Below, one piece after another: positions 1-64,000 of a DNA stretch of 64,000 nucleotides (its first letter is position 1; each line of letters begins with the position of its first letter). A program made the position numbers and the translations under genes. Origin of the DNA: Siphonodentalium dalli (taxonomy: Eukaryota > Mollusca > Scaphopoda > Gadilida > Siphonodentaliidae); assembly GCA_032622095.1 (NCBI GenBank), contig CP136062.1, positions 157,102,875 to 157,166,874 on the forward strand. The letters are read 5' to 3'. The notes below the pieces were generated by a model. The model saw only the letters and a program-made list of their open reading frames with translations. It searched no databases and was not told where the DNA came from.

Positions 1-2925
1 AACCGTGTTCACTATGGGTTGGCCATGGATGCATGGGTGCACATGTAAATAAGAAATGGGCACCAGTTCCTAATGTAGTTCATGGTATCACAGTCTGTAA
101 TATATAGGCCATGCTCCCGTACGAGCACATATATACTTGAAAAGAACCCATGCCCATGTATTGACATATATGTAGTTATGGCATGGATGGGAAGGACACT
201 GTTAGTTCATACCGTATAGCATCTAGTATTCCGGGTGCTACCATACTATGGTAGAGTATTCTGCATGGATGCCGGCATGGTCAAATGTAGTATATAGTGC
301 GAATGCCGGATTCAAGTGGGGGGGGGGGGTTAAGGTGGTATCGACATAAATGTGGGTCAATATTTTACATGTCTCATTAAAATGTATTCCAACAATCGAT
401 TCATGGCAATTACAATCATATGCTTCATACAGGTATGTCATTCTGATAAAAATAACTAAATAGTCTGTCAGTTTTAAGTAGTGTTGTCAATGGTAGGAGG
501 TTAGCTACCAACATTTAAACCTCAACACCAATATTCCACATGAGAATGTTTGCATCATTACACAATACATCAACCTTTAGTTGATGAATTATTTTCAATA
601 TAAGCATAATATGGCATATTATGAAGCAATTACATCATGTAAATTTCCAGCAACTCATACCGTATATGAAACAGTTATATGAGTTTAATTACCAGAAACA
701 CATACAGATGGTATGTTTTCAATGGTGGCTAATTCCATAGCAACCATTACACCACCCGCTAAGTATCGAATGCGGTAACTTTACAGTCATGTCCACACTA
801 ACAACAATTATGATAATTGTTTTCAATATAAACATGTTACATGACGTAGTTTAGTTTGTTAAATCGCCATAATAATAGAATTTCGGGTATGTCCCTAGCA
901 ACCGTTACCACTCATGTAAGTAAGAGATATATAGCAATTTGTTTCAGTCAAACCCACACTAACAACAACTATAACAACTGTTTCACCATAAAATGATAAT
1001 GGCGTACTTTATATTAGTTTGTTAAATCTACCATAATATCAGTCAGCTCGGCGTTTTTCGATTTCGGGTATGTCCCTAGAAACCGTTACCATCCCTGTAA
1101 GTAAGAAATGTGGTAATTTTTCGATTCAGATCAACACTAACAACAACTATTATGTTCACCATTACAATGCTACATGACGGAGTTTAGATTGTTCAAACTG
1201 CCATAATATCAGCCATATTTGTATTTCTTCAATTCGGCTAGTTGCATAGCAAACATTGCTAAGGAAGGACCTGCCAGGATGTTTACACGTCTGCAAATGA
1301 TCAATAGTGTATAAGGAACCTATGTGCCAAGATTCATGGTTTTATCACCATTTGCACAAGTGTTACACCAAACGCCTGGACTATTATGTGTTTTGTTTGC
1401 CTTTCAGACACTCAAGTCATGGCATACGTTTTAGAGGATAGTGTTAAGTTTCCGACTATACAATATTCAGGATGGTGATGTTTCGATATATTTGATCACT
1501 TTCTTTTTCTGAATTAACCTCTGTTCTAGTGTAATGATTTAAATATCAACTCATTGTCGTCTGAATATTTTTAGTCGCTCTCTTTTATGAGGGAAATTTT
1601 TAATCATCATGCGATTTGTATGTTCTCTTCGGTAATAAATGTCATCACAATTACGGAATATCGACTGGTAGTAAGATCTGGCATCACTTGTACTTCTCTA
1701 GCGACACCTGTTCCACGATAGACTGGTGTGTGTATGTGAAGAATGAGTCCGTAAATTAGCTTACATGTGACTGCATTCGCATATGGTCTGATGATATTTT
1801 GTCAGAATTTGAACCATTCCGAAAATCATGATATCTCAAAAAGCTCAACTCTGATTCTAGGGGACTTTTGCCATATTGTCCATAAACATCTTCTCAGTGA
1901 TCGCTGAAAAAATCAGCTTTCCCCGAGTTTCCCCCAGTGAACCCTAATGTGCCTGGAATATTAGGTGTGAAAAGTATGACCATGGATAGAGAATTACAAG
2001 AAAACAGATATGTACATTGTGTTCTGCCCAAGGCCACGGCCACACGAACTGCTCGCAACCAAAAAAACATTCACCCTGTAACGGTGCAAACTCATTCGAA
2101 TTCAAAAGTACAAAACATTAAAACCGAGAAACAAGTTTCATATCCGAGCGCTGATACAATTGTTTGATCTTGACTGTCAGCTTGACATCGCACATTTTCG
2201 GCGGTTGTGTCAGCAAGGAATCCATCGATGCCAGCAATCAGATGGTTCAGGTAGTGTGAATTCAAGTGCAAACATATACCCGCGAGTCCATTATTGAGAG
2301 GGTTCATTAGATTTTAGATAGAGAAATTTCATAAAAATTCATAAAATATAACCAATATATCATGCACATTTGGTTTGACATATCTTTGTAGAGAAAAATC
2401 CGAAATAAGAGGGGGAAGTTATTTATTGGGTATTTATATGATTGTTCCGGCTTCACACAATATACGACACATTTCACATGTCTTGTCCACACTATCCTAG
2501 TCCTGCCCAATACATGACTTTGTGAATTTGAATGTTTCGTGATGACAAAATGAGAGGCAGCATGGTCAGATCTGTCAGTTTTTAAATACAAAAATAATCG
2601 TTTTATGGTATGCGGCCACTACTTTGTCCACTATTTATCCAACAGAGAACTGATAAAGTAAAGTAAATAAACAACCTACTAATTTTAAACTGAATGGAAA
2701 TTTCACATATTTACGTGATGCACATCTCTCTGTTTCTGTCACATATACATGTATGCATGTTGTACATCTAATTCAAATATTTTATTAATATAATTATGAA
2801 TGTTAGCTTATGTTTTAACTATAGTTGAGAAAGACGTTTTGTGGACCCAGTGTTTTTATGTTTAAAAAAAAATCTACTTAAAATAAACAATTGTTTACTT
2901 ATTATCTGTTTATTTATTCATTAAG
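1..2925. other. Non-coding DNA upstream of the first recognised exon
   Basis: No exon could be supported here. The first recognised exon (2926) is the C-terminal half of a lectin-like domain, so an N-terminal half and a signal-peptide exon must lie upstream. I found no convincing candidate in this stretch, so they are probably outside the window. A G homopolymer lies near 317-329, and a degenerate tandem repeat covers about 560-1260. Confidence 0.5.
560..1260. repeat. Degenerate tandem repeat, about 160-180 bp unit
   Basis: Three to four diverged units can be aligned by eye. Each carries a phrase like AGCAACCGTTACCA, a (G)TAAGTA stretch, an ACTAACAACAA stretch, a TTAGTTTGTTAAAT stretch and a CATAATA stretch. 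The recurring phrase begins near 738, 897, 1078 and 1247. The units differ by many substitutions and small indels, so this is an old array. No coding frame runs through it. Confidence 0.6.
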
Positions 2926-3183
2926 GGTTCGTTGATGTGTGGCTCGGTCTCAAGTATCACACCACCGCTGGTTGGGAGTGGAACACGGGCACAACACATT
3001 ACAAGGCGCCGACGACATTGTTTGATGCATCACAGACATGTCCAGATTCAGATCCGTCACCTTCATCGTGTCGTGGGAAAACGAATAACTTCGTCACAGA
3101 CAACCATTGGGGGTCGGCGAATTATCCAACAGAGACCCACAAAGTCGTGTGCGAAAAAGATTTGCCTCTTCAAGTTCCCCAAG
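2926..3183 (+). CDS. Gene 1 exon: CTLD-1, C-terminal half
   Basis: The 86-codon exon opens after a pyrimidine-rich AG acceptor and ends at AAG|GTAAGA. It encodes VDVWLGLKYH near the start (the WIGL-type core strand of C-type lectin-like domains), then GWEW, two Cys in the middle, and HKVVCEKD at the end, matching the final Cys of a CTLD. The exon begins with two bases of a split codon and ends with one, so it is a symmetrical phase 1 exon. No EPN or QPD calcium/sugar triplet is visible, so classical mannose- or galactose-type binding is doubtful. The partner exon with the N-terminal half is not in the window. Confidence 0.8.
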
Positions 3184-3559
3184 GTAAGATAGCATGTTCT
3201 GTTAAAGATAAATTCCAACTGCCCAGTATATTTTAATATTGTAGCTTATATGATTTCTCCCAGTTTGGGTGGACAAGACTATATATATAGCATGTTGTTG
3301 ATTGTTCTGAATTTGTGGCTTATTTACACGGCACGACATGAAACAGAAATTAACGTTTCGTGGTAGAAACAAAGAGCGTTAGTCTGACTTCTGGTGAAAA
3401 TTGAAAAGGGCTGAAAAATGGGTGTTACTTTTACAGATATTTATCAGAGCATAATAATGAAGCAGGTATATCAATATTTCGTGTATTTGTCGACCTATCA
3501 TATCCGTCCCTGCAAATTTATAGAAAGGTTTAACTAATCTAAGTTTGTTGTATTTCAAG
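3184..3559 (+). other. Intron of gene 1
   Basis: A 376-bp phase 1 intron between CTLD-1 and CTLD-2. Nothing recognisable is seen in it. Confidence 0.7.
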
Positions 3560-3757
3560 ATTGTAACGCCACCGCCTTCAATGCGGCAACAGCTGGACCC
3601 AGAGAAATATACGTAGTGGGATCGGCGTGTTACTATGGATTTCACGACAATGTGAGGGATTACCACGAAGCGAGCGCGTTATGTGAGGCAGGAAACGCGC
3701 ATCTACTCGCCCTGGAGACGAAATCAGAATGGAATGCTATTCAGTCACTGACCATGT
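3560..3757 (+). CDS. Gene 1 exon: CTLD-2, N-terminal half
   Basis: The exon follows TTTCAAG and ends ACCATGT|GTGAGT. It encodes a first Cys (DCNAT), then SACYYGFHDN, a helix-like YHEASALCEAGNAHLLALE, and ends NAIQSLTM. This is the usual CTLD N-terminal layout: a Cys followed by aromatic residues, then an A..LC...G..L helix. Codon phase (two bases in, one base out) joins exactly to 4635. Confidence 0.85.
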
Positions 3758-4634
3758 GTGAGTTATCCGACGTGCATATATTCATACATATATATGTATA
3801 TACAAACTTGATATTTCTAAAAGGTGTTATTATCTCTTGCAGTTAGTATACCATTGACCAGACCTATACGGCTACCTCCAATGTCCAGGACTACTATATA
3901 TATATATAACCCGTTTCATCCGAGAGTAGTTCTATCGGTCAATCAATACACTAAGCGATGTCAATCAAGTATTGACTTCGTGCCATGTTTGTTTATGTTA
4001 TGCATTTGATGACGCTTGTTTTCGGATTTAGTGGGGTGGGACCAACGGGAGAAATTGTACCGAGTATATTTTATGTTTTGTTTCCAAATAGCGTTCATAG
4101 ATGCATACTTTATTTTTGTTATATGTTATATGCTATATTAATAGCGTATGCTATCGTATGAAGGTAAGTCCGTGCATCATATCACTTTAACATCATAAAT
4201 GTGGCATCAGATACTCATGCTCCCCAGTTGTTGATGGTGAAAGTATCGTAAACATGATAATGTACATGAAGATTACATGTGGCGCGTACTACATCTTGAT
4301 TTTATTTTTCTCATAATGTCCTGAATTACTTCGACTCTTACAAAACCCTGCATGTCAATCATTGAAACAAGCCCGGAGAGAGGCTATATGAGATAATAAA
4401 AACTGATAACACAGACTTGGGTTAAAGCGGGAATAGCACTAACACAAAATTTGGTTGTATACTTTCTTATACATGTATATATGCGCTGTTAATATGCTTA
4501 TATTCTATTCTGATATTGTAATGTTGTATTTATTGTTGTTGTCTTCGGGAGAGGAGGTGGTTAACACTTGTCCTCCAATCATGTCACCATATTATTTTGG
4601 TACATACATTTGTTTAAACCATCTTCATTGTCAG
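3758..4634 (+). other. Intron of gene 1
   Basis: An 877-bp phase 1 intron that splits CTLD-2. It has short AT dinucleotide runs near 3890-3910 and nothing else recognisable. Confidence 0.7.
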
Positions 4635-4883
4635 ACATAGACAACACTTGGTTAGCGGTGCGGTACGACAATTCATCGATGGAGTGGTACTGGGATGATA
4701 AGTCAACAGTGAATAGTATTATCAAACCAACACAATGGTTAATTCCGGCCAGTGGATCTACAGAGACATGTGCATGGACAGTGGCAGTTAGCAAACAACC
4801 ACAATGGTATCAGGCACTGTGTAGTTCAAAAACAGCTTATACCATATGCGAGATGGAACCCTTCGAATCGCAAGCACTGTTCG
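4635..4883 (+). CDS. Gene 1 exon: CTLD-2, C-terminal half
   Basis: The exon follows TTGTCAG and ends CTGTTCG|GTGGGT. It encodes NTWLAVRYDN, then MEWYWDD, a TETCAW segment, QWYQALC and finally AYTICEMEP. These give the W.G/W.A core, the W.W.D loop and the two C-terminal Cys of a CTLD. No EPN/QPD triplet is present; the closest string, KQPQW, lacks the acidic or amide third residue. Phase 1 on both sides. With 3560-3757 it forms a complete domain of about 149 residues. Confidence 0.85.
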
Positions 4884-7800
4884 GTGGGTGGCAGTAGCTT
4901 TTAATGTATTAATTATTGTTTTTTCCAAATCCTATATTCGTTTTCAGTATTAAAGATGTAATTATTTGTTCCCGACTACTTTTTACAAAACCTATTTTAA
5001 ATTGTATTTAGATATTAGTGTATTAACAAAATCAATCGCTTGTTGAGTGAGTTATCGCAGTGTTGAGTAGATATTTTACTCAACTCGTTGAGTACAAATA
5101 GTTTGTTCGACACTTTAGTCATTGTTGCTTGGTGGTATTTGTACACTTGTGTTGATTAATTGTTTAATAACATTTTAGTCAACTCGATTTTCAGTATATG
5201 TCTTTAATGAGACAGCTATATATATGGACGCAGAGAGGGAAGATGTGTAGGCATGTGATAGTAGTGCTGTAGGTATAGTGAAATATTGTAATGTGCAGTT
5301 GTAATATTTATAAACTTAATATTATGGCGTCGTCAAACGCCACAGGGTGGCATATAGTGATACTCCAGAGTGATATTGAAATCCCGAATTTGAAAGTCAT
5401 CATTCCATACATCAACCCGATAGGAGCCGATCAGTTATAAGACTAAACGGTGGTAGAAAACTAACAATACACAGCAGTTTAATTTGTACCCTTGCCATTC
5501 AATAGCCCAGTCCATTTATGAGAAATGGGTGCTACATTTCAAACTAATGGCAACACTATGTTTCTTAACAGAAATAAGTCTATAAACCTATGTATGTAAA
5601 AACAAACGTACAATAAATACCCCCCAAAAAAAGGATCAAGGAAGGCGAAATTGGTGAATGCTGTGAGATACATTTGTTAACATTTTTAATACTCTTTTTA
5701 TGGATTTTCAAGAATATTTATAAAAACACCCAATTACTCTAGTCCTTCCGTGTTTAATAATTTTCGTAAATTCTAAAACACTTATTACAGAACAAACTTT
5801 TTATCCACATACGTTGATTATATTTCGAGTATTGTGTCTGCAAATTTGGGAGTTTGTCTAATTTTGGAGCTTCAATTTCTCCGAATTAGCTAAAATCCAT
5901 AGTTTATGGTCTAGTAGTTTAAAGGGATGTGTTGCTGTTGTATTAATTTACTACCTACGTTGTGTACACACACTAATTAATTTATGCATCCATTATTCCA
6001 TGAGTAAAAAGAAAATATATTCTTAAACAAAATGGGTGAGCCATTGTATGGACTTTTGCCTGTGATACAGAACTAGCGTGATTAAATACCATTTCTCAAT
6101 AAATTTATATGTATATACCCTGTATGTTTCATAATAGGCTAAATACACTGATGGGATTGCTATAACATTGTTGACGACATAAATTTATTGCTCTGAATCC
6201 ATAATGCATATAGTGTTGACTCTTTTCCAAAAATGCAATTTTAGACTGTTTTGGGGATTTTTTTTCCATTTCGAAAGATGTTTGTGCAGACATAGTAAAA
6301 CAATGAACGCAATCAATATTTAATGTGTCAAATAACTTAACTTTCCTGCAAAAATACTCAGTGTTGGAACAATAGAATTACATTTGTTATGCCAACATAA
6401 TAATATCACTGGATTTGACATATTGTTCCATAAAATGACTCCAAGTTTGAGCGTTGATAATGGGGTAGGTACAATGAAAAATGCTATCACGTCACCATAT
6501 TCTTGTCAATGGGGATAAAGGGTTGTTATATTCCAGTTTCTTTAGATTACTGTTGCATAATAAAATGATTAGAACTTTAGTGGATGTTTATATTAAGTTT
6601 ATGACCATGTCATATAAAACAACCACAAAATAACGATTCGCACTTTCGCAGTCGTACCAAAACTCTGAATACGAACCTCAAAACATGAAGAGGTAAACTC
6701 TGTATAAAATATTAAAGGGGAATCAGACTACCACATAACGAAAAGGCATGCTCATTAAACAACGATATCACATCGCGTAATACAAAATTCCCGCTATTTA
6801 TATGATCGTATCCGATATTTATAAGATCGTTACGTTACGGCCTATTATTAATCCTTAGTACAGATATATTTGAAGGCTATCACACTAAAATCATTTCGGC
6901 CTGTGTTTGTTATTCTGCGCAAAATCCAAGTAATCATAGCCCATCGAAGACTATACACACATGTACATGTATTAAAAGCCACAATTATTTACGTTATCAT
7001 TAATATACACCCAGTTAATGGTCGCATAACATTTGAATGTGACAATATTGGTCAAACTTAAATGACTTCTATATGTGCACATATGACAACAAATTTTGTT
7101 TTGGGAATTAAACTACAATTTATTCATAACAGATAATCATATTGTGCGCAACAAACATTCAATCTGCTGTTGTATTTATTTTTCATATCTAAAAACAGAG
7201 GTATCGTACTCGATACAGTTTAGCGTTAAACAACCAAATGAGGCCGTGACGTCACAAACTATAAAGGGAGATAAATTTCTTCTAAAATAGCGTGCCAATC
7301 TACCGGCGTAATTGCTTGCGCGGGTTAGTTTGAGACGCCATATCTCCGATCATTTGCGGATATTTGCGCTGAAACTTTACATACGAAAAGAGAACAGCTT
7401 GCGTAATGCACATACTTGTCGAATAATTTGCTTCTAATGTTCGATCTTTATATCTGCCGGAAATGCGTTTTATTTAATTGTTATACACAAAATATATAAT
7501 CATTTTGGAAATACAGTGTGCATAAAATATATGGATTTCCTATGTCGCCATTTGTTCAACCTTAATCTCGTGAACTCATCGGCATAACCTAATTGGCCAA
7601 GGACACATGACAATTTAGTATTACCAAAATTACCATTGCGGAGATGGTACGCATTCGAATTGGAATGGTCCGATCTGTAATATGGTTATTTTAATAGACA
7701 CCGGGGTGCGCTCATGTTTCTGATTGCACCAATATGTCATTTTCGCGCCAAAATGGACATAGAACATATGTCAATACCCATGCGCCAAAATGGCAAACAT

Positions 7801-9697
7801 CCGATAAGGTGATCCATGTATAAGAATGACGTTGTGTGTTGCCAATTTGGTATACCATTGGTGAAAATAGAACGGTCGCTGTTCTCACGCCCGTTAAAAA
7901 GATGTTTTTTTTGTGGTATTGGCTTCGATTAATGACAAAGATGTCAAATTCCGATAACCGATTGATTCGAACTTGACGGTGACCCGTGTGTTCTCGGAGG
8001 TGGACAGCACATCAAATATCAAGTGACTCAAGTTTGATCACGTCATCATTTAGAAGCACAACAATTATAATTTCGAATTCGGACAGGCGCATATAGCAGT
8101 CTAAATCATTGGACCATGGTCAAATTAGATCTTGAGCTGTGTTTTCTGACCTGTAAATCATTTACCAAATATCGAGAATTTGTTAGATATTGTTTAAATT
8201 GTTATCCAGACAACCCAAACATCAACGGATCATCACCAGTTTCGACATGTGTCTCCTCAAATGTGAAGACACAGCAGGTATCAAGAAATTATGTTGATCA
8301 TCGATCAAGTATTCATCCAGACCCGAAAATTGTGATTTCTAAATTGAAAAAGGTCATAACTTCGACTGATAACTCTGTCAACAACCATTATGCCATGATC
8401 AAAATATAACTTGCACCTGTGTCTCAAATGTGATATACAAACAAAATATGTTGAATATTGCTCAAGTTATCATCTGGACAATTCAAACTGCGGTTTTCTT
8501 TATCGAAACAGGGGCTTAACTCCGTAAAAAATAATATTCTGAACTTGACCAATTCGATTTTGACATTGCGTTCTTAAATACCAACTAAATTACCAAATCC
8601 CATGGAACTCTGATTCATGTAATAATATTGAAGTTATGATCCGGGTAACCCTGATGGACAACTGACATACGGACGGTCGTGCTGATTATGATAGTCCTTT
8701 TATTCATTGGACAATAATTACTTTTAGCAAGAGTAGTCTCTATTCCCGTAATATTTCACAAAAATGGAGTGTTGCACACAACTTTAACCTGTGCAACGCC
8801 GGTAACCCTTATAATAGTGGTTGTAAGAGGAAGATAAATGCGATTACACATCAAATTATATTTAATTTACTATATATGCACAACATCCTTTAAAATTTTA
8901 AAACTAAACGCCCCTAAATTGTATTTATGGAAACCAGCCAACATTACGGATTTATATGTCCATAAGTTGATTTTATTTATGTGGGAAGTTCCTCCACGGT
9001 GTGTTTGACCATGTATTATTAAGTGGCAATGAGAAATGCAGGGCATATGTATCACAATTTATTGAGCCGTATGACTCCAAATATGGCTTTTCATCACACG
9101 TTTCTGGTTCCATAGTATGGAACACATATTTTGTTTAAGAATATGTTTGTATTTTAAATCGTGGAATCCTAAAATGATAATTTTTGTGCGAGACAAAGTG
9201 AGGAAATTGATATAACAACAAGACGTTACTTTGTTTTCTCTAGTTTTTGAAATACTTGACCATAACATATGGATTTAAGCTAATCTGAGAAATTCATGCT
9301 CCAGAATCAGACAAACTCCAAATGTTGTGGTAAAATAACTCGACAAATACATGTACTCAACGTATCTGGGAACAGTTATAATCAGGAATGTGTACTCAAC
9401 AAAACGATATAAAATCGGAAGGACCTGTTGACTTGATTTTGTTTATATATATTCGTGAAAAGCCATAAATTGAGAATTTGAAAAAACATTTCAGAAATTC
9501 ATTTCAAAGAATTCACCAATTTCGCATTTCCTGATACTGTTTTATGTTTAGTATTTGGTTTATGATGGATTGTTGCACATAAGTTATTACCATTGAGGAA
9601 CATTGTCTTGCAATTAGTTTGAGATGAACCATAAATGCAAAGGACTGTAATACCATATATTATCGTTACTGCATGTTTGTTATTTTATATTTTATAG
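4884..9697 (+). other. Intron of gene 1 (4.8 kb)
   Basis: Phase 1 intron between CTLD-2 and CTLD-3. No exon or RNA gene could be supported. Part of it, about 7980-8720, looks transposon-derived. The rest is AT-rich unique-looking sequence. Confidence 0.6.
7980..8720. repeat. Probable dispersed repeat with internal duplication
   Basis: This block is less AT-rich than its surroundings and has internal near-repeats. A phrase of the type GTTATCCAGACAACCCAAAC near 8200 recurs as a variant near 8468. Another pair is the GTGTNCTC...CATCAAATATCAAG type. It ends in a stretch with GGACGGTCGTGCTGATTATG near 8672-8691. Such blocks are typical of old transposon 3' ends. A 97-codon open frame at 8116-8409 crosses it but shows no known domain. 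Confidence 0.35.
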
Positions 9698-9889
9698 GAT
9701 GTGACCGGAGTTTTTCGGTACAATACAAAGACAGATATAACCTGCAAAGCACCGGAAGTTGTTATTACTCATTCACCGACAAAGCACGTAACTACGCCGA
9801 TGCAAGGGCGCTATGTCGATCAGCGGGCACGAATCTCCTTTTTCTGGAAGATTCCACCGAGAGGACGGGTCTGGCTGGAATGTCGAAGT
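9698..9889 (+). CDS. Gene 1 exon: CTLD-3, N-terminal half
   Basis: The exon follows TTTTATAG and ends TCGAAGT|GTAAGT. It encodes GCDRSFSVQYKDRY near the start, then GSCYYSFTDKARNYADARAL, LCRSAGTNLLFLED and GLAGMSK. This is again the CTLD N-terminal pattern with three Cys. Two bases in and one base out (phase 1) join it to 13416. Confidence 0.85.
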
Positions 9890-11400
9890 GTAAGTTGCAA
9901 CGCAATGAATTGTTATCAATATGCCCTGCATATCTCATTGCCATTTATGTATTCATGTTGAAACAAATTGTAAAGGCATTTCACAAATAAATGGTGAGCA
10001 CAATCAACGTATGGCCCATACATCCTTACAATTGACTCCATGCAGTTAACGTTGCCTGTAGTCTGTCATCGGGCGCAAAAACAAAAGTGAGAATTTATTA
10101 GTGTCGGGGTCAGAAGTTTTATTTGCACACATTTTAATGAAAGCACCTACACGATAATGGTAACCTGATATTTGAAGACAGATGGGAGCATATTTTGTGT
10201 ACGTTTCGTATAATAGTTTTGTACTGTACCCTGTGTGATGATAACGTCATTGACTCCTTGGGGAATTTTACGTACGTTTATTTCGCCAAAAAAAAAACGT
10301 AGTTCCAACTGGATGAGAGCTGTACATTAATTAGGTGACAGTCAGTTTAACAAAACAGTTCAAACGCCTAGATTCGGGAACATAGACATCGAGCTTCTCC
10401 AACTTAGACGGTACAGACCCTACTTCCTCTTCTTTTGGTGGCTCTTAATGGATGACACTGCGCTTGTGTTGTCTTACCAAGAAATCAACGAATCAGCATT
10501 CGAGCATTGAACAACAGTCCATTACAACGTAGGTGCGAGTAGTACACCGACGCTCGAATTATCATGTTGTCTGTTGGTTGCTTAATTACATAACGCAAGC
10601 GCTAGTGTCTTAAATAAAACACGAAATTGTTACAACTGACATTCTTCTGTATGTGGAAATGTGGGGGGGGGGGGGGGGGGGGGTCGAACAAAATATCACT
10701 AATTTCGATGAAAATGCTGTGCTGAGAACTAATTTCGTCAATGTCACTTCGTTTTCTCTAGCATAAACTAATACAAATAATATTTTGGCAAAATGGTCTG
10801 CTATTGGGCTGAACAATATAGTAAGTGGGCACACCCGCCATGCAACTTACATGTATGTTGCGGCGGGAGAAACATTGTAATATTGACGAATGGGTGACAC
10901 GCCCCCCCCCCCAAACTTTGGTAACAGTTTCAAGCCTAACACACCATCAGTTGGATATTTCGTATCGAAAATAGGTTACAAATTATTTCATAGTTTAATA
11001 TTTCAACCATTTTTTATAGTGGTGTGAAATTGGCATCAGTTGGACATACCTAACCTTAAGAGTTGTGCCCGGTTAGCGATTAGAAAATTCCAACGGATGG
11101 ATAGAGGGTGCAAATAGAATTTCCCATGTTAAGTTATAAATTCCAAATATTACACATCAACGGAGACATTCTAGACACGTCCATGTAAGTACGTTACCTC
11201 GAGTCTGATATAGATGGGTCAGATCTCTTATCTTCATATATTTGTTCCAGCCACTATCTAGAATTGGGCGTTTTAATGTTGACCGTCCAGGAGTGTACTT
11301 TCGACAGAATTACTTCTACACTTGCGAGTTCATATCAATCCCGTGAAACAAATTTAATTAATCGTCCCGTTATCATTGGGTTTATATATACATCATCTAA

Positions 11401-11579
11401 ATTGGATAGATCAGCTCACTCGTTTCATCATAATTAAGACGGGCGGCGTGCGTTTTTTTGGGAGTGATAAACTCTACTCACTCGCAATCCGCACTCGCGA
11501 GTAGAGTTTATCACTCCCAACCAAGACGCACACCGGCCATCTTAATTATGAAGACACTCGTTGATATGATCTATCCAAT
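11401..11579. mobile_element. Fold-back (MITE-like) inverted repeat, about 179 bp
   Basis: Both halves are imperfect reverse complements over roughly 90 bp each. The outer ends are ATTGGATAGATCA (11401-) and TGATCTATCCAAT (-11579). Inside come CATAATTAAGA and TCTTAATTATG, and a perfect 20-bp pair GGGAGTGATAAACTCTACTC against its complement flanks a short centre. The layout is that of a palindromic MITE. No clear target-site duplication was identified. Confidence 0.75.
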
Positions 11580-12158
11580 ACATAGATCGCAAAAGTCGGA
11601 TGAATATATAACGAAACCTACATCGGGTTCTCAAGCTACTCACTATACTAAACTGATTCTGATACTAAAACGACGTTGATATTCTATTCACAATCTTACA
11701 CTTGTCCATTCTGGATAACTAAGTAATGTAACTTTGCACCAAGTTCACACGTTTAACTTGCATAAACCGTGACTCAAGATAAAGAGACCAATAGTATTTT
11801 ACGCAGTTCGTTGTGTGATACCATTAGCCTAATCAGAATGCGCCAATTGCCCAGTTCCTGTTACTGGCCGCATATCACTTTTCTGAAGGTATAGTGCTGA
11901 AGTTGTCATTACTATTGTGGTAAGTACACACACAATGCACATGTTACGCCACTGGCTCAATTTATATTTCACGGTTAGTAGTAGTAAAATGACATATTTT
12001 GTTTACTACACTGCTCTTCCAGCATATCTATATTTTAACTAGTAGGGTGACCCGACGTTACACATGTTAAGTGATGTGCGACACTCCGCTGAGGGCATTT
12101 GGTCAGAAAACAGAATGACCTTGCTCCAAGTTTTTATTATCATAAATTGTATAGCCAA

Positions 12159-12351
12159 ATGGGCATCACAAAACATCATTTCCATACATGGATTATAAGC
12201 AGTAGCTGACCTTGTCGGATGATTACCTATTTAGTATCGCGATTAACTCATCTCCTGAGTACATACGTTTTTACTATACAACTGCGATTACTTGAGATGT
12301 TATCTATTTTGTATTAATTGTACAATCCACGTGTTGGAATTCTCGGTAATA
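12159..12351 (+). repeat. Direct repeat copy 1, about 193 bp
   Basis: It starts with ATGGGCATCACAAAACATCA and ends ...CTCGGTAATAG. A second copy lies at 12664-12855, 505 bp downstream, alignable throughout with scattered substitutions. Together they bracket a palindromic repeat unit. Confidence 0.7.
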
Positions 12352-12384
12352 GTTGATCAGTGCAGCCTGTTCTTCATAAAAGCC

Positions 12385-12661
12385 GCACATTATCTGCTTA
12401 TAAATAACTTATTTTAGGTAGATAATCTGCTTAGAATCGTCTCATTATGAGTCGATTCTAAGCAGATATGTGCGGACAACGACAACTGACGACTTTTCAA
12501 GTGTTTGCTCTTTAACATGTGTTTTCACTGTGGCCCGCGCCATAAAACGAAATAACGGCTACGACTCCATTATCTGCTTATTTCGGAATCAAATAATTAC
12601 ACTATGTACCTATTTCACATTAAAGGTCGATCATGTGCGTATTTATGCCAAGATATGTTGC
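12385..12661 (+). repeat. Dispersed repeat with central palindrome, copy 1
   Basis: It contains a near-perfect palindrome at about 12426-12467: ATCTGCTTAGAATCG, a short centre, then CGATTCTAAGCAGAT. After it comes the phrase CTTTAACATGTGTTTTCACT. The same unit recurs at about 44892-45237. A weaker relative, sharing the phrase GTGTTTTCATTGTGG, lies near 25000-25140. Confidence 0.65.
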
Positions 12662-12663
12662 AT

Positions 12664-12855
12664 ATGGGCATCACAAAACGTCATTTCCATACATGGATTA
12701 TAAGCAGTAGATGACCTTGTCGAATGATTGCCTATTGTTTATCGCGATTATCTCAGCTCGAGAGCAAAGAAGTATTTACTTAACAACTGCGCGTATTTGA
12801 GACGATATCTTGTTTTAATTGTACAATCCACGTGGTTGGAATTATCGGCAATAGT
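12664..12855 (+). repeat. Direct repeat copy 2, about 192 bp
   Basis: Partner of 12159-12351. It begins ATGGGCATCACAAAACGTCA and ends ATCGGCAATAG, leading directly into the 24-bp minisatellite. Confidence 0.7.
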
Positions 12856-12860
12856 ACATT

Positions 12861-13080
12861 GACGCTAACCTCTCTCACGTTATCGACGCTAACCTCTCTC
12901 ACGTTATCGACGCTAACCTCTCACGTTATCGACGCTAACCTCTCTCACATTATCGACGCTAACCTCTCTCGCGTTATTGACGTTAACCTCTCTCATGTTA
13001 TCGACGCTAACCTCTCTCATGTTATCGACGCGAACCTCTCTCACGTTATCGACGTTAACCTCTCTCACGTTATCGACGCT
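12861..13080 (+). repeat. 24-bp minisatellite, nine units
   Basis: The unit is GACGCTAACCTCTCTCACGT plus TATC. There are nine units, eight of 24 bp and one of 22 bp, followed by a fragment. Units differ at a few positions. Because 24 is divisible by three, both strands stay open across it, which gives spurious reading frames. The following exon is 335 bp downstream. Confidence 0.95.
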
Positions 13081-13415
13081 GTCGAGAATAATGCCAACAT
13101 TTACAAGACTCTTGTAAATAATTATAGGAGACAATACGTGTTCAACAATAATTCTGTCGCCAACAACACATACTGATCATACACTGCAAGAATCGTGTCC
13201 ACAACAATGAGTAGCCCAAATAATTGTCAGATTTGCGTGGGACTATTTTGTCTACTTATAACGTAGTATTGTATCTCATATTGCATTGGCATGTGAATTC
13301 CACGTTCCGATGAACCGCATTGTTTTATACGATATAAGTTTCATGTTTCGCGCATTAACTTCATTTAATTTAATAGCAGACACTAGATTTTACTTGGTCA
13401 ATATATGTCTTCTAG

Positions 13416-13634
13416 ATGTGGATCGAGTTTGGCTTGGTTTACGGTATGATACGCCCGGTGTGAGATGGTACTGGGATGATGGTGCCCGTGACATCAGCGT
13501 GGATGCTGCGTCCATACATTGGTCTCCCAGCGACCCTGGTAGCGAATGCGGAGTAACTGACAGCATCACCACTACTGAAACATGGCTCAGCTCAGACTGC
13601 TCACAAAATGCAGCCCATGTGATCTGCGAAGCCT
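13416..13634 (+). CDS. Gene 1 exon: CTLD-3, C-terminal half
   Basis: The exon follows GTCTTCTAG and ends GAAGCCT|GTGAGT. It encodes VDRVWLGLRYDTPGVRWYWD, then HWSPSDPGSECG, TWLSSDCSQN and HVICEA at the end. The split codon T plus AT gives Tyr, as in CTLD-2. The CTLD core, W.W.D loop and last Cys pair are all present. The loop reads SDPGSE rather than EPN/QPD, so standard sugar specificity is not expected. With 9698-9889 the domain is complete. Confidence 0.85.
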
Positions 13635-15735
13635 GTGAGTATACCTGTGTATTGTGTGTTGTCCATATTTTATGACACAGTTGAATTTGGTGTCGTTTGA
13701 GATTCAATGATTATAGAGCGACTTACGCGATCATTAAAGTCGCAACTAATTCAGTAAAAATAAGCCACATTCAATTAAATAGGAGTGCACATACGTTTCC
13801 CTTCGCAAAAATATGTGGATCTGATTGTCCAGTGAACTTGATTCGCATTGTGGCGACAGTCGCGACCAACTGATAGATGTGTCACTTACCGCCTCTGAAA
13901 AGAGTATAGCTCTGCAGGCCAATATACAAACTGTCTGTCATCCCACACCTTCTGTGCTAACTTCTTGCTGCCATGGATGATGATAAGTTATAGATTTTTA
14001 AACGTTTTAAACCATTTAGGTTTGGGATCGTCGTTATACCCGAGGGTAATAGTACGAGGACTATAATTCCGGTGATAGTTGGCTTGCCACAATCCTGGCA
14101 TCGTTAGGTCAGAAGGCGGGTAATAATTGTTCGAAGACCATAACCCGGGCGATAGCTCGCTTACTAGGTTATGGCCAAAACTACTCTCGGACACGTGATC
14201 GTGCTTCGTCCAATAAACAGTATTACCCTCTGTGAACTCTACGTATATAATAAAAGTATTTATTAGATACCTATACATTCTTTCTGCTTCACATTAATAT
14301 TAAAATCACATGATATTAATAACTACAGTATAATTAGGGACAAATAGGGACGACATAATTTGTTGCAAAACTTCAGGGTAATAAGAATCTGGCGGCGGGT
14401 CCAATGCGCGAAATTCTGCGACAACTGTCGTAAGAAGGCAATCGTGAATTTTCCAGCAATCTCAATTTAAAACCATTAAATAACAAGTCATTATTTATTC
14501 TGGCCAATCCCAGCACAGCCTAGACTATTATAACAAACTAGCGGAAACAGGTTTCCTTCGGAGGCATTTATTCAGCGTCGGAGGGCCCTGGGGTCCCTGC
14601 GTAAAGGGGCCCGTGGCCCTTATTGTGCGTTATGGGCCTGCGACCCCTGTTCCACTTCGCGCACATTTTGTTCGTTCAAACAGTTTGATTTAAAAAATAT
14701 GTTTTATATTTTTTAGATAGAGCTGTTTGCTCAAATTAACGCACATTTCTATTTTGTATTTATATATATATATTTTTTAAATTAAATTGTCTTTTGAAAT
14801 TTGTTTTAAAATCTAACCCCATTATAACATTCGCCAGGGTAACCCGAGCCACCACATCAAATTTGGTTGGAATCGGAACAACAGTCTGGGATAAAAATCC
14901 GGACAGACAGATAGATGGACGGACGGAGAGACACATCCTACCCTTTTATATATAAATCTATGCTTTACGACATGTCTAAAAAGATGAATCAGTATTGAGT
15001 GTTTATATCTGCCAGATTATTGCAAAATGATTGAACAATATTTATGTTTTGATCATTCACGCTATTCACAATTAGTGTATGCAAATGGCTGCCAAGAACA
15101 AACTATAATATGCAATGAAATTTGTTTGATTTATTATCTTGTTTGCAAATATTTCCAGCCAAACTCTCTATCGACCTACCTGAAATAAGTTGTTTTTATT
15201 TATGTATACCTCTTAGGTTTACATACTTATAAAATGTGTCTCATATTATGAGGGTGAACAGGTGTTGCTATAGTACTATATTATAGAGGATACTGATTTC
15301 CCCCATAAAAGTGATAGTTTGAAATTGAGATTGTTTTCAACCACGAACGGGGTGCCTCTTTAATTTCCGTGAATTTAAATTGAGAGTTATCGCAAACTCA
15401 CGGTTACCACTAATCGTCGTACAATTTAAGTCGGGCTAAAACTCGAGTGATAGTTCCGCATCACACGATCTAACATATTAAGCACACCGTTCACAATAAT
15501 CTTCTATTGAATTCGGCCAATGATGAGAGTTGTCGAAAGGTTGCATATGTGATGGCTGTATAATACAACAGGCTTAGTTTATTGAGTGTCTGTATATTTA
15601 AAAAATGTTTTTGGTACAAACTCAAGATATTGAAACCCTATTCATTATGGCGGTTACGAATGTGCGCATAACTTGGTGATAATGTTCCAGCACTCTAATC
15701 GTAACCGTGAGTGTGCTAAACATCTTTGTTAACAG
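13635..15735 (+). other. Intron of gene 1 (2.1 kb)
   Basis: Phase 1 intron between CTLD-3 and CTLD-4. At about 14035-14190 there are two diverged copies of an approximately 80-bp unit (a GGGTAATA ... GGTGATAG / GGGCGATAG pattern). At about 14570-14960 there is a retroelement-tail-like repeat. No exon was found. Confidence 0.6.
14570..14960 (+). repeat. Probable retroelement 3' tail or SINE-like repeat
   Basis: The segment starts GC-rich and then contains CAAATTTGGTTGGAATCGGA, a CCGGACAGACAGATAGATGG stretch and a final TATATA-rich tail. From memory, the combination 'TTTGGT.GGAATCGG..CA..AGT.TGGGA....ATCCGGACAGACAGA' is common at 3' ends of invertebrate non-LTR elements and their SINEs. No coding sequence is left, and the assignment is by pattern only. 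Confidence 0.4.
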
Positions 15736-15920
15736 GCTGGCCGAACAGAAACCTGCCCAGTGTATCCGGCTCCTGTCTGCGGCTATACGACAATGTACTG
15801 AGTGCGGCCAGTAGTGCGTTGGATGCAAGGAATTACTGCGAGAGCAGGTCATCTCACCTGGCTAGCTGGCACACAACATCAGACACGGCCGTTATAACAG
15901 AAGAGATGATAGCGAAACAA
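15736..15920 (+). CDS. Gene 1 exon: CTLD-4, N-terminal half
   Basis: The exon follows TTAACAG and ends CGAAACAA|GTAAGT. It encodes GSCLRLYDNVLSAASSALDA, then RNYCESRSSHLASWHTTSDT and EEMIAKQ. The Cys-aromatic start and A...ARNYC...S.HLA helix match a CTLD N-terminal half. It opens in phase 1, but its donor is phase 0, the only non-phase-1 junction in the gene. The next exon at 17972 opens in phase 0, so the frame is kept. Its last 72 bases and donor are repeated twice downstream. Confidence 0.8.
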
Positions 15921-16180
15921 GTAAGTTGCGGATATGTCATCATAAGTTAGCCCAATATTATCGTCATTTCTATATTTAAATCATTTCACCTGGCTAGCTG
16001 GCACACTACACCAGACACAGCCGCGATAACACGAGAACTGTTAACGAAACAAGTGAGTTACGCATGTAGCACCATAAGTTAGCCCATTATTAATGTGATG
16101 TCTACATTTGAATCACCTCATCTGGTTAGCTGGCACACTAATGCAGACAGAGTCGCGATAATACGAGAGACTGCATTCTT
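15849..16180 (+). repeat. 132-bp tandem repeat built from the end of the CTLD-4 exon and its donor
   Basis: Three units start at 15849, 15981 and 16113, exactly 132 bp apart. Unit 1 is the last 72 bases of the exon plus 60 bases of intron. Unit 2 keeps an open frame in the same phase (HLASWHTTPDTAAITRELL...) and an intact donor, AAACAA|GTGAGT. Unit 3 is shorter and has lost the donor. The repeat is therefore an intronic duplication of exon end plus 5' splice site. Confidence 0.9.
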
Positions 16181-17971
16181 TGTTGAAATCAGTAGCATGT
16201 AGGCTATTTTGTCACAATGAATCGTGTCATGTTGGTCATTTAGTGGCCACATATCGAACTAATATATGTATACCCTTCTAGACTGGTTCCATATGTCTTC
16301 AGATATGTGTTGTCGTTGGAGATTTGGAAGCCATGTCTTAGATATAATCTACAGAGTTTGAAATTTCATGTTGAATCTTTTTCGACTGCCCCTGACCGCC
16401 ATCTTGGATGTATTAAATGAACGCAAAAGATGATACTAAAACCCTACGGAAATAACCTCGGCTAGGTTTCTCAGTCAGTCTTAAATACTGTAACACAATA
16501 TATCTTTATCTCAGTCCATAGCGTTTTATAAATTTATAATGTACGATATACAATGCAGTCTATGATTCACAACTTGAGTCTCTGTGAGCTATGGGCATTG
16601 GGTGTGCAGTATAAACAAAATTATACATTACAATAGTCTGTACTCTATATCGTAAAAATCACAACAGTTGAACTGTAGACATTTACACATAATGCAGACA
16701 TCGACGAGACGAACACAACAATCATGCGGGCCGTACAGCACAGAAGTTAACAGAACAAATAACAAATGATTAATGATATATCTAACTTGGTTCCAAGTAT
16801 TTCAAAGTGTTTCCAAGGGTTCCAAGTATTACCTAAATGATAAACTTAACTACTCCAACAGAAAGTGTAAAGGAATATAGGAAAGAGAAATACCTTCCAA
16901 TACAAATAATATTTCAACCCATTTCAGTTTAACTGGAAATAAAAACCAAACTGTTCACAAATATTTAAAGCTCCAGAATAGAGACTTCCCATAATGCAAA
17001 CTTTATTTGTTATTGGAAGTTTATAAAAGAGTAAAATATAAAATAACACACAAAGGCCATTATTACTGGTTACAATTATTTTAGTGAACCATCCACATGG
17101 ATAGGGACTTACTTAGTTATGGATGGACAAAACTAAAGCTGAGTAAATAAATGGGACGATATTGGGTTAAAACATCACAATACACAATCAACGAATTGGT
17201 ACATAAAACCCATAAGAACTCACCAATTCCGAAAACTTTAAAATAACTTCTAGATTGTAGTTTTATAACTTTAAAATGTATTCAAGTTGTAAACAAAATT
17301 GTTGCCAACGCCCGGTTGGATTTTGTACACACTTTTATTTAGCGGGAAAACATTATTATTCAGTAATGCGTTAATTTAGTTATTGGGCTTGTTTATATTT
17401 GGATTGGGATTTGATTGGGCTAAAAGATAAGAACAAGATAGTCCAGTGAATTAAGAGTGCGATGTTGAATAGACAGATTATTAGGTTTAAAACAAATAAG
17501 TAATTAGCATGTATAAAAGAGAGTTAGTATTAATTCCTACAAACATACTTATACATGTAAATATATCACCGTATTCACCTGGTTTTCGATTGTTTAGCAC
17601 TTCCCCATGAACATATGAACCCAATTCAGCGATAATCATCAAATGAAGATCCGTTAATGCATGAGTGTATATGGATAACATTGTCATATATCTAGCAGCT
17701 CAACAATGTGAACACAACTCTCGAATGCTGGTTTCCTCCCCAAATGCACGAGTAAAGTGACACAAAACTCAACTTGATAGTTCAAAGTCATAACCCGTTC
17801 TAGATTGTCACTATATATACATTGACTTGCTGTCTCAACTAAATTTGTTCAGAATATATAGCTACTCAAATTTGCTGGTGTGTTCCTGCCACAAACAGGT
17901 TTTCCATAGTTGTGTGGTTCATTGTGCTATATACATGTACTAATTGTGTCGTATATTACATATACATGAAG
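15921..17971 (+). other. Intron of gene 1 (2.05 kb, phase 0)
   Basis: The intron begins with the 132-bp tandem copies of the preceding exon end (to about 16180). The remainder shows no repeat or exon that I can support. Confidence 0.6.
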
Positions 17972-18095
17972 GTATCGTCCGCGTTCATTGGACTGAACGA
18001 TATCGCACACGAGGGATGCCTCCGATGGACAGACAACTCGACGATCGATCCTTATATAATGGCGGGCATGGTCGGAGTACCAGTGACGACAAGTG
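17972..18095 (+). CDS. Gene 1 exon: CTLD-4, truncated C-terminal half
   Basis: The exon follows ACATGAAG and ends ACAAGTG|GTGAGC. It encodes SSAFIGLNDIAHEGCLRWTD, then NSTIDPYIMAGM and VPVTTSG. The FIGL and W.D elements match a CTLD core. The exon is only 124 nt, against 219-258 nt in the other three, and lacks the last two Cys and the final ICE/VCE strand. Nothing resembling the missing piece is in the 480-bp intron that follows. The domain is either degenerate or retained as a short linker. The acceptor is pyrimidine-poor, so the start is less certain. Confidence 0.65.
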
Positions 18096-18575
18096 GTGAG
18101 CACGAACCCTTTATTTACTTAATTAATTATTCTATAAGTTAATCAGTTATTAATTAAAATGCACATCAGTATGGCCAATTACTCATCGATGAAAATGCGC
18201 GAAAATTATTACAGAATGAGGTCTCCAAATCCCCAGCATCACTACATTCATCATTGGGGACTTCATTCTGCTTTGGCCTAATTTTCTCTGGAAAGTTTCT
18301 TTATTATCAAATTTCTATATAACTTCTTCAGATAGATTCTATTTCTTTTTAGTTTAGTTTCTCTATATCCCCAAATTGGCAGACGACACATTGCATAATC
18401 GAAATTCCCAATATTCGCCATTTGGGAACTCAACCTGAGACTGTGTCTCCAATATCAGATGAGGCCATGCAGAATGAGGTCAACAGAGGGTGAACTTGGT
18501 GATGCTAGCCCGCTATGTGGTGTATCTGCTGTACAATTAGAACATGTTTAAAAGAACAAACATTTCCTCCCACAG
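18096..18575 (+). other. Intron of gene 1
   Basis: A 480-bp phase 1 intron. A short fold-back is visible at about 18212-18270 (AGAATGAGGTCTCCAAATCC against GGGGACTTCATTCT). No CTLD remnant was found. Confidence 0.6.
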
Positions 18576-18695
18576 ACCCGCTCCATTATATCGGTTGCTA
18601 TAGAGACAATACGGACAGAGACTTGAGAGGACCCTACCATAAGCTGTACACAACTAACACCCCGAATGCTTGTGCCGATCTTTGCCGAAATAAAG
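18576..18695 (+). CDS. Gene 1 exon: WSC-1, N-terminal half
   Basis: The exon follows TCCCACAG and ends AAATAAAG|GTGAGT. It encodes PLHYIGCYRDNTDRDLRGPY, then NTPNACADLCRNK. The YIGCY.D...RDL.G opening and the AC..LC pair are the signature of the WSC domain, a Cys-rich module proposed to bind carbohydrate. It is phase 1 on both sides and six bases shorter than the matching exons at 23583 and 52870. Confidence 0.85.
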
Positions 18696-20579
18696 GTGAG
18701 TACTACTCATTAACCCCGAGCCACGGGACTGGCGACGGAGATTTTTCGGGCGGGTTGGGAGAAAGGACTGTCTCATCTCCAACACTGGCCAACTTTTTAT
18801 GTTAAGAGTTGGGACTTTCAGGCCTGATTCAACATTGCATGCTTGAAATTTTCACACCAATGTTTGTTGAACATGTGATGTCAGTTGGATAATGCCAACG
18901 AGGTCCGAATGAAATAAAACATGGAAATCAGAGTTCACGCTGGCCGGACAATTATCTTGGCCATTTTTTAGAAACTTTGAAAAAACTAAATATGGGATCG
19001 TCGATCGAAAAAGCAGAAACTTTGAATTGCCTTTGTTGTTTAAAATTTTAACCCCAGTAGAGTAATGTCAGTTGATTACGAAAGTACACCGATTTAGCAG
19101 TTAATCAACATTTTGTTTATTAAATAAGCATTGAATGACTCTTGATACTTATTTATTCGTACACAGGCGAGCAACTGTTAACGAATTAAGGGTTTCGTGG
19201 ATATCTGATGATAATTTGAGAGATGTAAATTTAATTCACGTTTTAAGAATTTGGAACTTTTAACTATTCCTTTATTCTTATGATGTAAGCTACATACTAT
19301 TAGGGTATACGTATGTTTATGATATGTTCTACATACTATTAGGGTATGCGTATTAAATACTTCTAGCGCGATGATATTTGTACGCTAACTGTTTTATTTC
19401 TTTGTTATTGTAACATTTTTATCTTAAACCTGAGGCAGACTTTGTATGTCGAAAGCCTGTCGGACAAATACGGATACTATATTTACAAGGTGTTACGTTT
19501 TCATTCATACCATATTACTACCAGATATATAGTTCTACTTCCCACATATGATATATATATACTATATATATGTCCGTTGATATGGCAACCGCGTTGATAT
19601 AATCAAACCCCAAAATTACTACAATTTTCAGACTATGGATAAACACACATTTAGTAGTTTTGTAACTCTCTATTAACATATTTCGGTGGTACAGAGGATT
19701 TATCTACGATAACTCTAACATTTTTGTCAAAAAAGATGGCCGCCGTTGCCATGGCTACAATGACAATCGAGCTGGTGGAAACTTCAAAGCATTCCAGGGA
19801 ACGTCCTATACGTATATGCTAAGTTTCATGCTTTTATCACAAAATGCACGATACCTCCCATTATACAATCTTAGCGCCTGAACTTTATTTATAACTAAGC
19901 CACTTGACTATTTTTTTGTCATTTTACTCGTAATATAAGCTATATCTTAATGTATATACATTTAGTATAATTATATACGGCATTGGTGATTGTCTAAGCA
20001 AAATCACTAGAGAAAGTACTGAAGCATGTGTTCGTCCAATTACAAAATCAACAATGACAGCAGATGAGAGTGAATAAAAAGAAAATAACCATGAATCACA
20101 CACTGAAACAAACCGAGAAAGAACAACATATAACGATTAAGGAATATGATGTCATAACATGTGTTGAATATTTGGCGAAATTTAGAAAACAATTTACGTT
20201 TTATGATTTTATATAGCGCTGGGTGCCATCGCCAAAGGAGATGTACGTTTGTAAGCCGACGGAAGTCGCAACCGCTTCTAAGGTAAACTTTTATAGTGAT
20301 GCAAGTGGAATAACTCTATCTTCACGAATGGCGAAAAAAATAATCTTCCTGCCTGCATATCGTAAAAAAACGTCTGTTTTCATTCACGAATCGGCGTGAA
20401 ATTCGGTGTATCATCGTCAAAGATACGCCACAGCACGTGGCCCAAATTTAGGCTAAATCTCACGTATGAGAGAATATTTATAAACGCGCAAACATTCTGC
20501 CAGAACAAAAACACTGTTTTTGTATAGATATGTTGAAATTCTGATATTCATCTCCTCATGACCTGATAAGAAATACTAG
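18696..20579 (+). other. Intron of gene 1 (1.9 kb)
   Basis: Phase 1 intron that splits WSC-1. It has a partial copy (about 18930-18990) of a TTGGCCAA-rich dispersed repeat and two copies of CTACATACTATTAGGGTAT (about 19290 and 19331). A short splice-flanked stretch at 20217-20282 was considered and rejected as an exon. Confidence 0.55.
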
Positions 20580-20738
20580 GTTTCAGGTTTTTCGGGCTGC
20601 AATTTCGAAAAGAGTGCAGATGTGGCCAAACATACGGTTCATTTGGGCGACTGGACGAGGCAGATTGTAGCATGAGCTGCTCAGGAGATGAGAGTAAGGT
20701 GTGTGGAGGACCATATGCCAACAGTATATATGATTTAT
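20580..20738 (+). CDS. Gene 1 exon: WSC-1, C-terminal half
   Basis: The exon follows AATACTAG and ends GATTTAT|GTGAGT. It encodes FRFFGLQFRKECRCGQTYGS, then GRLDEADCSMSCSGDES and KVCGGPYANSIYDL. The C.CG pair, the DC...C pair and the final CGG...NS.YDL complete the eight-Cys WSC domain begun at 18576. An in-frame stop (TAA) lies just after the donor, so splicing is required. The alternative acceptor six bases downstream would change frame, so the upstream AG was chosen. Confidence 0.85.
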
Positions 20739-21834
20739 GTGAGTAAGGGTGTGTTCCTATTAGTGCCGAAAAGCGGCGGTTCTTCGATTAGAGGACTCGT
20801 CACCTGGATATTTGGAACTGATGATGACATCGGTAAAATTTGACCTTTTAGCATATTACACATCTCCTCAAAACTACATATGCATACACTATATCTTCCT
20901 CTCTTTCTACAACATACATGTATACTATTTAAATGCCTAATTTAACCCTTTGGTTATAACCTTCATTCGGTTTTGTGCATATACGCTCCAAATTAAGTTC
21001 TAAAATATTATTGGCCCAACATCAGGTTACGATCTTAGTAATTCCATTTGTTAACTGGGATGACAGTTCCTTTGCTGTGATTTATAACTATATTTTACTA
21101 TTTAGACCTCTTGCAAAACACTCCATCGTAGTTATCACATGACAAACAGGCAATTGGTTGTTTAGGCCATTTGTCGTAGACGAGTAACAAACTACGTTCA
21201 ATATACATCCGCCCCGCTACATGCGCAATGATATCAAGTATAATTGCTTTTCATTTATTATACGCTTGACATTTTCTGTGATATCAAGCAATTGGAAAGA
21301 ACATCAGTCGTACAATAACTCATGGCATTACGTCGCTATAATAAGCAATACAACAACCGAAGACTATTGAGTAATTCCACAATTGATTGCCAAAAACTCA
21401 AAAGTGTACAAATTATAATTATTTATGAATGATTTCAAGCACATTTGTCATACTATTTTGCGAGCTGTGTAAACGTAACGTAAATCATTATATACCATAC
21501 GTATTTTAAATTTAAAGCGAAAATGTTGCATGTACTCAGGATTACAGTAGAATTGCATCACCATTGTGAAAGTTCCTCCAAAAATAAAACATTTAGGGAA
21601 GCGAATATGATCGAGATAAGACTTAAAACAAGTGGCTGCATACACATTGCCAATAAGGTTATATATATATATATATATATATATCGATAATCTAAACTTC
21701 TTGATTACTTCGTGCCACATAAATGACAATAACATCGTGTGATAGGACCGCGTGGCTAAATTATACATTCCAACTATTCGGCAATTTCTACTATTTAAAG
21801 GGAATTCGATGTTGCATGCCCTGCCAATAACCGT

Positions 21835-21975
21835 ACTGCATGTTTTATTGATTGATTGAGTGTTTATTTGTATAATAGTTACAAGAGTATCACAATGTTG
21901 ATAACAAAACAATAGTATTATAGTGGAGAGGCATGGCCCAGATGTGCCGTCTTCATGTCGGCCATGCATGCTAAC
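21835..21975 (-). repeat. Possible LINE 3' end (minus strand)
   Basis: Read on the minus strand, the segment has ATGAAGACGGCACATCTGGG, a CCACTATAATACTATTGTTT stretch and a short (CAAT)n-AAA tail. A tetranucleotide tail after such a segment is typical of some CR1/L1-like 3' ends. A 173-codon minus frame (21448-21969) runs over it but includes the AT microsatellite and shows no domain. Confidence 0.3.
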
Positions 21976-22253
21976 ACTCAGTGCACATATACGTCGATAA
22001 ATTATATGTTTATCGTCTCATCCGAGATATATGATATAGAGACAGAGCAGGGTACCCTAACTCTAACAATACTAATACCTATCCCCTGTCACGTGCGGAT
22101 AACAATTTATGTTAAATTTTAAAGCATATCTACTTGATATGTACATTATTTGTAGACAATTCGTTGCATATGCTCCATAAAGTGTGCATGCATGTGTCAT
22201 CAGTACGTGACAGTGTATTTGACAAAAAAGCGTAAGGAGTGTATTGTTTATGG

Positions 22254-22342
22254 CAGATGTATCAAGCTGCCTCCTGGCATGTGGTTGCTACCTGTTCCTC
22301 TTTCAACATGGATAACAGGTAGCCGTTGATAAGATACATCTG
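22254..22342. other. 89-nt two-stem hairpin
   Basis: The outer arms CAGATGTATC and GATACATCTG are perfect complements, as are the inner arms GCTACCTGTT and AACAGGTAGC (22287-22323). An asymmetric internal loop separates the two stems. The size is within the range of microRNA precursors, but the large internal loop argues against one. It may equally be a small palindromic repeat. Confidence 0.35.
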
Positions 22343-23365
22343 ATCATTCTGCATGTTTTTTCATAACTGGTGGTCTCGAAATAAACAAGATTCCTGCTAA
22401 CATTTTAAACTATCAAGTGTCACCGAAATATACAATAACACGCACAACCCATTGACGTCACTCTGGACATAGCGTGCTAATTTGCAACGATGGATTAATG
22501 ACGCCACTATATCGATCGATAATTATATGTCAGAGTGACAGCGTGTCTGTTTCAACTATATGTGTGGTTGTCTTCGTAATGTGTGTCTCTCGTGTTACTA
22601 ACTTCTAATTGTGGTGGTTCTTCTGTGAAATAACGGATTAAATGATAAGAAATAACTCTTTGTTGGATTAAGTTTATGAGTAATAAACGAAAAGTGTGAG
22701 GAAACATTTGTCAGTTATAAATGCATAACTTTAATTTAAACAAGAGTTATTTATTAAAGTGATTTGTAACACTCCGGTAGGGTGATGGAATAGAAATGGA
22801 GAATACTCTTGCTCAAAGTAGTTATTCTTTATGAATATAAATCCAAATTTACAACACACACAGTCATTCTTAAATATTAGTTAAATGCAATGAATCTCGA
22901 TGGCGAATAATGGCCATAATCGAGAAGTGAATATTTACAATTGCGCGTAGTTTAGATGATGTTTTAAATGAGTACTACGGTCGATTTCGGTTTTTGAGAT
23001 TTTCGGTGATGTTTGTAGAATTCTACATCCCCCAGTTGGCACAGCGCCTGATTACGAACGTATCAGTACCACGCGCCCGAACAAGTCCAATATATGTCTT
23101 CAAATAATCGAAACTATATATGAGATGATTGGATGCATAGTTACTTGTATGTCAGACAATATATGTATATTGCTTTGGTGTTGGCAATGTTTACTCCAAA
23201 CTAGGTATTGTATCTAAATAAGCAAGCATGCATGAATGGACGCGAACCCGGCACATATGTGCATCTATTTGTAAAGATATATTAATATTAATACTAAGTC
23301 AAAATACATAAATTTAAACCTCAAATTATTCAGAGTAACCATGTTCCCGAATCTTCATTTTCGAA

Positions 23366-23430
23366 ACCATATCCATAACCATAACCCTAACACTAACCCA
23401 AACACCAACGTAACCCCAACCCTAACACAT
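23366..23430 (+). repeat. Degenerate CCCTAA-like simple repeat
   Basis: A run of AACCCTAAC, ACTAACCC and AACCCCAACC variants without a fixed period. It resembles a decayed interstitial telomere-like tract or a simple repeat. Confidence 0.45.
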
Positions 23431-23582
23431 TCCAAATTGAGAAATAACACACCAGTGGGATCGGGCGGGGCGGACCACTCCCGCATAATGCACGGACAAG
23501 TAAATTCCATTATAATATGTGGAAGTATGTATGATAACATGTACTGTTTCACTGTATATACTTAATGTATTCGCAATTGCAG

Positions 23583-23708
23583 ACGGTTCTTACCCATTAC
23601 AATATATCGGTTGCTATAGTGACAGATCGGACAGAGATTTAGACGGATCCCTCACAGAACCGACGAACATTTCCCTGAACGCATGTGCAGATATTTGTCG
23701 AGATAAAT
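23583..23708 (+). CDS. Gene 1 exon: WSC-2, N-terminal half
   Basis: The exon follows CAATTGCAG and ends GATAAAT|GTAAGT. It encodes YPLQYIGCYSDRSDRDLDGS, then LTEPTNISLNACADICRDK. It is phase 1 on both sides and 126 nt, the same length as the cassette 2 exon at 52870, which it resembles more closely than it does WSC-1. Confidence 0.88.
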
Positions 23709-24027
23709 GTAAGTTGTGCTGTCAAATTAAACCATTTCTATTCTTGAATGGATAATTCCATACAGTTATCAAAATATATATTGGAATGGTCTATCATTTA
23801 TTTATAGGGGCGACTAGGAAAATTGAGCATACGGCAGATAAACGAAAATATAATACAGGTGCAGAAGGATTACCATCAATTGGCGGAAACTGTTCAGAAA
23901 ATATGTTCAACAAACAAAATATTACATCTATATGAACATGTCCTGGGGGAACAGCTCCTCAATGTTTAATTAGTGTAGAAATGGCTAAAGAGAAAACATG
24001 AAATGACAACATTGTCAGAGGACAGGG

Positions 24028-24245
24028 TTCACGCTGTCGGTGGCCAAATTGGCCAATGGCTATTTTTTTATTTTGTTTTCGAAAATGGCCAAAACTAATA
24101 ACATTTGGCCAAACTGTTGGCCAAATTTGTTTTAAAGAAACTGGAAACGGAAATCGATCAATAGTGCCGAAAGTAGGCCACGAAACAGTATTGCATATTG
24201 GCCGGTCTTGAACACGCGGGTTTCATATTTCTGTAAACAAATAAT
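24028..24245 (+). repeat. TTGGCCAA-rich dispersed repeat, copy A
   Basis: It starts GTTCACGCTGTCGGTGGCCA and contains several TTGGCCAA words, then AGGCCACGAAACAGTATTG and CTTGAACACGCGGGTTTC. The segment at about 27140-27330 follows the same order of phrases. A fragment occurs near 18930-18990. Confidence 0.6.
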
Positions 24246-24523
24246 AGATGATCTCCATCCGTGACGTACAACTCGATCTAAGGACAACACATGACACATT
24301 CTACTGGTTGGGGCGTGAAACACCTCCTGCCTGTCGCCATGTCCGTGCAACCCTTATTCGCTTCAATGTGCTGCAAGGATAGTAATATGCAGTTCATATT
24401 TGTATGTGTATTATTTGTAGATGTTGTTACTAGTAAAGTTACATTACGATGATTGCACAAAGCGATTGTGGTATGTATCGTAAAGGGGTGATGCGTGGTC
24501 ACAGCTTACACAGGGGGGGGGAA

Positions 24524-24894
24524 TTAACCCCTTATCCAACAAAGCGGCCAAACACGCCCAAATAAAGCTTCAACAGCCTAAAATATCTTCGGTCTGTCTC
24601 AATAACACCATACAAATATGGATATCATTGGAACCGGTTCATTGACCACATTGTGATGATTACATTTATGCCCTGTGCCAATGCATTCTCTTATATATGC
24701 GAGTCGACCATAGGTTTTTTTTCTTACATTTTTTAACATTTTTTATAATATTTTTCTACATTCTTTGACAATTTTATCATTTTTAATATGTGTTAAGTCA
24801 ATGCATTCTCTATATATGCGAGGCGACCTATGGTCGACTCGCATATATAAGAGAATGCATTGGCACAGGGCCGTTCTGTTGGGTAAAGGGTTAA
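24524..24894 (+). mobile_element. piggyBac-like palindromic MITE, copy A (first hairpin damaged)
   Basis: TTAA sits at both ends (24524-24527 and 24891-24894). The terminal inverted repeats are CCCCTTATCCAACA on the left and TGTTGGGTAAAGGG on the right. It contains CCCTGTGCCAATGCATTCTC and the second hairpin, complete but for a small deletion in the left arm. The first hairpin lacks its right arm, replaced by a T-rich run. TTAA duplication plus CCC-type ends is characteristic of piggyBac-superfamily elements; there is no coding capacity. Confidence 0.85.
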
Positions 24895-25197
24895 GGGAAC
24901 GGAGAAGTACATTCTCATTCTGTATCATAAGCTCAATATGAACCTATTTAAAACGAGATACGTCCAATATGGCGCTATCTGTGTTACTGTTCAAGCATAT
25001 TTACCGTGATAATGTGTTTTCATTGTGGCTAGAGCAATTCAACGGAAAAACGCGTATAATTTAGAATAAAAAGACCAATATTAATCTATTTGAATATGGA
25101 TGATGCATATGAACCTATTTGCACCAAGATATGTTGGCATACTAACTTGTATCTTGGCATGAACAATGCCTACAATTGCCGTATATCTTTATACCAG

Positions 25198-25359
25198 GTT
25201 TCAGATTTGCTGGGCTACAATATGGCAGTCAGTGCTTCTGTGGTCAGACGTACGGTAGATATGGACAAAAAGCTGAAGCTGATTGTAGCATTGCGTGTCC
25301 AGGAGATCCGAACGTAATGTGTGGAGGAACATGGGCCAACAGCATGTATGATTTAGCAT
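25198..25359 (+). CDS. Gene 1 exon: WSC-2, C-terminal half
   Basis: The exon follows TTATACCAG and ends TTAGCAT|GTGAGT. It encodes RFAGLQYGSQCFCGQTYGRY, then EADCSIACPGDPNVMCGG and WANSMYDLA. It supplies the C.CG, DC...C and CGG elements of the WSC domain. Phase 1 on both sides, 162 nt, equal to the cassette 2 exon at 56150. An in-frame TAA follows the donor directly. Confidence 0.88.
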
Positions 25360-26028
25360 GTGAGTAAGATAAAACCTATATGTATCCCATGTGTTTCAAT
25401 ATGAAACCAAACATGCCTTTATAGAACAGTGTAGGGCCGAGTCGTGGTGCAACATGGAAAATACAATTATGCATTATGAAAAGTTGCATGTTTTACCCCA
25501 AATATTGTGAATAATGATATGTTGTTGTGCTTTTACTTCACATGTCATTGACTATATATAATGTTCTCTAATCATTAGCACATATGCAATAGCCCAATTG
25601 TGCTAGATAATCCAAATTGATATAGAATCAAGCGATTTAGGTAAAAAGGTAAATTTACAATAATGAGAATGACCATGGTATTAGATTTCAAAATAGCGGG
25701 GAAATGAGCACAAAACAGATCGCTTGGTTAAAATAGACACTCAACCAACCACTGATCATACTGCTACCAAGATGTAAGGTCAAAATCAGTACACAATTTG
25801 TAAACACAAACCTTAACCATGACAATACACTAATTGAGCGTTGCTGCATATCATTTATTTTGATGTTAATGTCCCCCCATAAGAAAATTGAGGAGAAACT
25901 AAAAATTAAATATAAACACAAACGATAAAGATACGGTATGTGAGTAAATCTACACAATCCCAACATATATGTATTATTGCTATTCTTCAGGGCATACATG
26001 TATTTCTTTTCATGACCACTACGCACAG
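25360..26028 (+). other. Intron of gene 1
   Basis: A 669-bp phase 1 intron. Nothing recognisable is seen in it; a minus-strand open frame at 25688-26026 shows no domain. Confidence 0.6.
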
Positions 26029-26151
26029 CGAGCCTACCAGAACCCGTGCAGACGAATGACTGTTATGTTCTCAGAGACAGCTCTACTTTGACTAACGTCC
26101 CTTGTTGTGATGTTCCCATGGCACCAGTGACGTCAGTACTGTGTGAATACG
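26029..26151 (+). CDS. Gene 1 exon: 41-residue Cys module of unknown family
   Basis: The exon follows ACGCACAG and ends GAATACG|GTGAGT. It encodes SLPEPVQTNDCYVLRDSSTL, then NVPCCDVPMAPVTSVLCEY. It has four Cys (C, CC, C) and is phase 1 on both sides. I do not recognise a named domain. The cassette 2 exon at 58070-58192 has the same length and phase, and the two differ at about nine of 41 residues by eye. The Cys pattern and the MAPVTSVLCEY-type end are conserved, so it is a real coding module, probably disulphide-stabilised and placed between WSC and the chitin-binding-like exon. Confidence 0.85.
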
Positions 26152-26192
26152 GTGAGTGACGGAATAACAACATACACACGCCAAGCTCCGTG

Positions 26193-26244
26193 CATAGTTC
26201 AGTCCCCTATGCATGACATCGCGCAGCGAGGGGACTGAACTATG
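26193..26244. repeat. Hairpin with perfect 15-bp arms, just after a splice donor
   Basis: CATAGTTCAGTCCCC (26193-26207) is the exact reverse complement of 26230-26244, with a 22-base loop. It begins 42 bases after the exon boundary at 26151. Confidence 0.7.
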
Positions 26245-27129
26245 TTTGCAACTTGCACACACGTGTGCAAATGGTGAACATTATCGCTCCAGTTTGTTTT
26301 GTCGCAACGTTACAACGAGAGGCATTCACATCCATACCACATATCACATATCATTACACAACATATCCTCGTGCAAGAAATATGTTTATATTGGACCTAA
26401 ATAATCACATATGTTCACATTGGACTGATTATACTATGACATAAGCCCATATTGTGCTTACATCAGCTATTCTGTTGAATGACGCAGGCTGCAGTGAAAA
26501 CAACATTATAAAGAGCGTGAATCTGACCGATATGTAGGTTCACATAGAGTGTAATTCATATTCAAATACTGCCGATATGGGCTTATTTGATTTACTGAAA
26601 TAGGTTCAATATGACCCTATTTTCAGGAGAACAGACTGCATACCAACATTCAATATTCTTTGGTATCGTACTATTGTTTTGTTTGGTTTCTAATCTATTT
26701 AGTGATCTACTCAACACGATGTGTCATACAAGTCTACTACTGCGCATGTATCTGAGGACTTTATACAAGTAAATTTGCCAAATTATGTTTTTCTCAATAC
26801 ATTTTTAAAAACATTCCCCGAACCCTTGAGCTGCGTATTCCCCTGAACTTAAGCTCATATTGAACTTATTTGAGAAACACAGAATGTATTGAGTAGTGGC
26901 AACCACTGCGCCCAACATACGTTTTATTAACGACTCGCTAACTGTAGTGTCTACATAAATCAAGGCCCGATAAAAATTACCTATATTAGGTCAATATAGC
27001 TTCATTAGCTCAGTGCTACTTTTGTGATAAATAAGTGCAGGACCTTGTCTGAGAGTAGGAAACTATTCGACTTTTGGACTAAAACAAAACAGACTAATAC
27101 TAACTACTGGCTGCAATATAACACTATCT

Positions 27130-27330
27130 GAACAAAGCAGTGTTCGCGCTGTCTGAGGCTACATTGGTTATTGGCCTTTTTTTCGAAATTGGCCAATAAA
27201 AATATTATTTGGCCAAACTTGACCCCAAATCGAAATGGAAATCGAATTCAAAACGCTGAATAGATCGACAGTCCAGAAGAAGTTAGGCGACGAAAGTATT
27301 GCCATTCTTGAACACGTGAGTTTCTGACTT
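27130..27330 (+). repeat. TTGGCCAA-rich dispersed repeat, copy B
   Basis: It opens GTTCGCGCTGTCTGAGGCTA and carries ATTGGCCAATAAAAATATTA, then TAGGCGACGAAAGTATTG and CTTGAACACGTGAGTTTC. These match the order of phrases in 24028-24245. Confidence 0.6.
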
Positions 27331-28974
27331 CTGAAATATCATACCATGAAATTCCAAATTTATGTTGTAACGGGAGCGTGCATGTGCTTTTTTCATACGC
27401 AGTCGATAACACCGACTACTGTTGATTAAGCAGTCTGTAAGATAAAATACGTAACTGCATTGTCCCATATATAGTTGCATGTACAAGCGAGCAGTGCTTA
27501 AATGGATGGCATGTTAGTTACGTCATCTTTCATAAGCTGCCTTCCGTCTAATAACAACTTGGATTCACATAATAAAATATTTGAATACAATACATATTCA
27601 ACAGTTATCACTTCGTGATAATAAGCAACATTGTTTTTATCTCGGCGAAAATAGCGATGACAACACATTGATGACCCACAGCCATTTCTGACCACGATTT
27701 CCACCGTAATGTTTGTATATGATCAGATATGAAATATCGTCGTATATATTGCATAAATGAATTGATCTGTCTTTAACGTGTGTCATAACGCATACCTATA
27801 TGTTCGTATAATACAAGTCGTTTTTGTGTTGTTTAATTGCTTTTATTCTGAGTAACAAATGCAGTATAAAATTAATATTTTAGTAATCAATTGCCAACCG
27901 CCCAGAAAATGAGGATTTAATTTGGCCATAGTTTTTTTTATATTTGATGAACAAAACATTTGGCCAAAGTTGTTTTTAATTTGCCAATACAATTTCTATT
28001 TGACCAAACTTTTGGCAAACAGAGTGGACACTGACTGAAAGGTCTGACTTACCAAATGTTGAAAAGTATTACGAAAGTTACGAGACATATCATTGATCAA
28101 GTGTAAACAATACGTTATTTTCGAACACAACATTCAGTAGATACAAACAAATTGGCATAATAATACAACACATATGTTCATAAACGGTGATAAGACAAGC
28201 CTGTTATTAAGTATTTTCCTCGGAATAGAAAGTTACCCTTGGTATGATATTAGATACCATAGAGGGTAAATTTAGCAGACGGGGATCACATGTTAGATCC
28301 GAGAAAATATTGTTCTAAGAGGGGGTAAAGGGATAGAGTGCAGGAAGAAAGAACGTTCGTTAAATTAATCGGTATTATAACGAACCAAAGTCGGACTATA
28401 TAGACGTATATAGACTATATCTGATTTTGTGACGTCACCAATTATTATCTAATACGACGCTGATGTTTATAATTTTGCGACCACTTTTGTCGCAAGTAGA
28501 TCGTTGGGCTTAAAGCATTAAAGTCGCCGTCGCGAAGTTCATATTTTACCCATTTCTCCGCTTATTAGACCCACATAGTCGTTCTGAGAACGAAATGAAT
28601 CGCCCCGAGATTAGCCGCTATCGATTCAGATTCCAGGAAACCCACTTGTCATGCGCACCGCTCGAAACGAAAACAACAGATGATGTGTATTTTATTTTTG
28701 GCCCGTGACGTCATAGAGGACCTTCCCGCCATCTGTTGACATTGTGTTATCGAAATCGGTTTCTGCGTGGTTTTGTTTTATTTCACGTTGAAACATGTTT
28801 TGTTTTCGTTGGAAATCGTGAATTCGGAATGGGTATATATGTGTAATAAAATATTGAATAATACGACAGGAATTTATTCGCGTGGCCAACAGCTCCGGAG
28901 TAAATGCGTACATATTTGGACGAATTTCATGTGTCACTGTGACTGTCATAATAGGTCCACAGTAGATCATGCCA

Positions 28975-29248
28975 TGAATCTCTAATCCCGTGCCGCTGGC
29001 GTATGTATTCGTGGCATGATCTACATGTAGGTCCACCGTCCACGGGAACTTCGAAATTTATTAACTTTCAACCTATTGTTGATATGAAATACATGGGATA
29101 CGTGACCGCTTTCGCAGATTTCTGCTTTCAAGTTCCACAAGAAGAGTACGAATTACGTTTATGGCTGAACTATCAGAAGGGCTACTTGGGCGGCTATGCT
29201 GTCTACTTATCTGCATGTATCATCTTTGTGAAAATGATTTTAATATGA
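28975..29248 (+). CDS. Unassigned open segment inside the TTAA element
   Basis: An 81-codon open stretch (29003-29248) reads TSKFINFQPIVDMKYMGYVT, then FADFCFQVPQEEYELRLWLN and GYLGGYAVYLSAC before a stop. Its composition is like a folded extracellular or enzyme domain rather than random AT-rich sequence. I do not recognise the family. It may be a piece of transposase or a captured host exon. An inverted pair (GTAGATCATGCCATGAAT / ATTCGTGGCATGATCTAC, about 28963-29026) lies at its start. Confidence 0.3.
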
Positions 29249-29964
29249 TCAAATAGTGAAATACAGTTATATACAGTATACTATGGCTTCTTCCATTCAT
29301 TGAGTTGAAAAAGTAAATGCTGGAGTGTTATTACGTTAAATAATATAATATATATGTTTAGGGTAAACACACCAGCCCCTCCCAAAATGGACCGCATCCT
29401 CAGCATTGTATGGAGTTCAAGTTTCCTCCGACTCATTCTTTTTTCATTATAATAATAATAACAAAAATGTGACAACGATAACGACCAGAATAAGCGTTTG
29501 CTTTAAAAATAGTGAACAATAGTCATTATTTTGTCATTTTATGCAGATTAGTTCCATACATCACCTTCTCAGGATAATTACGACAATAAAGCCCGGGTAT
29601 CTTTCTCCCGCCCCAAATACTGACTCAAACATCTTTTTCTTGGAAAGTTAATTTCTTTCCGTTTCATGACTATATATTCAGAAATAGCATACATTGGCAT
29701 GTATAGATCAAGTCTTCTCAGTCCACAACAGCTTGGAAATTAGTTGGGTTGATGCTGTTTTGGACCGAGAATCCGAGATTCCTCCTGTTGCTCTTCTATG
29801 CCGGTACCGTAACATATTTTCATTCAAAAGACATACTAGATGTATATGTATAGAATTCCGGCAGTCACGTGAACCCATGAATATGATTAATCATCTCACT
29901 TGGACCACAATGAATCTGTCTTCAAAATGATATACAATGTACCATATACTGTTATAAAAAATAT

Positions 29965-30165
29965 CTCCACCGAGATATTATCTCAACTCTCTCGAGATTT
30001 CGAGAAAAAAATCTTGAGATATTAACATATTTTCTTGAGATCATATGGCAAGATCTCGAGAAATTATGATGAGATCTCAAAATAATATTGCGAGATATTA
30101 GTAATTACTGTAATATGTTCAGATCTTGAGATGCGCATGTCAGGATCTCAAGATGTGTCGAGATA
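29965..30165. repeat. GAGATCTC-rich degenerate tandem repeat
   Basis: Words such as TCTCGAGA, CTTGAGATC, GAGATCTC and CGAGATATTA recur every 20 to 40 bases on both strands. The tract is quasi-palindromic, with no fixed period. Confidence 0.6.
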
Positions 30166-30300
30166 ACAATTAACATGTTGAATATTCAAGACACTTTTTT
30201 TTCTTGGACAATGTCACAAATCAAGAGTTAGCTAATTTTTGGCAAATTATTATTAATTTTTTTAGCCAGTGCAAACACTGTCACTGATTGTGATAGACTT

Positions 30301-31881
30301 CATGGGCGTAGCCAGCATTTTGAAAAGGCGGGTTCGAATTTTCATTTTGGTGGGCATAGGACATCGGCGTTTTGCGCCGACCGCGGCGCTTTGCACCGGG
30401 AGGGGGTGGGGTGCGGGAGGGGGTACCCAAAAATTGAACACGTCGAGAGCGAATCTGGAGCATATTTTTTATAATATCTGCGTCTATAATTGAGAGGTAA
30501 AAAAATGATTTTTTTATTTTATCTACCGATTATGTGAGGATATATGGCATGATAAGAGTTTTTCTTCGTACATGGTCATATATAATGTACTAATGTTTGC
30601 TCATGTATGGGCCCACGTGTAGTATCGACTCAACAATAAAGAACAATGATCAAACCCAACCATCCCAAAATATAATATACGTACTAAATCCCTGTGCGTT
30701 CTAACTTCATATTGGCTGAAGTGGGGTATACGTTTATAATATATTGAATTGAACGACAATTTGTCAAGGTTGAATCATTTAGTGATCATACGTCGGCGAA
30801 TAAACTCTGCAATGCCATATCCACAACATTGGCGCACTCTATAATGATGACAGTCTCTGGTGGCCCGTTGTAGCCATTATATAGTTCGATAATCTACGCA
30901 TGGCACTGAAACTTCTTTCACACTCGCATGATGTAGCTGGAGTTGTGCAGACAAGCTTCAGAAGAGCATATAAATTTGGGTAGATGGCTGGTCTACATGT
31001 CTCTAGGGCAGCGGCACAAGACTTGGGCGCTTGATCCACAGCCATTTCCCTACACCTCTTTTGCCACGAGAATTATTCATCTTCAACGCATTCGGCACTG
31101 TGCAAATCCGGCAGATACTGCACCACAGATGGCTTGATGATTTTATTAAAACCCTTTGGTGTGGGGAGGGGGGGCTTCATGTCCAGAAACTACGGACTCG
31201 GGTCTCGGAACACATCTTGCCACACAAAAGTCATTGGCCACAACGGAATTACGAATAAATACACTGAATGAACCCTATGCCCTATATTGTTTGCATGTAT
31301 ACAATGTGTCTAACTGTCTATCCGTTCATAATTGCCAACGACTGTGAAAACAAATTTGAGACACATTCATACATCTTCACCTTAGTTGAAACTGAACACA
31401 ATGTTGACGTATTATAATGCTCACATCATGCGACATGCCATCAGCCATGGGACTATTGATTTGATTCATGTTAAAATCAAATTTTCGCACTGGCGTATGT
31501 GCGGATTTCAATGAAACATCATACGGACCTCAAGTTCGACCGAGCATGTTTCTTGCCGCTAGATTGCAACTCGCTAATATTTCGTTTTGTTGTTGGCCAA
31601 AACAACCTTCAAAAATACCGCCTTGCTGTTGTCGGAAGCTACGTCAGAGTTCCGAAGTCGTGGTCTTTTGACGTGTGATCAGATTCTACGGAAACACAAT
31701 TGTCAATACATTTTCCGAAATGAAAAGTGTCCTCGTCGCCTGACTCCCAGGGTTCGACGTTTCGTTCGCTCGGGCAACTTCGGGGGTTCGTTAACTTACC
31801 GTCGAACCTGAATTAGAGGGCACTCTGTTTTCCAGGTCGGGTTCGTCCGAACCCATTGAACCCACTCTGGCTACGCCCATG
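30301..31881 (-). mobile_element. hAT-type DNA transposon, decayed, nested in the TTAA element
   Basis: The terminal inverted repeats CATGGGCGTAGCCAG (30301-30315) and its exact complement (31867-31881) bound a 1.58 kb element. Flanking octamers ATAGACTT and ATAGTACT partly match, as expected for an old 8-bp hAT target duplication. The minus strand carries a C-terminal hAT dimerisation segment (30839-31045). The rest of the transposase is not open. The TIR core GGGCGTAGCCAG resembles ends known from hAT families. Confidence 0.8.
30839..31045 (-). pseudogene. hAT transposase fragment (C-terminal dimerisation region)
   Basis: Sixty-eight codons encode YPNLYALLKLVCTTPATSCE, then CERSFSAMRRLSNYIMATTG and a HQRLSSL end before the stop. 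The P.TS.ECERSFSAMRRL.NY...T....RLSSL pattern is the conserved hATC region. Only this C-terminal part is open; upstream frames on the same strand are broken, so it cannot make an active transposase. Confidence 0.85.
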
Positions 31882-32272
31882 ATAGTACTGATACTAATAG
31901 CTGAATCCAATGTCAATCCGTGAGCAGCCATGGACTGGCACTGGTCGAGTCCAGAATTTCAATACATCACAAAATTTACATAGTATATTTTTAGACTAAC
32001 ATTTCGGCAGACACACAACTTTTCCTTGAATTATATTTCATATTTCGATGTATGGAGTATGCGTTATGATTACTACACATGTCCGCTCGAATAAAGGGGG
32101 TATTCGCTAGTATTTACATCAATTTCATTTTCACATGTTTTGCCAGTGACCGCGCTATTTTCAATAGACACTCAGTGACTCACCATTTTCGTACGCGATT
32201 TTCATCTCTTCGCCATCCAAGGTCTGGATCCTTTGGTGGTCTCACACCATGGTGATTTTGTGGTAATTCCGG

Positions 32273-32506
32273 CTAGTGCATGTACGCTCCCGTTGTCAAG
32301 TTTAAAGTGTCTTCTGCTGACGAATCAGACGAGGAACAATCAGATCGCAAAAAAAATTGCTGTCCGCCATACATGATACAGTGGGAATCCCCAGGGTCCT
32401 CTATTACGTCACACGCTTTCTCGCAAATAACTGTTTCCGTCAAAATAGATAATGAATTGAGGCTATCATACAGCCACCCACAGTCGTAAACACTCGTATC
32501 TGTCAT
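32273..32506 (-). CDS. Acidic open frame near the right end of the TTAA element
   Basis: The 77-codon frame starts with ATG about 90 bases inside the right terminus. It encodes ACDVIEDPGDSHC and later the acidic Ser-rich DCSSSDSSAEDTLNL. Short acidic Ser-rich N-termini occur in TTAA-specific transposases, but nothing decisive is seen. The DVIED string is also encoded at the left end (about 28708-28722, + strand), because the subterminal inverted motif carries it. Confidence 0.25.
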   Translation of the reverse strand: MTDTSVYDCGWLYDSLNSLSILTETVICEKACDVIEDPGDSHCIMYGGQQFFLRSDCSSSDSSAEDTLNLTTGAYMH

Positions 32507-33694
32507 AGAGCGGGGGATTGTTTTCTTAAATAAGTGTGCATAACTTAATACAAATATGAATAAATGAACATATATTGAGAATTTTCGCGACGGCGACTTT
32601 AATGTCGTTATCGGAAAATCTTGTTACTGTGTCTTTCAATTGCTGGTTTTGCAAATGAGAATTATGAATATTGAATTACCATGTAAGTTCATTCGTAGCG
32701 TTAGTTTACCTTTTATTGAGAAAATAAGACACAATAAATTACGACACTATAGTAACTACAGTCTAAACACATCGGGGTGAGTGAAAAGTGATCGAAATTC
32801 CTGATGTGAAATATAATATGAATGTCATCACGAATTTACCGTTCTACTATGCGAAGTTGGGCATTTAATGTACAGCACTTGGTACCATGCGGTATTATGC
32901 GAAACGAAATAACATATGTAATAAGGAATTAATTGTTATCATAAGACTATATAGTACATACATGCATATGTGATTATCCATAAATATACTATTTTATCGA
33001 GTCGAAAGGAAATACATAATTATGAACAAAGCAGAAGATACGCGGTCAATGGGGAATGTTAAACGATGACGTTGTTCGTCGATTTTCTTTGAAATGGACA
33101 CGGTGACACATTTGAATGAAATGAACAGCTATGAAATGGACACGTTTCTCGGTATAGTACCTCCGCCGCAGTGCTAACCCAGCGTAAAAACAGAAATATA
33201 GTTGGTTAAATTCATTAAATATGTTCCCGTTCCCCTCTCGGCAAGGCATAACTATTTTCACTTTGGTGTTGGTACTAGTAGTTTATAAACATGAATAGTC
33301 AAGCTGTCGATCAAGACCACCCGGAAGTACGATTTGCTTAATTTATACTCGAAATTACGATTGGGGTCCATTCATTCGACGAACTCACGAAATATAGCCT
33401 TATGTGAATCTTATTTGGAAGGAATACCATGGAATCTATAAACTGATTTTGATAAAAAAAAAAGAAAAAAAAAGCCACAGATACACTCACGTGAGTTGTT
33501 TTGCTTCGGTTTGTTAATTACATTAGCGTATGATCATATTATACCATACATTAGCCAAAAGGAAAGAGGGGATTGAAGCTAAGTGCTGTATTTATTTAAA
33601 CAACTTTGGTATTTATAACCGTACTATTTACGAACCAAGGTCAATTCAAAATAAAATCGATCCCTAATCTAACTGTTCGCTTTACATTCTTCAG

Positions 33695-33757
33695 AGATTG
33701 CCCCACCTCTCGTTGCTGATGCCATCATGGTCGACAATTGCAACGGGATGCAATCAG
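33695..33757 (+). CDS. Gene 1 exon: 21-residue micro-module
   Basis: The exon follows ATTCTTCAG and ends CAATCAG|GTGAGC. It encodes IAPPLVADAIMVDNCNGMQS with one Cys. The split codon with the previous exon gives Glu. The same 63-nt exon with the same phases is at 60590-60652, five residues different by eye. It is too short to name as a domain and probably forms a linker between the 41-residue module and the chitin-binding-like exon. Confidence 0.8.
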
Positions 33758-35034
33758 GTGAGCATCTTTACCTTTCTTTATTGCATAGATTTTCCAATTA
33801 CATTGGACTCGTGTAATATCCATTTGGCGTAATAGTCAGAAAAAATTATACCCCGCCAATGTGGCTTTTCACAATGGTATGGCCATGTTCCGACTTTCCA
33901 GATGACGTGACTCATGCTCATGTTTTCACAATTAGCACACAACTGTAACAGATGTTTAATTTAGACGGGCTGAGAGTATATACGTAAATAGGTAACGTGA
34001 TTACAACTGGGCACTGTTCAATCAATTTGATGCTACTTGGAACAGGGCTAAATCTGTCAATATTAAAAAACTATCAAATACATGAACTGCCAACAATAGA
34101 TGGAATAATGTGGTGCCGGTAGGAAGCAACTGTTAATTGGAGAAACAGTCGCTTCAAAAGGAAAATAATATTTCATAATAACATCCTGTTAAATTAACTA
34201 CTTTTAAAGGAATAATTCATAAATATGCACACGAGAAGGCGTTTTTGGTCAAACTTTCAGAGCTGGTATATTTGTGAACCAAGTGAGAGGTGCCATTGTT
34301 ACTGTTTACATTATTTGGGTAATGAGACAGTTACATGTTTGAGAACTGAGATGTTGTGCAGAAATATGGTCTGGAAAATGGGATCTGATCTTTATCCACT
34401 CCTGGCATTACCATTACCATCACACGTTGGGATCGTTGGTCTCACAACTGATGCATATGGATTAAGATGGAAATTGCATAACTCATCGGGTTCTCTTGCA
34501 GCGTACATCATTCCACATACATATACAGGGCTATTATTGACATTCCCTGTCTGATCATGGTCAGCCTCATCTAACATCTCTCCATGGCTTAATATGTTAT
34601 TACTGGATACTGTTACTGTTGACCACCTACAATTTGTACATGGTACACTAGATCTGATAACTGTGTACATGCGGATAATGTTCCCACATATTTTCTACTA
34701 ATCTTGAAGGAATCGCATTTTTAGATAATGGTTTATAAATGGTTTACTAAATTTCCAATATTGTACAACGGACGCCTCATATGTTTGTGAGAAACCACAT
34801 TCTGCCGTTATGTTGCCAACTTAGCATATTCGCTAAATATGTTGCAACTACCATTCGTGTCCTTCCACAACTTACTTATTGGTATTGTGAAATATCTCCT
34901 GACTACAACCATATAAATGTACAGGACATGTATTTCTACACGATCGACAGGTATTTGGAATGGTGTGAGATAACGACCCATTATAATCTCACAACTTGAT
35001 TCAAACTATACGAATGTCCCAATATATAAAACCA

Positions 35035-35411
35035 CAAACTCAGATATTCGTGTTCGGTTCTTAACGAAACCTCACACGTCTTACTCCCAGCGAAGACATA
35101 CACACAATGAAGATGGCTCCCAAATATGGTCAAGGGAGATGACCATAACGGAGGAATTGTATTGCCCAACGCCTCATCTAATATGCATCCCAAATAGTAT
35201 ATAAGAAACAACCACATCCCATCACCTTATGCTTTCACTAGACTCATCTCATCTCGAGGTTATCTCCAGGCATCACCCACACCAGGCATCACCCATTCGG
35301 GGACCTCACTTCGCGGCGACTCTTGATCATCATATTTGTACACACTGCATATCTTATTCACAACATAATAAAGACTTGTACCTACTATATCTATGTGTTC
35401 ATTACCTCACA
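35035..35411 (+). repeat. 5' long terminal repeat
   Basis: 377 bp that match 40339-40726, starting CAAACTCAGATATTCGTG and ending TTACCTCACA. Five substitutions and one replaced block (about 35146-35156) separate the two by eye. A TATATAAG box lies at 35198 and AATAAA at 35367. A possible primer-binding site, TGGTACCGTGAACAG, starts at 35421. Its offset from the LTR end is larger than usual, and I cannot name the tRNA. Confidence 0.9.
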
Positions 35412-35599
35412 TAGTATTAATGGTACCGTGAACAGTTCTACGTCTTACCACACAACTTGAAGTCTCGGCCACTAGACGATCACTGCAGAGCAGAAACAAT
35501 CTCAAACCGCTACTCAACCACGGGGATACAGGTTTACACTCCAGCCACGGAGAGACAGCCTCACACACTAGACCACTGCATCGGTCAACTATAACTCAA

Positions 35600-35775
35600 C
35601 CCTTCGGACACACAGGACCGCACACCAACCCTTCGGACACACAGAACCGCCTACCAACCATTCGGACACACAGGACCGCATACCAACCCTTTGGACACAC
35701 AGGACCGCATACCAACCCTTCGGACACACAGGACCGCACACCAACCCTCCGGATACACAGGACCGCATACCATAC
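35600..35775 (+). repeat. 29-bp tandem repeat in the retrotransposon leader
   Basis: About six units of CCTTCGGACACACAGGACCG plus nine more bases, with period 29. Single-base differences separate units. It lies between the 5' LTR and gag. Confidence 0.85.
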
Positions 35776-36023
35776 TCATCTGATATAGACGAATCAACCT
35801 TTTGTTCTCATACAACCAGCTCACATCGTGTATCCAGCTAAAAAAACATTACTCACTCCTCTTGCAGACCAGATTCAGATCCACATAAACATTAACAACC
35901 GATTTGGACACCCTTCTGTTTCCAATAAACACGACAATAACATTATGTACATCATTCATCATCACAGACTTGTGCACATTATTCTTCTCGGAAATTGGTG
36001 AGTGACCATCTTTTCTTTCCCAT

Positions 36024-36452
36024 TTGCTGTCAAATTGCACACCCCCTATTTTTAGCATGTTTTTACTCCTTTTGTTTTTCACGTGGGTTATGGACACATC
36101 ACCTGATTCTACTACACCTACACTACCTACCCATCCTACTACAATACATGCTTCGAACGATCAGCCCATACCACCCACCTCTCACAAACAACATTCAGTT
36201 CTTAATTGTAAAACTGACTGTAGATACGCTTTACCCCACCAAATAACTTTATCGCCACAACTCATTAAATATTGCAATCCCATTCGCATTGATATAACGC
36301 ACGATACAATCTGCTTATACGTGCGTTGTATGATTACAAATAACTACTCAGGACATACACTAGATTCTTGGAACGAGTGGCATACATTTCCGGCTCATTT
36401 TACGGATTATCCAAAACTTATTGTCAACTCTATAGTCGTGGCAATTCCATAA
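36024..36452 (+). CDS. Upstream open frame in the retrotransposon leader
   Basis: A 142-codon ATG frame precedes gag. It opens with a hydrophobic stretch, PIFSMFLLLLFFTWVM, that could be a signal or membrane segment. A Thr/Pro/Ser-rich part with five spaced Cys (CTPP, NCKTDC, KYC, LYVRC) follows. It resembles no retrotransposon protein I know. It could be chance, a remnant of an extra gene, or a captured host exon. Confidence 0.3.
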   Translation: MLSNCTPPIFSMFLLLLFFTWVMDTSPDSTTPTLPTHPTTIHASNDQPIPPTSHKQHSVLNCKTDCRYALPHQITLSPQLIKYCNPIRIDITHDTICLYVRCMITNNYSGHTLDSWNEWHTFPAHFTDYPKLIVNSIVVAIP

Positions 36453-36722
36453 AACATGCTAATAAATCACCTGAATCGTGTCAAATACACCTGAATCGCA
36501 TAATACACCGCCACGGCACTTGGAAAAAAATACAACATATTTCGCACCCGTACCATAGATTCCAAAACAGACACTGTTAATCCTTAATAACATAATGTAG
36601 TCACCACCTCCGCAGATCAGTGATTATTTTCATCCAAGCCAAAGTTATCAGCATCACCTTGAATTAAACAGGGAAACGGACCGATCAACCGCAAGATCCC
36701 CCACACAGACATTACTAATGAA

Positions 36723-37737
36723 ATGGGCAAAGATACTCAAAACTTGCTATTGTCACGGCTTACCCATGCACTTAGCCATTTCACTAGTTCTATCCGCGAC
36801 CAGACAGATAGTTTAAAAACACAAACAACGATAACAGCACTTTTGGGTATGAATTATATTATTGAACCCTTCGACGGCAAATCTGACGCTTTTCCCCAAT
36901 GGGTCCATGCGGTGTAAAAATACTCCCGCGCGATTTCGGCACAAGATGAGACTATCATAAAAATTGCCGCTCAAACATGTAAATCTCAAGTTTCTGAATT
37001 TATTCAACTCTTCATAAATGAAAATAACACGGACGGAAAATTCACGTTCACCTGGACAGATCTGAAATCACAATTACGCTCATTATTCAGTTCCATAACC
37101 GATTCGCCTCAAGCCCTTTCCTCATTACGAGCCATTAGGCAGAGACATGCGGAAACAATTGCCATGTTTGCAGAACGCATACGTACCCTTGCTAAACACG
37201 CGTTTACTGATGAAATTAACACAAGAGCAGTACAAACACAATTAGTAGCATTTTTTCCGACGGTATTCGCGACTCTAGTATTAAATTCAGGCTTCTCGAA
37301 GATGACCCCGTAACGCTTGATAGAGCTACTGATATTGCCCTACGCGAAATGAACCTTCGGCAACGCTATCGCTTACGTTACAGTGAACATCATAATGATT
37401 ATAACCAATTCCCACAGTTACAATCCCCTCAACCAATGGATATCGACAATAACCACCGGCACATTCCAAGAGGGCCATCACAATCCACTTACAACCCCCG
37501 CCAATCCAAAGACAGACACCGAATCAATGATCACCCCACAGGCGCCAACCTTCAAATTCTCACCACCCCTACTCTGCACCAAGGGTCTCCCATCCAAACC
37601 GCATCCAAACCATGGATGCAAGATATGCTACAACACCTCAGCAACCCCTCTTCTGTACATACTGCAGATTAAACAACCATACCACAGACCAATGCAGACG
37701 TCGGGCTCAAAATAATAACCAATTTTTAAACAGATAA
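36723..37737 (+). pseudogene. gag remnant with CCHC zinc knuckle
   Basis: The capsid-like part begins near 36723 (YIIEPFDGKSDAFPQWVHAV) and meets a stop at 36915. It continues in the same frame (SLFSSITDSPQALSSLRAIR) to about 37255, where a T run marks a frame change. The next part (37349-37672) is Gln/Pro-rich. In a third frame, 37651-37737 encodes CTYCRLNNHTTDQC, a perfect C-x2-C-x4-H-x4-C knuckle, followed by a stop. With at least one stop and two frame changes this copy cannot make a normal Gag. Confidence 0.8.
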
Positions 37738-38337
37738 GGACTCATTCCTACACAAATTTGACCCCAAGTAGACACAACGCAATGAGTCCAATTACACATC
37801 AAATTAGCACCATAGGCGGCCACAATCATAGATATGCTAAAGCTCATCGAACATACGAATCTCAAAAGCATAGAGTCTATAATTCACAGCTGCAGCCCAT
37901 TAATCATTACCCCACGCTACCATCAAAGTGTCAAAACCAACGATATATTAATTACTGCACGCGGCGCCTACTTAATCTTCCTCGCCGCAGGCAGGTCACA
38001 CATACTACCAACTGCAATAACAGGTGTCCCTCTATGAAATCCATATTTCATAATATTTCCAATAAGCCTCTATTACCTCTTCTTGACTTAAACTTTCCTT
38101 CCCAATTTAAAACCGTGAATCGCCTTGAAAAACCAAGGCACCAACAAATTACTAATTCTCAGTCATCATCCAAAAGAAAGTGAACATGCGCCAATTCTCG
38201 CGAATCACATTCCAATACTGCAATTAACCCTGTAATACCACCATTAAAACCCATACAACACACAATACCAGTACTTAAATATCCAAGCGATATGACAGAT
38301 GGTGCTCTAAAACTAAACACCATGCTCAACTATCATT

Positions 38338-40368
38338 AAAATACACAAACAACGCATTCGCTCACTATTAGATTCGGGAGAATCCACCAGTTGCTTGAAA
38401 TACGACATTTATAGATCCATACCAAATCGACCACCTTTAATTAAAGAACATGTGTTACTCACATCAGCCGATGGAACACCAATGAAAGTGTTTGGATCCA
38501 CACATCTCACATTTAGAATCGGAAAACTCATTCTTACTCACACATTTGTAATATGTGCAACCTTGTCCCGTCCCTGCATTTTAGGGCGCGACTTTATGAA
38601 ACAACACAGTATTAGACTTTACTTTGATCTAGAAAAATTCAGAATACAGAATCAATTATACCCAATGTTAAGGGACGGTCACATTGCATCACTCATCCGA
38701 TCAACAAATAACGTTTCATTATCACCCCACTCATGCGCGATCATAACAGGCAGACTCATAGGGCCAAATGATATGTTTAACACACCTATAATCCGAATAG
38801 GCAAAGGTAACATGTCCATTTTCGAACAGGAACCAAATGTACATGTAACCGACACGATAGCAGATGCAAATAATCCAAATATTTGCGTCATGATAGAAAA
38901 TCAATCGGCGTCACATATGTCCATTAGGAAAGGTCGTGTAATAGCACAAGCATTTGGCACTCAAGAGCAAATGATATGCAGGACATCCGATGAGGAAAAC
39001 ATTAACTCATCTCCGCCAACCAAACACAGTATAAACACCATAGGTGACCGGCAAGACTTTAACCCTCCAGTCACCAAGACTCAACCTATATCTATCGATG
39101 ATATCGTGGCACCTCAACACCTTAAACAGCAAATATTGCAACTAGTATCACAATACCCTGATGTTTTTACAAATGACATAAACAAGATAGGATATTGTCC
39201 AAAAATTAAAATGAAAATCGACCTCAAACCAAATACTTTACCTATTTTTTGCAAAAAATATCCAACACCACTTAACAAACAACGAATTATGGCTGCTGAG
39301 ATAAAAAAATTATTAGATGCAGACATTATTAAACCCACTGCCCATTCATCATGGGGATTTCCCAGTCTCCTCATACGCAAATCCACACCCAACCCCGATA
39401 GTACCCCCAATTACCGATTGGTAATTGATCTGAGAAAACTCAATGATGTTTCCATTCCATTAAAATGGTCTATGCCTAGTTTTACAGAAATATCGTCCAA
39501 GTTACTCGGCTCAACTATTTTCAGTATCTTTTATTTATCAAATGCTTACCATGTTATAGGAGTCGAACCTGAACTTGTACCCATATTAACTATGAATACG
39601 TCGGAAGGACAATACAGTTATCAAAGAGCCCCGATGGGATATGTCTCGAGCTCAGGGTATTTTTTAAAACTCATGAACATGGCCCTACATGATTTCCCGT
39701 TTGTAGAAGGATTTGTCGATGACCTGATCTGTCATAGCTCCGATCCTCAAACGCATATACAGCAGCTCACAAAATTGTTTGACAGACTCAGGGAATACGG
39801 CTTAATAGTTAAACTATCAAAATCTAAATTTTGCCAACCACAAGTCAAATTTTTAGGACATATTATTTCCGACAAGGGCACATCCCCTGACCCTGAAAAA
39901 ATTTCAATTATCAAGTCTCTACCACCTCCGAAATCAGTTAAAGAAGTCCGCAGATTACTTGGAATTCTTAATTTTTACAGATCATATTCTCCTACTTTCG
40001 CATCCACGGCATTGCCTTTAATCAAACTCACAGCCAAATATGCTAAATTTGTGTGGGATGCGCCATGCCAAACAGCGTTTGACACGCTTAAAGAAAGCTT
40101 AGCAACCGCCCCCATTTTAGCTTACCCAAATCCCGACAAACTGTTCATTCTTACAGTTGATGCAGCTATCCATAGTATCGGGGCAATACTATCACAATAT
40201 GCTAATAGCCAAGATGATAAACACGTTGAACTACCAATCGCGTTCGCCAGTAAAAAAAACTTAACAAATCACAAAGTAATTATTCTGTCACGGAAAAAGA
40301 AGCATTCGCTATATATACGTTTGCAAGGCAATTTAAAACAAACTCAGATATTCGTGTTCGGTTCTTAA
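38338..40368 (+). pseudogene. pol: retropepsin, reverse transcriptase, start of RNase H
   Basis: One frame stays open from about 38338 to 40368. It has the protease active site SLLDSGES (about 38362-38385) and flap-side ILGRDF. Then come the RT motifs YRLVIDLRKLND, AYHVIGV, RAPMGY, FVDDLICHS and KFLGHIIS, then LGILNFYRS, and the RNase H opening FILTVDAAIHSIGAILSQ. In RT motif A the usual catalytic Asp position holds Tyr (FSIFYLSNAYH), so polymerase activity is probably lost. The frame shifts near 40290 and ends inside the 3' LTR. Integrase is absent. Confidence 0.92.
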
Positions 40369-40726
40369 CGAAACCTCACACGTCTTACTCCCAGCGAAGA
40401 CATACACACAATGAAGATAGCTCCCAAATATGGTCAAGGGAGATGACCATAACGGAGGAACCAATCCCGATGTGTATTTCCAAACGCCTCATCTAATATG
40501 CATCCCAAATAGTATATAAGAAACAACCACATCCCATCACCTTATGCTTTCACTAGACTCATCTCATCTCGAGGTTATCTCCTGGCATCACCCACACCAG
40601 GCATCACCCATTCAGGGACCTCACTTCGCGGCGACTCTTGATCATCATATTTGTATACACTGCATATCTTATTCACAACATAATAAAGACTTTTACCTAC
40701 TATATCTATGTGTTCATTACCTCACA
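40339..40726 (+). repeat. 3' long terminal repeat
   Basis: 388 bp, partner of 35035-35411. It differs by about five substitutions and a block near 40450-40471 that makes it 11 bp longer. It begins immediately after the RNase H-like sequence with no polypurine tract between, so the end of the internal region has been deleted. Confidence 0.9.
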
Positions 40727-41026
40727 ATTGGCATATATATAGCCCAATATATTTGGGATGAGCCAGGTTGTGTCGAGGGCTTGATATTTGGCACTCTGTT
40801 GTCGTATAAACTCATTTATAGTCTTACAATGGTCCAATGTCAGTTGGTTATGTTAGGTGCTTGAATCATTAGGCCACCATAGACGATGCCCGAATGATCT
40901 GATGACCCACAGCGGGGAATATTTCTTATCTCGCCAAGTATCTCAGTTGATTTGTATGGGTTTCTACATGTATGTACAGTGATGTGATTTTACGGCGAAA
41001 TATACCCTCTTGACATGGAACAATGA

Positions 41027-41284
41027 CAGTTCGAATTGAAATCCGACGGCCCATTATTACAAATGAACGTCGGAACGACCGCCCATGTAAACATATTTCA
41101 AAAGCCGCGGGGATTTCCCGGTAGCGAGGTTTGTAAGTGAGGATTGTCGTGATGTTTCTAAATATGGATACTTTATGCATGTTAATCATTCCGGTAAAAT
41201 ATCTAACTGTTCCGACTTTAATACGGAATACGGTAGTACGGTAATGAACGTAGTATACATACCGTCTGATTTCAATTCGAACTG
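41027..41284. mobile_element. MITE with 23-bp inverted ends
   Basis: The ends CAGTTCGAATTGAAATCCGA (41027-) and CAGTTCGAATTGAAATCAGA (minus strand from 41284) differ at one base over 23. The 258-bp element is non-coding; the minus-strand frame across it has no domain. It ends 54 bases before the acceptor of the next exon. Cassette 2 lacks it. Confidence 0.7.
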
Positions 41285-41338
41285 GAAACGATGATAAACT
41301 CAATTAAATAAACCAATGCACATTATGTTATATTACAG

Positions 41339-41554
41339 CCAATCTGTGTCTGGAAAAATGCTGGAGTGAGATGGAAGGAAACTTTGCAAGTTGTAATGTG
41401 TCGGAGTGTGACATATACACTGAGTGTAACGGCGCAGAAACATACAGTCGAGTGTGTCCGTGGGGAGAGATGTTCAACACCACGTCAAAAGTATGCGAGT
41501 TTTCAGTGCCATATTACAGCGAAACTATATATACCAAACATTACACGGACACGG
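41339..41554 (+). CDS. Gene 1 exon: chitin-binding type-2-like (peritrophin-A/CBM14-like) module
   Basis: The exon follows ATATTACAG and ends GACACGG|GTGAGT. It encodes NLCLEKCWSEMEGNFASC, then SECDIYTECNGAETYSRVCP, WGEMFNTTSKVCEF and a Tyr/Thr-rich end. The C.IY.EC......CP.G..FN....VC core matches the peritrophin-A spacing, with extra Cys in front. Members of that family bind chitin, often through aromatic residues. It is phase 1 on both sides, 216 nt, like the exon at 61220, and differs from it at about seven of 71 residues by eye, the most conserved module of the pair. Confidence 0.82.
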
Positions 41555-42885
41555 GTGAGTGATATAACAAAGATTACACGGGCGGGTGGTTGGATACCAA
41601 TCCGATCACAATACGGAATATACGTTATGGACATGGTTACTCTTGCTTAACGCTGTCTACGCTAAAGGACATTGATGAGTAGTAATTATCACATTGGAAC
41701 TGTTCAGATAGTAAGTTCAACACACGGCCATAGTATGTCTTTTGAACTTGTTATATAAACATTTCCTTGTGGGATCTTCTGCACATTTTATTAGCTGTCG
41801 TCTGCTTTTATCACCTTATCCTCCAACATCAATCTTAGACAATTCAGATATACATTGTTAAGTTACTGGGATAATCAATTTATTGTAGAAAGGTTAAGTT
41901 CTATTGACTGCTATGACAATAGACGAGAAGAAAAACAGTTTAAACCCAAGCATAATCAATTGTGTCAGCTTTTTCAACCCAACACATGGAGTGATGTTTA
42001 AAACTACCGGAAATTAAAACTTATTATATACACTTTAAAAAAATATTTCAATGTGTTTGATTAAGGTGAGCGATTTGGAAGCGCCTAAGAGTACGTGTTA
42101 CCAGGACTGCTGAAACATACATGTAGCTCTTCTAAAGTCTTACATGCTAAAGACTGGACAATAAAGCATGAAGTGTGATTCACGCTGTTTCGACTGCGAC
42201 AGATGCAATACGAATTATCTTGCTAATGATTACTATCTATATACGTATCCCATGTAACAAGGACTCTTGACACGATCACTATTGAAATATTTAAAGTTCG
42301 ATATAGTTTCACACAGCTTGTCTTACTTTGGTAGACCATTTCTGATTAACTTATAGCCAGCATACTGTTGTGAAAAGGCGATATTATACCAACATTCCCG
42401 CTATTTGTTTTTACCAATTAATAATGTTCACACAATGGTAAGATTGTTTTTTGTTTAGTTGGGATTTTACATCGTTTTAGTCGTTAGGCCACATCACGAG
42501 GAAGATAGACTGAATCAGAATCAAACAAGGCAACTGTGTATAGACGTAACCGTGAAGAAGACTAAAATGAAACTAAATATTTGCAAATAAAAATACCCAA
42601 ATCAGAGCGAGAGTGCTCGGTTGGGGTCAGAACCATTAAGAAACTGACCAGTGTGCAAACACATAAAAAACAGACTATCCAAAAAAAGAAGAAGCAGTAA
42701 CACTGCTTTGAGAACAGCCACAATGGTAAGACTCAGTGACAAGGCATTGTATATTTTAGTACATATTCCTCTGTACTTATAGTATGTGACCATGTAGCAA
42801 CCATTTCTCATAGCAGCATGGGGATAGATAAAACAAGACTATCTAATGGGATAAATATGTATATTGTCGGTACATCTTATTACAG
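41555..42885 (+). other. Intron of gene 1 (1.3 kb), homologous to cassette 2
   Basis: Phase 1 intron. Several stretches are alignable with 61436-64000. One is AACATTTCC...CTTCTGCAC (about 41758-41790 against 61912-61945), and another is AATTGTGTCAGC (about 41958 against 63848). A dispersed repeat copy occupies about 42455-42690. No exon inside. Confidence 0.65.
42455..42690 (+). repeat. Dispersed repeat, copy 1 (partner at 49745-49990)
   Basis: Shared order of phrases: ATCGTTTTAG, GTTAGGCCACATCACGA, AATCAGAAT, GGCAACTGTGTAT, and GAAACTGACCAGTGTGCAA near the end. This 'CGTTTTAG...GGCC.TATCACGA' type of repeat is familiar to me from mollusc genomic sequence. Confidence 0.55.
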
Positions 42886-43460
42886 GAACTGGCAACATTA
42901 TCCAGCTGGAAATGTCCACAATGACTTGCACCAACGACACAACAACAACGACGACGACGAAAACAACAACAACGTCGACAACAACAACAACGATGACGAC
43001 AACTTCGACAACAACAACTACAACGACCACACCGGTACCGACAGTACCCGGGATTATGAAGCCAGACCAGGCGAAGATGATGAAACATTGTCTGTGCAAA
43101 CATATCACAACGACTCAGAAACCAACAACAACACCAGTTCCAACAACACCTGTCCCAAGCTCCACTTTATCCACTACTATGCTTCATCCTACCACCCAGT
43201 CGCCACCAACAACAACAGTCGACCAAATTAAGGCGATGCAAAAAGCCATCGTAGATCATCTGCTGTTGGACAGGAAAACCCTCAGTAAATATCGCCGGAA
43301 GCAGTTCACAGCGCCGGACACCGAGTCATCCAACAACCTGGCTGGGTCCGTCTCTGTTATTGGCTTGTTTTCTGTCGTGGGACTTCCGGTTCTGATGGAT
43401 GCGATCACCGTAGCGTATTTCGTGTGGAAGAAACTGAAAGCGATTGCGTTGCCCACTTGA
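42886..43460 (+). CDS. Gene 1 terminal exon: Thr-rich stalk, membrane segment, stop
   Basis: The exon follows TCTTATTACAG, opens in phase 1 and ends with TGA at 43458-43460, giving 190 residues. After TGNIIQLEMSTMTC comes a stretch of about 60 residues that is almost all Thr, from an ACA/ACG-rich repeat. After it come KHITTTQKPTTTPVPTTPV and more Thr/Ser/Pro, which suggests dense O-glycosylation. Near the end, SVSVIGLFSVVGLPVLMDAI plus TVAYFVW forms one hydrophobic span (about 43344-43430), followed by KKLKAIALPT. This predicts a type I membrane anchor with a very short basic tail and no visible signalling motif. Confidence 0.88.
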
Positions 43461-43879
43461 GATAAACTTAGTGTCAAACAGACTATCTAGATCATTTATT
43501 GTAGAGTACTGTCATTACAGTAAGACTACACTTTAAATAACGGGGGAAGATCGACTTCACAAACCCACACTAGGCACTGACAGCTAGCCGATTCGTTTCG
43601 AAATTCGACTCAATTCCTACAATAGACACTTTTTGCATAACGGACGACAACATATAATTATGACGAGTGGGGTACTACGTCACTCGAATTTGTGTTCTCT
43701 TTATTCGTTGTCATTTTCCCTATCCGTTGATACGATTATGGTTTTGGATTTCCAAGAACACTGACAATTACATCATACAGTAATAAGTTCTCGATCGTTT
43801 CTCAGCACCTCAATGTGGGAGATGAATCTATGATTATGTCCTTAAATTGTGATCGCCATATGGCTTAATTTTTATGTAT

Positions 43880-44032
43880 GGATTAGCTGTCATGTGGACT
43901 GTTTTTATGGAGATGTAACCGCGAGGTGAGAGGTCATATCATATGTAAAACCCGAAGGGTTTTACTTACATGTTATGACCACTCACCTCGCAGTTACATC
44001 TCCATAAAAACAGTCCACATGACAGTTAATCC
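43880..44032. mobile_element. Fold-back element, 153 bp with arms of about 74 bp
   Basis: The left arm runs GGATTAGCTGTCATGTGGAC, GTTTTTATGGAGATGTAACC, GCGAGGTGAG, and the right arm is its reverse complement with only a few mismatches. The centre is AAAACCC GAA GGGTTTT. The arms are better preserved than in most old repeats here, so the insertion is fairly recent. It lies 420 bases after the gene 1 stop. Confidence 0.85.
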
Positions 44033-44891
44033 TTATATTTATATACATTTAGCGAAAAAGCCACTTTTGTAAATGTATTTAAATCGAAAAGTGTATCGTG
44101 ACAAAACCAGCCCAAAATATCCCATAGCACCCTTGGCAAAAGTTAACAGGAACAATTTATCTTTATATTGAAACCCGATGATATATCAAGTGAATCCTGC
44201 GCGAGTCCAAATGCGCCCAAAACATTACGCGTTCGTCTTTCCAAAACCAATGACGAGTCGATGTAATTATGAGGCTGCAATTATGACCTCTTGTGCGTTC
44301 ACCGAGAAATAATGGCAACTAGCCACGTGGGCGCCGACCAATCGGAATGCCGACTTTAGTGATAATCACTTAGTATGTGAATATATAATCGTGGCAACCA
44401 TGGCATTCGTCGTCGTTAAGCTATGACCTGATACCAGCTTATAATTAATTAAATATAAAATAATCACGGCGCGCAGAACCATAATCCCCCTTATAGCGAG
44501 TGGCAACCACGATTGTCTCACACCCTGACTCGTAGTAATCAATTCTGCGAAAATAGTTTTGGACCGTGAGAATAAATTATGACTACAAATTGTTATTTGT
44601 AAAAGTTATAGTTATGCGAAAGGATGTGGATTTAGAATATGTGGAAAGGTGCCGATTCGCAGGCCTCTAAGCCGCTCATATTACAGGCGATACTAATCTC
44701 GTGTCTCAAGCCTACCCTACTAAAATGGGTTTCTGTAATTTGACTTGAAAAAAGAGCCGGTAAATATCTGCCGGCTCATTATTCTGTAATATTACGGTCT
44801 CGGGGTTAACAAACAACAAAATATAAAACTAACTGACTGTATATTAACAGGACTTTGGTTCGACAGTTTCAACCCGTTCTCCCGAAAACCG

Positions 44892-45237
44892 GCACATTTA
44901 TCTGCTTATAATATAACTTGTTTAGGTAGATACTCTGTTTAGAATCGACTCATTTTGAGTCAATAACGTGCTGAAAATTAGAAATGTTAGTAACATTATC
45001 GACTCATAATGAGGCGATTCTAAGCAGATTATGTTCGGACAATGACAGAGACAAGCCAACTCACGACTTCGCAGGTGTACGCTCTTTAACATGTGTTTTC
45101 ACTGTGACCCGCGCCATAAAACAAAGTAAAGTGTACGAGTCCATTATCTGCTTATTTCAGAATCAAATAATCACATTATGTAACTACCTTACTTTATGGG
45201 TCGATTATGTGCGTATTTCCGCGAGGATATGTTGTCA
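44892..45237 (+). repeat. Dispersed repeat with central palindrome, copy 2
   Basis: Homologous to 12385-12661: CGCACATT/GGCACATT, ATCTGCTTATA, then TTTAACATGTGTTTTCACTG, CCGCGCCATAAAAC, ATTATCTGCTTATTTC and GGATATGTTG. The central palindrome is duplicated here (GACTCATTTTGAGTC and GACTCATAATGAG), making this copy about 70 bp longer. Confidence 0.65.
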
Positions 45238-45238
45238 G

Positions 45239-45490
45239 TTTATGGAACAGTGATATATGAACGGACTAATGTTCATACACACCACGGTTGTACGTGTTGT
45301 AATTTTACACGACAATAGTTCCATATTTTACGGAATAATGATATATGAATGAACTAATGTTCATATACATGACGGTTGTAAATGCCAAAATTGTACAGCA
45401 CCTTGTTTCCTGATTTTACGAAACAACGATTCGTGCATGAAACAAGTAATGTCCACATATATGACAATTTCAATTTCCGTAATTTTAGAA
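45239..45490 (+). repeat. Diverged tandem repeat, three units of about 85 bp
   Basis: Units begin near 45239, 45326 and 45412 with the pattern TTTTACGGAA.AATGATATATGAA, followed by AATGTTCATA.ACA..ACGGTTGTA. The last unit is the most diverged. Confidence 0.55.
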
Positions 45491-47551
45491 AGTACTGTTG
45501 ACTATATTTCCCTATTCGCCAATGTCTATCCTAGTATATAGCAACATATGTGGGCATAAACGAGCAGAGCAGTTAATTACAATTAGGGGGGTTCGATTAA
45601 TAAAACTAAAACTAATAAAACTAACTATGCCCGCCAAGGCTATGATTGTCTGTGCTGCATGCGGGGAAATATTATCCAGTAGTCAGACAGTCATGTACTA
45701 TTTCCAAACACGTGCATCGTAATACAGCGATATCGTGAGCTGTCAATTACACATTTAAGTGAGTATTAAATCAGGTGTGTTACAATTCACAAATTGGATA
45801 GGTGTTGTCTGGTGTTTATCAACACACTATAGTTATACCAACACACCGTGTTGACTGTTAAATTCTGACAATGATTGAGGGCCGAAGGTAGAAGCATTTA
45901 CTTTAAAGCTACAACGTACGCACAAGAGTGGACCGATGATGATTTGCAGTTTAACGAGGAAAGAGACGGTTGGAATTCTTATGTTAAACAACACTGATAT
46001 TTATTTGAAAATGTTTGTGTCTGCTATCAGTTGTGTCTACATGTATAATACATTGACCAAACTTGCTGTAGCTATTTCTTAGTGTGCCCAGAAACATGCA
46101 ACCATTGCCTGTACACGCATCTAAGAGCACATAATTGTTAACAACAATATGTCATGTCAGGTCCGAACTTTTCTCGGGCCGAAAAATGAGAGAGGGCTGA
46201 GAGGCTTGACCACACATTCGTCTATAGCCACATAATTTATTTTAGATCTACTTTTTAAGGCTGGACCGAAAAGTGGCCCAAATGATGCTAGGCCAGAAAA
46301 TATCGAGCGTTGGGGAAAATGACCCACACATTAGCGTCCTCAGTGAACTGGGACGAACATGTATTGGGATGAATTAAAAATAATGTGTCGAAATAGGGAT
46401 AGACGAAATTTCCTGAACATGACAGGAACAGTTCAGATTATTGTTTTTCTAAATTCAATGACGCGAATGAATCGTTGCGCGCAATACGAAACGGCAGTAG
46501 CTCATTTGATCATCAAACATTATACAAAGGTGATTTGGTAGTGGGGACAATGTAAGTCGATATTATCACGAAATACGGAAATTCAGACCGCATATACTCT
46601 GACGAATCTGATCGAAGTGACAACACTTTTTCTGCTGTTTTCAACTTTCCGTCGAGGAATCAGACAAACGCTCTTTGTTCAAACTATATTATAAATAAAC
46701 TAACAATAAATACTCATTCCCGTTGCGCGTTGAAGACAAAATCGGGCCCGTATAAGTCACTCCCTTGTATATTGAAGTTACATGGCGGTGCGATGTCTGA
46801 CATATTCGCTTCTGCTACTACCCGTGCCAGTTCGGGTGATAAAAGTAGGTTAAGTAGATCAATACGTTAACCACTTTCACAACAGGCGCAACATTAAATA
46901 TCGTATACGAGTGCTGCTCTCAACTGTATGAGAGTCAGAAAGCTCACTCTTAGCCGGTCGTTTCATACTGCTACATAGATATACCGAAGACTTATTCAAG
47001 TCAAATGATTTAAAACGAATTCTCAAGCACAAAACAATAGAAATATACAATTCCCTTAACTGATAATATATTCCTGATTTGGTAAATACAGATATTTGTT
47101 CTCACTTATTTGGGACAAAATACTGGAATGTGCCAAAGATTGGTATAAAACAGAAAAAACGGAATGGGGCTCATGGGTTGCGGATCCATCATTACCTGGG
47201 ATGTGGGCATAGCAAAATCTCAACCACGGAGCCAGATATTTGATCCGGACACTCGGAAGCCTCTCGGTGAGATTTTTCCATCCCACACCCCAAGCCATGA
47301 TGGATAATATTTATCTTCACATATCCAACATTCAATACCGTCGGATGTTCGCACCGATTGAAATTTAAAAAATACGTATGCTAAGGAACTTTTAGTCCAT
47401 CACGTCCATGTAGTGCCAACACAGCAAGTTTCTCCAACGCAGAAGAGTCGGAGATATCGCGGGTCTCAACACTGCTCTTCTACTATTTAATGTTTTGTGA
47501 AAATAAACCGTGACCTGTGTCTCTGAAATATCTGTTAACTGCACCAAAGCA

Positions 47552-47914
47552 TCAAGGCGTCACTGGCCCGATCCGGATCGGTTTGACAGATTGTAGCATT
47601 ACTTTGAAGTGTCTTATCAATGACAAATATAGAAGGTTTTGTAATAGTCTGGTCGAAGCTTGAAACTGAGGAAATTTCCCAGCATCATTTAAACTAGGTG
47701 ATTCATACGACCAGTTATTGTATTTGGTTTGATTTGTCATAGAAAAAGCAAAACATCGACAACTACCCTTATAATTATGGTAGGGCCAAAGACTTGAACA
47801 TAGCCTAAGCAGTGACCCATGTAGCAACAGCTCGTAGAGCCTGGCGGTAACTCCCCATAGTGAAGTGAGACAAGCACAAATACGATTGGCTTCAACACTC
47901 ATCAAGACTGACAC
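47552..47914 (-). CDS. Minus-strand open frame, faintly PAN/apple-like
   Basis: A 120-codon frame with SLLRLCSSL followed by GSCRCFAFSMTNQTK. The 'LL..CSSL.....GSCRCFAF' string faintly resembles the PAN/apple pattern (C..LC...SC..FAF), but most Cys expected of that fold are missing. No splice-joined neighbours were found. It may be a decayed exon or chance. Confidence 0.2.
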   Translation of the reverse strand: MSVLMSVEANRICACLTSLWGVTARLYELLLHGSLLRLCSSLWPYHNYKGSCRCFAFSMTNQTKYNNWSYESPSLNDAGKFPQFQASTRLLQNLLYLSLIRHFKVMLQSVKPIRIGPVTP

Positions 47915-47989
47915 AAAATACAGGATATAACAGAAACATCAAACATGTACGTGAACAAACAGAACACAATACTTCACACATCAGACCAT

Positions 47990-48180
47990 GAGCTAAACCA
48001 TACCACAGGTTGATGCCTCACGTGGTAAGGCCGCCATAGCAGCACCATGACTCCTACATCACACCTCACGACATGCACACCGTGGCAAACACGGTGCACA
48101 TAAGGTTATTCTTAGCCCTCGCAATTGGGCTAATCATATTCTACCCTGGTCCACACGGGGAGGTTAATTGACAAACCCGG
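47990..48180 (-). repeat. Dispersed repeat, inverted copy (partner at 49035-49205)
   Basis: The reverse complement reads AATTGCGAGGGCTAAGAATA, CCGTGTTTGCCACGGTGTG, TGATGTAGGAGTCATGG and CACGTGAGGCATCAACCTG. These match in order AACTGCGAGTGTTAAGAATC, CCTGTTTGCCGTGTGGT, TGTAGTATAGGAGTCTTGG and CACGTGAGGCATCGACCTG at 49067-49189 on the + strand. Confidence 0.7.
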
Positions 48181-48405
48181 TTTACAGTCTAGTTTCTAGG
48201 TAGATACAAGAACTTTGAATTAGTGTTATCGACTGGATTAGGCCACTCTATTGCTCTGGCGCGTTTAGATTGATAACTGCCATCCGTACTCCAGTATTGT
48301 CCCAGTTGGCGTCATAATGGGTATTGCAATAATGTCCCTGTCGTTGTATAAGTGCAAGAACCGTTGGCTACGTATAAAATTATGTTACATTTCAGGACTG
48401 ATTCA

Positions 48406-48750
48406 TCAAACTTTTTTTTCCAGCATTTTGTCAATATAAATCTCCAAGTCATTCACGTGTTGTGATGCTGTAATTGCTGTTCTTTCGAGGGCGTCGGTTA
48501 TAAAATATTCAGTGGATGTCATAGTCCCAATAACTGTATTTTTGGTATGGCGCAGATGTGATGATAAATGCTTCATTGCATAACTAACATATTTGAAATA
48601 ATCGCACAACCAAGTCGGAAGAATATCGCTATCAGGGAACGACAAATACTTGGAAAGTAATGCATTACCATTACAACTACTTGCCACATTTTTGTTTTCA
48701 TTACGATTACTATTACCGTTAGTTTTAAAATGGGCAGTAATGCAATTCCA
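48406..48750 (-). CDS. Minus-strand open frame of unknown family between inverted repeats
   Basis: The minus frame is open from about 48750 to the stop at 48406 (93 codons from a GTG at 48687). It reads LLSKYLSFPDSDILPTWLCD, then YVSYAMKHLSSHLRHTKNTV and HVNDLEIYIDKMLEKKV. The mix of charged and hydrophobic residues looks protein-like. Its upstream part overlaps an AAT/GTAATGCATTAC-rich stretch. I recognise no domain. It could be an exon of a minus-strand gene or transposon debris. Confidence 0.3.
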   Translation of the reverse strand, partial: WNCITAHFKTNGNSNRNENKNVASSCNGNALLSKYLSFPDSDILPTWLCDYFKYVSYAMKHLSSHLRHTKNTVIGTMTSTEYFITDALERTAITASQHVNDLEIYIDKMLEKKV

Positions 48751-49034
48751 CTACTACTATTTTCAAAAGAAATGGATTACCATCACTGTCAGTGTATTAA
48801 AATAAAGAAAACAATAGACTATGCTTGTGGTATCCCTTATTTGTTTATGTAATTTTATAGAATATCAATTATTGTTTCAACAAATATCTAAGCTTCCATC
48901 TACTCTATATGGATATTATATACTGGTATTGGTATATTCCTTTAAACAATATCACACTTTTGATAACACAGTTGGTAACCAAGAACAATACTTTGAATGC
49001 CTACCCTATTTTGTCCCAAGATAATGTTACGAAC

Positions 49035-49205
49035 ATGTGGCCCTGGGTATAATGTACATACCGCCCAACTGCGAGTGTTAAGAATCCCCTATTGTGAAAC
49101 CCTGTTTGCCGTGTGGTACACCCTGTGATGTGTAGTATAGGAGTCTTGGAGGTACTAGCGCGGTCATATCACGTGAGGCATCGACCTGAGGATACGGCTT
49201 AACCC
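49035..49205 (+). repeat. Dispersed repeat, direct copy (partner at 47990-48180)
   Basis: Same repeat family as 47990-48180 in opposite orientation. It is followed by GGCGGGTGGTTGAATTGACC. Both are diverged by roughly one base in five by eye. Confidence 0.65.
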
Positions 49206-49439
49206 GTGATCATCTTTGGTCCTACGTGTCTTCAAGGCGGGTGGTTGAATTGACCCGGCTCAACCACTAATTTGCAGATACATATCTTACAATTATCTAC
49301 CAAAGCTATACTTATGCGATTGGGTGACAAGGAATATGATGTCTACTCTAGATCTAATGGAATAAGCTGATTTCAAAGATTCATAGCATTGGAATATGTT
49401 AAGTTTCTCGTAATCAGGACGTATATGTGAATAAAATTG

Positions 49440-49620
49440 TATCCATATATGTGCCATTTCGAACATAAATTATGAGTAAATTCCACGTATATTTTAAATT
49501 TAACGAATCAATAAAACTGTTATTTCGAAAATTCCGTAAATTCCACTTATTTTTTAATTTAACGCATTCATAAATGTGTTCTTTTGAACATGCATTATCC
49601 GTACATTCCACGCATTAGTA
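49440..49620 (+). repeat. Diverged tandem repeat, about 65 bp unit
   Basis: The phrases GTAAATTCCAC / GTACATTCCAC, then AATTTAACG.ATCAATAAA..TGTTATTTCGAA, recur about three times with many changes. Confidence 0.5.
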
Positions 49621-49744
49621 GTATCGAACGTGCACGTACATTTTACGTCAATGTTGAAGAATGCGTGTCAGTAAACTGTATATGCCGTAAATCTAGACAG
49701 TTAATGGGAAATACGTGATGTTTGCATGAAACTAAATTCCGAAT

Positions 49745-49990
49745 TTCGTGCAGTGAGTTTAACGTCGTTTTAGCATCTAGGCCATATCACGACCAAACCA
49801 GAATCAGGTATAAAATATCAAAGGGAAGCAACTGTATATACAAATAAGACAGCGTATTAGATTGAAACTACGGGTGATATACAAATACAAGCACAAAACA
49901 GGAAATGTTTCCGCTTGGAGTATATATATTGGAATATAAATTCAAGAACTGACTAGTATGCAAGCATGCTGTAAAACGCATAAAAGTAGT
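49745..49990 (+). repeat. Dispersed repeat, copy 2 (partner at 42455-42690)
   Basis: Contains GTCGTTTTAGCATCTAGGCC, ATATCACGACC, AATCAGGTATAAAATATCAA, GCAACTGTATAT and AACTGACTAGTATGCAAGC, in the same order as the partner copy. Confidence 0.55.
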
Positions 49991-51349
49991 GCAAGTATAC
50001 ATAATTAGTAGCAACTAAATAACATTAAATTACAAACGCTGCACATTGAAATGTGTAAAGTAGTTTCTAACATTAGATTTTGCATTGACAAGGAATTTAT
50101 AATATTTGATAAATCACGCATGAACCTTTGTCAATGCGTCAAGCAGACCGGTGAGAAAGAATATCGTCTTTCATCCAACCGACAGCTTCAATCCACACAT
50201 GCTGTTTGGTGTCTTTTAGAATAAATCGTTTCTCAATAGGAATAGGATGTGTTGTAGTATAGCTGGCTCAATTTGAGTGGAATTGTTTTGGAACAACTGT
50301 TGCCTTCTTCGGTAGATGTTTCCATGGCCTGCCAGTGTGACAAAGGGTCAGGAATCAAGGCTTATTATGCCATATCTTGCAATTAGCCAATCAGCGTCGA
50401 TATACAGTGACTGTATATGACTGTATATGAACATTTCGCGTGAACGTGGGTCACCGAAGAAAACCCGACATAATCAACTCGAAGGTTGAAGCTGGCAGTG
50501 AATTAATTTATTCATAATTCAAGTACATTCATTTTGCCAGTATGATTGTGTCAACGTAACCTATGTTGTATATAAAGCAAATACCACATGTCTTGTTCTA
50601 CACAATGTATTCAGTACACCAGGCGTGTAGTTGCCACACCAACATGCACAGTCTAAGTGCTTCACATATGGGCAAGTTCCACTGAAAACGCTGGAAGCGA
50701 ATGTGATATATAACTGAGACTTATACATACCAACGTGGACGTGCTCATGATACACTATTTCTAATTTTAACAGACAAAAACGGCTAAAATCGTTAGCATA
50801 GTATTATTTTCCAGCAACTAGTTAATGGGGAATTTGTTTTAGGCAAATAGTCGCATATTTTCCAACTTCTGATCAAAATTTTAGACTTAGGTGGACGTCA
50901 GTTGGAAATTTTCCAAATTTATGTAGCTGTTAGGTTCGCAATTTCTAACAGTTGAAAGCTTGAAGTACCGGTTAGAAAAATCCAACTCAAATGGATTTGT
51001 ACAATTTGGATTTCGTGAACTTTGGGAGTTTGGTCAAGTCAATGGGAATGCAGTTTGGGGTTTCAAGTTGGCCACCCCAACAGTGAACACCAAGCCGCGC
51101 CCCTGAATAGCAATTAAACAAGGTTTCATTTTTATAAGGCATTTAATGCGATAATTATTGTATCTCTTTAGGATGTAACTGTACGGTACACTCAGATGCA
51201 TTCGTATGTCATACACTGCCTGTATAGTGTAACTTGTTTCGTACTGGAACTTTGTATTCCAGACATGTTATTTTACTTTCGTGAAACAGCAAGAATTTGT
51301 GTAAACCCATACACGTGCTCATCGATATATATTACATAGCCGGCCTTTG

Positions 51350-51732
51350 TTAACCCTTTACCGGACAGAAGGGCCCTGTGCCAATTCATTCTCTTATATA
51401 TGCGAGTCGACCATAGGTCGCCTCGCATATATAAGATAATGCATTGGCTTAACACATTACAAATTATAAAATTGTTAAAGAATGTAAGAAAAAATGGTAA
51501 AAAGTGTTTAGGCCAATGCATTCTCTTATATATGCGAGGCGACCTATGGTCGACTCGCATATATAAGAGAATGCATTGGCACAGGGCATAACTGTAACTA
51601 TCACAATGTGGTCAAGGAGCCGGTTCCAATGATATCCATATTTGTATGGTTCTATTGAGACAGACCGAAGATATTTTAGGCTGTTGAAGCTTTATTTGGT
51701 GGTTTTGGCCGGTTTGTTGGGTAAAGGGTTAA
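51350..51732 (-). mobile_element. piggyBac-like palindromic MITE, copy B
   Basis: TTAA at 51350-51353 and 51729-51732. Relative to copies A, C and F it is inverted: the short arm with AGAAGGGCCCTGTG is on the left and the long arm with GGCCGGTTTGTTGGGTAAAG on the right. Both internal hairpins are present, with a few base changes (AATTCATTCTC, AAGATAATGC). Confidence 0.92.
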
Positions 51733-52295
51733 ACTAAATCTTGTTTGGTGATTGGTCAGCTTTCAATTGGGTCAGCCGTTTCTTATGCCAGTAAAATACA
51801 CCGTGACACAAACAAGACGTCACAAATTGTTGACCTAAACACGCGGGCGGCAGTATAAGTGGGCATGCTTTTAACATTCCAGCTGAATTTCATCTGAAGC
51901 CAGTTATATATATCGAGCACGTAATAGTTGCTAAAAGTATAAATAATTCACAGTGGGCTCACTTAAAGTGCTGTGTTGGCCAGTATCAACTTATAGGCGT
52001 ATTTGTTGAAAATATAATAGTGTACATGCAGCTTTTTTATGAGAATAAATCACCAGAAAGCTATATAAATATAAGAAATGATTTTCTAAATATAAGAATC
52101 GAATGGATTGGGTGTGAGTTTTATTGAGGGACACCGGGCTGTGGTCGTTATGACATACAATGTGCCCAAACTATCACTTCGCCGTAATAAAACACACTCA
52201 CTACATTAATTTTGTTAGTAAAGATATATCTAGTCAACGTGAAATGCATCACACAGTCTCCCAAAAACAATATACGTATATGTTGTGATGAGCCC

Positions 52296-52695
52296 TTAAC
52301 CCTTTACCCAACAAACCGGCCAAAACCGGCCAAATAAAGCTTCAACAGCCTAAAATATCTTCGGTCTGTCTCAATAGAACCATACACATATGGATATCAT
52401 TGGAACCGGCTCCTTGACCACATTGTGATAGTTACAGTTATGCCCTGTGCCAATGCATTCTCTTATATATGCGAGTCGACCATAGGTCGCCTCGCATATA
52501 TAAGAGAATGCATTGGCCTAAACAAAATCTTTTTTTAACACTTTTTACCATTTTTTCTTACATTCTTTAACAATTTTATAATTTTTAATGTGTTAAGTCA
52601 ATGCATTCTCTTATATATGCGAGGCGACCTATGGTCGACTCGCATATATAAGAGAATGCATTGGCACAGGGCCCTTCTGTTGGGTAAAGGGTTAA
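52296..52695 (+). mobile_element. piggyBac-like palindromic MITE, copy C
   Basis: TTAA at 52296-52299 and 52692-52695; terminal repeats CCCTTTACCCAACA and TGTTGGGTAAAGGG. The order is long arm with two GGCCAAAACC-type words, CCCTGTG, hairpin 1, T-rich spacer, hairpin 2, CACAGGG, short arm. This is the best-preserved copy along with F. It starts under 600 bp downstream of copy B and is inverted relative to it. Confidence 0.95.
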
Positions 52696-52869
52696 GGTAC
52701 ATTGTCCGTCTTGAGTATCTGATCGCATGCACGGGACTGAGTCTGGAAAAACTGGAACCACACAACAAATACCAACTCGTACATTCTATATGAGTTATAT
52801 GTGTAAGAATGTACGAGATAATGTCACTGTTGACTAGTCTACATACACATAATTTCATCTCACTGACAG

Positions 52870-52995
52870 ATGGACCTTACCCACCACAATATATCGGTTG
52901 TTATGTTGACCGTTCGGATAGAGATTTAGAAGGATCCATGACAGAACTGACGAACAGTTCGTTGAATGCATGTGCTGATATTTGTCGAGAAAAAT
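52870..52995 (+). CDS. Cassette 2 exon: WSC-3, N-terminal half
   Basis: The exon follows CACTGACAG and ends GAAAAAT|GTAAGT. It encodes YPPQYIGCYVDRSDRDLEGS, then MTELTNSSLNACADICREK. Phase 1 on both sides. Closest to WSC-2 of gene 1 (23583-23708), about 10 residues different. Confidence 0.88.
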
Positions 52996-53054
52996 GTAAG
53001 TAATCTCCAAAACATGAATAATATAAATATGTTGTATTTATGTCCGGAACTTCT

Positions 53055-53125
53055 TGTATATGCGAGAGAGAGCAGAGAGAGGGGAGAGGGCGAGAGAGGA
53101 AGAGAGAGAGCGAGAGAACGAGGTC
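53055..53125 (+). repeat. GA-rich microsatellite
   Basis: An imperfect (GA)n purine tract with interspersed CGAGAG. A second tract lies at about 54000-54035 (perfect GA run, then GGGGGG) upstream of the 51-bp minisatellite. Confidence 0.85.
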
Positions 53126-54191
53126 AGGGATAACTAATCGTGATATACACTTTTAAAACTCAAGTGTTATATACAGCACTTTCCAAACTTGTGTAGAGTG
53201 ACAGTACTTCTTGTGCAACAACAGCACCAATACACGTTTGACACTATATAGTTGTTGGAAATGAATTGTAACACTTTCATGATTAAGTGATGTGTAACTA
53301 CTTGAAGAGATTGTCTAAACACCCTTAAAATGTCACGTTTTGTCTGCACAACACCCAACAGGCACCAAGCACTACACTACTGGAATACTTGTTAGCACGA
53401 ATGTCTGTACTCTTCCACGTATCATATTATGAGTAATGAATCTTGATCAGAGTGGAATCACCACGAATATTGATTAATTAATCAATTTGCATATTATTGT
53501 ATCATTGGCAACTGTGGAGTGTGGACTGTAAGTGTCAGGTCAGGCATCAGTCAGTGGTAGGAAGTTAAACGGCAAATGATAACCAAGATGCAAATTGACC
53601 AATATCGGTGGTTATACCGCCCTGAGCAAGAGCCAAGGCTCATGTAGGACATGCATGTGGAAGAGATAAAACAAAAGCATACCTTGCTAACATTGTATAG
53701 GCCTGATCAATATTTTCAAAAATGGCGGACAGTTAATAGTTTTACTCAGCATAGATAATTCCACAACGAGGCAACAATCAAATGAGGTGCCATAGAAACT
53801 AATTTGCTTGTTAGTGCAATTTAAAGTCTCCCTTATCGTCTTGGTGTCAATGCTACTTTTAAAGGTGGTATTCCGATTTCAGAACTCTGCTAAGGTGTTC
53901 AAATTGGAAATCGACGTGTAAGATGAAGCACTGTACGGGTTGGTAAATATAACAATTGGTTGGTGTATACATTTTAACACTTCAGTTTTTTAGTGTATAT
54001 GCGAGAGAGAGAGAGAGAGAGAGAGGGGGGTAGAGAATAAATAATCGTGAGATATGTTCGCGAGAGAGAGACAGGTGGCTATTTATGACAATATACATGT
54101 GACAGAGCGAGGGTAACTAATGATGAGCTATATGCTAGAGACGATGACTAATCGTGATACATATGCGAGAGTGAGAGAGAATGGGGAGAGG

Positions 54192-54651
54192 ATGGCTCAT
54201 CGTGAGAGGCTGGACACTGAGTCGAAGGGGATACAGCGGAGTATGGCTCATCGTGAGAGGCTGAACACTGAGGCGAAGGGGATACAGCGGAGTATGGCTC
54301 ATATTGAGAGGCTGAACACTGAGGCGAAGGGGGTACAGCGGAGTATGGCTCATCGTGAGAGGATGAACACTGAGTCGAAGGGGATACAGCGGAGTATGGC
54401 TCATCGTGATAGGCTGAACACTGAGTCGAATGGGGATACAGCGGAAGATGGCTCATCGTGAGAGGCTGAACACTGAGGCGAAGGGGATACAGCGGAGTAT
54501 GGCTCATCGTGAGAGGCTGAACACTGAGGCGAATGGGACACAGCGGAGTATGGCTCATCGTGATAGGTTGAACACTGAGGCGAAGGGGATACAGCGGAGT
54601 ATGGCTCATCGTGAGAGGCTGAACACTGAGTCGAAGGGGATACAGCGGTAG
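54192..54651 (+). repeat. 51-bp minisatellite, nine units
   Basis: Units start at 54192, 54243, 54294, 54345, 54396, 54448, 54499, 54550 and 54601. All are 51 bp except the fifth, which is 52. The unit runs ATGGCTCATCGTGAGAGGCT, GAACACTGAGGCGAAGGGGA, TACAGCGGAGT. Being a multiple of three, it keeps long frames open on both strands (a 17-residue period). The minus strand is open for 193 codons (54148-54729). It lies in an intron and shows no sign of being a gene. Confidence 0.95.
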
Positions 54652-54812
54652 TTTTATTGAACAGCAATCGTAATTCGAATACAACTGATGAAACACGCCA
54701 GAGAGGGTCGCCTGTGACATAACTACCATTGGCCCATTATATTCCCATAACTTGGTTCAAGGACATATAGCACTACGTGTATATTATATCACTATCCATA
54801 TAGTTAGAACCC

Positions 54813-55130
54813 CAAACTCGAATATCCGTGTTCGGTTCCTTAAGGAAACCTCACACATCTTACTTCCAGCCAAGACCTACACACAATGAAGACGGCTCCC
54901 AAATATGGTCATAGGAAATGAACATAACAGCGGAATAGTATATACATTTAATAAAACACAATTCCCCAAAAAATGATGCTTGTCCTATTCCACTTCCGAG
55001 CCTCTAATACGTAGAGGCTCGACTAGTCTGATACTAGGGTCATCGATCTATCACATTTATATACACCACTTGTATATTATTCACGACTTATTAAAGACTT
55101 GTACATATCTATGTGTCCATTTACCTCACA
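54813..55130 (+). repeat. Solo LTR fragment related to the 35035-40726 element
   Basis: It begins CAAACTCGAATATCCGTG and ends TTACCTCACA, alignable with both LTRs at the ends (TTCGGTTCCTTAAGGAAACC, GGCTCCCAAATATGGTCA, AAAGACTTGTAC). The middle is replaced. No internal retrotransposon sequence is next to it. It is more diverged than the paired LTRs. Confidence 0.8.
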
Positions 55131-55579
55131 TCGCCATGGTTACGACATATCCGGTGGCACTTCCGGATTTCGGACATATGTTGTGTATAAATATACACAT
55201 GAATCGGAATGAATGAAAGCAGTGATCTGATCACACACAGAATGGACCAAAATTTATAATGTGGCATTCTTGTGCATATAGAGAACAGACTGCAGAACTG
55301 TCACAACTAAATATACTTCCTTCTGCAATGATATTATATTGGCTAAATGATGGAGATATTCCGGAATTAAAACAAAACTTGTGTTTGTTAAATTCGGCGC
55401 ACCTCACGGGCACCGGGTAAGTGTTTTTAAGCTGCGTTCACAAACTTCACCAAACCCACTCTCCATATAGTTGAATTTGAGTTACTTACGCCCAAAGATG
55501 GTCAATTGTGGTATTGTAAACTGACTATATCCGTTATTTGGTCACAATTACGTTCAATATTGGGTTATCACCCTTCCGA

Positions 55580-55979
55580 TTAACCCTTTAACCAACAGAA
55601 GGGCCCTGTGCCAATGCATTCTCTTATATATGCGAGTCGACCATAGGTCGCCTCGCATATATAAGAGAATGCATTGGCTTAACACATTAAAAATTATAAA
55701 ATTGTTAAAGAATGTAAGAAAAAATGGTAAAAAGTGTTAAAAAAAGATTTTTTTTAGGCCAATGCATTCTCTTATATATGCGAGGCGACCTATGGTCGAC
55801 TCGCATATATAAGAGAATGCATTGGCACAGGGCATAACTGTAACTATCACAATGTGGTCAAGGAGCCGGTTCCAATGATATCCATATTTGTATGGTTCTA
55901 TTGAGACAGACCGAAGATATTTTAGGCTGTTGAAGCTTTATTTGGCCGGTTTTGGCCGGTTTGTTGGGAAAAGGGTTAA
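55580..55979 (-). mobile_element. piggyBac-like palindromic MITE, copy D
   Basis: TTAA at 55580-55583 and 55976-55979. Same orientation as copy B: short arm on the left, long arm with GGCCGGTTTTGGCCGGTTTG on the right. Both hairpins are complete. Confidence 0.95.
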
Positions 55980-56149
55980 CTTGGGATACTCATTTTCAAA
56001 TATAATACTTTCATCACATGGCACGCGTGATCCCGATTGTATACCAATCTATATCTAATCGTGACCCACAATTAAGTATTATTCGCTATTGAATCGTGTG
56101 ATTATTAGATGATATAATACGCAAGCTTCGTAAATCTTGCCGCATGCAG

Positions 56150-56311
56150 GTTTCAGGTTTGCTGGGCTACAAGCTGGCAAAGAGTGCCTCTGTGGTCAAT
56201 CTTACGGTAAATATGGACGACGAGCTGAAGCTGATTGTAGCATTGTGTGTCCAGGAGACCCTAGTAGCATGTGTGGAGGATATTGGGCCAACAGCATATA
56301 TGATTTAGCAG
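56150..56311 (+). CDS. Cassette 2 exon: WSC-3, C-terminal half
   Basis: The exon follows GCATGCAG and ends TTAGCAG|GTGCGT. It encodes FRFAGLQAGKECLCGQSYGK, then EADCSIVCPGDPSSMCGG and WANSIYDLA. All expected Cys are present. The donor GTGCGT is weaker than the GTGAGT at the equivalent gene 1 exon. Confidence 0.88.
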
Positions 56312-58069
56312 GTGCGTATTTTTAATATAAACATGTATGTGTATCGAGGGATGTGGCTAGATTGTCTCCGCTGGGGGCTGGGGCGTCCAGCTTGGAATGT
56401 CATTATACACTCCCTTTAAAAGACCGAAATTAACAGGTCCAAGAAGTTCCATTTCCATTCCATTGGGTTTGAAATTTCAACTGGTACCTCAAACGTTACA
56501 ATTTTTTGACATTTCAATGGTCAGGGAAACTTCAACTAGTATCAAACGGTGCAACAAAAACAAGAAATATTTCTTGTTTCCTGAGCACAAACATATTAGT
56601 TATTATAAAATTTGCTATTCTTTCAATATAATTATTACCCCTTCAGCAAATAAAAGTGATGATATGGTAAATGTTATAAAACAAATATTGTTGCCTCTAA
56701 AAACAACCTATTTTGCAGCAAATAATTTCAAGTTGCCTATAATCATCGTGGTAAACATGTGGTGTTGGTCATGTCAAGTGATGTCCCCCGGTCCTTAAAC
56801 CTCACACCCGCTATGGTGGGAAATTTCCAACTGATTTTAAATGCAAAATTAATTCGACCGAAAACAGGACAATATTCGATTGTTGGTATAAAACAATACA
56901 GACCACACTGAATGTTGTTTGAAATATCATAAGTTTGTTTGGGGTTACCACAATTTATGCGATAACTCGAACATTTTTATAACGCAGGGCGTGTTCCAAA
57001 TTTGGGCTAAACCGGACGTATGGGTGAAATGTTATAAATTTGAGAGACAGAGTTTGAATGATCGATTGGGTTTAATTTCGCTTTCAGCAACTAAGGCCAT
57101 ATCAGGGCATTGCCATTTTTTGGCGGTGGAGGAAATCCGCACACGTACGGATAATCTAACAGTGATTTCAATGGCTGATAAACTCGTTGACCATGTGCGG
57201 AAAACCACCTGCCATCTGCGAGTAATTGGTAACTCCACCAGATAACGATTTTCAGTTACAAAATCCACGATGGGTATTTGAAATCTTATCGCCAGCGCTG
57301 GAGGGCGAACCGGCTTGGGGTTCTACCCCCAACCGAATGAGCCAACGAGGCTCCAACATAGTTTGAAACTTGGGGCTTTTATATATCACATTTAAGAAGG
57401 CACTGACTCAGTGCGACTGTTCCTTGCTTCGACGACGGGAGATATTATCATTTCTTATCTAAATGTCGTGTATCGATTGGAATGGCACATTGAGATGCCC
57501 ACCAACCCAGACCAAGATAAGTCTGGGTTCGAACAAGACATCAAACGATCTCCCACCAACTCAGATCAAGATAAGTCTGGGTTCGAACAACCCATCAAAC
57601 GATCTCCCACCAACTCAGATCAAGATAAATCTGGGTTCGAACAACCCATCAAACGACCTCTGTGAGATGCCCATCAACTCAGATCAAGAAAAGTCTGGGT
57701 TCGAACAACCCATCAAACGATCTCTGTGAGATGCCCACCAACTCAGATCCAGATAAGTTTGGGTCCGAACATCCCATCAATCGATATATCTGAGATGCCC
57801 ACCAACTCAGATCAAGATAAGTCTGGGTTCGAACAACCCATCAAACGATCTATGTGAGATGCCCACCAACTCAGATCAAGATAAGTCTGGGTTCGAACAA
57901 CCATCGAACAACCATCATAATCAAGTCGATATATTTATGGCTGTGCCATATCATATATTTTGCCGTACAACAGTTTCTCTAAACTTAAGAAAAAATAACA
58001 AGATATACTAGTAGATGAATGATATAAGTCAGCACATACATGTATTTAATTTCACCATTTTTTGCACAG
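56312..58069 (+). other. Intron of cassette 2 (1.76 kb)
   Basis: Phase 1 intron with a 54/64-bp minisatellite at 57498-57911. Open frames at 56397-56798 and 56919-57245 show no domain, and I do not call them genes. Confidence 0.6.
57498..57911 (+). repeat. 54/64-bp minisatellite, seven units
   Basis: Units start at 57498, 57552, 57606, 57670, 57734, 57798 and 57862. The first two are 54 bp. Later ones are 64 bp because they carry an extra CTGTGAGATG-like segment. Core: CCCACCAACTCAGATCAAGA, TAAGTCTGGGTTCGAACAAC, CCATCAAACGATCT. The array shows two higher-order unit types side by side. Confidence 0.95.
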
Positions 58070-58192
58070 CGAGCCTACCAGAACCCGTGCAGACAAAGGA
58101 TTGTTATGTTCTCAACAGCAATGCCACTCTGACGACGGTTCCTTGTTGTAATGCCCCCGTGGCACCAGTGACGTCGGTGCTGTGTGAATACG
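58070..58192 (+). CDS. Cassette 2 exon: 41-residue Cys module
   Basis: The exon follows TTTGCACAG and ends GAATACG|GTAAGC. It encodes SLPEPVQTKDCYVLNSNATL, then TVPCCNAPVAPVTSVLCEY. Same length, phases and Cys positions as 26029-26151. Substitutions cluster in the middle (RDSS to NSNA) while the ends are conserved. A possible N-glycosylation site (NAT) is new here. Confidence 0.87.
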
Positions 58193-60589
58193 GTAAGCGT
58201 GGTGGTACTTATCAAATAACAGGATATAGTTTCCTCCCTCGCTATACTCGATCAGGTACTATACCACAAATCGATTTCGTTCATATATTGGACTTTGTTT
58301 TATTTTACAATTCGTAACTCTGAGATTCTTACTAAATGTAGAACGTTAACATTTTCGGTTTGTGTATACAACTCCTGCGGGAGACGGCAGTTAAGCTATT
58401 GAGAATGTTGTCTGTGCTTGCTTTATGGAGTTAAGGCCCCTAACGCGGCATCTCACATTTATCGACAATTGTAGAGTATCTCTGGAACGCACTGAGGTAG
58501 CGGAACGGGACAAATATTATGACAGAGAGTAATTTGTACATGTGTACTTATACTTCTGATTATTGATCGCTGTGCGGGGGGTGTTCAATGTCGTAAAAAT
58601 TAAATTCTCTCCGATCGCGACCAAACTAACATTCATGGTCTTCATGTCACCAGATAACGATGCCGTGAACATTTTGTAAATCCGTGCAAAATGACCGAGT
58701 TAACCACCACTGAATGTTCAAAAATGTCGAAAAATTGCTTGTATTCACAATTCCTCCCAAACCGATGCACGGGTGAAGGGGATTGAGACGAACCAACTGT
58801 CCACATGCACATAGCGAGGATGCACGCGAAATCCGGTTAAGAATTTACGATAAAGGGTACAGAGATGGCATCATAATACCCCGTCTGTGTTTTGAGAATT
58901 TGAATTATATATGATAATAAAATAGTTCGCGGATTAATATAATTCCTTGTTCAACAGTACAGGCAATAACATTTTGTAATAGAATTTCCAAGTCTGGTGT
59001 GTCTCAGGAAGGTGTAGTTCTGTCAAATAGCTGAATAGTTTGAGCAAGTTTTTCCGAAGCCAATTTCCCCAGTAAGTACGCTTAGTATATATCCATGATA
59101 CCCTTTTCATGTATGAACTGGAGCGCAGAATTTTTAAAGCGAGAATTGCAAAGCGGCTATCATTGCGCCAAAACAACACGTTACGCCCAAACGGGAAGGC
59201 AGAGTTCAGTCCCTTGCTACGCTAGACTCAACACTGCCATCACATACACACGCGGAAATCACTCATTTTTATTGCAGACTGTTGACGTTTACAACTCATT
59301 ATTCATTATTCTGAGAAACCGAACTATAATGATTGGTGATGAGTTTGATGGAGACTGTCAGAGATTAGAAAAGTTTGTAATATTTGTTTTACCCTGTGCC
59401 AATGCATTCTCTTATATATGCGAGTCGACCATAGGTCGCCTCGCATATGTAAGAGAATGCATTGGCCTAACAATTTTTTACAATTTTAATCATTTTTTCT
59501 TGTATTCTTTAACAATTTTATAATTTCACCCATACAGAGCCCCAGACAAACATGAGCAGACGACACTCTTCTATATGCTTCTATATATGTGTGGGGCTCC
59601 CTGCAGGGTAATGGATGTTTTTTATTTTATGTCCTAAAAATTGTAATAATTTTTTTTATTTTTTTTAAATGATAAAAAATTGTTAGGCCAATGCATTCTC
59701 TTATATATGCGAGGCGACCTATGGTCGACTCGCATATATAAGAGAATGCATTGACACAGGGTAAAAAAAATTGCCTGAATTAGTCGTAGCGGACAAAACA
59801 CTTAAACAAAAATGTGTTAGATATAGTTACGACAATATAGTCCATATATGGTCCGGTATGACCCCTCGTGCACCCCAATAACTTAACTTATTTTGTATTT
59901 TCATATACCCTAATGTGCGTTGTTCAGGACAAATTATATTGGCAGCAGATATGTTGGGTCCTACTGTACCTACTGGGTCAATGGTTGGCCTTACTCAGTT
60001 ACCATTTTGTTTTCGATTATGATGGGGTGGGTGAAACGGTATCCCATATAAGTGATGTCATTTTGATTGGATTTTAACAGGTGATGTGTTATTTTATAGG
60101 TATTGGAATACTTTATCCACTGGTAGCAAAACATGTTTTCATTGATGTCGTCAACAGAGGCCTAAAGGTCACGCGAGGACAATGAAAACGCAAATAAAAT
60201 ATGACAGGCTACCCTACACCCCACACCACAGGGGAATTGCCCCTTTATTTTGTGTTTGTCGATCATTGGAGCAATGAATTATGCCATTATGTGGGTCCAG
60301 GCCCTTCTGATTCCACGAGGGGTACTACCAGCACATGGCCTAAAATACACGGTGGTAGCCTATTGCTTATCGGACTGAACCCTCCAGTATCGATAATGGA
60401 ACAACATTTGATGTTATCACCCCCTTGCACTTATGACCGCCGATTTCAAAGAAGGGTTAAATGTATATATATAATGTAGACATGTATATGCAACTGATGC
60501 CGTGTTTGGCATAAAACTTCCAAATGATGTAAATATTGTTACGTCCACATCCACGTCATTGTTCTGACTATTCGCTTGCTATTCTCCAG
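58193..60589 (+). other. Intron of cassette 2 (2.4 kb)
   Basis: Phase 1 intron. The variant palindromic element is at about 59387-59766. The rest shows no exon or named repeat. Confidence 0.6.
59387..59766. mobile_element. Variant palindromic element (copy E) without the TTAA arms
   Basis: It carries the same two hairpins as copies A-D and F, but its ends are TTTTACCCTGTGCCAATGC and the near-complement GCATTGACACAGGGTAAAA. There is no TTAA and there are no outer arms. The spacer contains an extra inverted pair (GAGCCCCA / TGGGGCTC, about 59538-59601). It looks like the hairpin core moving, or surviving, on its own. Confidence 0.75.
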
Positions 60590-60652
60590 AGATTGCACCG
60601 CCGCTCGTATCTGACGTCATCATGGTCGAACATTGCAACGGCATGAAATCAG
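60590..60652 (+). CDS. Cassette 2 exon: 21-residue micro-module
   Basis: The exon follows TTCTCCAG and ends AAATCAG|GTGAGG. It encodes IAPPLVSDVIMVEHCNGMKS. Five residues differ from 33695-33757; the Cys and the APPLV and CNGM strings are kept. Confidence 0.82.
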
Positions 60653-61219
60653 GTGAGGATGTTCATCGTAATGCAAATAAGCAAACATTAAAGGTGGTAT
60701 ATTTCTTCATATAGCAAGCTTTATTTAGTTTCATGGGTATAAGATGAAAACTATGAATCGGATTTCCCAGTCTGGAAACAGTTTACGGTTCGAATTCACT
60801 CGGAGCGCACCATGCGACATAACTCTATCTAAAATAGTAACGAAAATATGTCCCGCCTGTTTATGGCATTATCTATAGAGGATATAAAACGAGTCCCCAT
60901 ACAGTTTATAGAGAAATTTACAAATTAGGTCTGGACCGAGCCTTTGGCCTATGCAATAATATAATATATATTTTTAAAATCACTCCAGCTTAAGATTTGT
61001 TTTATTTAAATTTTCGGAAAGACAATACTGTGCAGCTACATTTTATATTTTATGTTCGTTTTAAAGACAAATATCCCCTTCTCGAGTTTCTTGAACCTAT
61101 AAAACATTTTGGAAATAATTTCTCTAGCTCCCTGGACAATTTAATTTTTTTTTTAATTCGGAAAATATAGTTGGTGTTGGTGGTGTTGCCCAGCATAATA
61201 AACATTTGTAATCTTACAG
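60653..61219 (+). other. Intron of cassette 2
   Basis: A 567-bp phase 1 intron. Nothing recognisable is seen in it. The equivalent gene 1 intron is 7.6 kb because of the retrotransposon and a MITE. Confidence 0.65.
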
Positions 61220-61435
61220 CGAATACGTGTCTGGAAAAATGCTGGAGTGAGATGGAAGGAAACTTCGCAAGCTGTAACGCGTTGGAGTGTGACATATACA
61301 GTGAGTGTAACGGCGCAGAGACATACAGTCGAGTGTGTCCATGGGGAGAGATGTTCAACACTACGTCAAAAGTATGCGAGTTTTCAGTGCCATATTACAG
61401 CGAAACTATATCTACAAAACGATACACGGACTCGG
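61220..61435 (+). CDS. Cassette 2 exon: chitin-binding type-2-like module
   Basis: The exon follows ATCTTACAG and ends GACTCGG|GTGAGT. It encodes NTCLEKCWSEMEGNFASC, then LECDIYSECNGAETYSRVCP, WGEMFNTTSKVCEF and a Tyr/Thr-rich end. All Cys of 41339-41554 are kept. The donor at 61436 is the first of a tandem series of donor-like sites. Confidence 0.85.
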
Positions 61436-61735
61436 GTGAGTGATATAGCCACTGTTACACGGATACGGTTGAGTTGTTTACCCAATGTTACGCGGATACG
61501 GGTGAGTTATTTAACCAAGGATACACGGATACGGTAAGTGATTTACCCAAGGTTACACGGAAACGGTTGACTGATTTACCCAACGTTACGCGGATACGGG
61601 TGAGTTATTTATCCAAGGATACACGGATACGGTGAGTGATTTAACCAAGGATACACGGATACGGGTGGGTGATTTACCGAAGGTTACACGGATACGGTTG
61701 AGTGATTTACCCAATGTTACACGGACACGACTCAG
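61424..61735 (+). repeat. Tandem repeat, about 33 bp, spanning the splice donor
   Basis: The exon end and first intron bases (TACACGGATACGG|GTGAGTGATTTA type) are repeated about nine times with units of 31-34 bp. Intact GTGAGT or GTAAGT donors recur at about 61502, 61534, 61600 and 61632 after the real one at 61436. Gene 1 has only one unit plus a trace at the same place, so the expansion is specific to cassette 2. Confidence 0.9.
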
Positions 61736-63207
61736 TTATCTACTAAACGGGCTGGGTATATGAGTGGGTATAAATACGACGAACAGACGATATATAAGTT
61801 ATAGACCGGATCAAGCATGCTTTACCCTTTCAAAACTAACGCATCATCGATGAGTAGCTATCCCATAGGCAATGTTCAGATAATAAATTTAACGAACGAA
61901 CTTATTATCTAAACATTTCCCTCAATAAATATGGCTCCTTCTGCACTTGTATTTATCTGTCGTCCATTGTTATCACCTTAGAGCACAATCACATTGTTGC
62001 AATCGTTCCCTCATTTTTGGTAAAGCACACCGATTCCCAAGGCTGGCGAATGAATAGTTCAATGATTATCCCATTGTTAGGCACACGCAACTCACAACAG
62101 ACAACTCGCACGGGCGCTTCGAAGTAGCTTCAATTACCAGAGGCCACATGGGCACGAACAGCGCTCTGCTTCCCCCAAACACACTGCCATTATACGCCGT
62201 TACTATTTATGCACCTCTAATATACTAAGCAGGCACATATATAGGGACGGCGTATAAGGGGAGTGCGGGTGGGGGTGCATGTCCTCTTGTAAAATTACTG
62301 AAGCTACATTAAAACGACCGCGCGATTTGTTTGTTAAGAGTGGCGCGTATCGAACAATGGGATATCACTGAAATATAATTTGCCAGCCTTGGGAATTGGG
62401 TGTGATTTACCAAAAATACAATATATATATATACACCAACAGGACGAATGGAGGGAGTGGCAATAGTAACACATGCACTGGTTGAATTATTTATTAACTA
62501 CAGTAGAATAATTACATTTATTATAATTATTCCACAAAACTAATCCAGTTCCGAAAATATTCTCAGGACCACTAAAACAACGATGAAACTAAACGAATTA
62601 ACATTTACATTTAGAACCACTAAATAGTGATATATCCAATAATCCAACAGAATCACCACTTCACTATATAGCGCTCCACCTATCCGATATATCTAACAAC
62701 AAAACTTGTATCTGGAGAATCTGGAGGAACCAATGGACTACTATGGTAGTAATTTCGAAACAGTTTCTTGAAAAGGCGACACGTTTATCACATACTAATG
62801 ATGTGCAGCATTACCTTTGGCAAAAAGTAGTTGGTTGTTGGTTACAGGTCCAAATTCTATTTCATCATTCTGGCAAACAGACTTCTTCGGAATTCATGAT
62901 CCACTTATACAATGTATATAATAATAGTAAGACACAATCATGCGACTTCCACAATTGACTTTCCAAACACATCTGCGAGTGACTTGGTTTGTGAAAACGG
63001 GTCACACGTTAATCCTTGTCGTTTCGGACATATTTATTCACATTCAACGGCGATCACTGCATGGGTAATCACGATGATTGGTGTGGCTAACGGGTCATTG
63101 TGTTCATCTCGGCCAGCGCACGGATTGTACGTCGTGTTCAACGCACGATCAATTTCGTATTTCGAGATAATCGCATTATGTGCGGTCAATTGTGCTCTAA
63201 GTCGGTC

Positions 63208-63288
63208 AGAGCACGCGAATAGTTCTTTACCAGAATAAATCTGGTCTCCGACTCGATTTATTCTGATAAAGAACTATTCTTGTGCTCT
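63208..63288. repeat. Hairpin, 81 bp, arms of about 32 bp
   Basis: AGAGCAC and GAATAGTTCTTTACCAGAAT on the left pair with ATTCTGATAAAGAACTATTC and GTGCTCT on the right. There are two small mismatched spots and a 13-base centre. It lies immediately before MITE copy F. Confidence 0.75.
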
Positions 63289-63297
63289 AACCATTAC

Positions 63298-63697
63298 TTA
63301 ACCCTTTACCCAACAAACCGGCCAAAACCGGCCAAATAAAGCTTCAACAGCCTAAAATATCTTCGGTCTGTCTCAATAGAACCATACAAATATGGATATC
63401 ATTGTAACCGGCTCCTTGACCACATTGTGATAGTTACAGTTATGCCCTGTGCCAATGCATTCTCTTATATATGCGAGTCGACCATAGGTCGCCTCGCATA
63501 TATAAGAGAATGCATTGGCCTAAACAAAATCGTTTTTTAACACTTTTTACCATTTTTTCTTACATTCTTTAACAATTTTATAATTTTTAATGTGTTAAGC
63601 CAATGCATTCTCTTATATATGCGAGGCGACCTATGGTCGACTCGCATATATAAGATAATGCATTGGCACAGGGCCCTTCTGTTGGGTAAAGGGTTAA
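63298..63697 (+). mobile_element. piggyBac-like palindromic MITE, copy F
   Basis: TTAA at 63298-63301 and 63694-63697; same orientation and nearly the same sequence as copy C. Both hairpins are complete, with one base change in the last arm (AAGATAATGC). Confidence 0.95.
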
Positions 63698-64000
63698 TGT
63701 CCTTCCAAATCAATAAGACCAAAGACCATTCCGATGTACACTTCTTAAATGATTGGGAGACTCAAATTATTATAGTAAGGGTTAAGGTCTATAGGGTGTG
63801 ATGATAATAGAAGACAAGAAAACACTTGTCAAAGTCACGCATGAACAATTGTGTCAGCGCTTTTCACCCCGAACACGTGGAATTGTGTTAAAAACTACCG
63901 TGCACTCAAATTGAAAACGAATCGATAAACATAATATAGCGCAAAAACTATCATCTTTCACATAATAATTATATAGTTGTTCCCAAATATAAATAATTCA

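What the first reader, a model, noticed from the sequence alone, without database searches (positions are those of the whole stretch)
2926..43460. A phase-1 module train joining lectin-like, WSC and chitin-binding-like units to a mucin-type membrane anchor
Fourteen of the fifteen placed exons begin with two bases of a split codon, and all but one end with one, so almost every module can be duplicated, skipped or exchanged freely. The order CTLD(n)-WSC(2)-two short Cys exons-CBM14-like-Thr stalk-TM is not an architecture I know by name. It suggests a rapidly evolving surface receptor for glycans or chitin.
Basis: partly seen in the sequence, partly recalled or inferred. Interest (0 to 1): 0.75.

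Follow-up and report, generated by a model that had tools for sequence, protein, structure and literature searches.

The report
Modular lectin-like membrane protein gene, duplicated
A stretch of animal DNA appears to encode a cell-surface protein built from lectin-like, WSC and chitin-binding-like modules on a threonine-rich stalk, with a partial second copy next to it; the parts and their exon phases are ordinary for animal surface proteins, and only the combination may be new.

Summary
Fifteen + strand exons (2926-43460) can be placed; 14 of 15 begin with two bases of a split codon and 13 of the 14 with a donor end with one. Joined, they match Pfam Lectin_C (three of four CTLD units), WSC (5.8e-22, 1.4e-20) and CBM_14 (8.3e-6), followed by a Thr-rich stalk, one predicted TM helix and a ~10-residue tail. 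That supports exons and phases, and shows purifying selection rather than rapid change. The CTLDs lack [EQ]P[DN] and W[NS]D motifs and CTLD-d lacks its last third, so 'glycan receptor' is only partly supported. Phase 1-1 trains are the rule for shuffled extracellular modules (passages of PMC8001218), and complete CTLD and WSC modules here take two exons each. Joining of CTLDs to the WSC-TM part is untested. No collection of eukaryotic genomes or proteomes could be searched, so novelty of the architecture stays open.

The parts
2926..3183 (+). CTLD-a, C-terminal half exon (WLGLKY..VVCE); N-half not found in the window
   Evidence: open 1-1 exon, donor score 7.3; matches a C-half profile made from a, b and c together (partly circular); no Pfam hit on its own
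3560..3757 (+). CTLD-b N-half exon
   Evidence: splice sites and frame; with next exon Lectin_C 1.3e-13
4635..4883 (+). CTLD-b C-half exon
   Evidence: Lectin_C 2.1e-6 as the ORF alone
9698..9889 (+). CTLD-c N-half exon
   Evidence: with next exon Lectin_C 2.4e-10
13416..13634 (+). CTLD-c C-half exon
15736..15920 (+). CTLD-d N-half exon, ends in phase 0
   Evidence: with next exon Lectin_C 4.7e-7 over profile 4-63 of 107
17972..18095 (+). CTLD-d second exon (FIGLND..RWTDNS), starts in phase 0; last third of the domain not found
   Evidence: only three tiny 1-1 candidates with poor sites in 18096-18575
18576..18695 (+). WSC-1 N-half exon
   Evidence: WSC 5.8e-22 with next exon
20580..20738 (+). 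WSC-1 C-half exon
   Evidence: weak acceptor
23583..23708 (+). WSC-2 N-half exon
   Evidence: WSC 1.4e-20 with next exon; conserved in copy B
25198..25359 (+). WSC-2 C-half exon
26029..26151 (+). short Cys exon 1, no Pfam domain
   Evidence: conserved in copy B with both splice sites
33695..33757 (+). short Cys exon 2 (63 nt), no Pfam domain
   Evidence: conserved in copy B with both splice sites; frame set by neighbours
41339..41554 (+). CBM14-like exon
   Evidence: CBM_14 8.3e-6, 26.3 bits against cut-off 22.1; 92.5% nt identity to copy B
42886..43460 (+). last exon: Thr-rich stalk (48 Thr in the first 113 residues), CLC motif, juxtamembrane segment, predicted TM, ~10-residue tail, stop
   Evidence: no Pfam hit
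52870..52995 (+). copy B: WSC N-half exon
   Evidence: 83.7% nt identity to 23583-23708, same boundaries
56150..56311 (+). copy B: WSC C-half exon
   Evidence: 83.6% nt identity to 25198-25359; WSC 5e-18 in the joined B exons
58070..58192 (+). copy B: short Cys exon 1
   Evidence: 81.7% nt identity
60590..60652 (+). copy B: short Cys exon 2
   Evidence: 81.7% nt identity
61220..61435 (+). copy B: CBM14-like exon
   Evidence: 92.5% nt identity; CBM_14 0.00015, 22.3 bits against 22.1 in the joined B exons; 7e-6 as the ORF alone
63723..63900 (+). copy B: intron patch matching 41837-42009 between CBM14 and stalk exon of A; suggests that B's stalk/TM exon lies just beyond the window
   Evidence: 76% over 178 columns, E 2.3e-26

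Best explanation
Gene A (2926-43460, its 5' end lying before the window) encodes a modular type I membrane protein of an invertebrate animal: at least four C-type-lectin-like units, two WSC domains, a short Cys-rich linker, one CBM14-like unit, a Thr-rich (probably O-glycosylated) stalk, one TM helix and a minimal cytoplasmic tail. It most likely works as a tethered, multivalent adhesion or capture molecule of the cell surface: WSC and CBM14-like modules contact polysaccharide or chitin-like material, the CTLDs act mostly as protein or Ca-independent contacts, and the stalk holds them away from the membrane. The gene grew by phase 1-1 exon(-pair) shuffling and duplication, and its 3' half was later duplicated in tandem (52870 onward). 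Shown by computation: open exons with splice sites, phases, domain matches, a hydrophobic TM-like segment, copy B and purifying selection between A and B. Inferred: joining of all exons in one transcript, animal group, O-glycosylation, ligands, function.
For: Fifteen same-strand exons with compatible phases; Pfam Lectin_C, WSC twice, CBM_14; PDB sequence matches by phmmer: CTLD-b best to NKG2-D (2.2e-8, summed over two weak stretches) and Dectin-1 (2.4e-7), WSC-2 to Kremen 1 (1.2e-13), CBM14 exon weakly to a chitinase's C-terminal stretch (0.0063); of 7 rows in a scan for phase-1 terminal exons with a TM-like stretch, 42886-43460 is the one with a long stalk-like ORF that I accept; copy B keeps 10 of 10 exon boundaries, no indel, dN/dS about 0.35.
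Against: No transcript, and no signal peptide exon that I accept in the window. CTLD-d is cut short, unexpected for an intact module just upstream of WSC-1. An in-frame ATG with a hydrophobic stretch directly before WSC-2 (23531) would fit an independent start; exons 9698 and 13416 also have in-frame hydrophobic extensions (for 13416 the listed donor lies inside the exon), which weakens that sign. No CTLD or second WSC exon was seen before copy B. No AATAAA/ATTAAA lies within 740 nt after A's stop (the first is at 44448). The fold prediction of the CBM14 exon failed (pLDDT 43).
Confidence: 0.6

Rival explanations
1. Two neighbouring genes: a CTLD-WSC-1 gene whose end lies in 20739-23530, and a short gene starting in the WSC-2 exon (ATG 23531, signal-peptide-like) that runs WSC-Cys-CBM14-stalk-TM; copy B would be a second short gene.
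For: 23531-23708 is the only signal-like start with a strong phase-1 donor on the + strand; no CTLD or WSC-1 exon was seen in the 9.4 kb before copy B (the listing was cut at its weak end); the A/B homology at this exon reaches 68 nt upstream of the acceptor.
Against: In the A/B DNA alignment the upstream stretch has a 5-nt gap, which would shift the frame; the ungapped protein alignment through it has 3 of 17 residues alike by my count; copy B's extension does not pass the relaxed hydrophobicity scan; only one weak terminal exon with a TM-like stretch falls in 20739-23530 (23036; terminal exons without TM were not scanned); WSC-1 and WSC-2 exons are phase-compatible.
Confidence: 0.2
2. One transcription unit with two interchangeable 3' cassettes: transcripts splice from WSC-1 (20738) either to WSC-2 of A or to the WSC of copy B, giving two membrane forms.
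For: Copy B starts in phase 1 with an intact acceptor, keeps its frame under selection, no start exon was found for it in 43461-52869 by the relaxed scan, and A's stop is not followed by AATAAA/ATTAAA for 740 nt.
Against: 19 AATAAA/ATTAAA sites lie farther on, 44448-52333, which is little evidence in A+T-rich DNA; a short undetected 5' exon for B is the simpler reading; B's own last exon lies outside the window.
Confidence: 0.1
3. A decaying locus: gene A and/or copy B is a pseudogene.
For: CTLD-d truncated; a tandem repeat copies the end of its N-half exon; a retrotransposon sits in an intron; copy B has no visible 5' part.
Against: The 20 placed exons of A and B are open with splice sites; A/B differences at codon positions 1, 2, 3 are 24, 25 and 49 of 230 each, dN/dS about 0.35.
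Confidence: 0.08
4. A polycystin-1 (PKD1) family member, since PKD1 also joins WSC and CTLD.
For: Fish PKD1 proteins carry WSC and a C-type lectin domain with PKD repeats (passages of PMC5318412); human PKD1 has both too (passages of PMC1934368).
Against: Order is reversed (CTLD before WSC), there is a CBM14 unit, and the gene ends in one TM-like segment with a short tail; no PKD, REJ, PLAT or channel match in the assembled exons at E<=1. The part upstream of the window was not seen.
Confidence: 0.01

Closest known systems
Multi-CTLD membrane lectins of bivalves, e.g. ScCTL-1 (four CRDs, C-terminal TM; passages of PMC12842671)
   Same: several CTLDs in a row with a C-terminal TM anchor; unusual sugar motifs
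   Different: here WSC, CBM14-like and Thr stalk are added and [EQ]P[DN] / W[NS]D are absent; 'WSC' and 'chitin-binding' occur 0 times in the main text of that review
Polycystin-1 (passages of PMC5318412 and PMC1934368)
   Same: WSC and CTLD in one ectodomain
   Different: other order, PKD repeats, REJ, PLAT, channel domain; none here. In the sea urchin REJ relatives CTLDs (REJ1-3) and WSC (REJ6, 7, 10) are in different proteins
Kremen (closest solved relatives of the WSC domain)
   Same: WSC domain; single-pass membrane protein (recalled)
   Different: Kringle-WSC-CUB, no CTLD or CBM14 (recalled)
Class 1-1 modular extracellular proteins made by exon shuffling (passages of PMC8001218)
   Same: nearly all introns phase 1, symmetric exons, extracellular modules, membrane anchor
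   Different: most modules here are split in two by a further phase-1 intron, and one CTLD uses a phase-0 intron
CBM14 / peritrophin-A proteins (a chitinase)
   Same: Pfam match above the curated cut-off
   Different: match stops at position 47 of 53, single unit, weak sequence match

Membership tests
C-type lectin-like domain (PF00059) | profile match above the curated cut-off over a full domain | tested here: met
   CTLD-b 52.1 and CTLD-c 41.5 bits against 22.6, full length; CTLD-d 30.9 bits but only positions 4-63 of 107; CTLD-a (half) no hit. Met for 2 of 4 units over the full length
Ca-dependent sugar-binding C-type lectin | [EQ]P[DN] and W[NS]D motifs | tested here: not met
   0 of 4 CTLDs have either pattern; only these two patterns were searched; CTLD-a and -d are incomplete; some bivalve lectins bind with other motifs (passages)
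WSC domain (PF01822) | profile match over the full domain | tested here: met
   78.1, 73.7 and 65.6 bits against 27.8, positions 1-82 of 82, in WSC-1, WSC-2 and copy B
CBM14 / peritrophin-A (PF01607) | profile match above cut-off with six cysteines | tested here: inconclusive
   26.3 bits (A) and 22.3 bits (B) against 22.1, but positions 3-47 of 53, so the end of the profile is outside the match; fold model unusable
Chitin-binding protein | binds chitin | not testable with these tools
   no binding data
Single-pass type I membrane protein with mucin-type stalk | signal peptide, Ser/Thr/Pro-rich stalk, one TM helix | tested here: inconclusive
   48 Thr, 7 Ser and 12 Pro in the first 113 residues of the last exon and a hydrophobic 19-mer; signal peptide not found in the window
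Polycystin-1 / REJ family | PKD repeats, REJ, PLAT, multiple TM | tested here: not met
   no such Pfam match in the assembled exons at E<=1; upstream part not seen
Class 1-1 shuffled module gene | introns at module borders in phase 1 | tested here: met
   14 of 15 exon starts and 13 of 14 donors in phase 1
One gene joining CTLDs to WSC-TM | transcripts joining them | not testable with these tools
   no cDNA

The most novel reading that the evidence does not exclude
The locus is a single gene with a fixed lectin-like N-terminal part and two (or more, beyond the window) interchangeable membrane-anchoring 3' cassettes (WSC-Cys-CBM14-stalk-TM), chosen by alternative splicing, in an architecture (CTLDn-WSC2-CBM14-mucin stalk-TM) not described before.
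Probability: 0.08. Interest if true: 0.55.

Novelty: new member of a known kind. Interest (0 to 1): 0.28.

Why it matters
If confirmed by cDNA, it is one more case of animal surface proteins built by phase 1-1 exon shuffling, with an unusual mix of carbohydrate-related modules on a mucin-like anchor, and a tandem copy of its 3' half in which to study how such modules diverge. It does not open a new class of system.

Tried and rejected
A first strict splice scan found only 4 exons on + and 0 on -; looser thresholds were needed. HMMs made from the window's own CTLD halves found no further CTLD half except a weak hit (E 0.15) that led to the CTLD-d N-half. Search of the source assembly: none held. 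Rfam (gathering scores) and tRNA scans: nothing. Minus-strand ORFs as other genes: 8 of the 26 minus ORFs were tested; 0 of 8 have a Pfam match above cut-off. Four + ORFs without match: 62602-62958, 34216-34554, 59086-59523 and 51834-52127. A missing last exon for CTLD-d in 18096-18575: only three tiny candidates with poor sites. AlphaFold model of the CBM14 exon from two sequences: pLDDT 43, not used, no fold search made.

Literature (held open-access library only): 'WSC domain' + 'C-type lectin' + 'chitin-binding' gave 0 papers (with 'transmembrane' and 'domain architecture' also 0); 'WSC domain' + 'CBM14' gave 0; 'WSC domain' + 'mollusc' + 'C-type lectin' gave 1 paper, whose passages name the two in separate table entries. 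Broader searches returned many papers of which only the listing was seen, apart from those named; so WSC-lectin combinations in papers that I did not open (for instance the fungal genome paper PMC3192844 in the listing) are not excluded. Passages, not whole texts, were seen of PMC4581086, PMC5318412, PMC1934368, PMC8001218, PMC10855680, PMC9894429, PMC12842671 and PMC514892; PMC10855680, PMC9894429 and PMC514892 added nothing that I use. Pfam and the PDB were searched, but no collection of eukaryotic genomes or proteomes was available, so I do not claim that the architecture is unpublished. That the juxtamembrane segment resembles tails of uncharacterised molluscan proteins is recalled only, no call supports it, and the host is therefore not named.
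Full report
WHAT IS THERE. The window reads like animal DNA with long introns, 35-43% G+C in 2-kb steps. On the + strand fifteen exons between 2926 and 43460 were placed from open frames, splice sites and domain matches. They encode, in order: the C-half of CTLD-a; CTLD-b (two exons); CTLD-c (two exons); CTLD-d (two exons, incomplete); WSC-1 (two exons); WSC-2 (two exons); two short Cys exons; a CBM14-like exon; a last exon with a Thr-rich stalk, a TM-like segment and a stop.

PHASES. Fourteen of 15 exons start with two bases of a split codon and 13 of the 14 with a donor end with one; the exception is the phase-0 intron inside CTLD-d. Within 15 nt of each boundary the chosen site is the best scoring one at 14 of 15 starts and 13 of 14 donors; at 20580 and 20738 the copy-conserved sites were preferred to a better scoring neighbour. 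The same scan gave 15 open 1-1 stretches with score >=12 on + and none on -; of the 15, 11 are exons of gene A or copy B exactly, two overlap such exons with another start, two (56902-57228, 62651-62926) are not in the model. With the looser cut-off of 6 it gave 23 on + and 8 on -, so the contrast lies in the strong candidates. Some symmetric exons are also open in another frame (five 0-0 stretches on +); domain matches settle the frame for CTLD, WSC and CBM14 exons, while that of the two short Cys exons rests on their neighbours and copy B. Phase 1-1 modules are the rule for shuffled extracellular domains (passages of PMC8001218), so the pattern confirms the gene rather than being a surprise.

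DOMAINS. With exons joined, Pfam gives Lectin_C 1.3e-13 (b), 2.4e-10 (c) and 4.7e-7 over positions 4-63 of 107 (d), nothing for a; WSC 5.8e-22 and 1.4e-20; CBM_14 8.3e-6; nothing for the last exon. The nearest solved sequences are NKG2-D and Dectin-1 for CTLD-b, Kremen 1 for WSC-2 and, weakly, a chitinase for the CBM14 exon. No CTLD has [EQ]P[DN] or W[NS]D, the motifs tied to Ca-dependent sugar binding; the same review reports lectins that bind with unusual motifs (passages of PMC12842671), so binding is not excluded. The first 113 residues of the last exon hold 48 Thr, 12 Pro and 7 Ser.

THE SECOND COPY. A self-comparison showed that WSC-2, both Cys exons and the CBM14 exon recur at 52870-61435 in the same order. 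Nucleotide identity is 82-93% per exon, there are no indels in 690 nt, the 10 boundaries coincide, and dN is 0.113 against dS 0.319 over the five exons. An intron patch after the CBM14 exon (41837-42009) recurs at 63723-63900, so the stalk/TM exon of B probably lies just past the window. No CTLD or second WSC exon was seen before copy B (the weak end's list was cut). Copy B is the strongest evidence that these exons are real, and it argues against rapid evolution of this half of the protein; the CTLD half could not be tested.

ONE GENE OR TWO. No signal peptide exon was found apart from in-frame hydrophobic extensions of three exons; one of them (23531, before WSC-2) looks signal-like and has a strong donor. 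The A/B DNA alignment needs a 5-nt gap in this stretch, which speaks against coding. No AATAAA or ATTAAA lies within 740 nt after A's stop; the first follows at 44448. Joining of CTLDs to WSC-2 and TM is therefore likely but unproven. CTLD-d lacks its last third and no acceptable exon for it lies in the 480 bp before WSC-1.

MECHANISM. Best reading: a tethered surface adhesion or capture protein with polysaccharide-contacting WSC and CBM14-like modules, lectin-like domains that probably do not use the classical calcium site, and a mucin-like stalk. Exons, domain matches, the TM-like segment and selection on the 3' half are shown by computation; ligand, glycosylation, expression and function are inferred.

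KNOWN OR NEW. Each element is known. Polycystin-1 joins WSC and CTLD in another setting (passages), and bivalve lectins with several CTLDs and a C-terminal TM exist (passages). I found no paper in the held library with 'WSC domain', 'C-type lectin' and 'chitin-binding' together or 'WSC domain' with 'CBM14', but could not search eukaryotic genomes or proteomes. I file it as a new member of a known kind, with the architecture's novelty open.

Noticed in passing
61423-61743: 33-bp minisatellite that overlaps the 5' splice site of copy B's CBM14 exon and repeats it: six GT sites scoring above 1.5, the first at the exon's own end. Reading past the first donor soon meets TGA (ORF end), so use of a later donor would truncate the protein.
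   Followed up: partly
15849-16173: 132-bp tandem repeat (2.5 copies) made of the end of the CTLD-d N-half exon with its donor; two donors score 5.8 and 5.1.
   Followed up: partly
35034-40726: LTR retrotransposon with reverse transcriptase match (RVT_1 5.8e-21, piece 39400-39900) in the intron between 33757 and 41339; LTR-like ends 35034-35411 and 40338-40726 are 95% alike over 389 columns with 11 gap positions; related fragments at 54798-54941 and 55045-55131.
   Followed up: partly
about 24524-24896, 51350-51737, 52296-52697, 55579-55979, 59378-59771, 63297-63698: Family of palindromic, MITE-like elements in both orientations, some pairs 99% alike, five of the six in or near copy B.
   Followed up: no
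41837-42009 and 63723-63900: Intron patch 76% alike between the two copies; apart from exon flanks, repeats and one 63% stretch (41529-41818), blastn found no other matching intron sequence. Possible regulatory element.
   Followed up: no
12436-12660 and 44998-45234: Dispersed repeat, 81% alike over 237 columns.
   Followed up: no
54188-54648, 57496-57909, 12861-13080, 35597-35772: Minisatellites of 51, 64, 24 and 29 bp.
   Followed up: no
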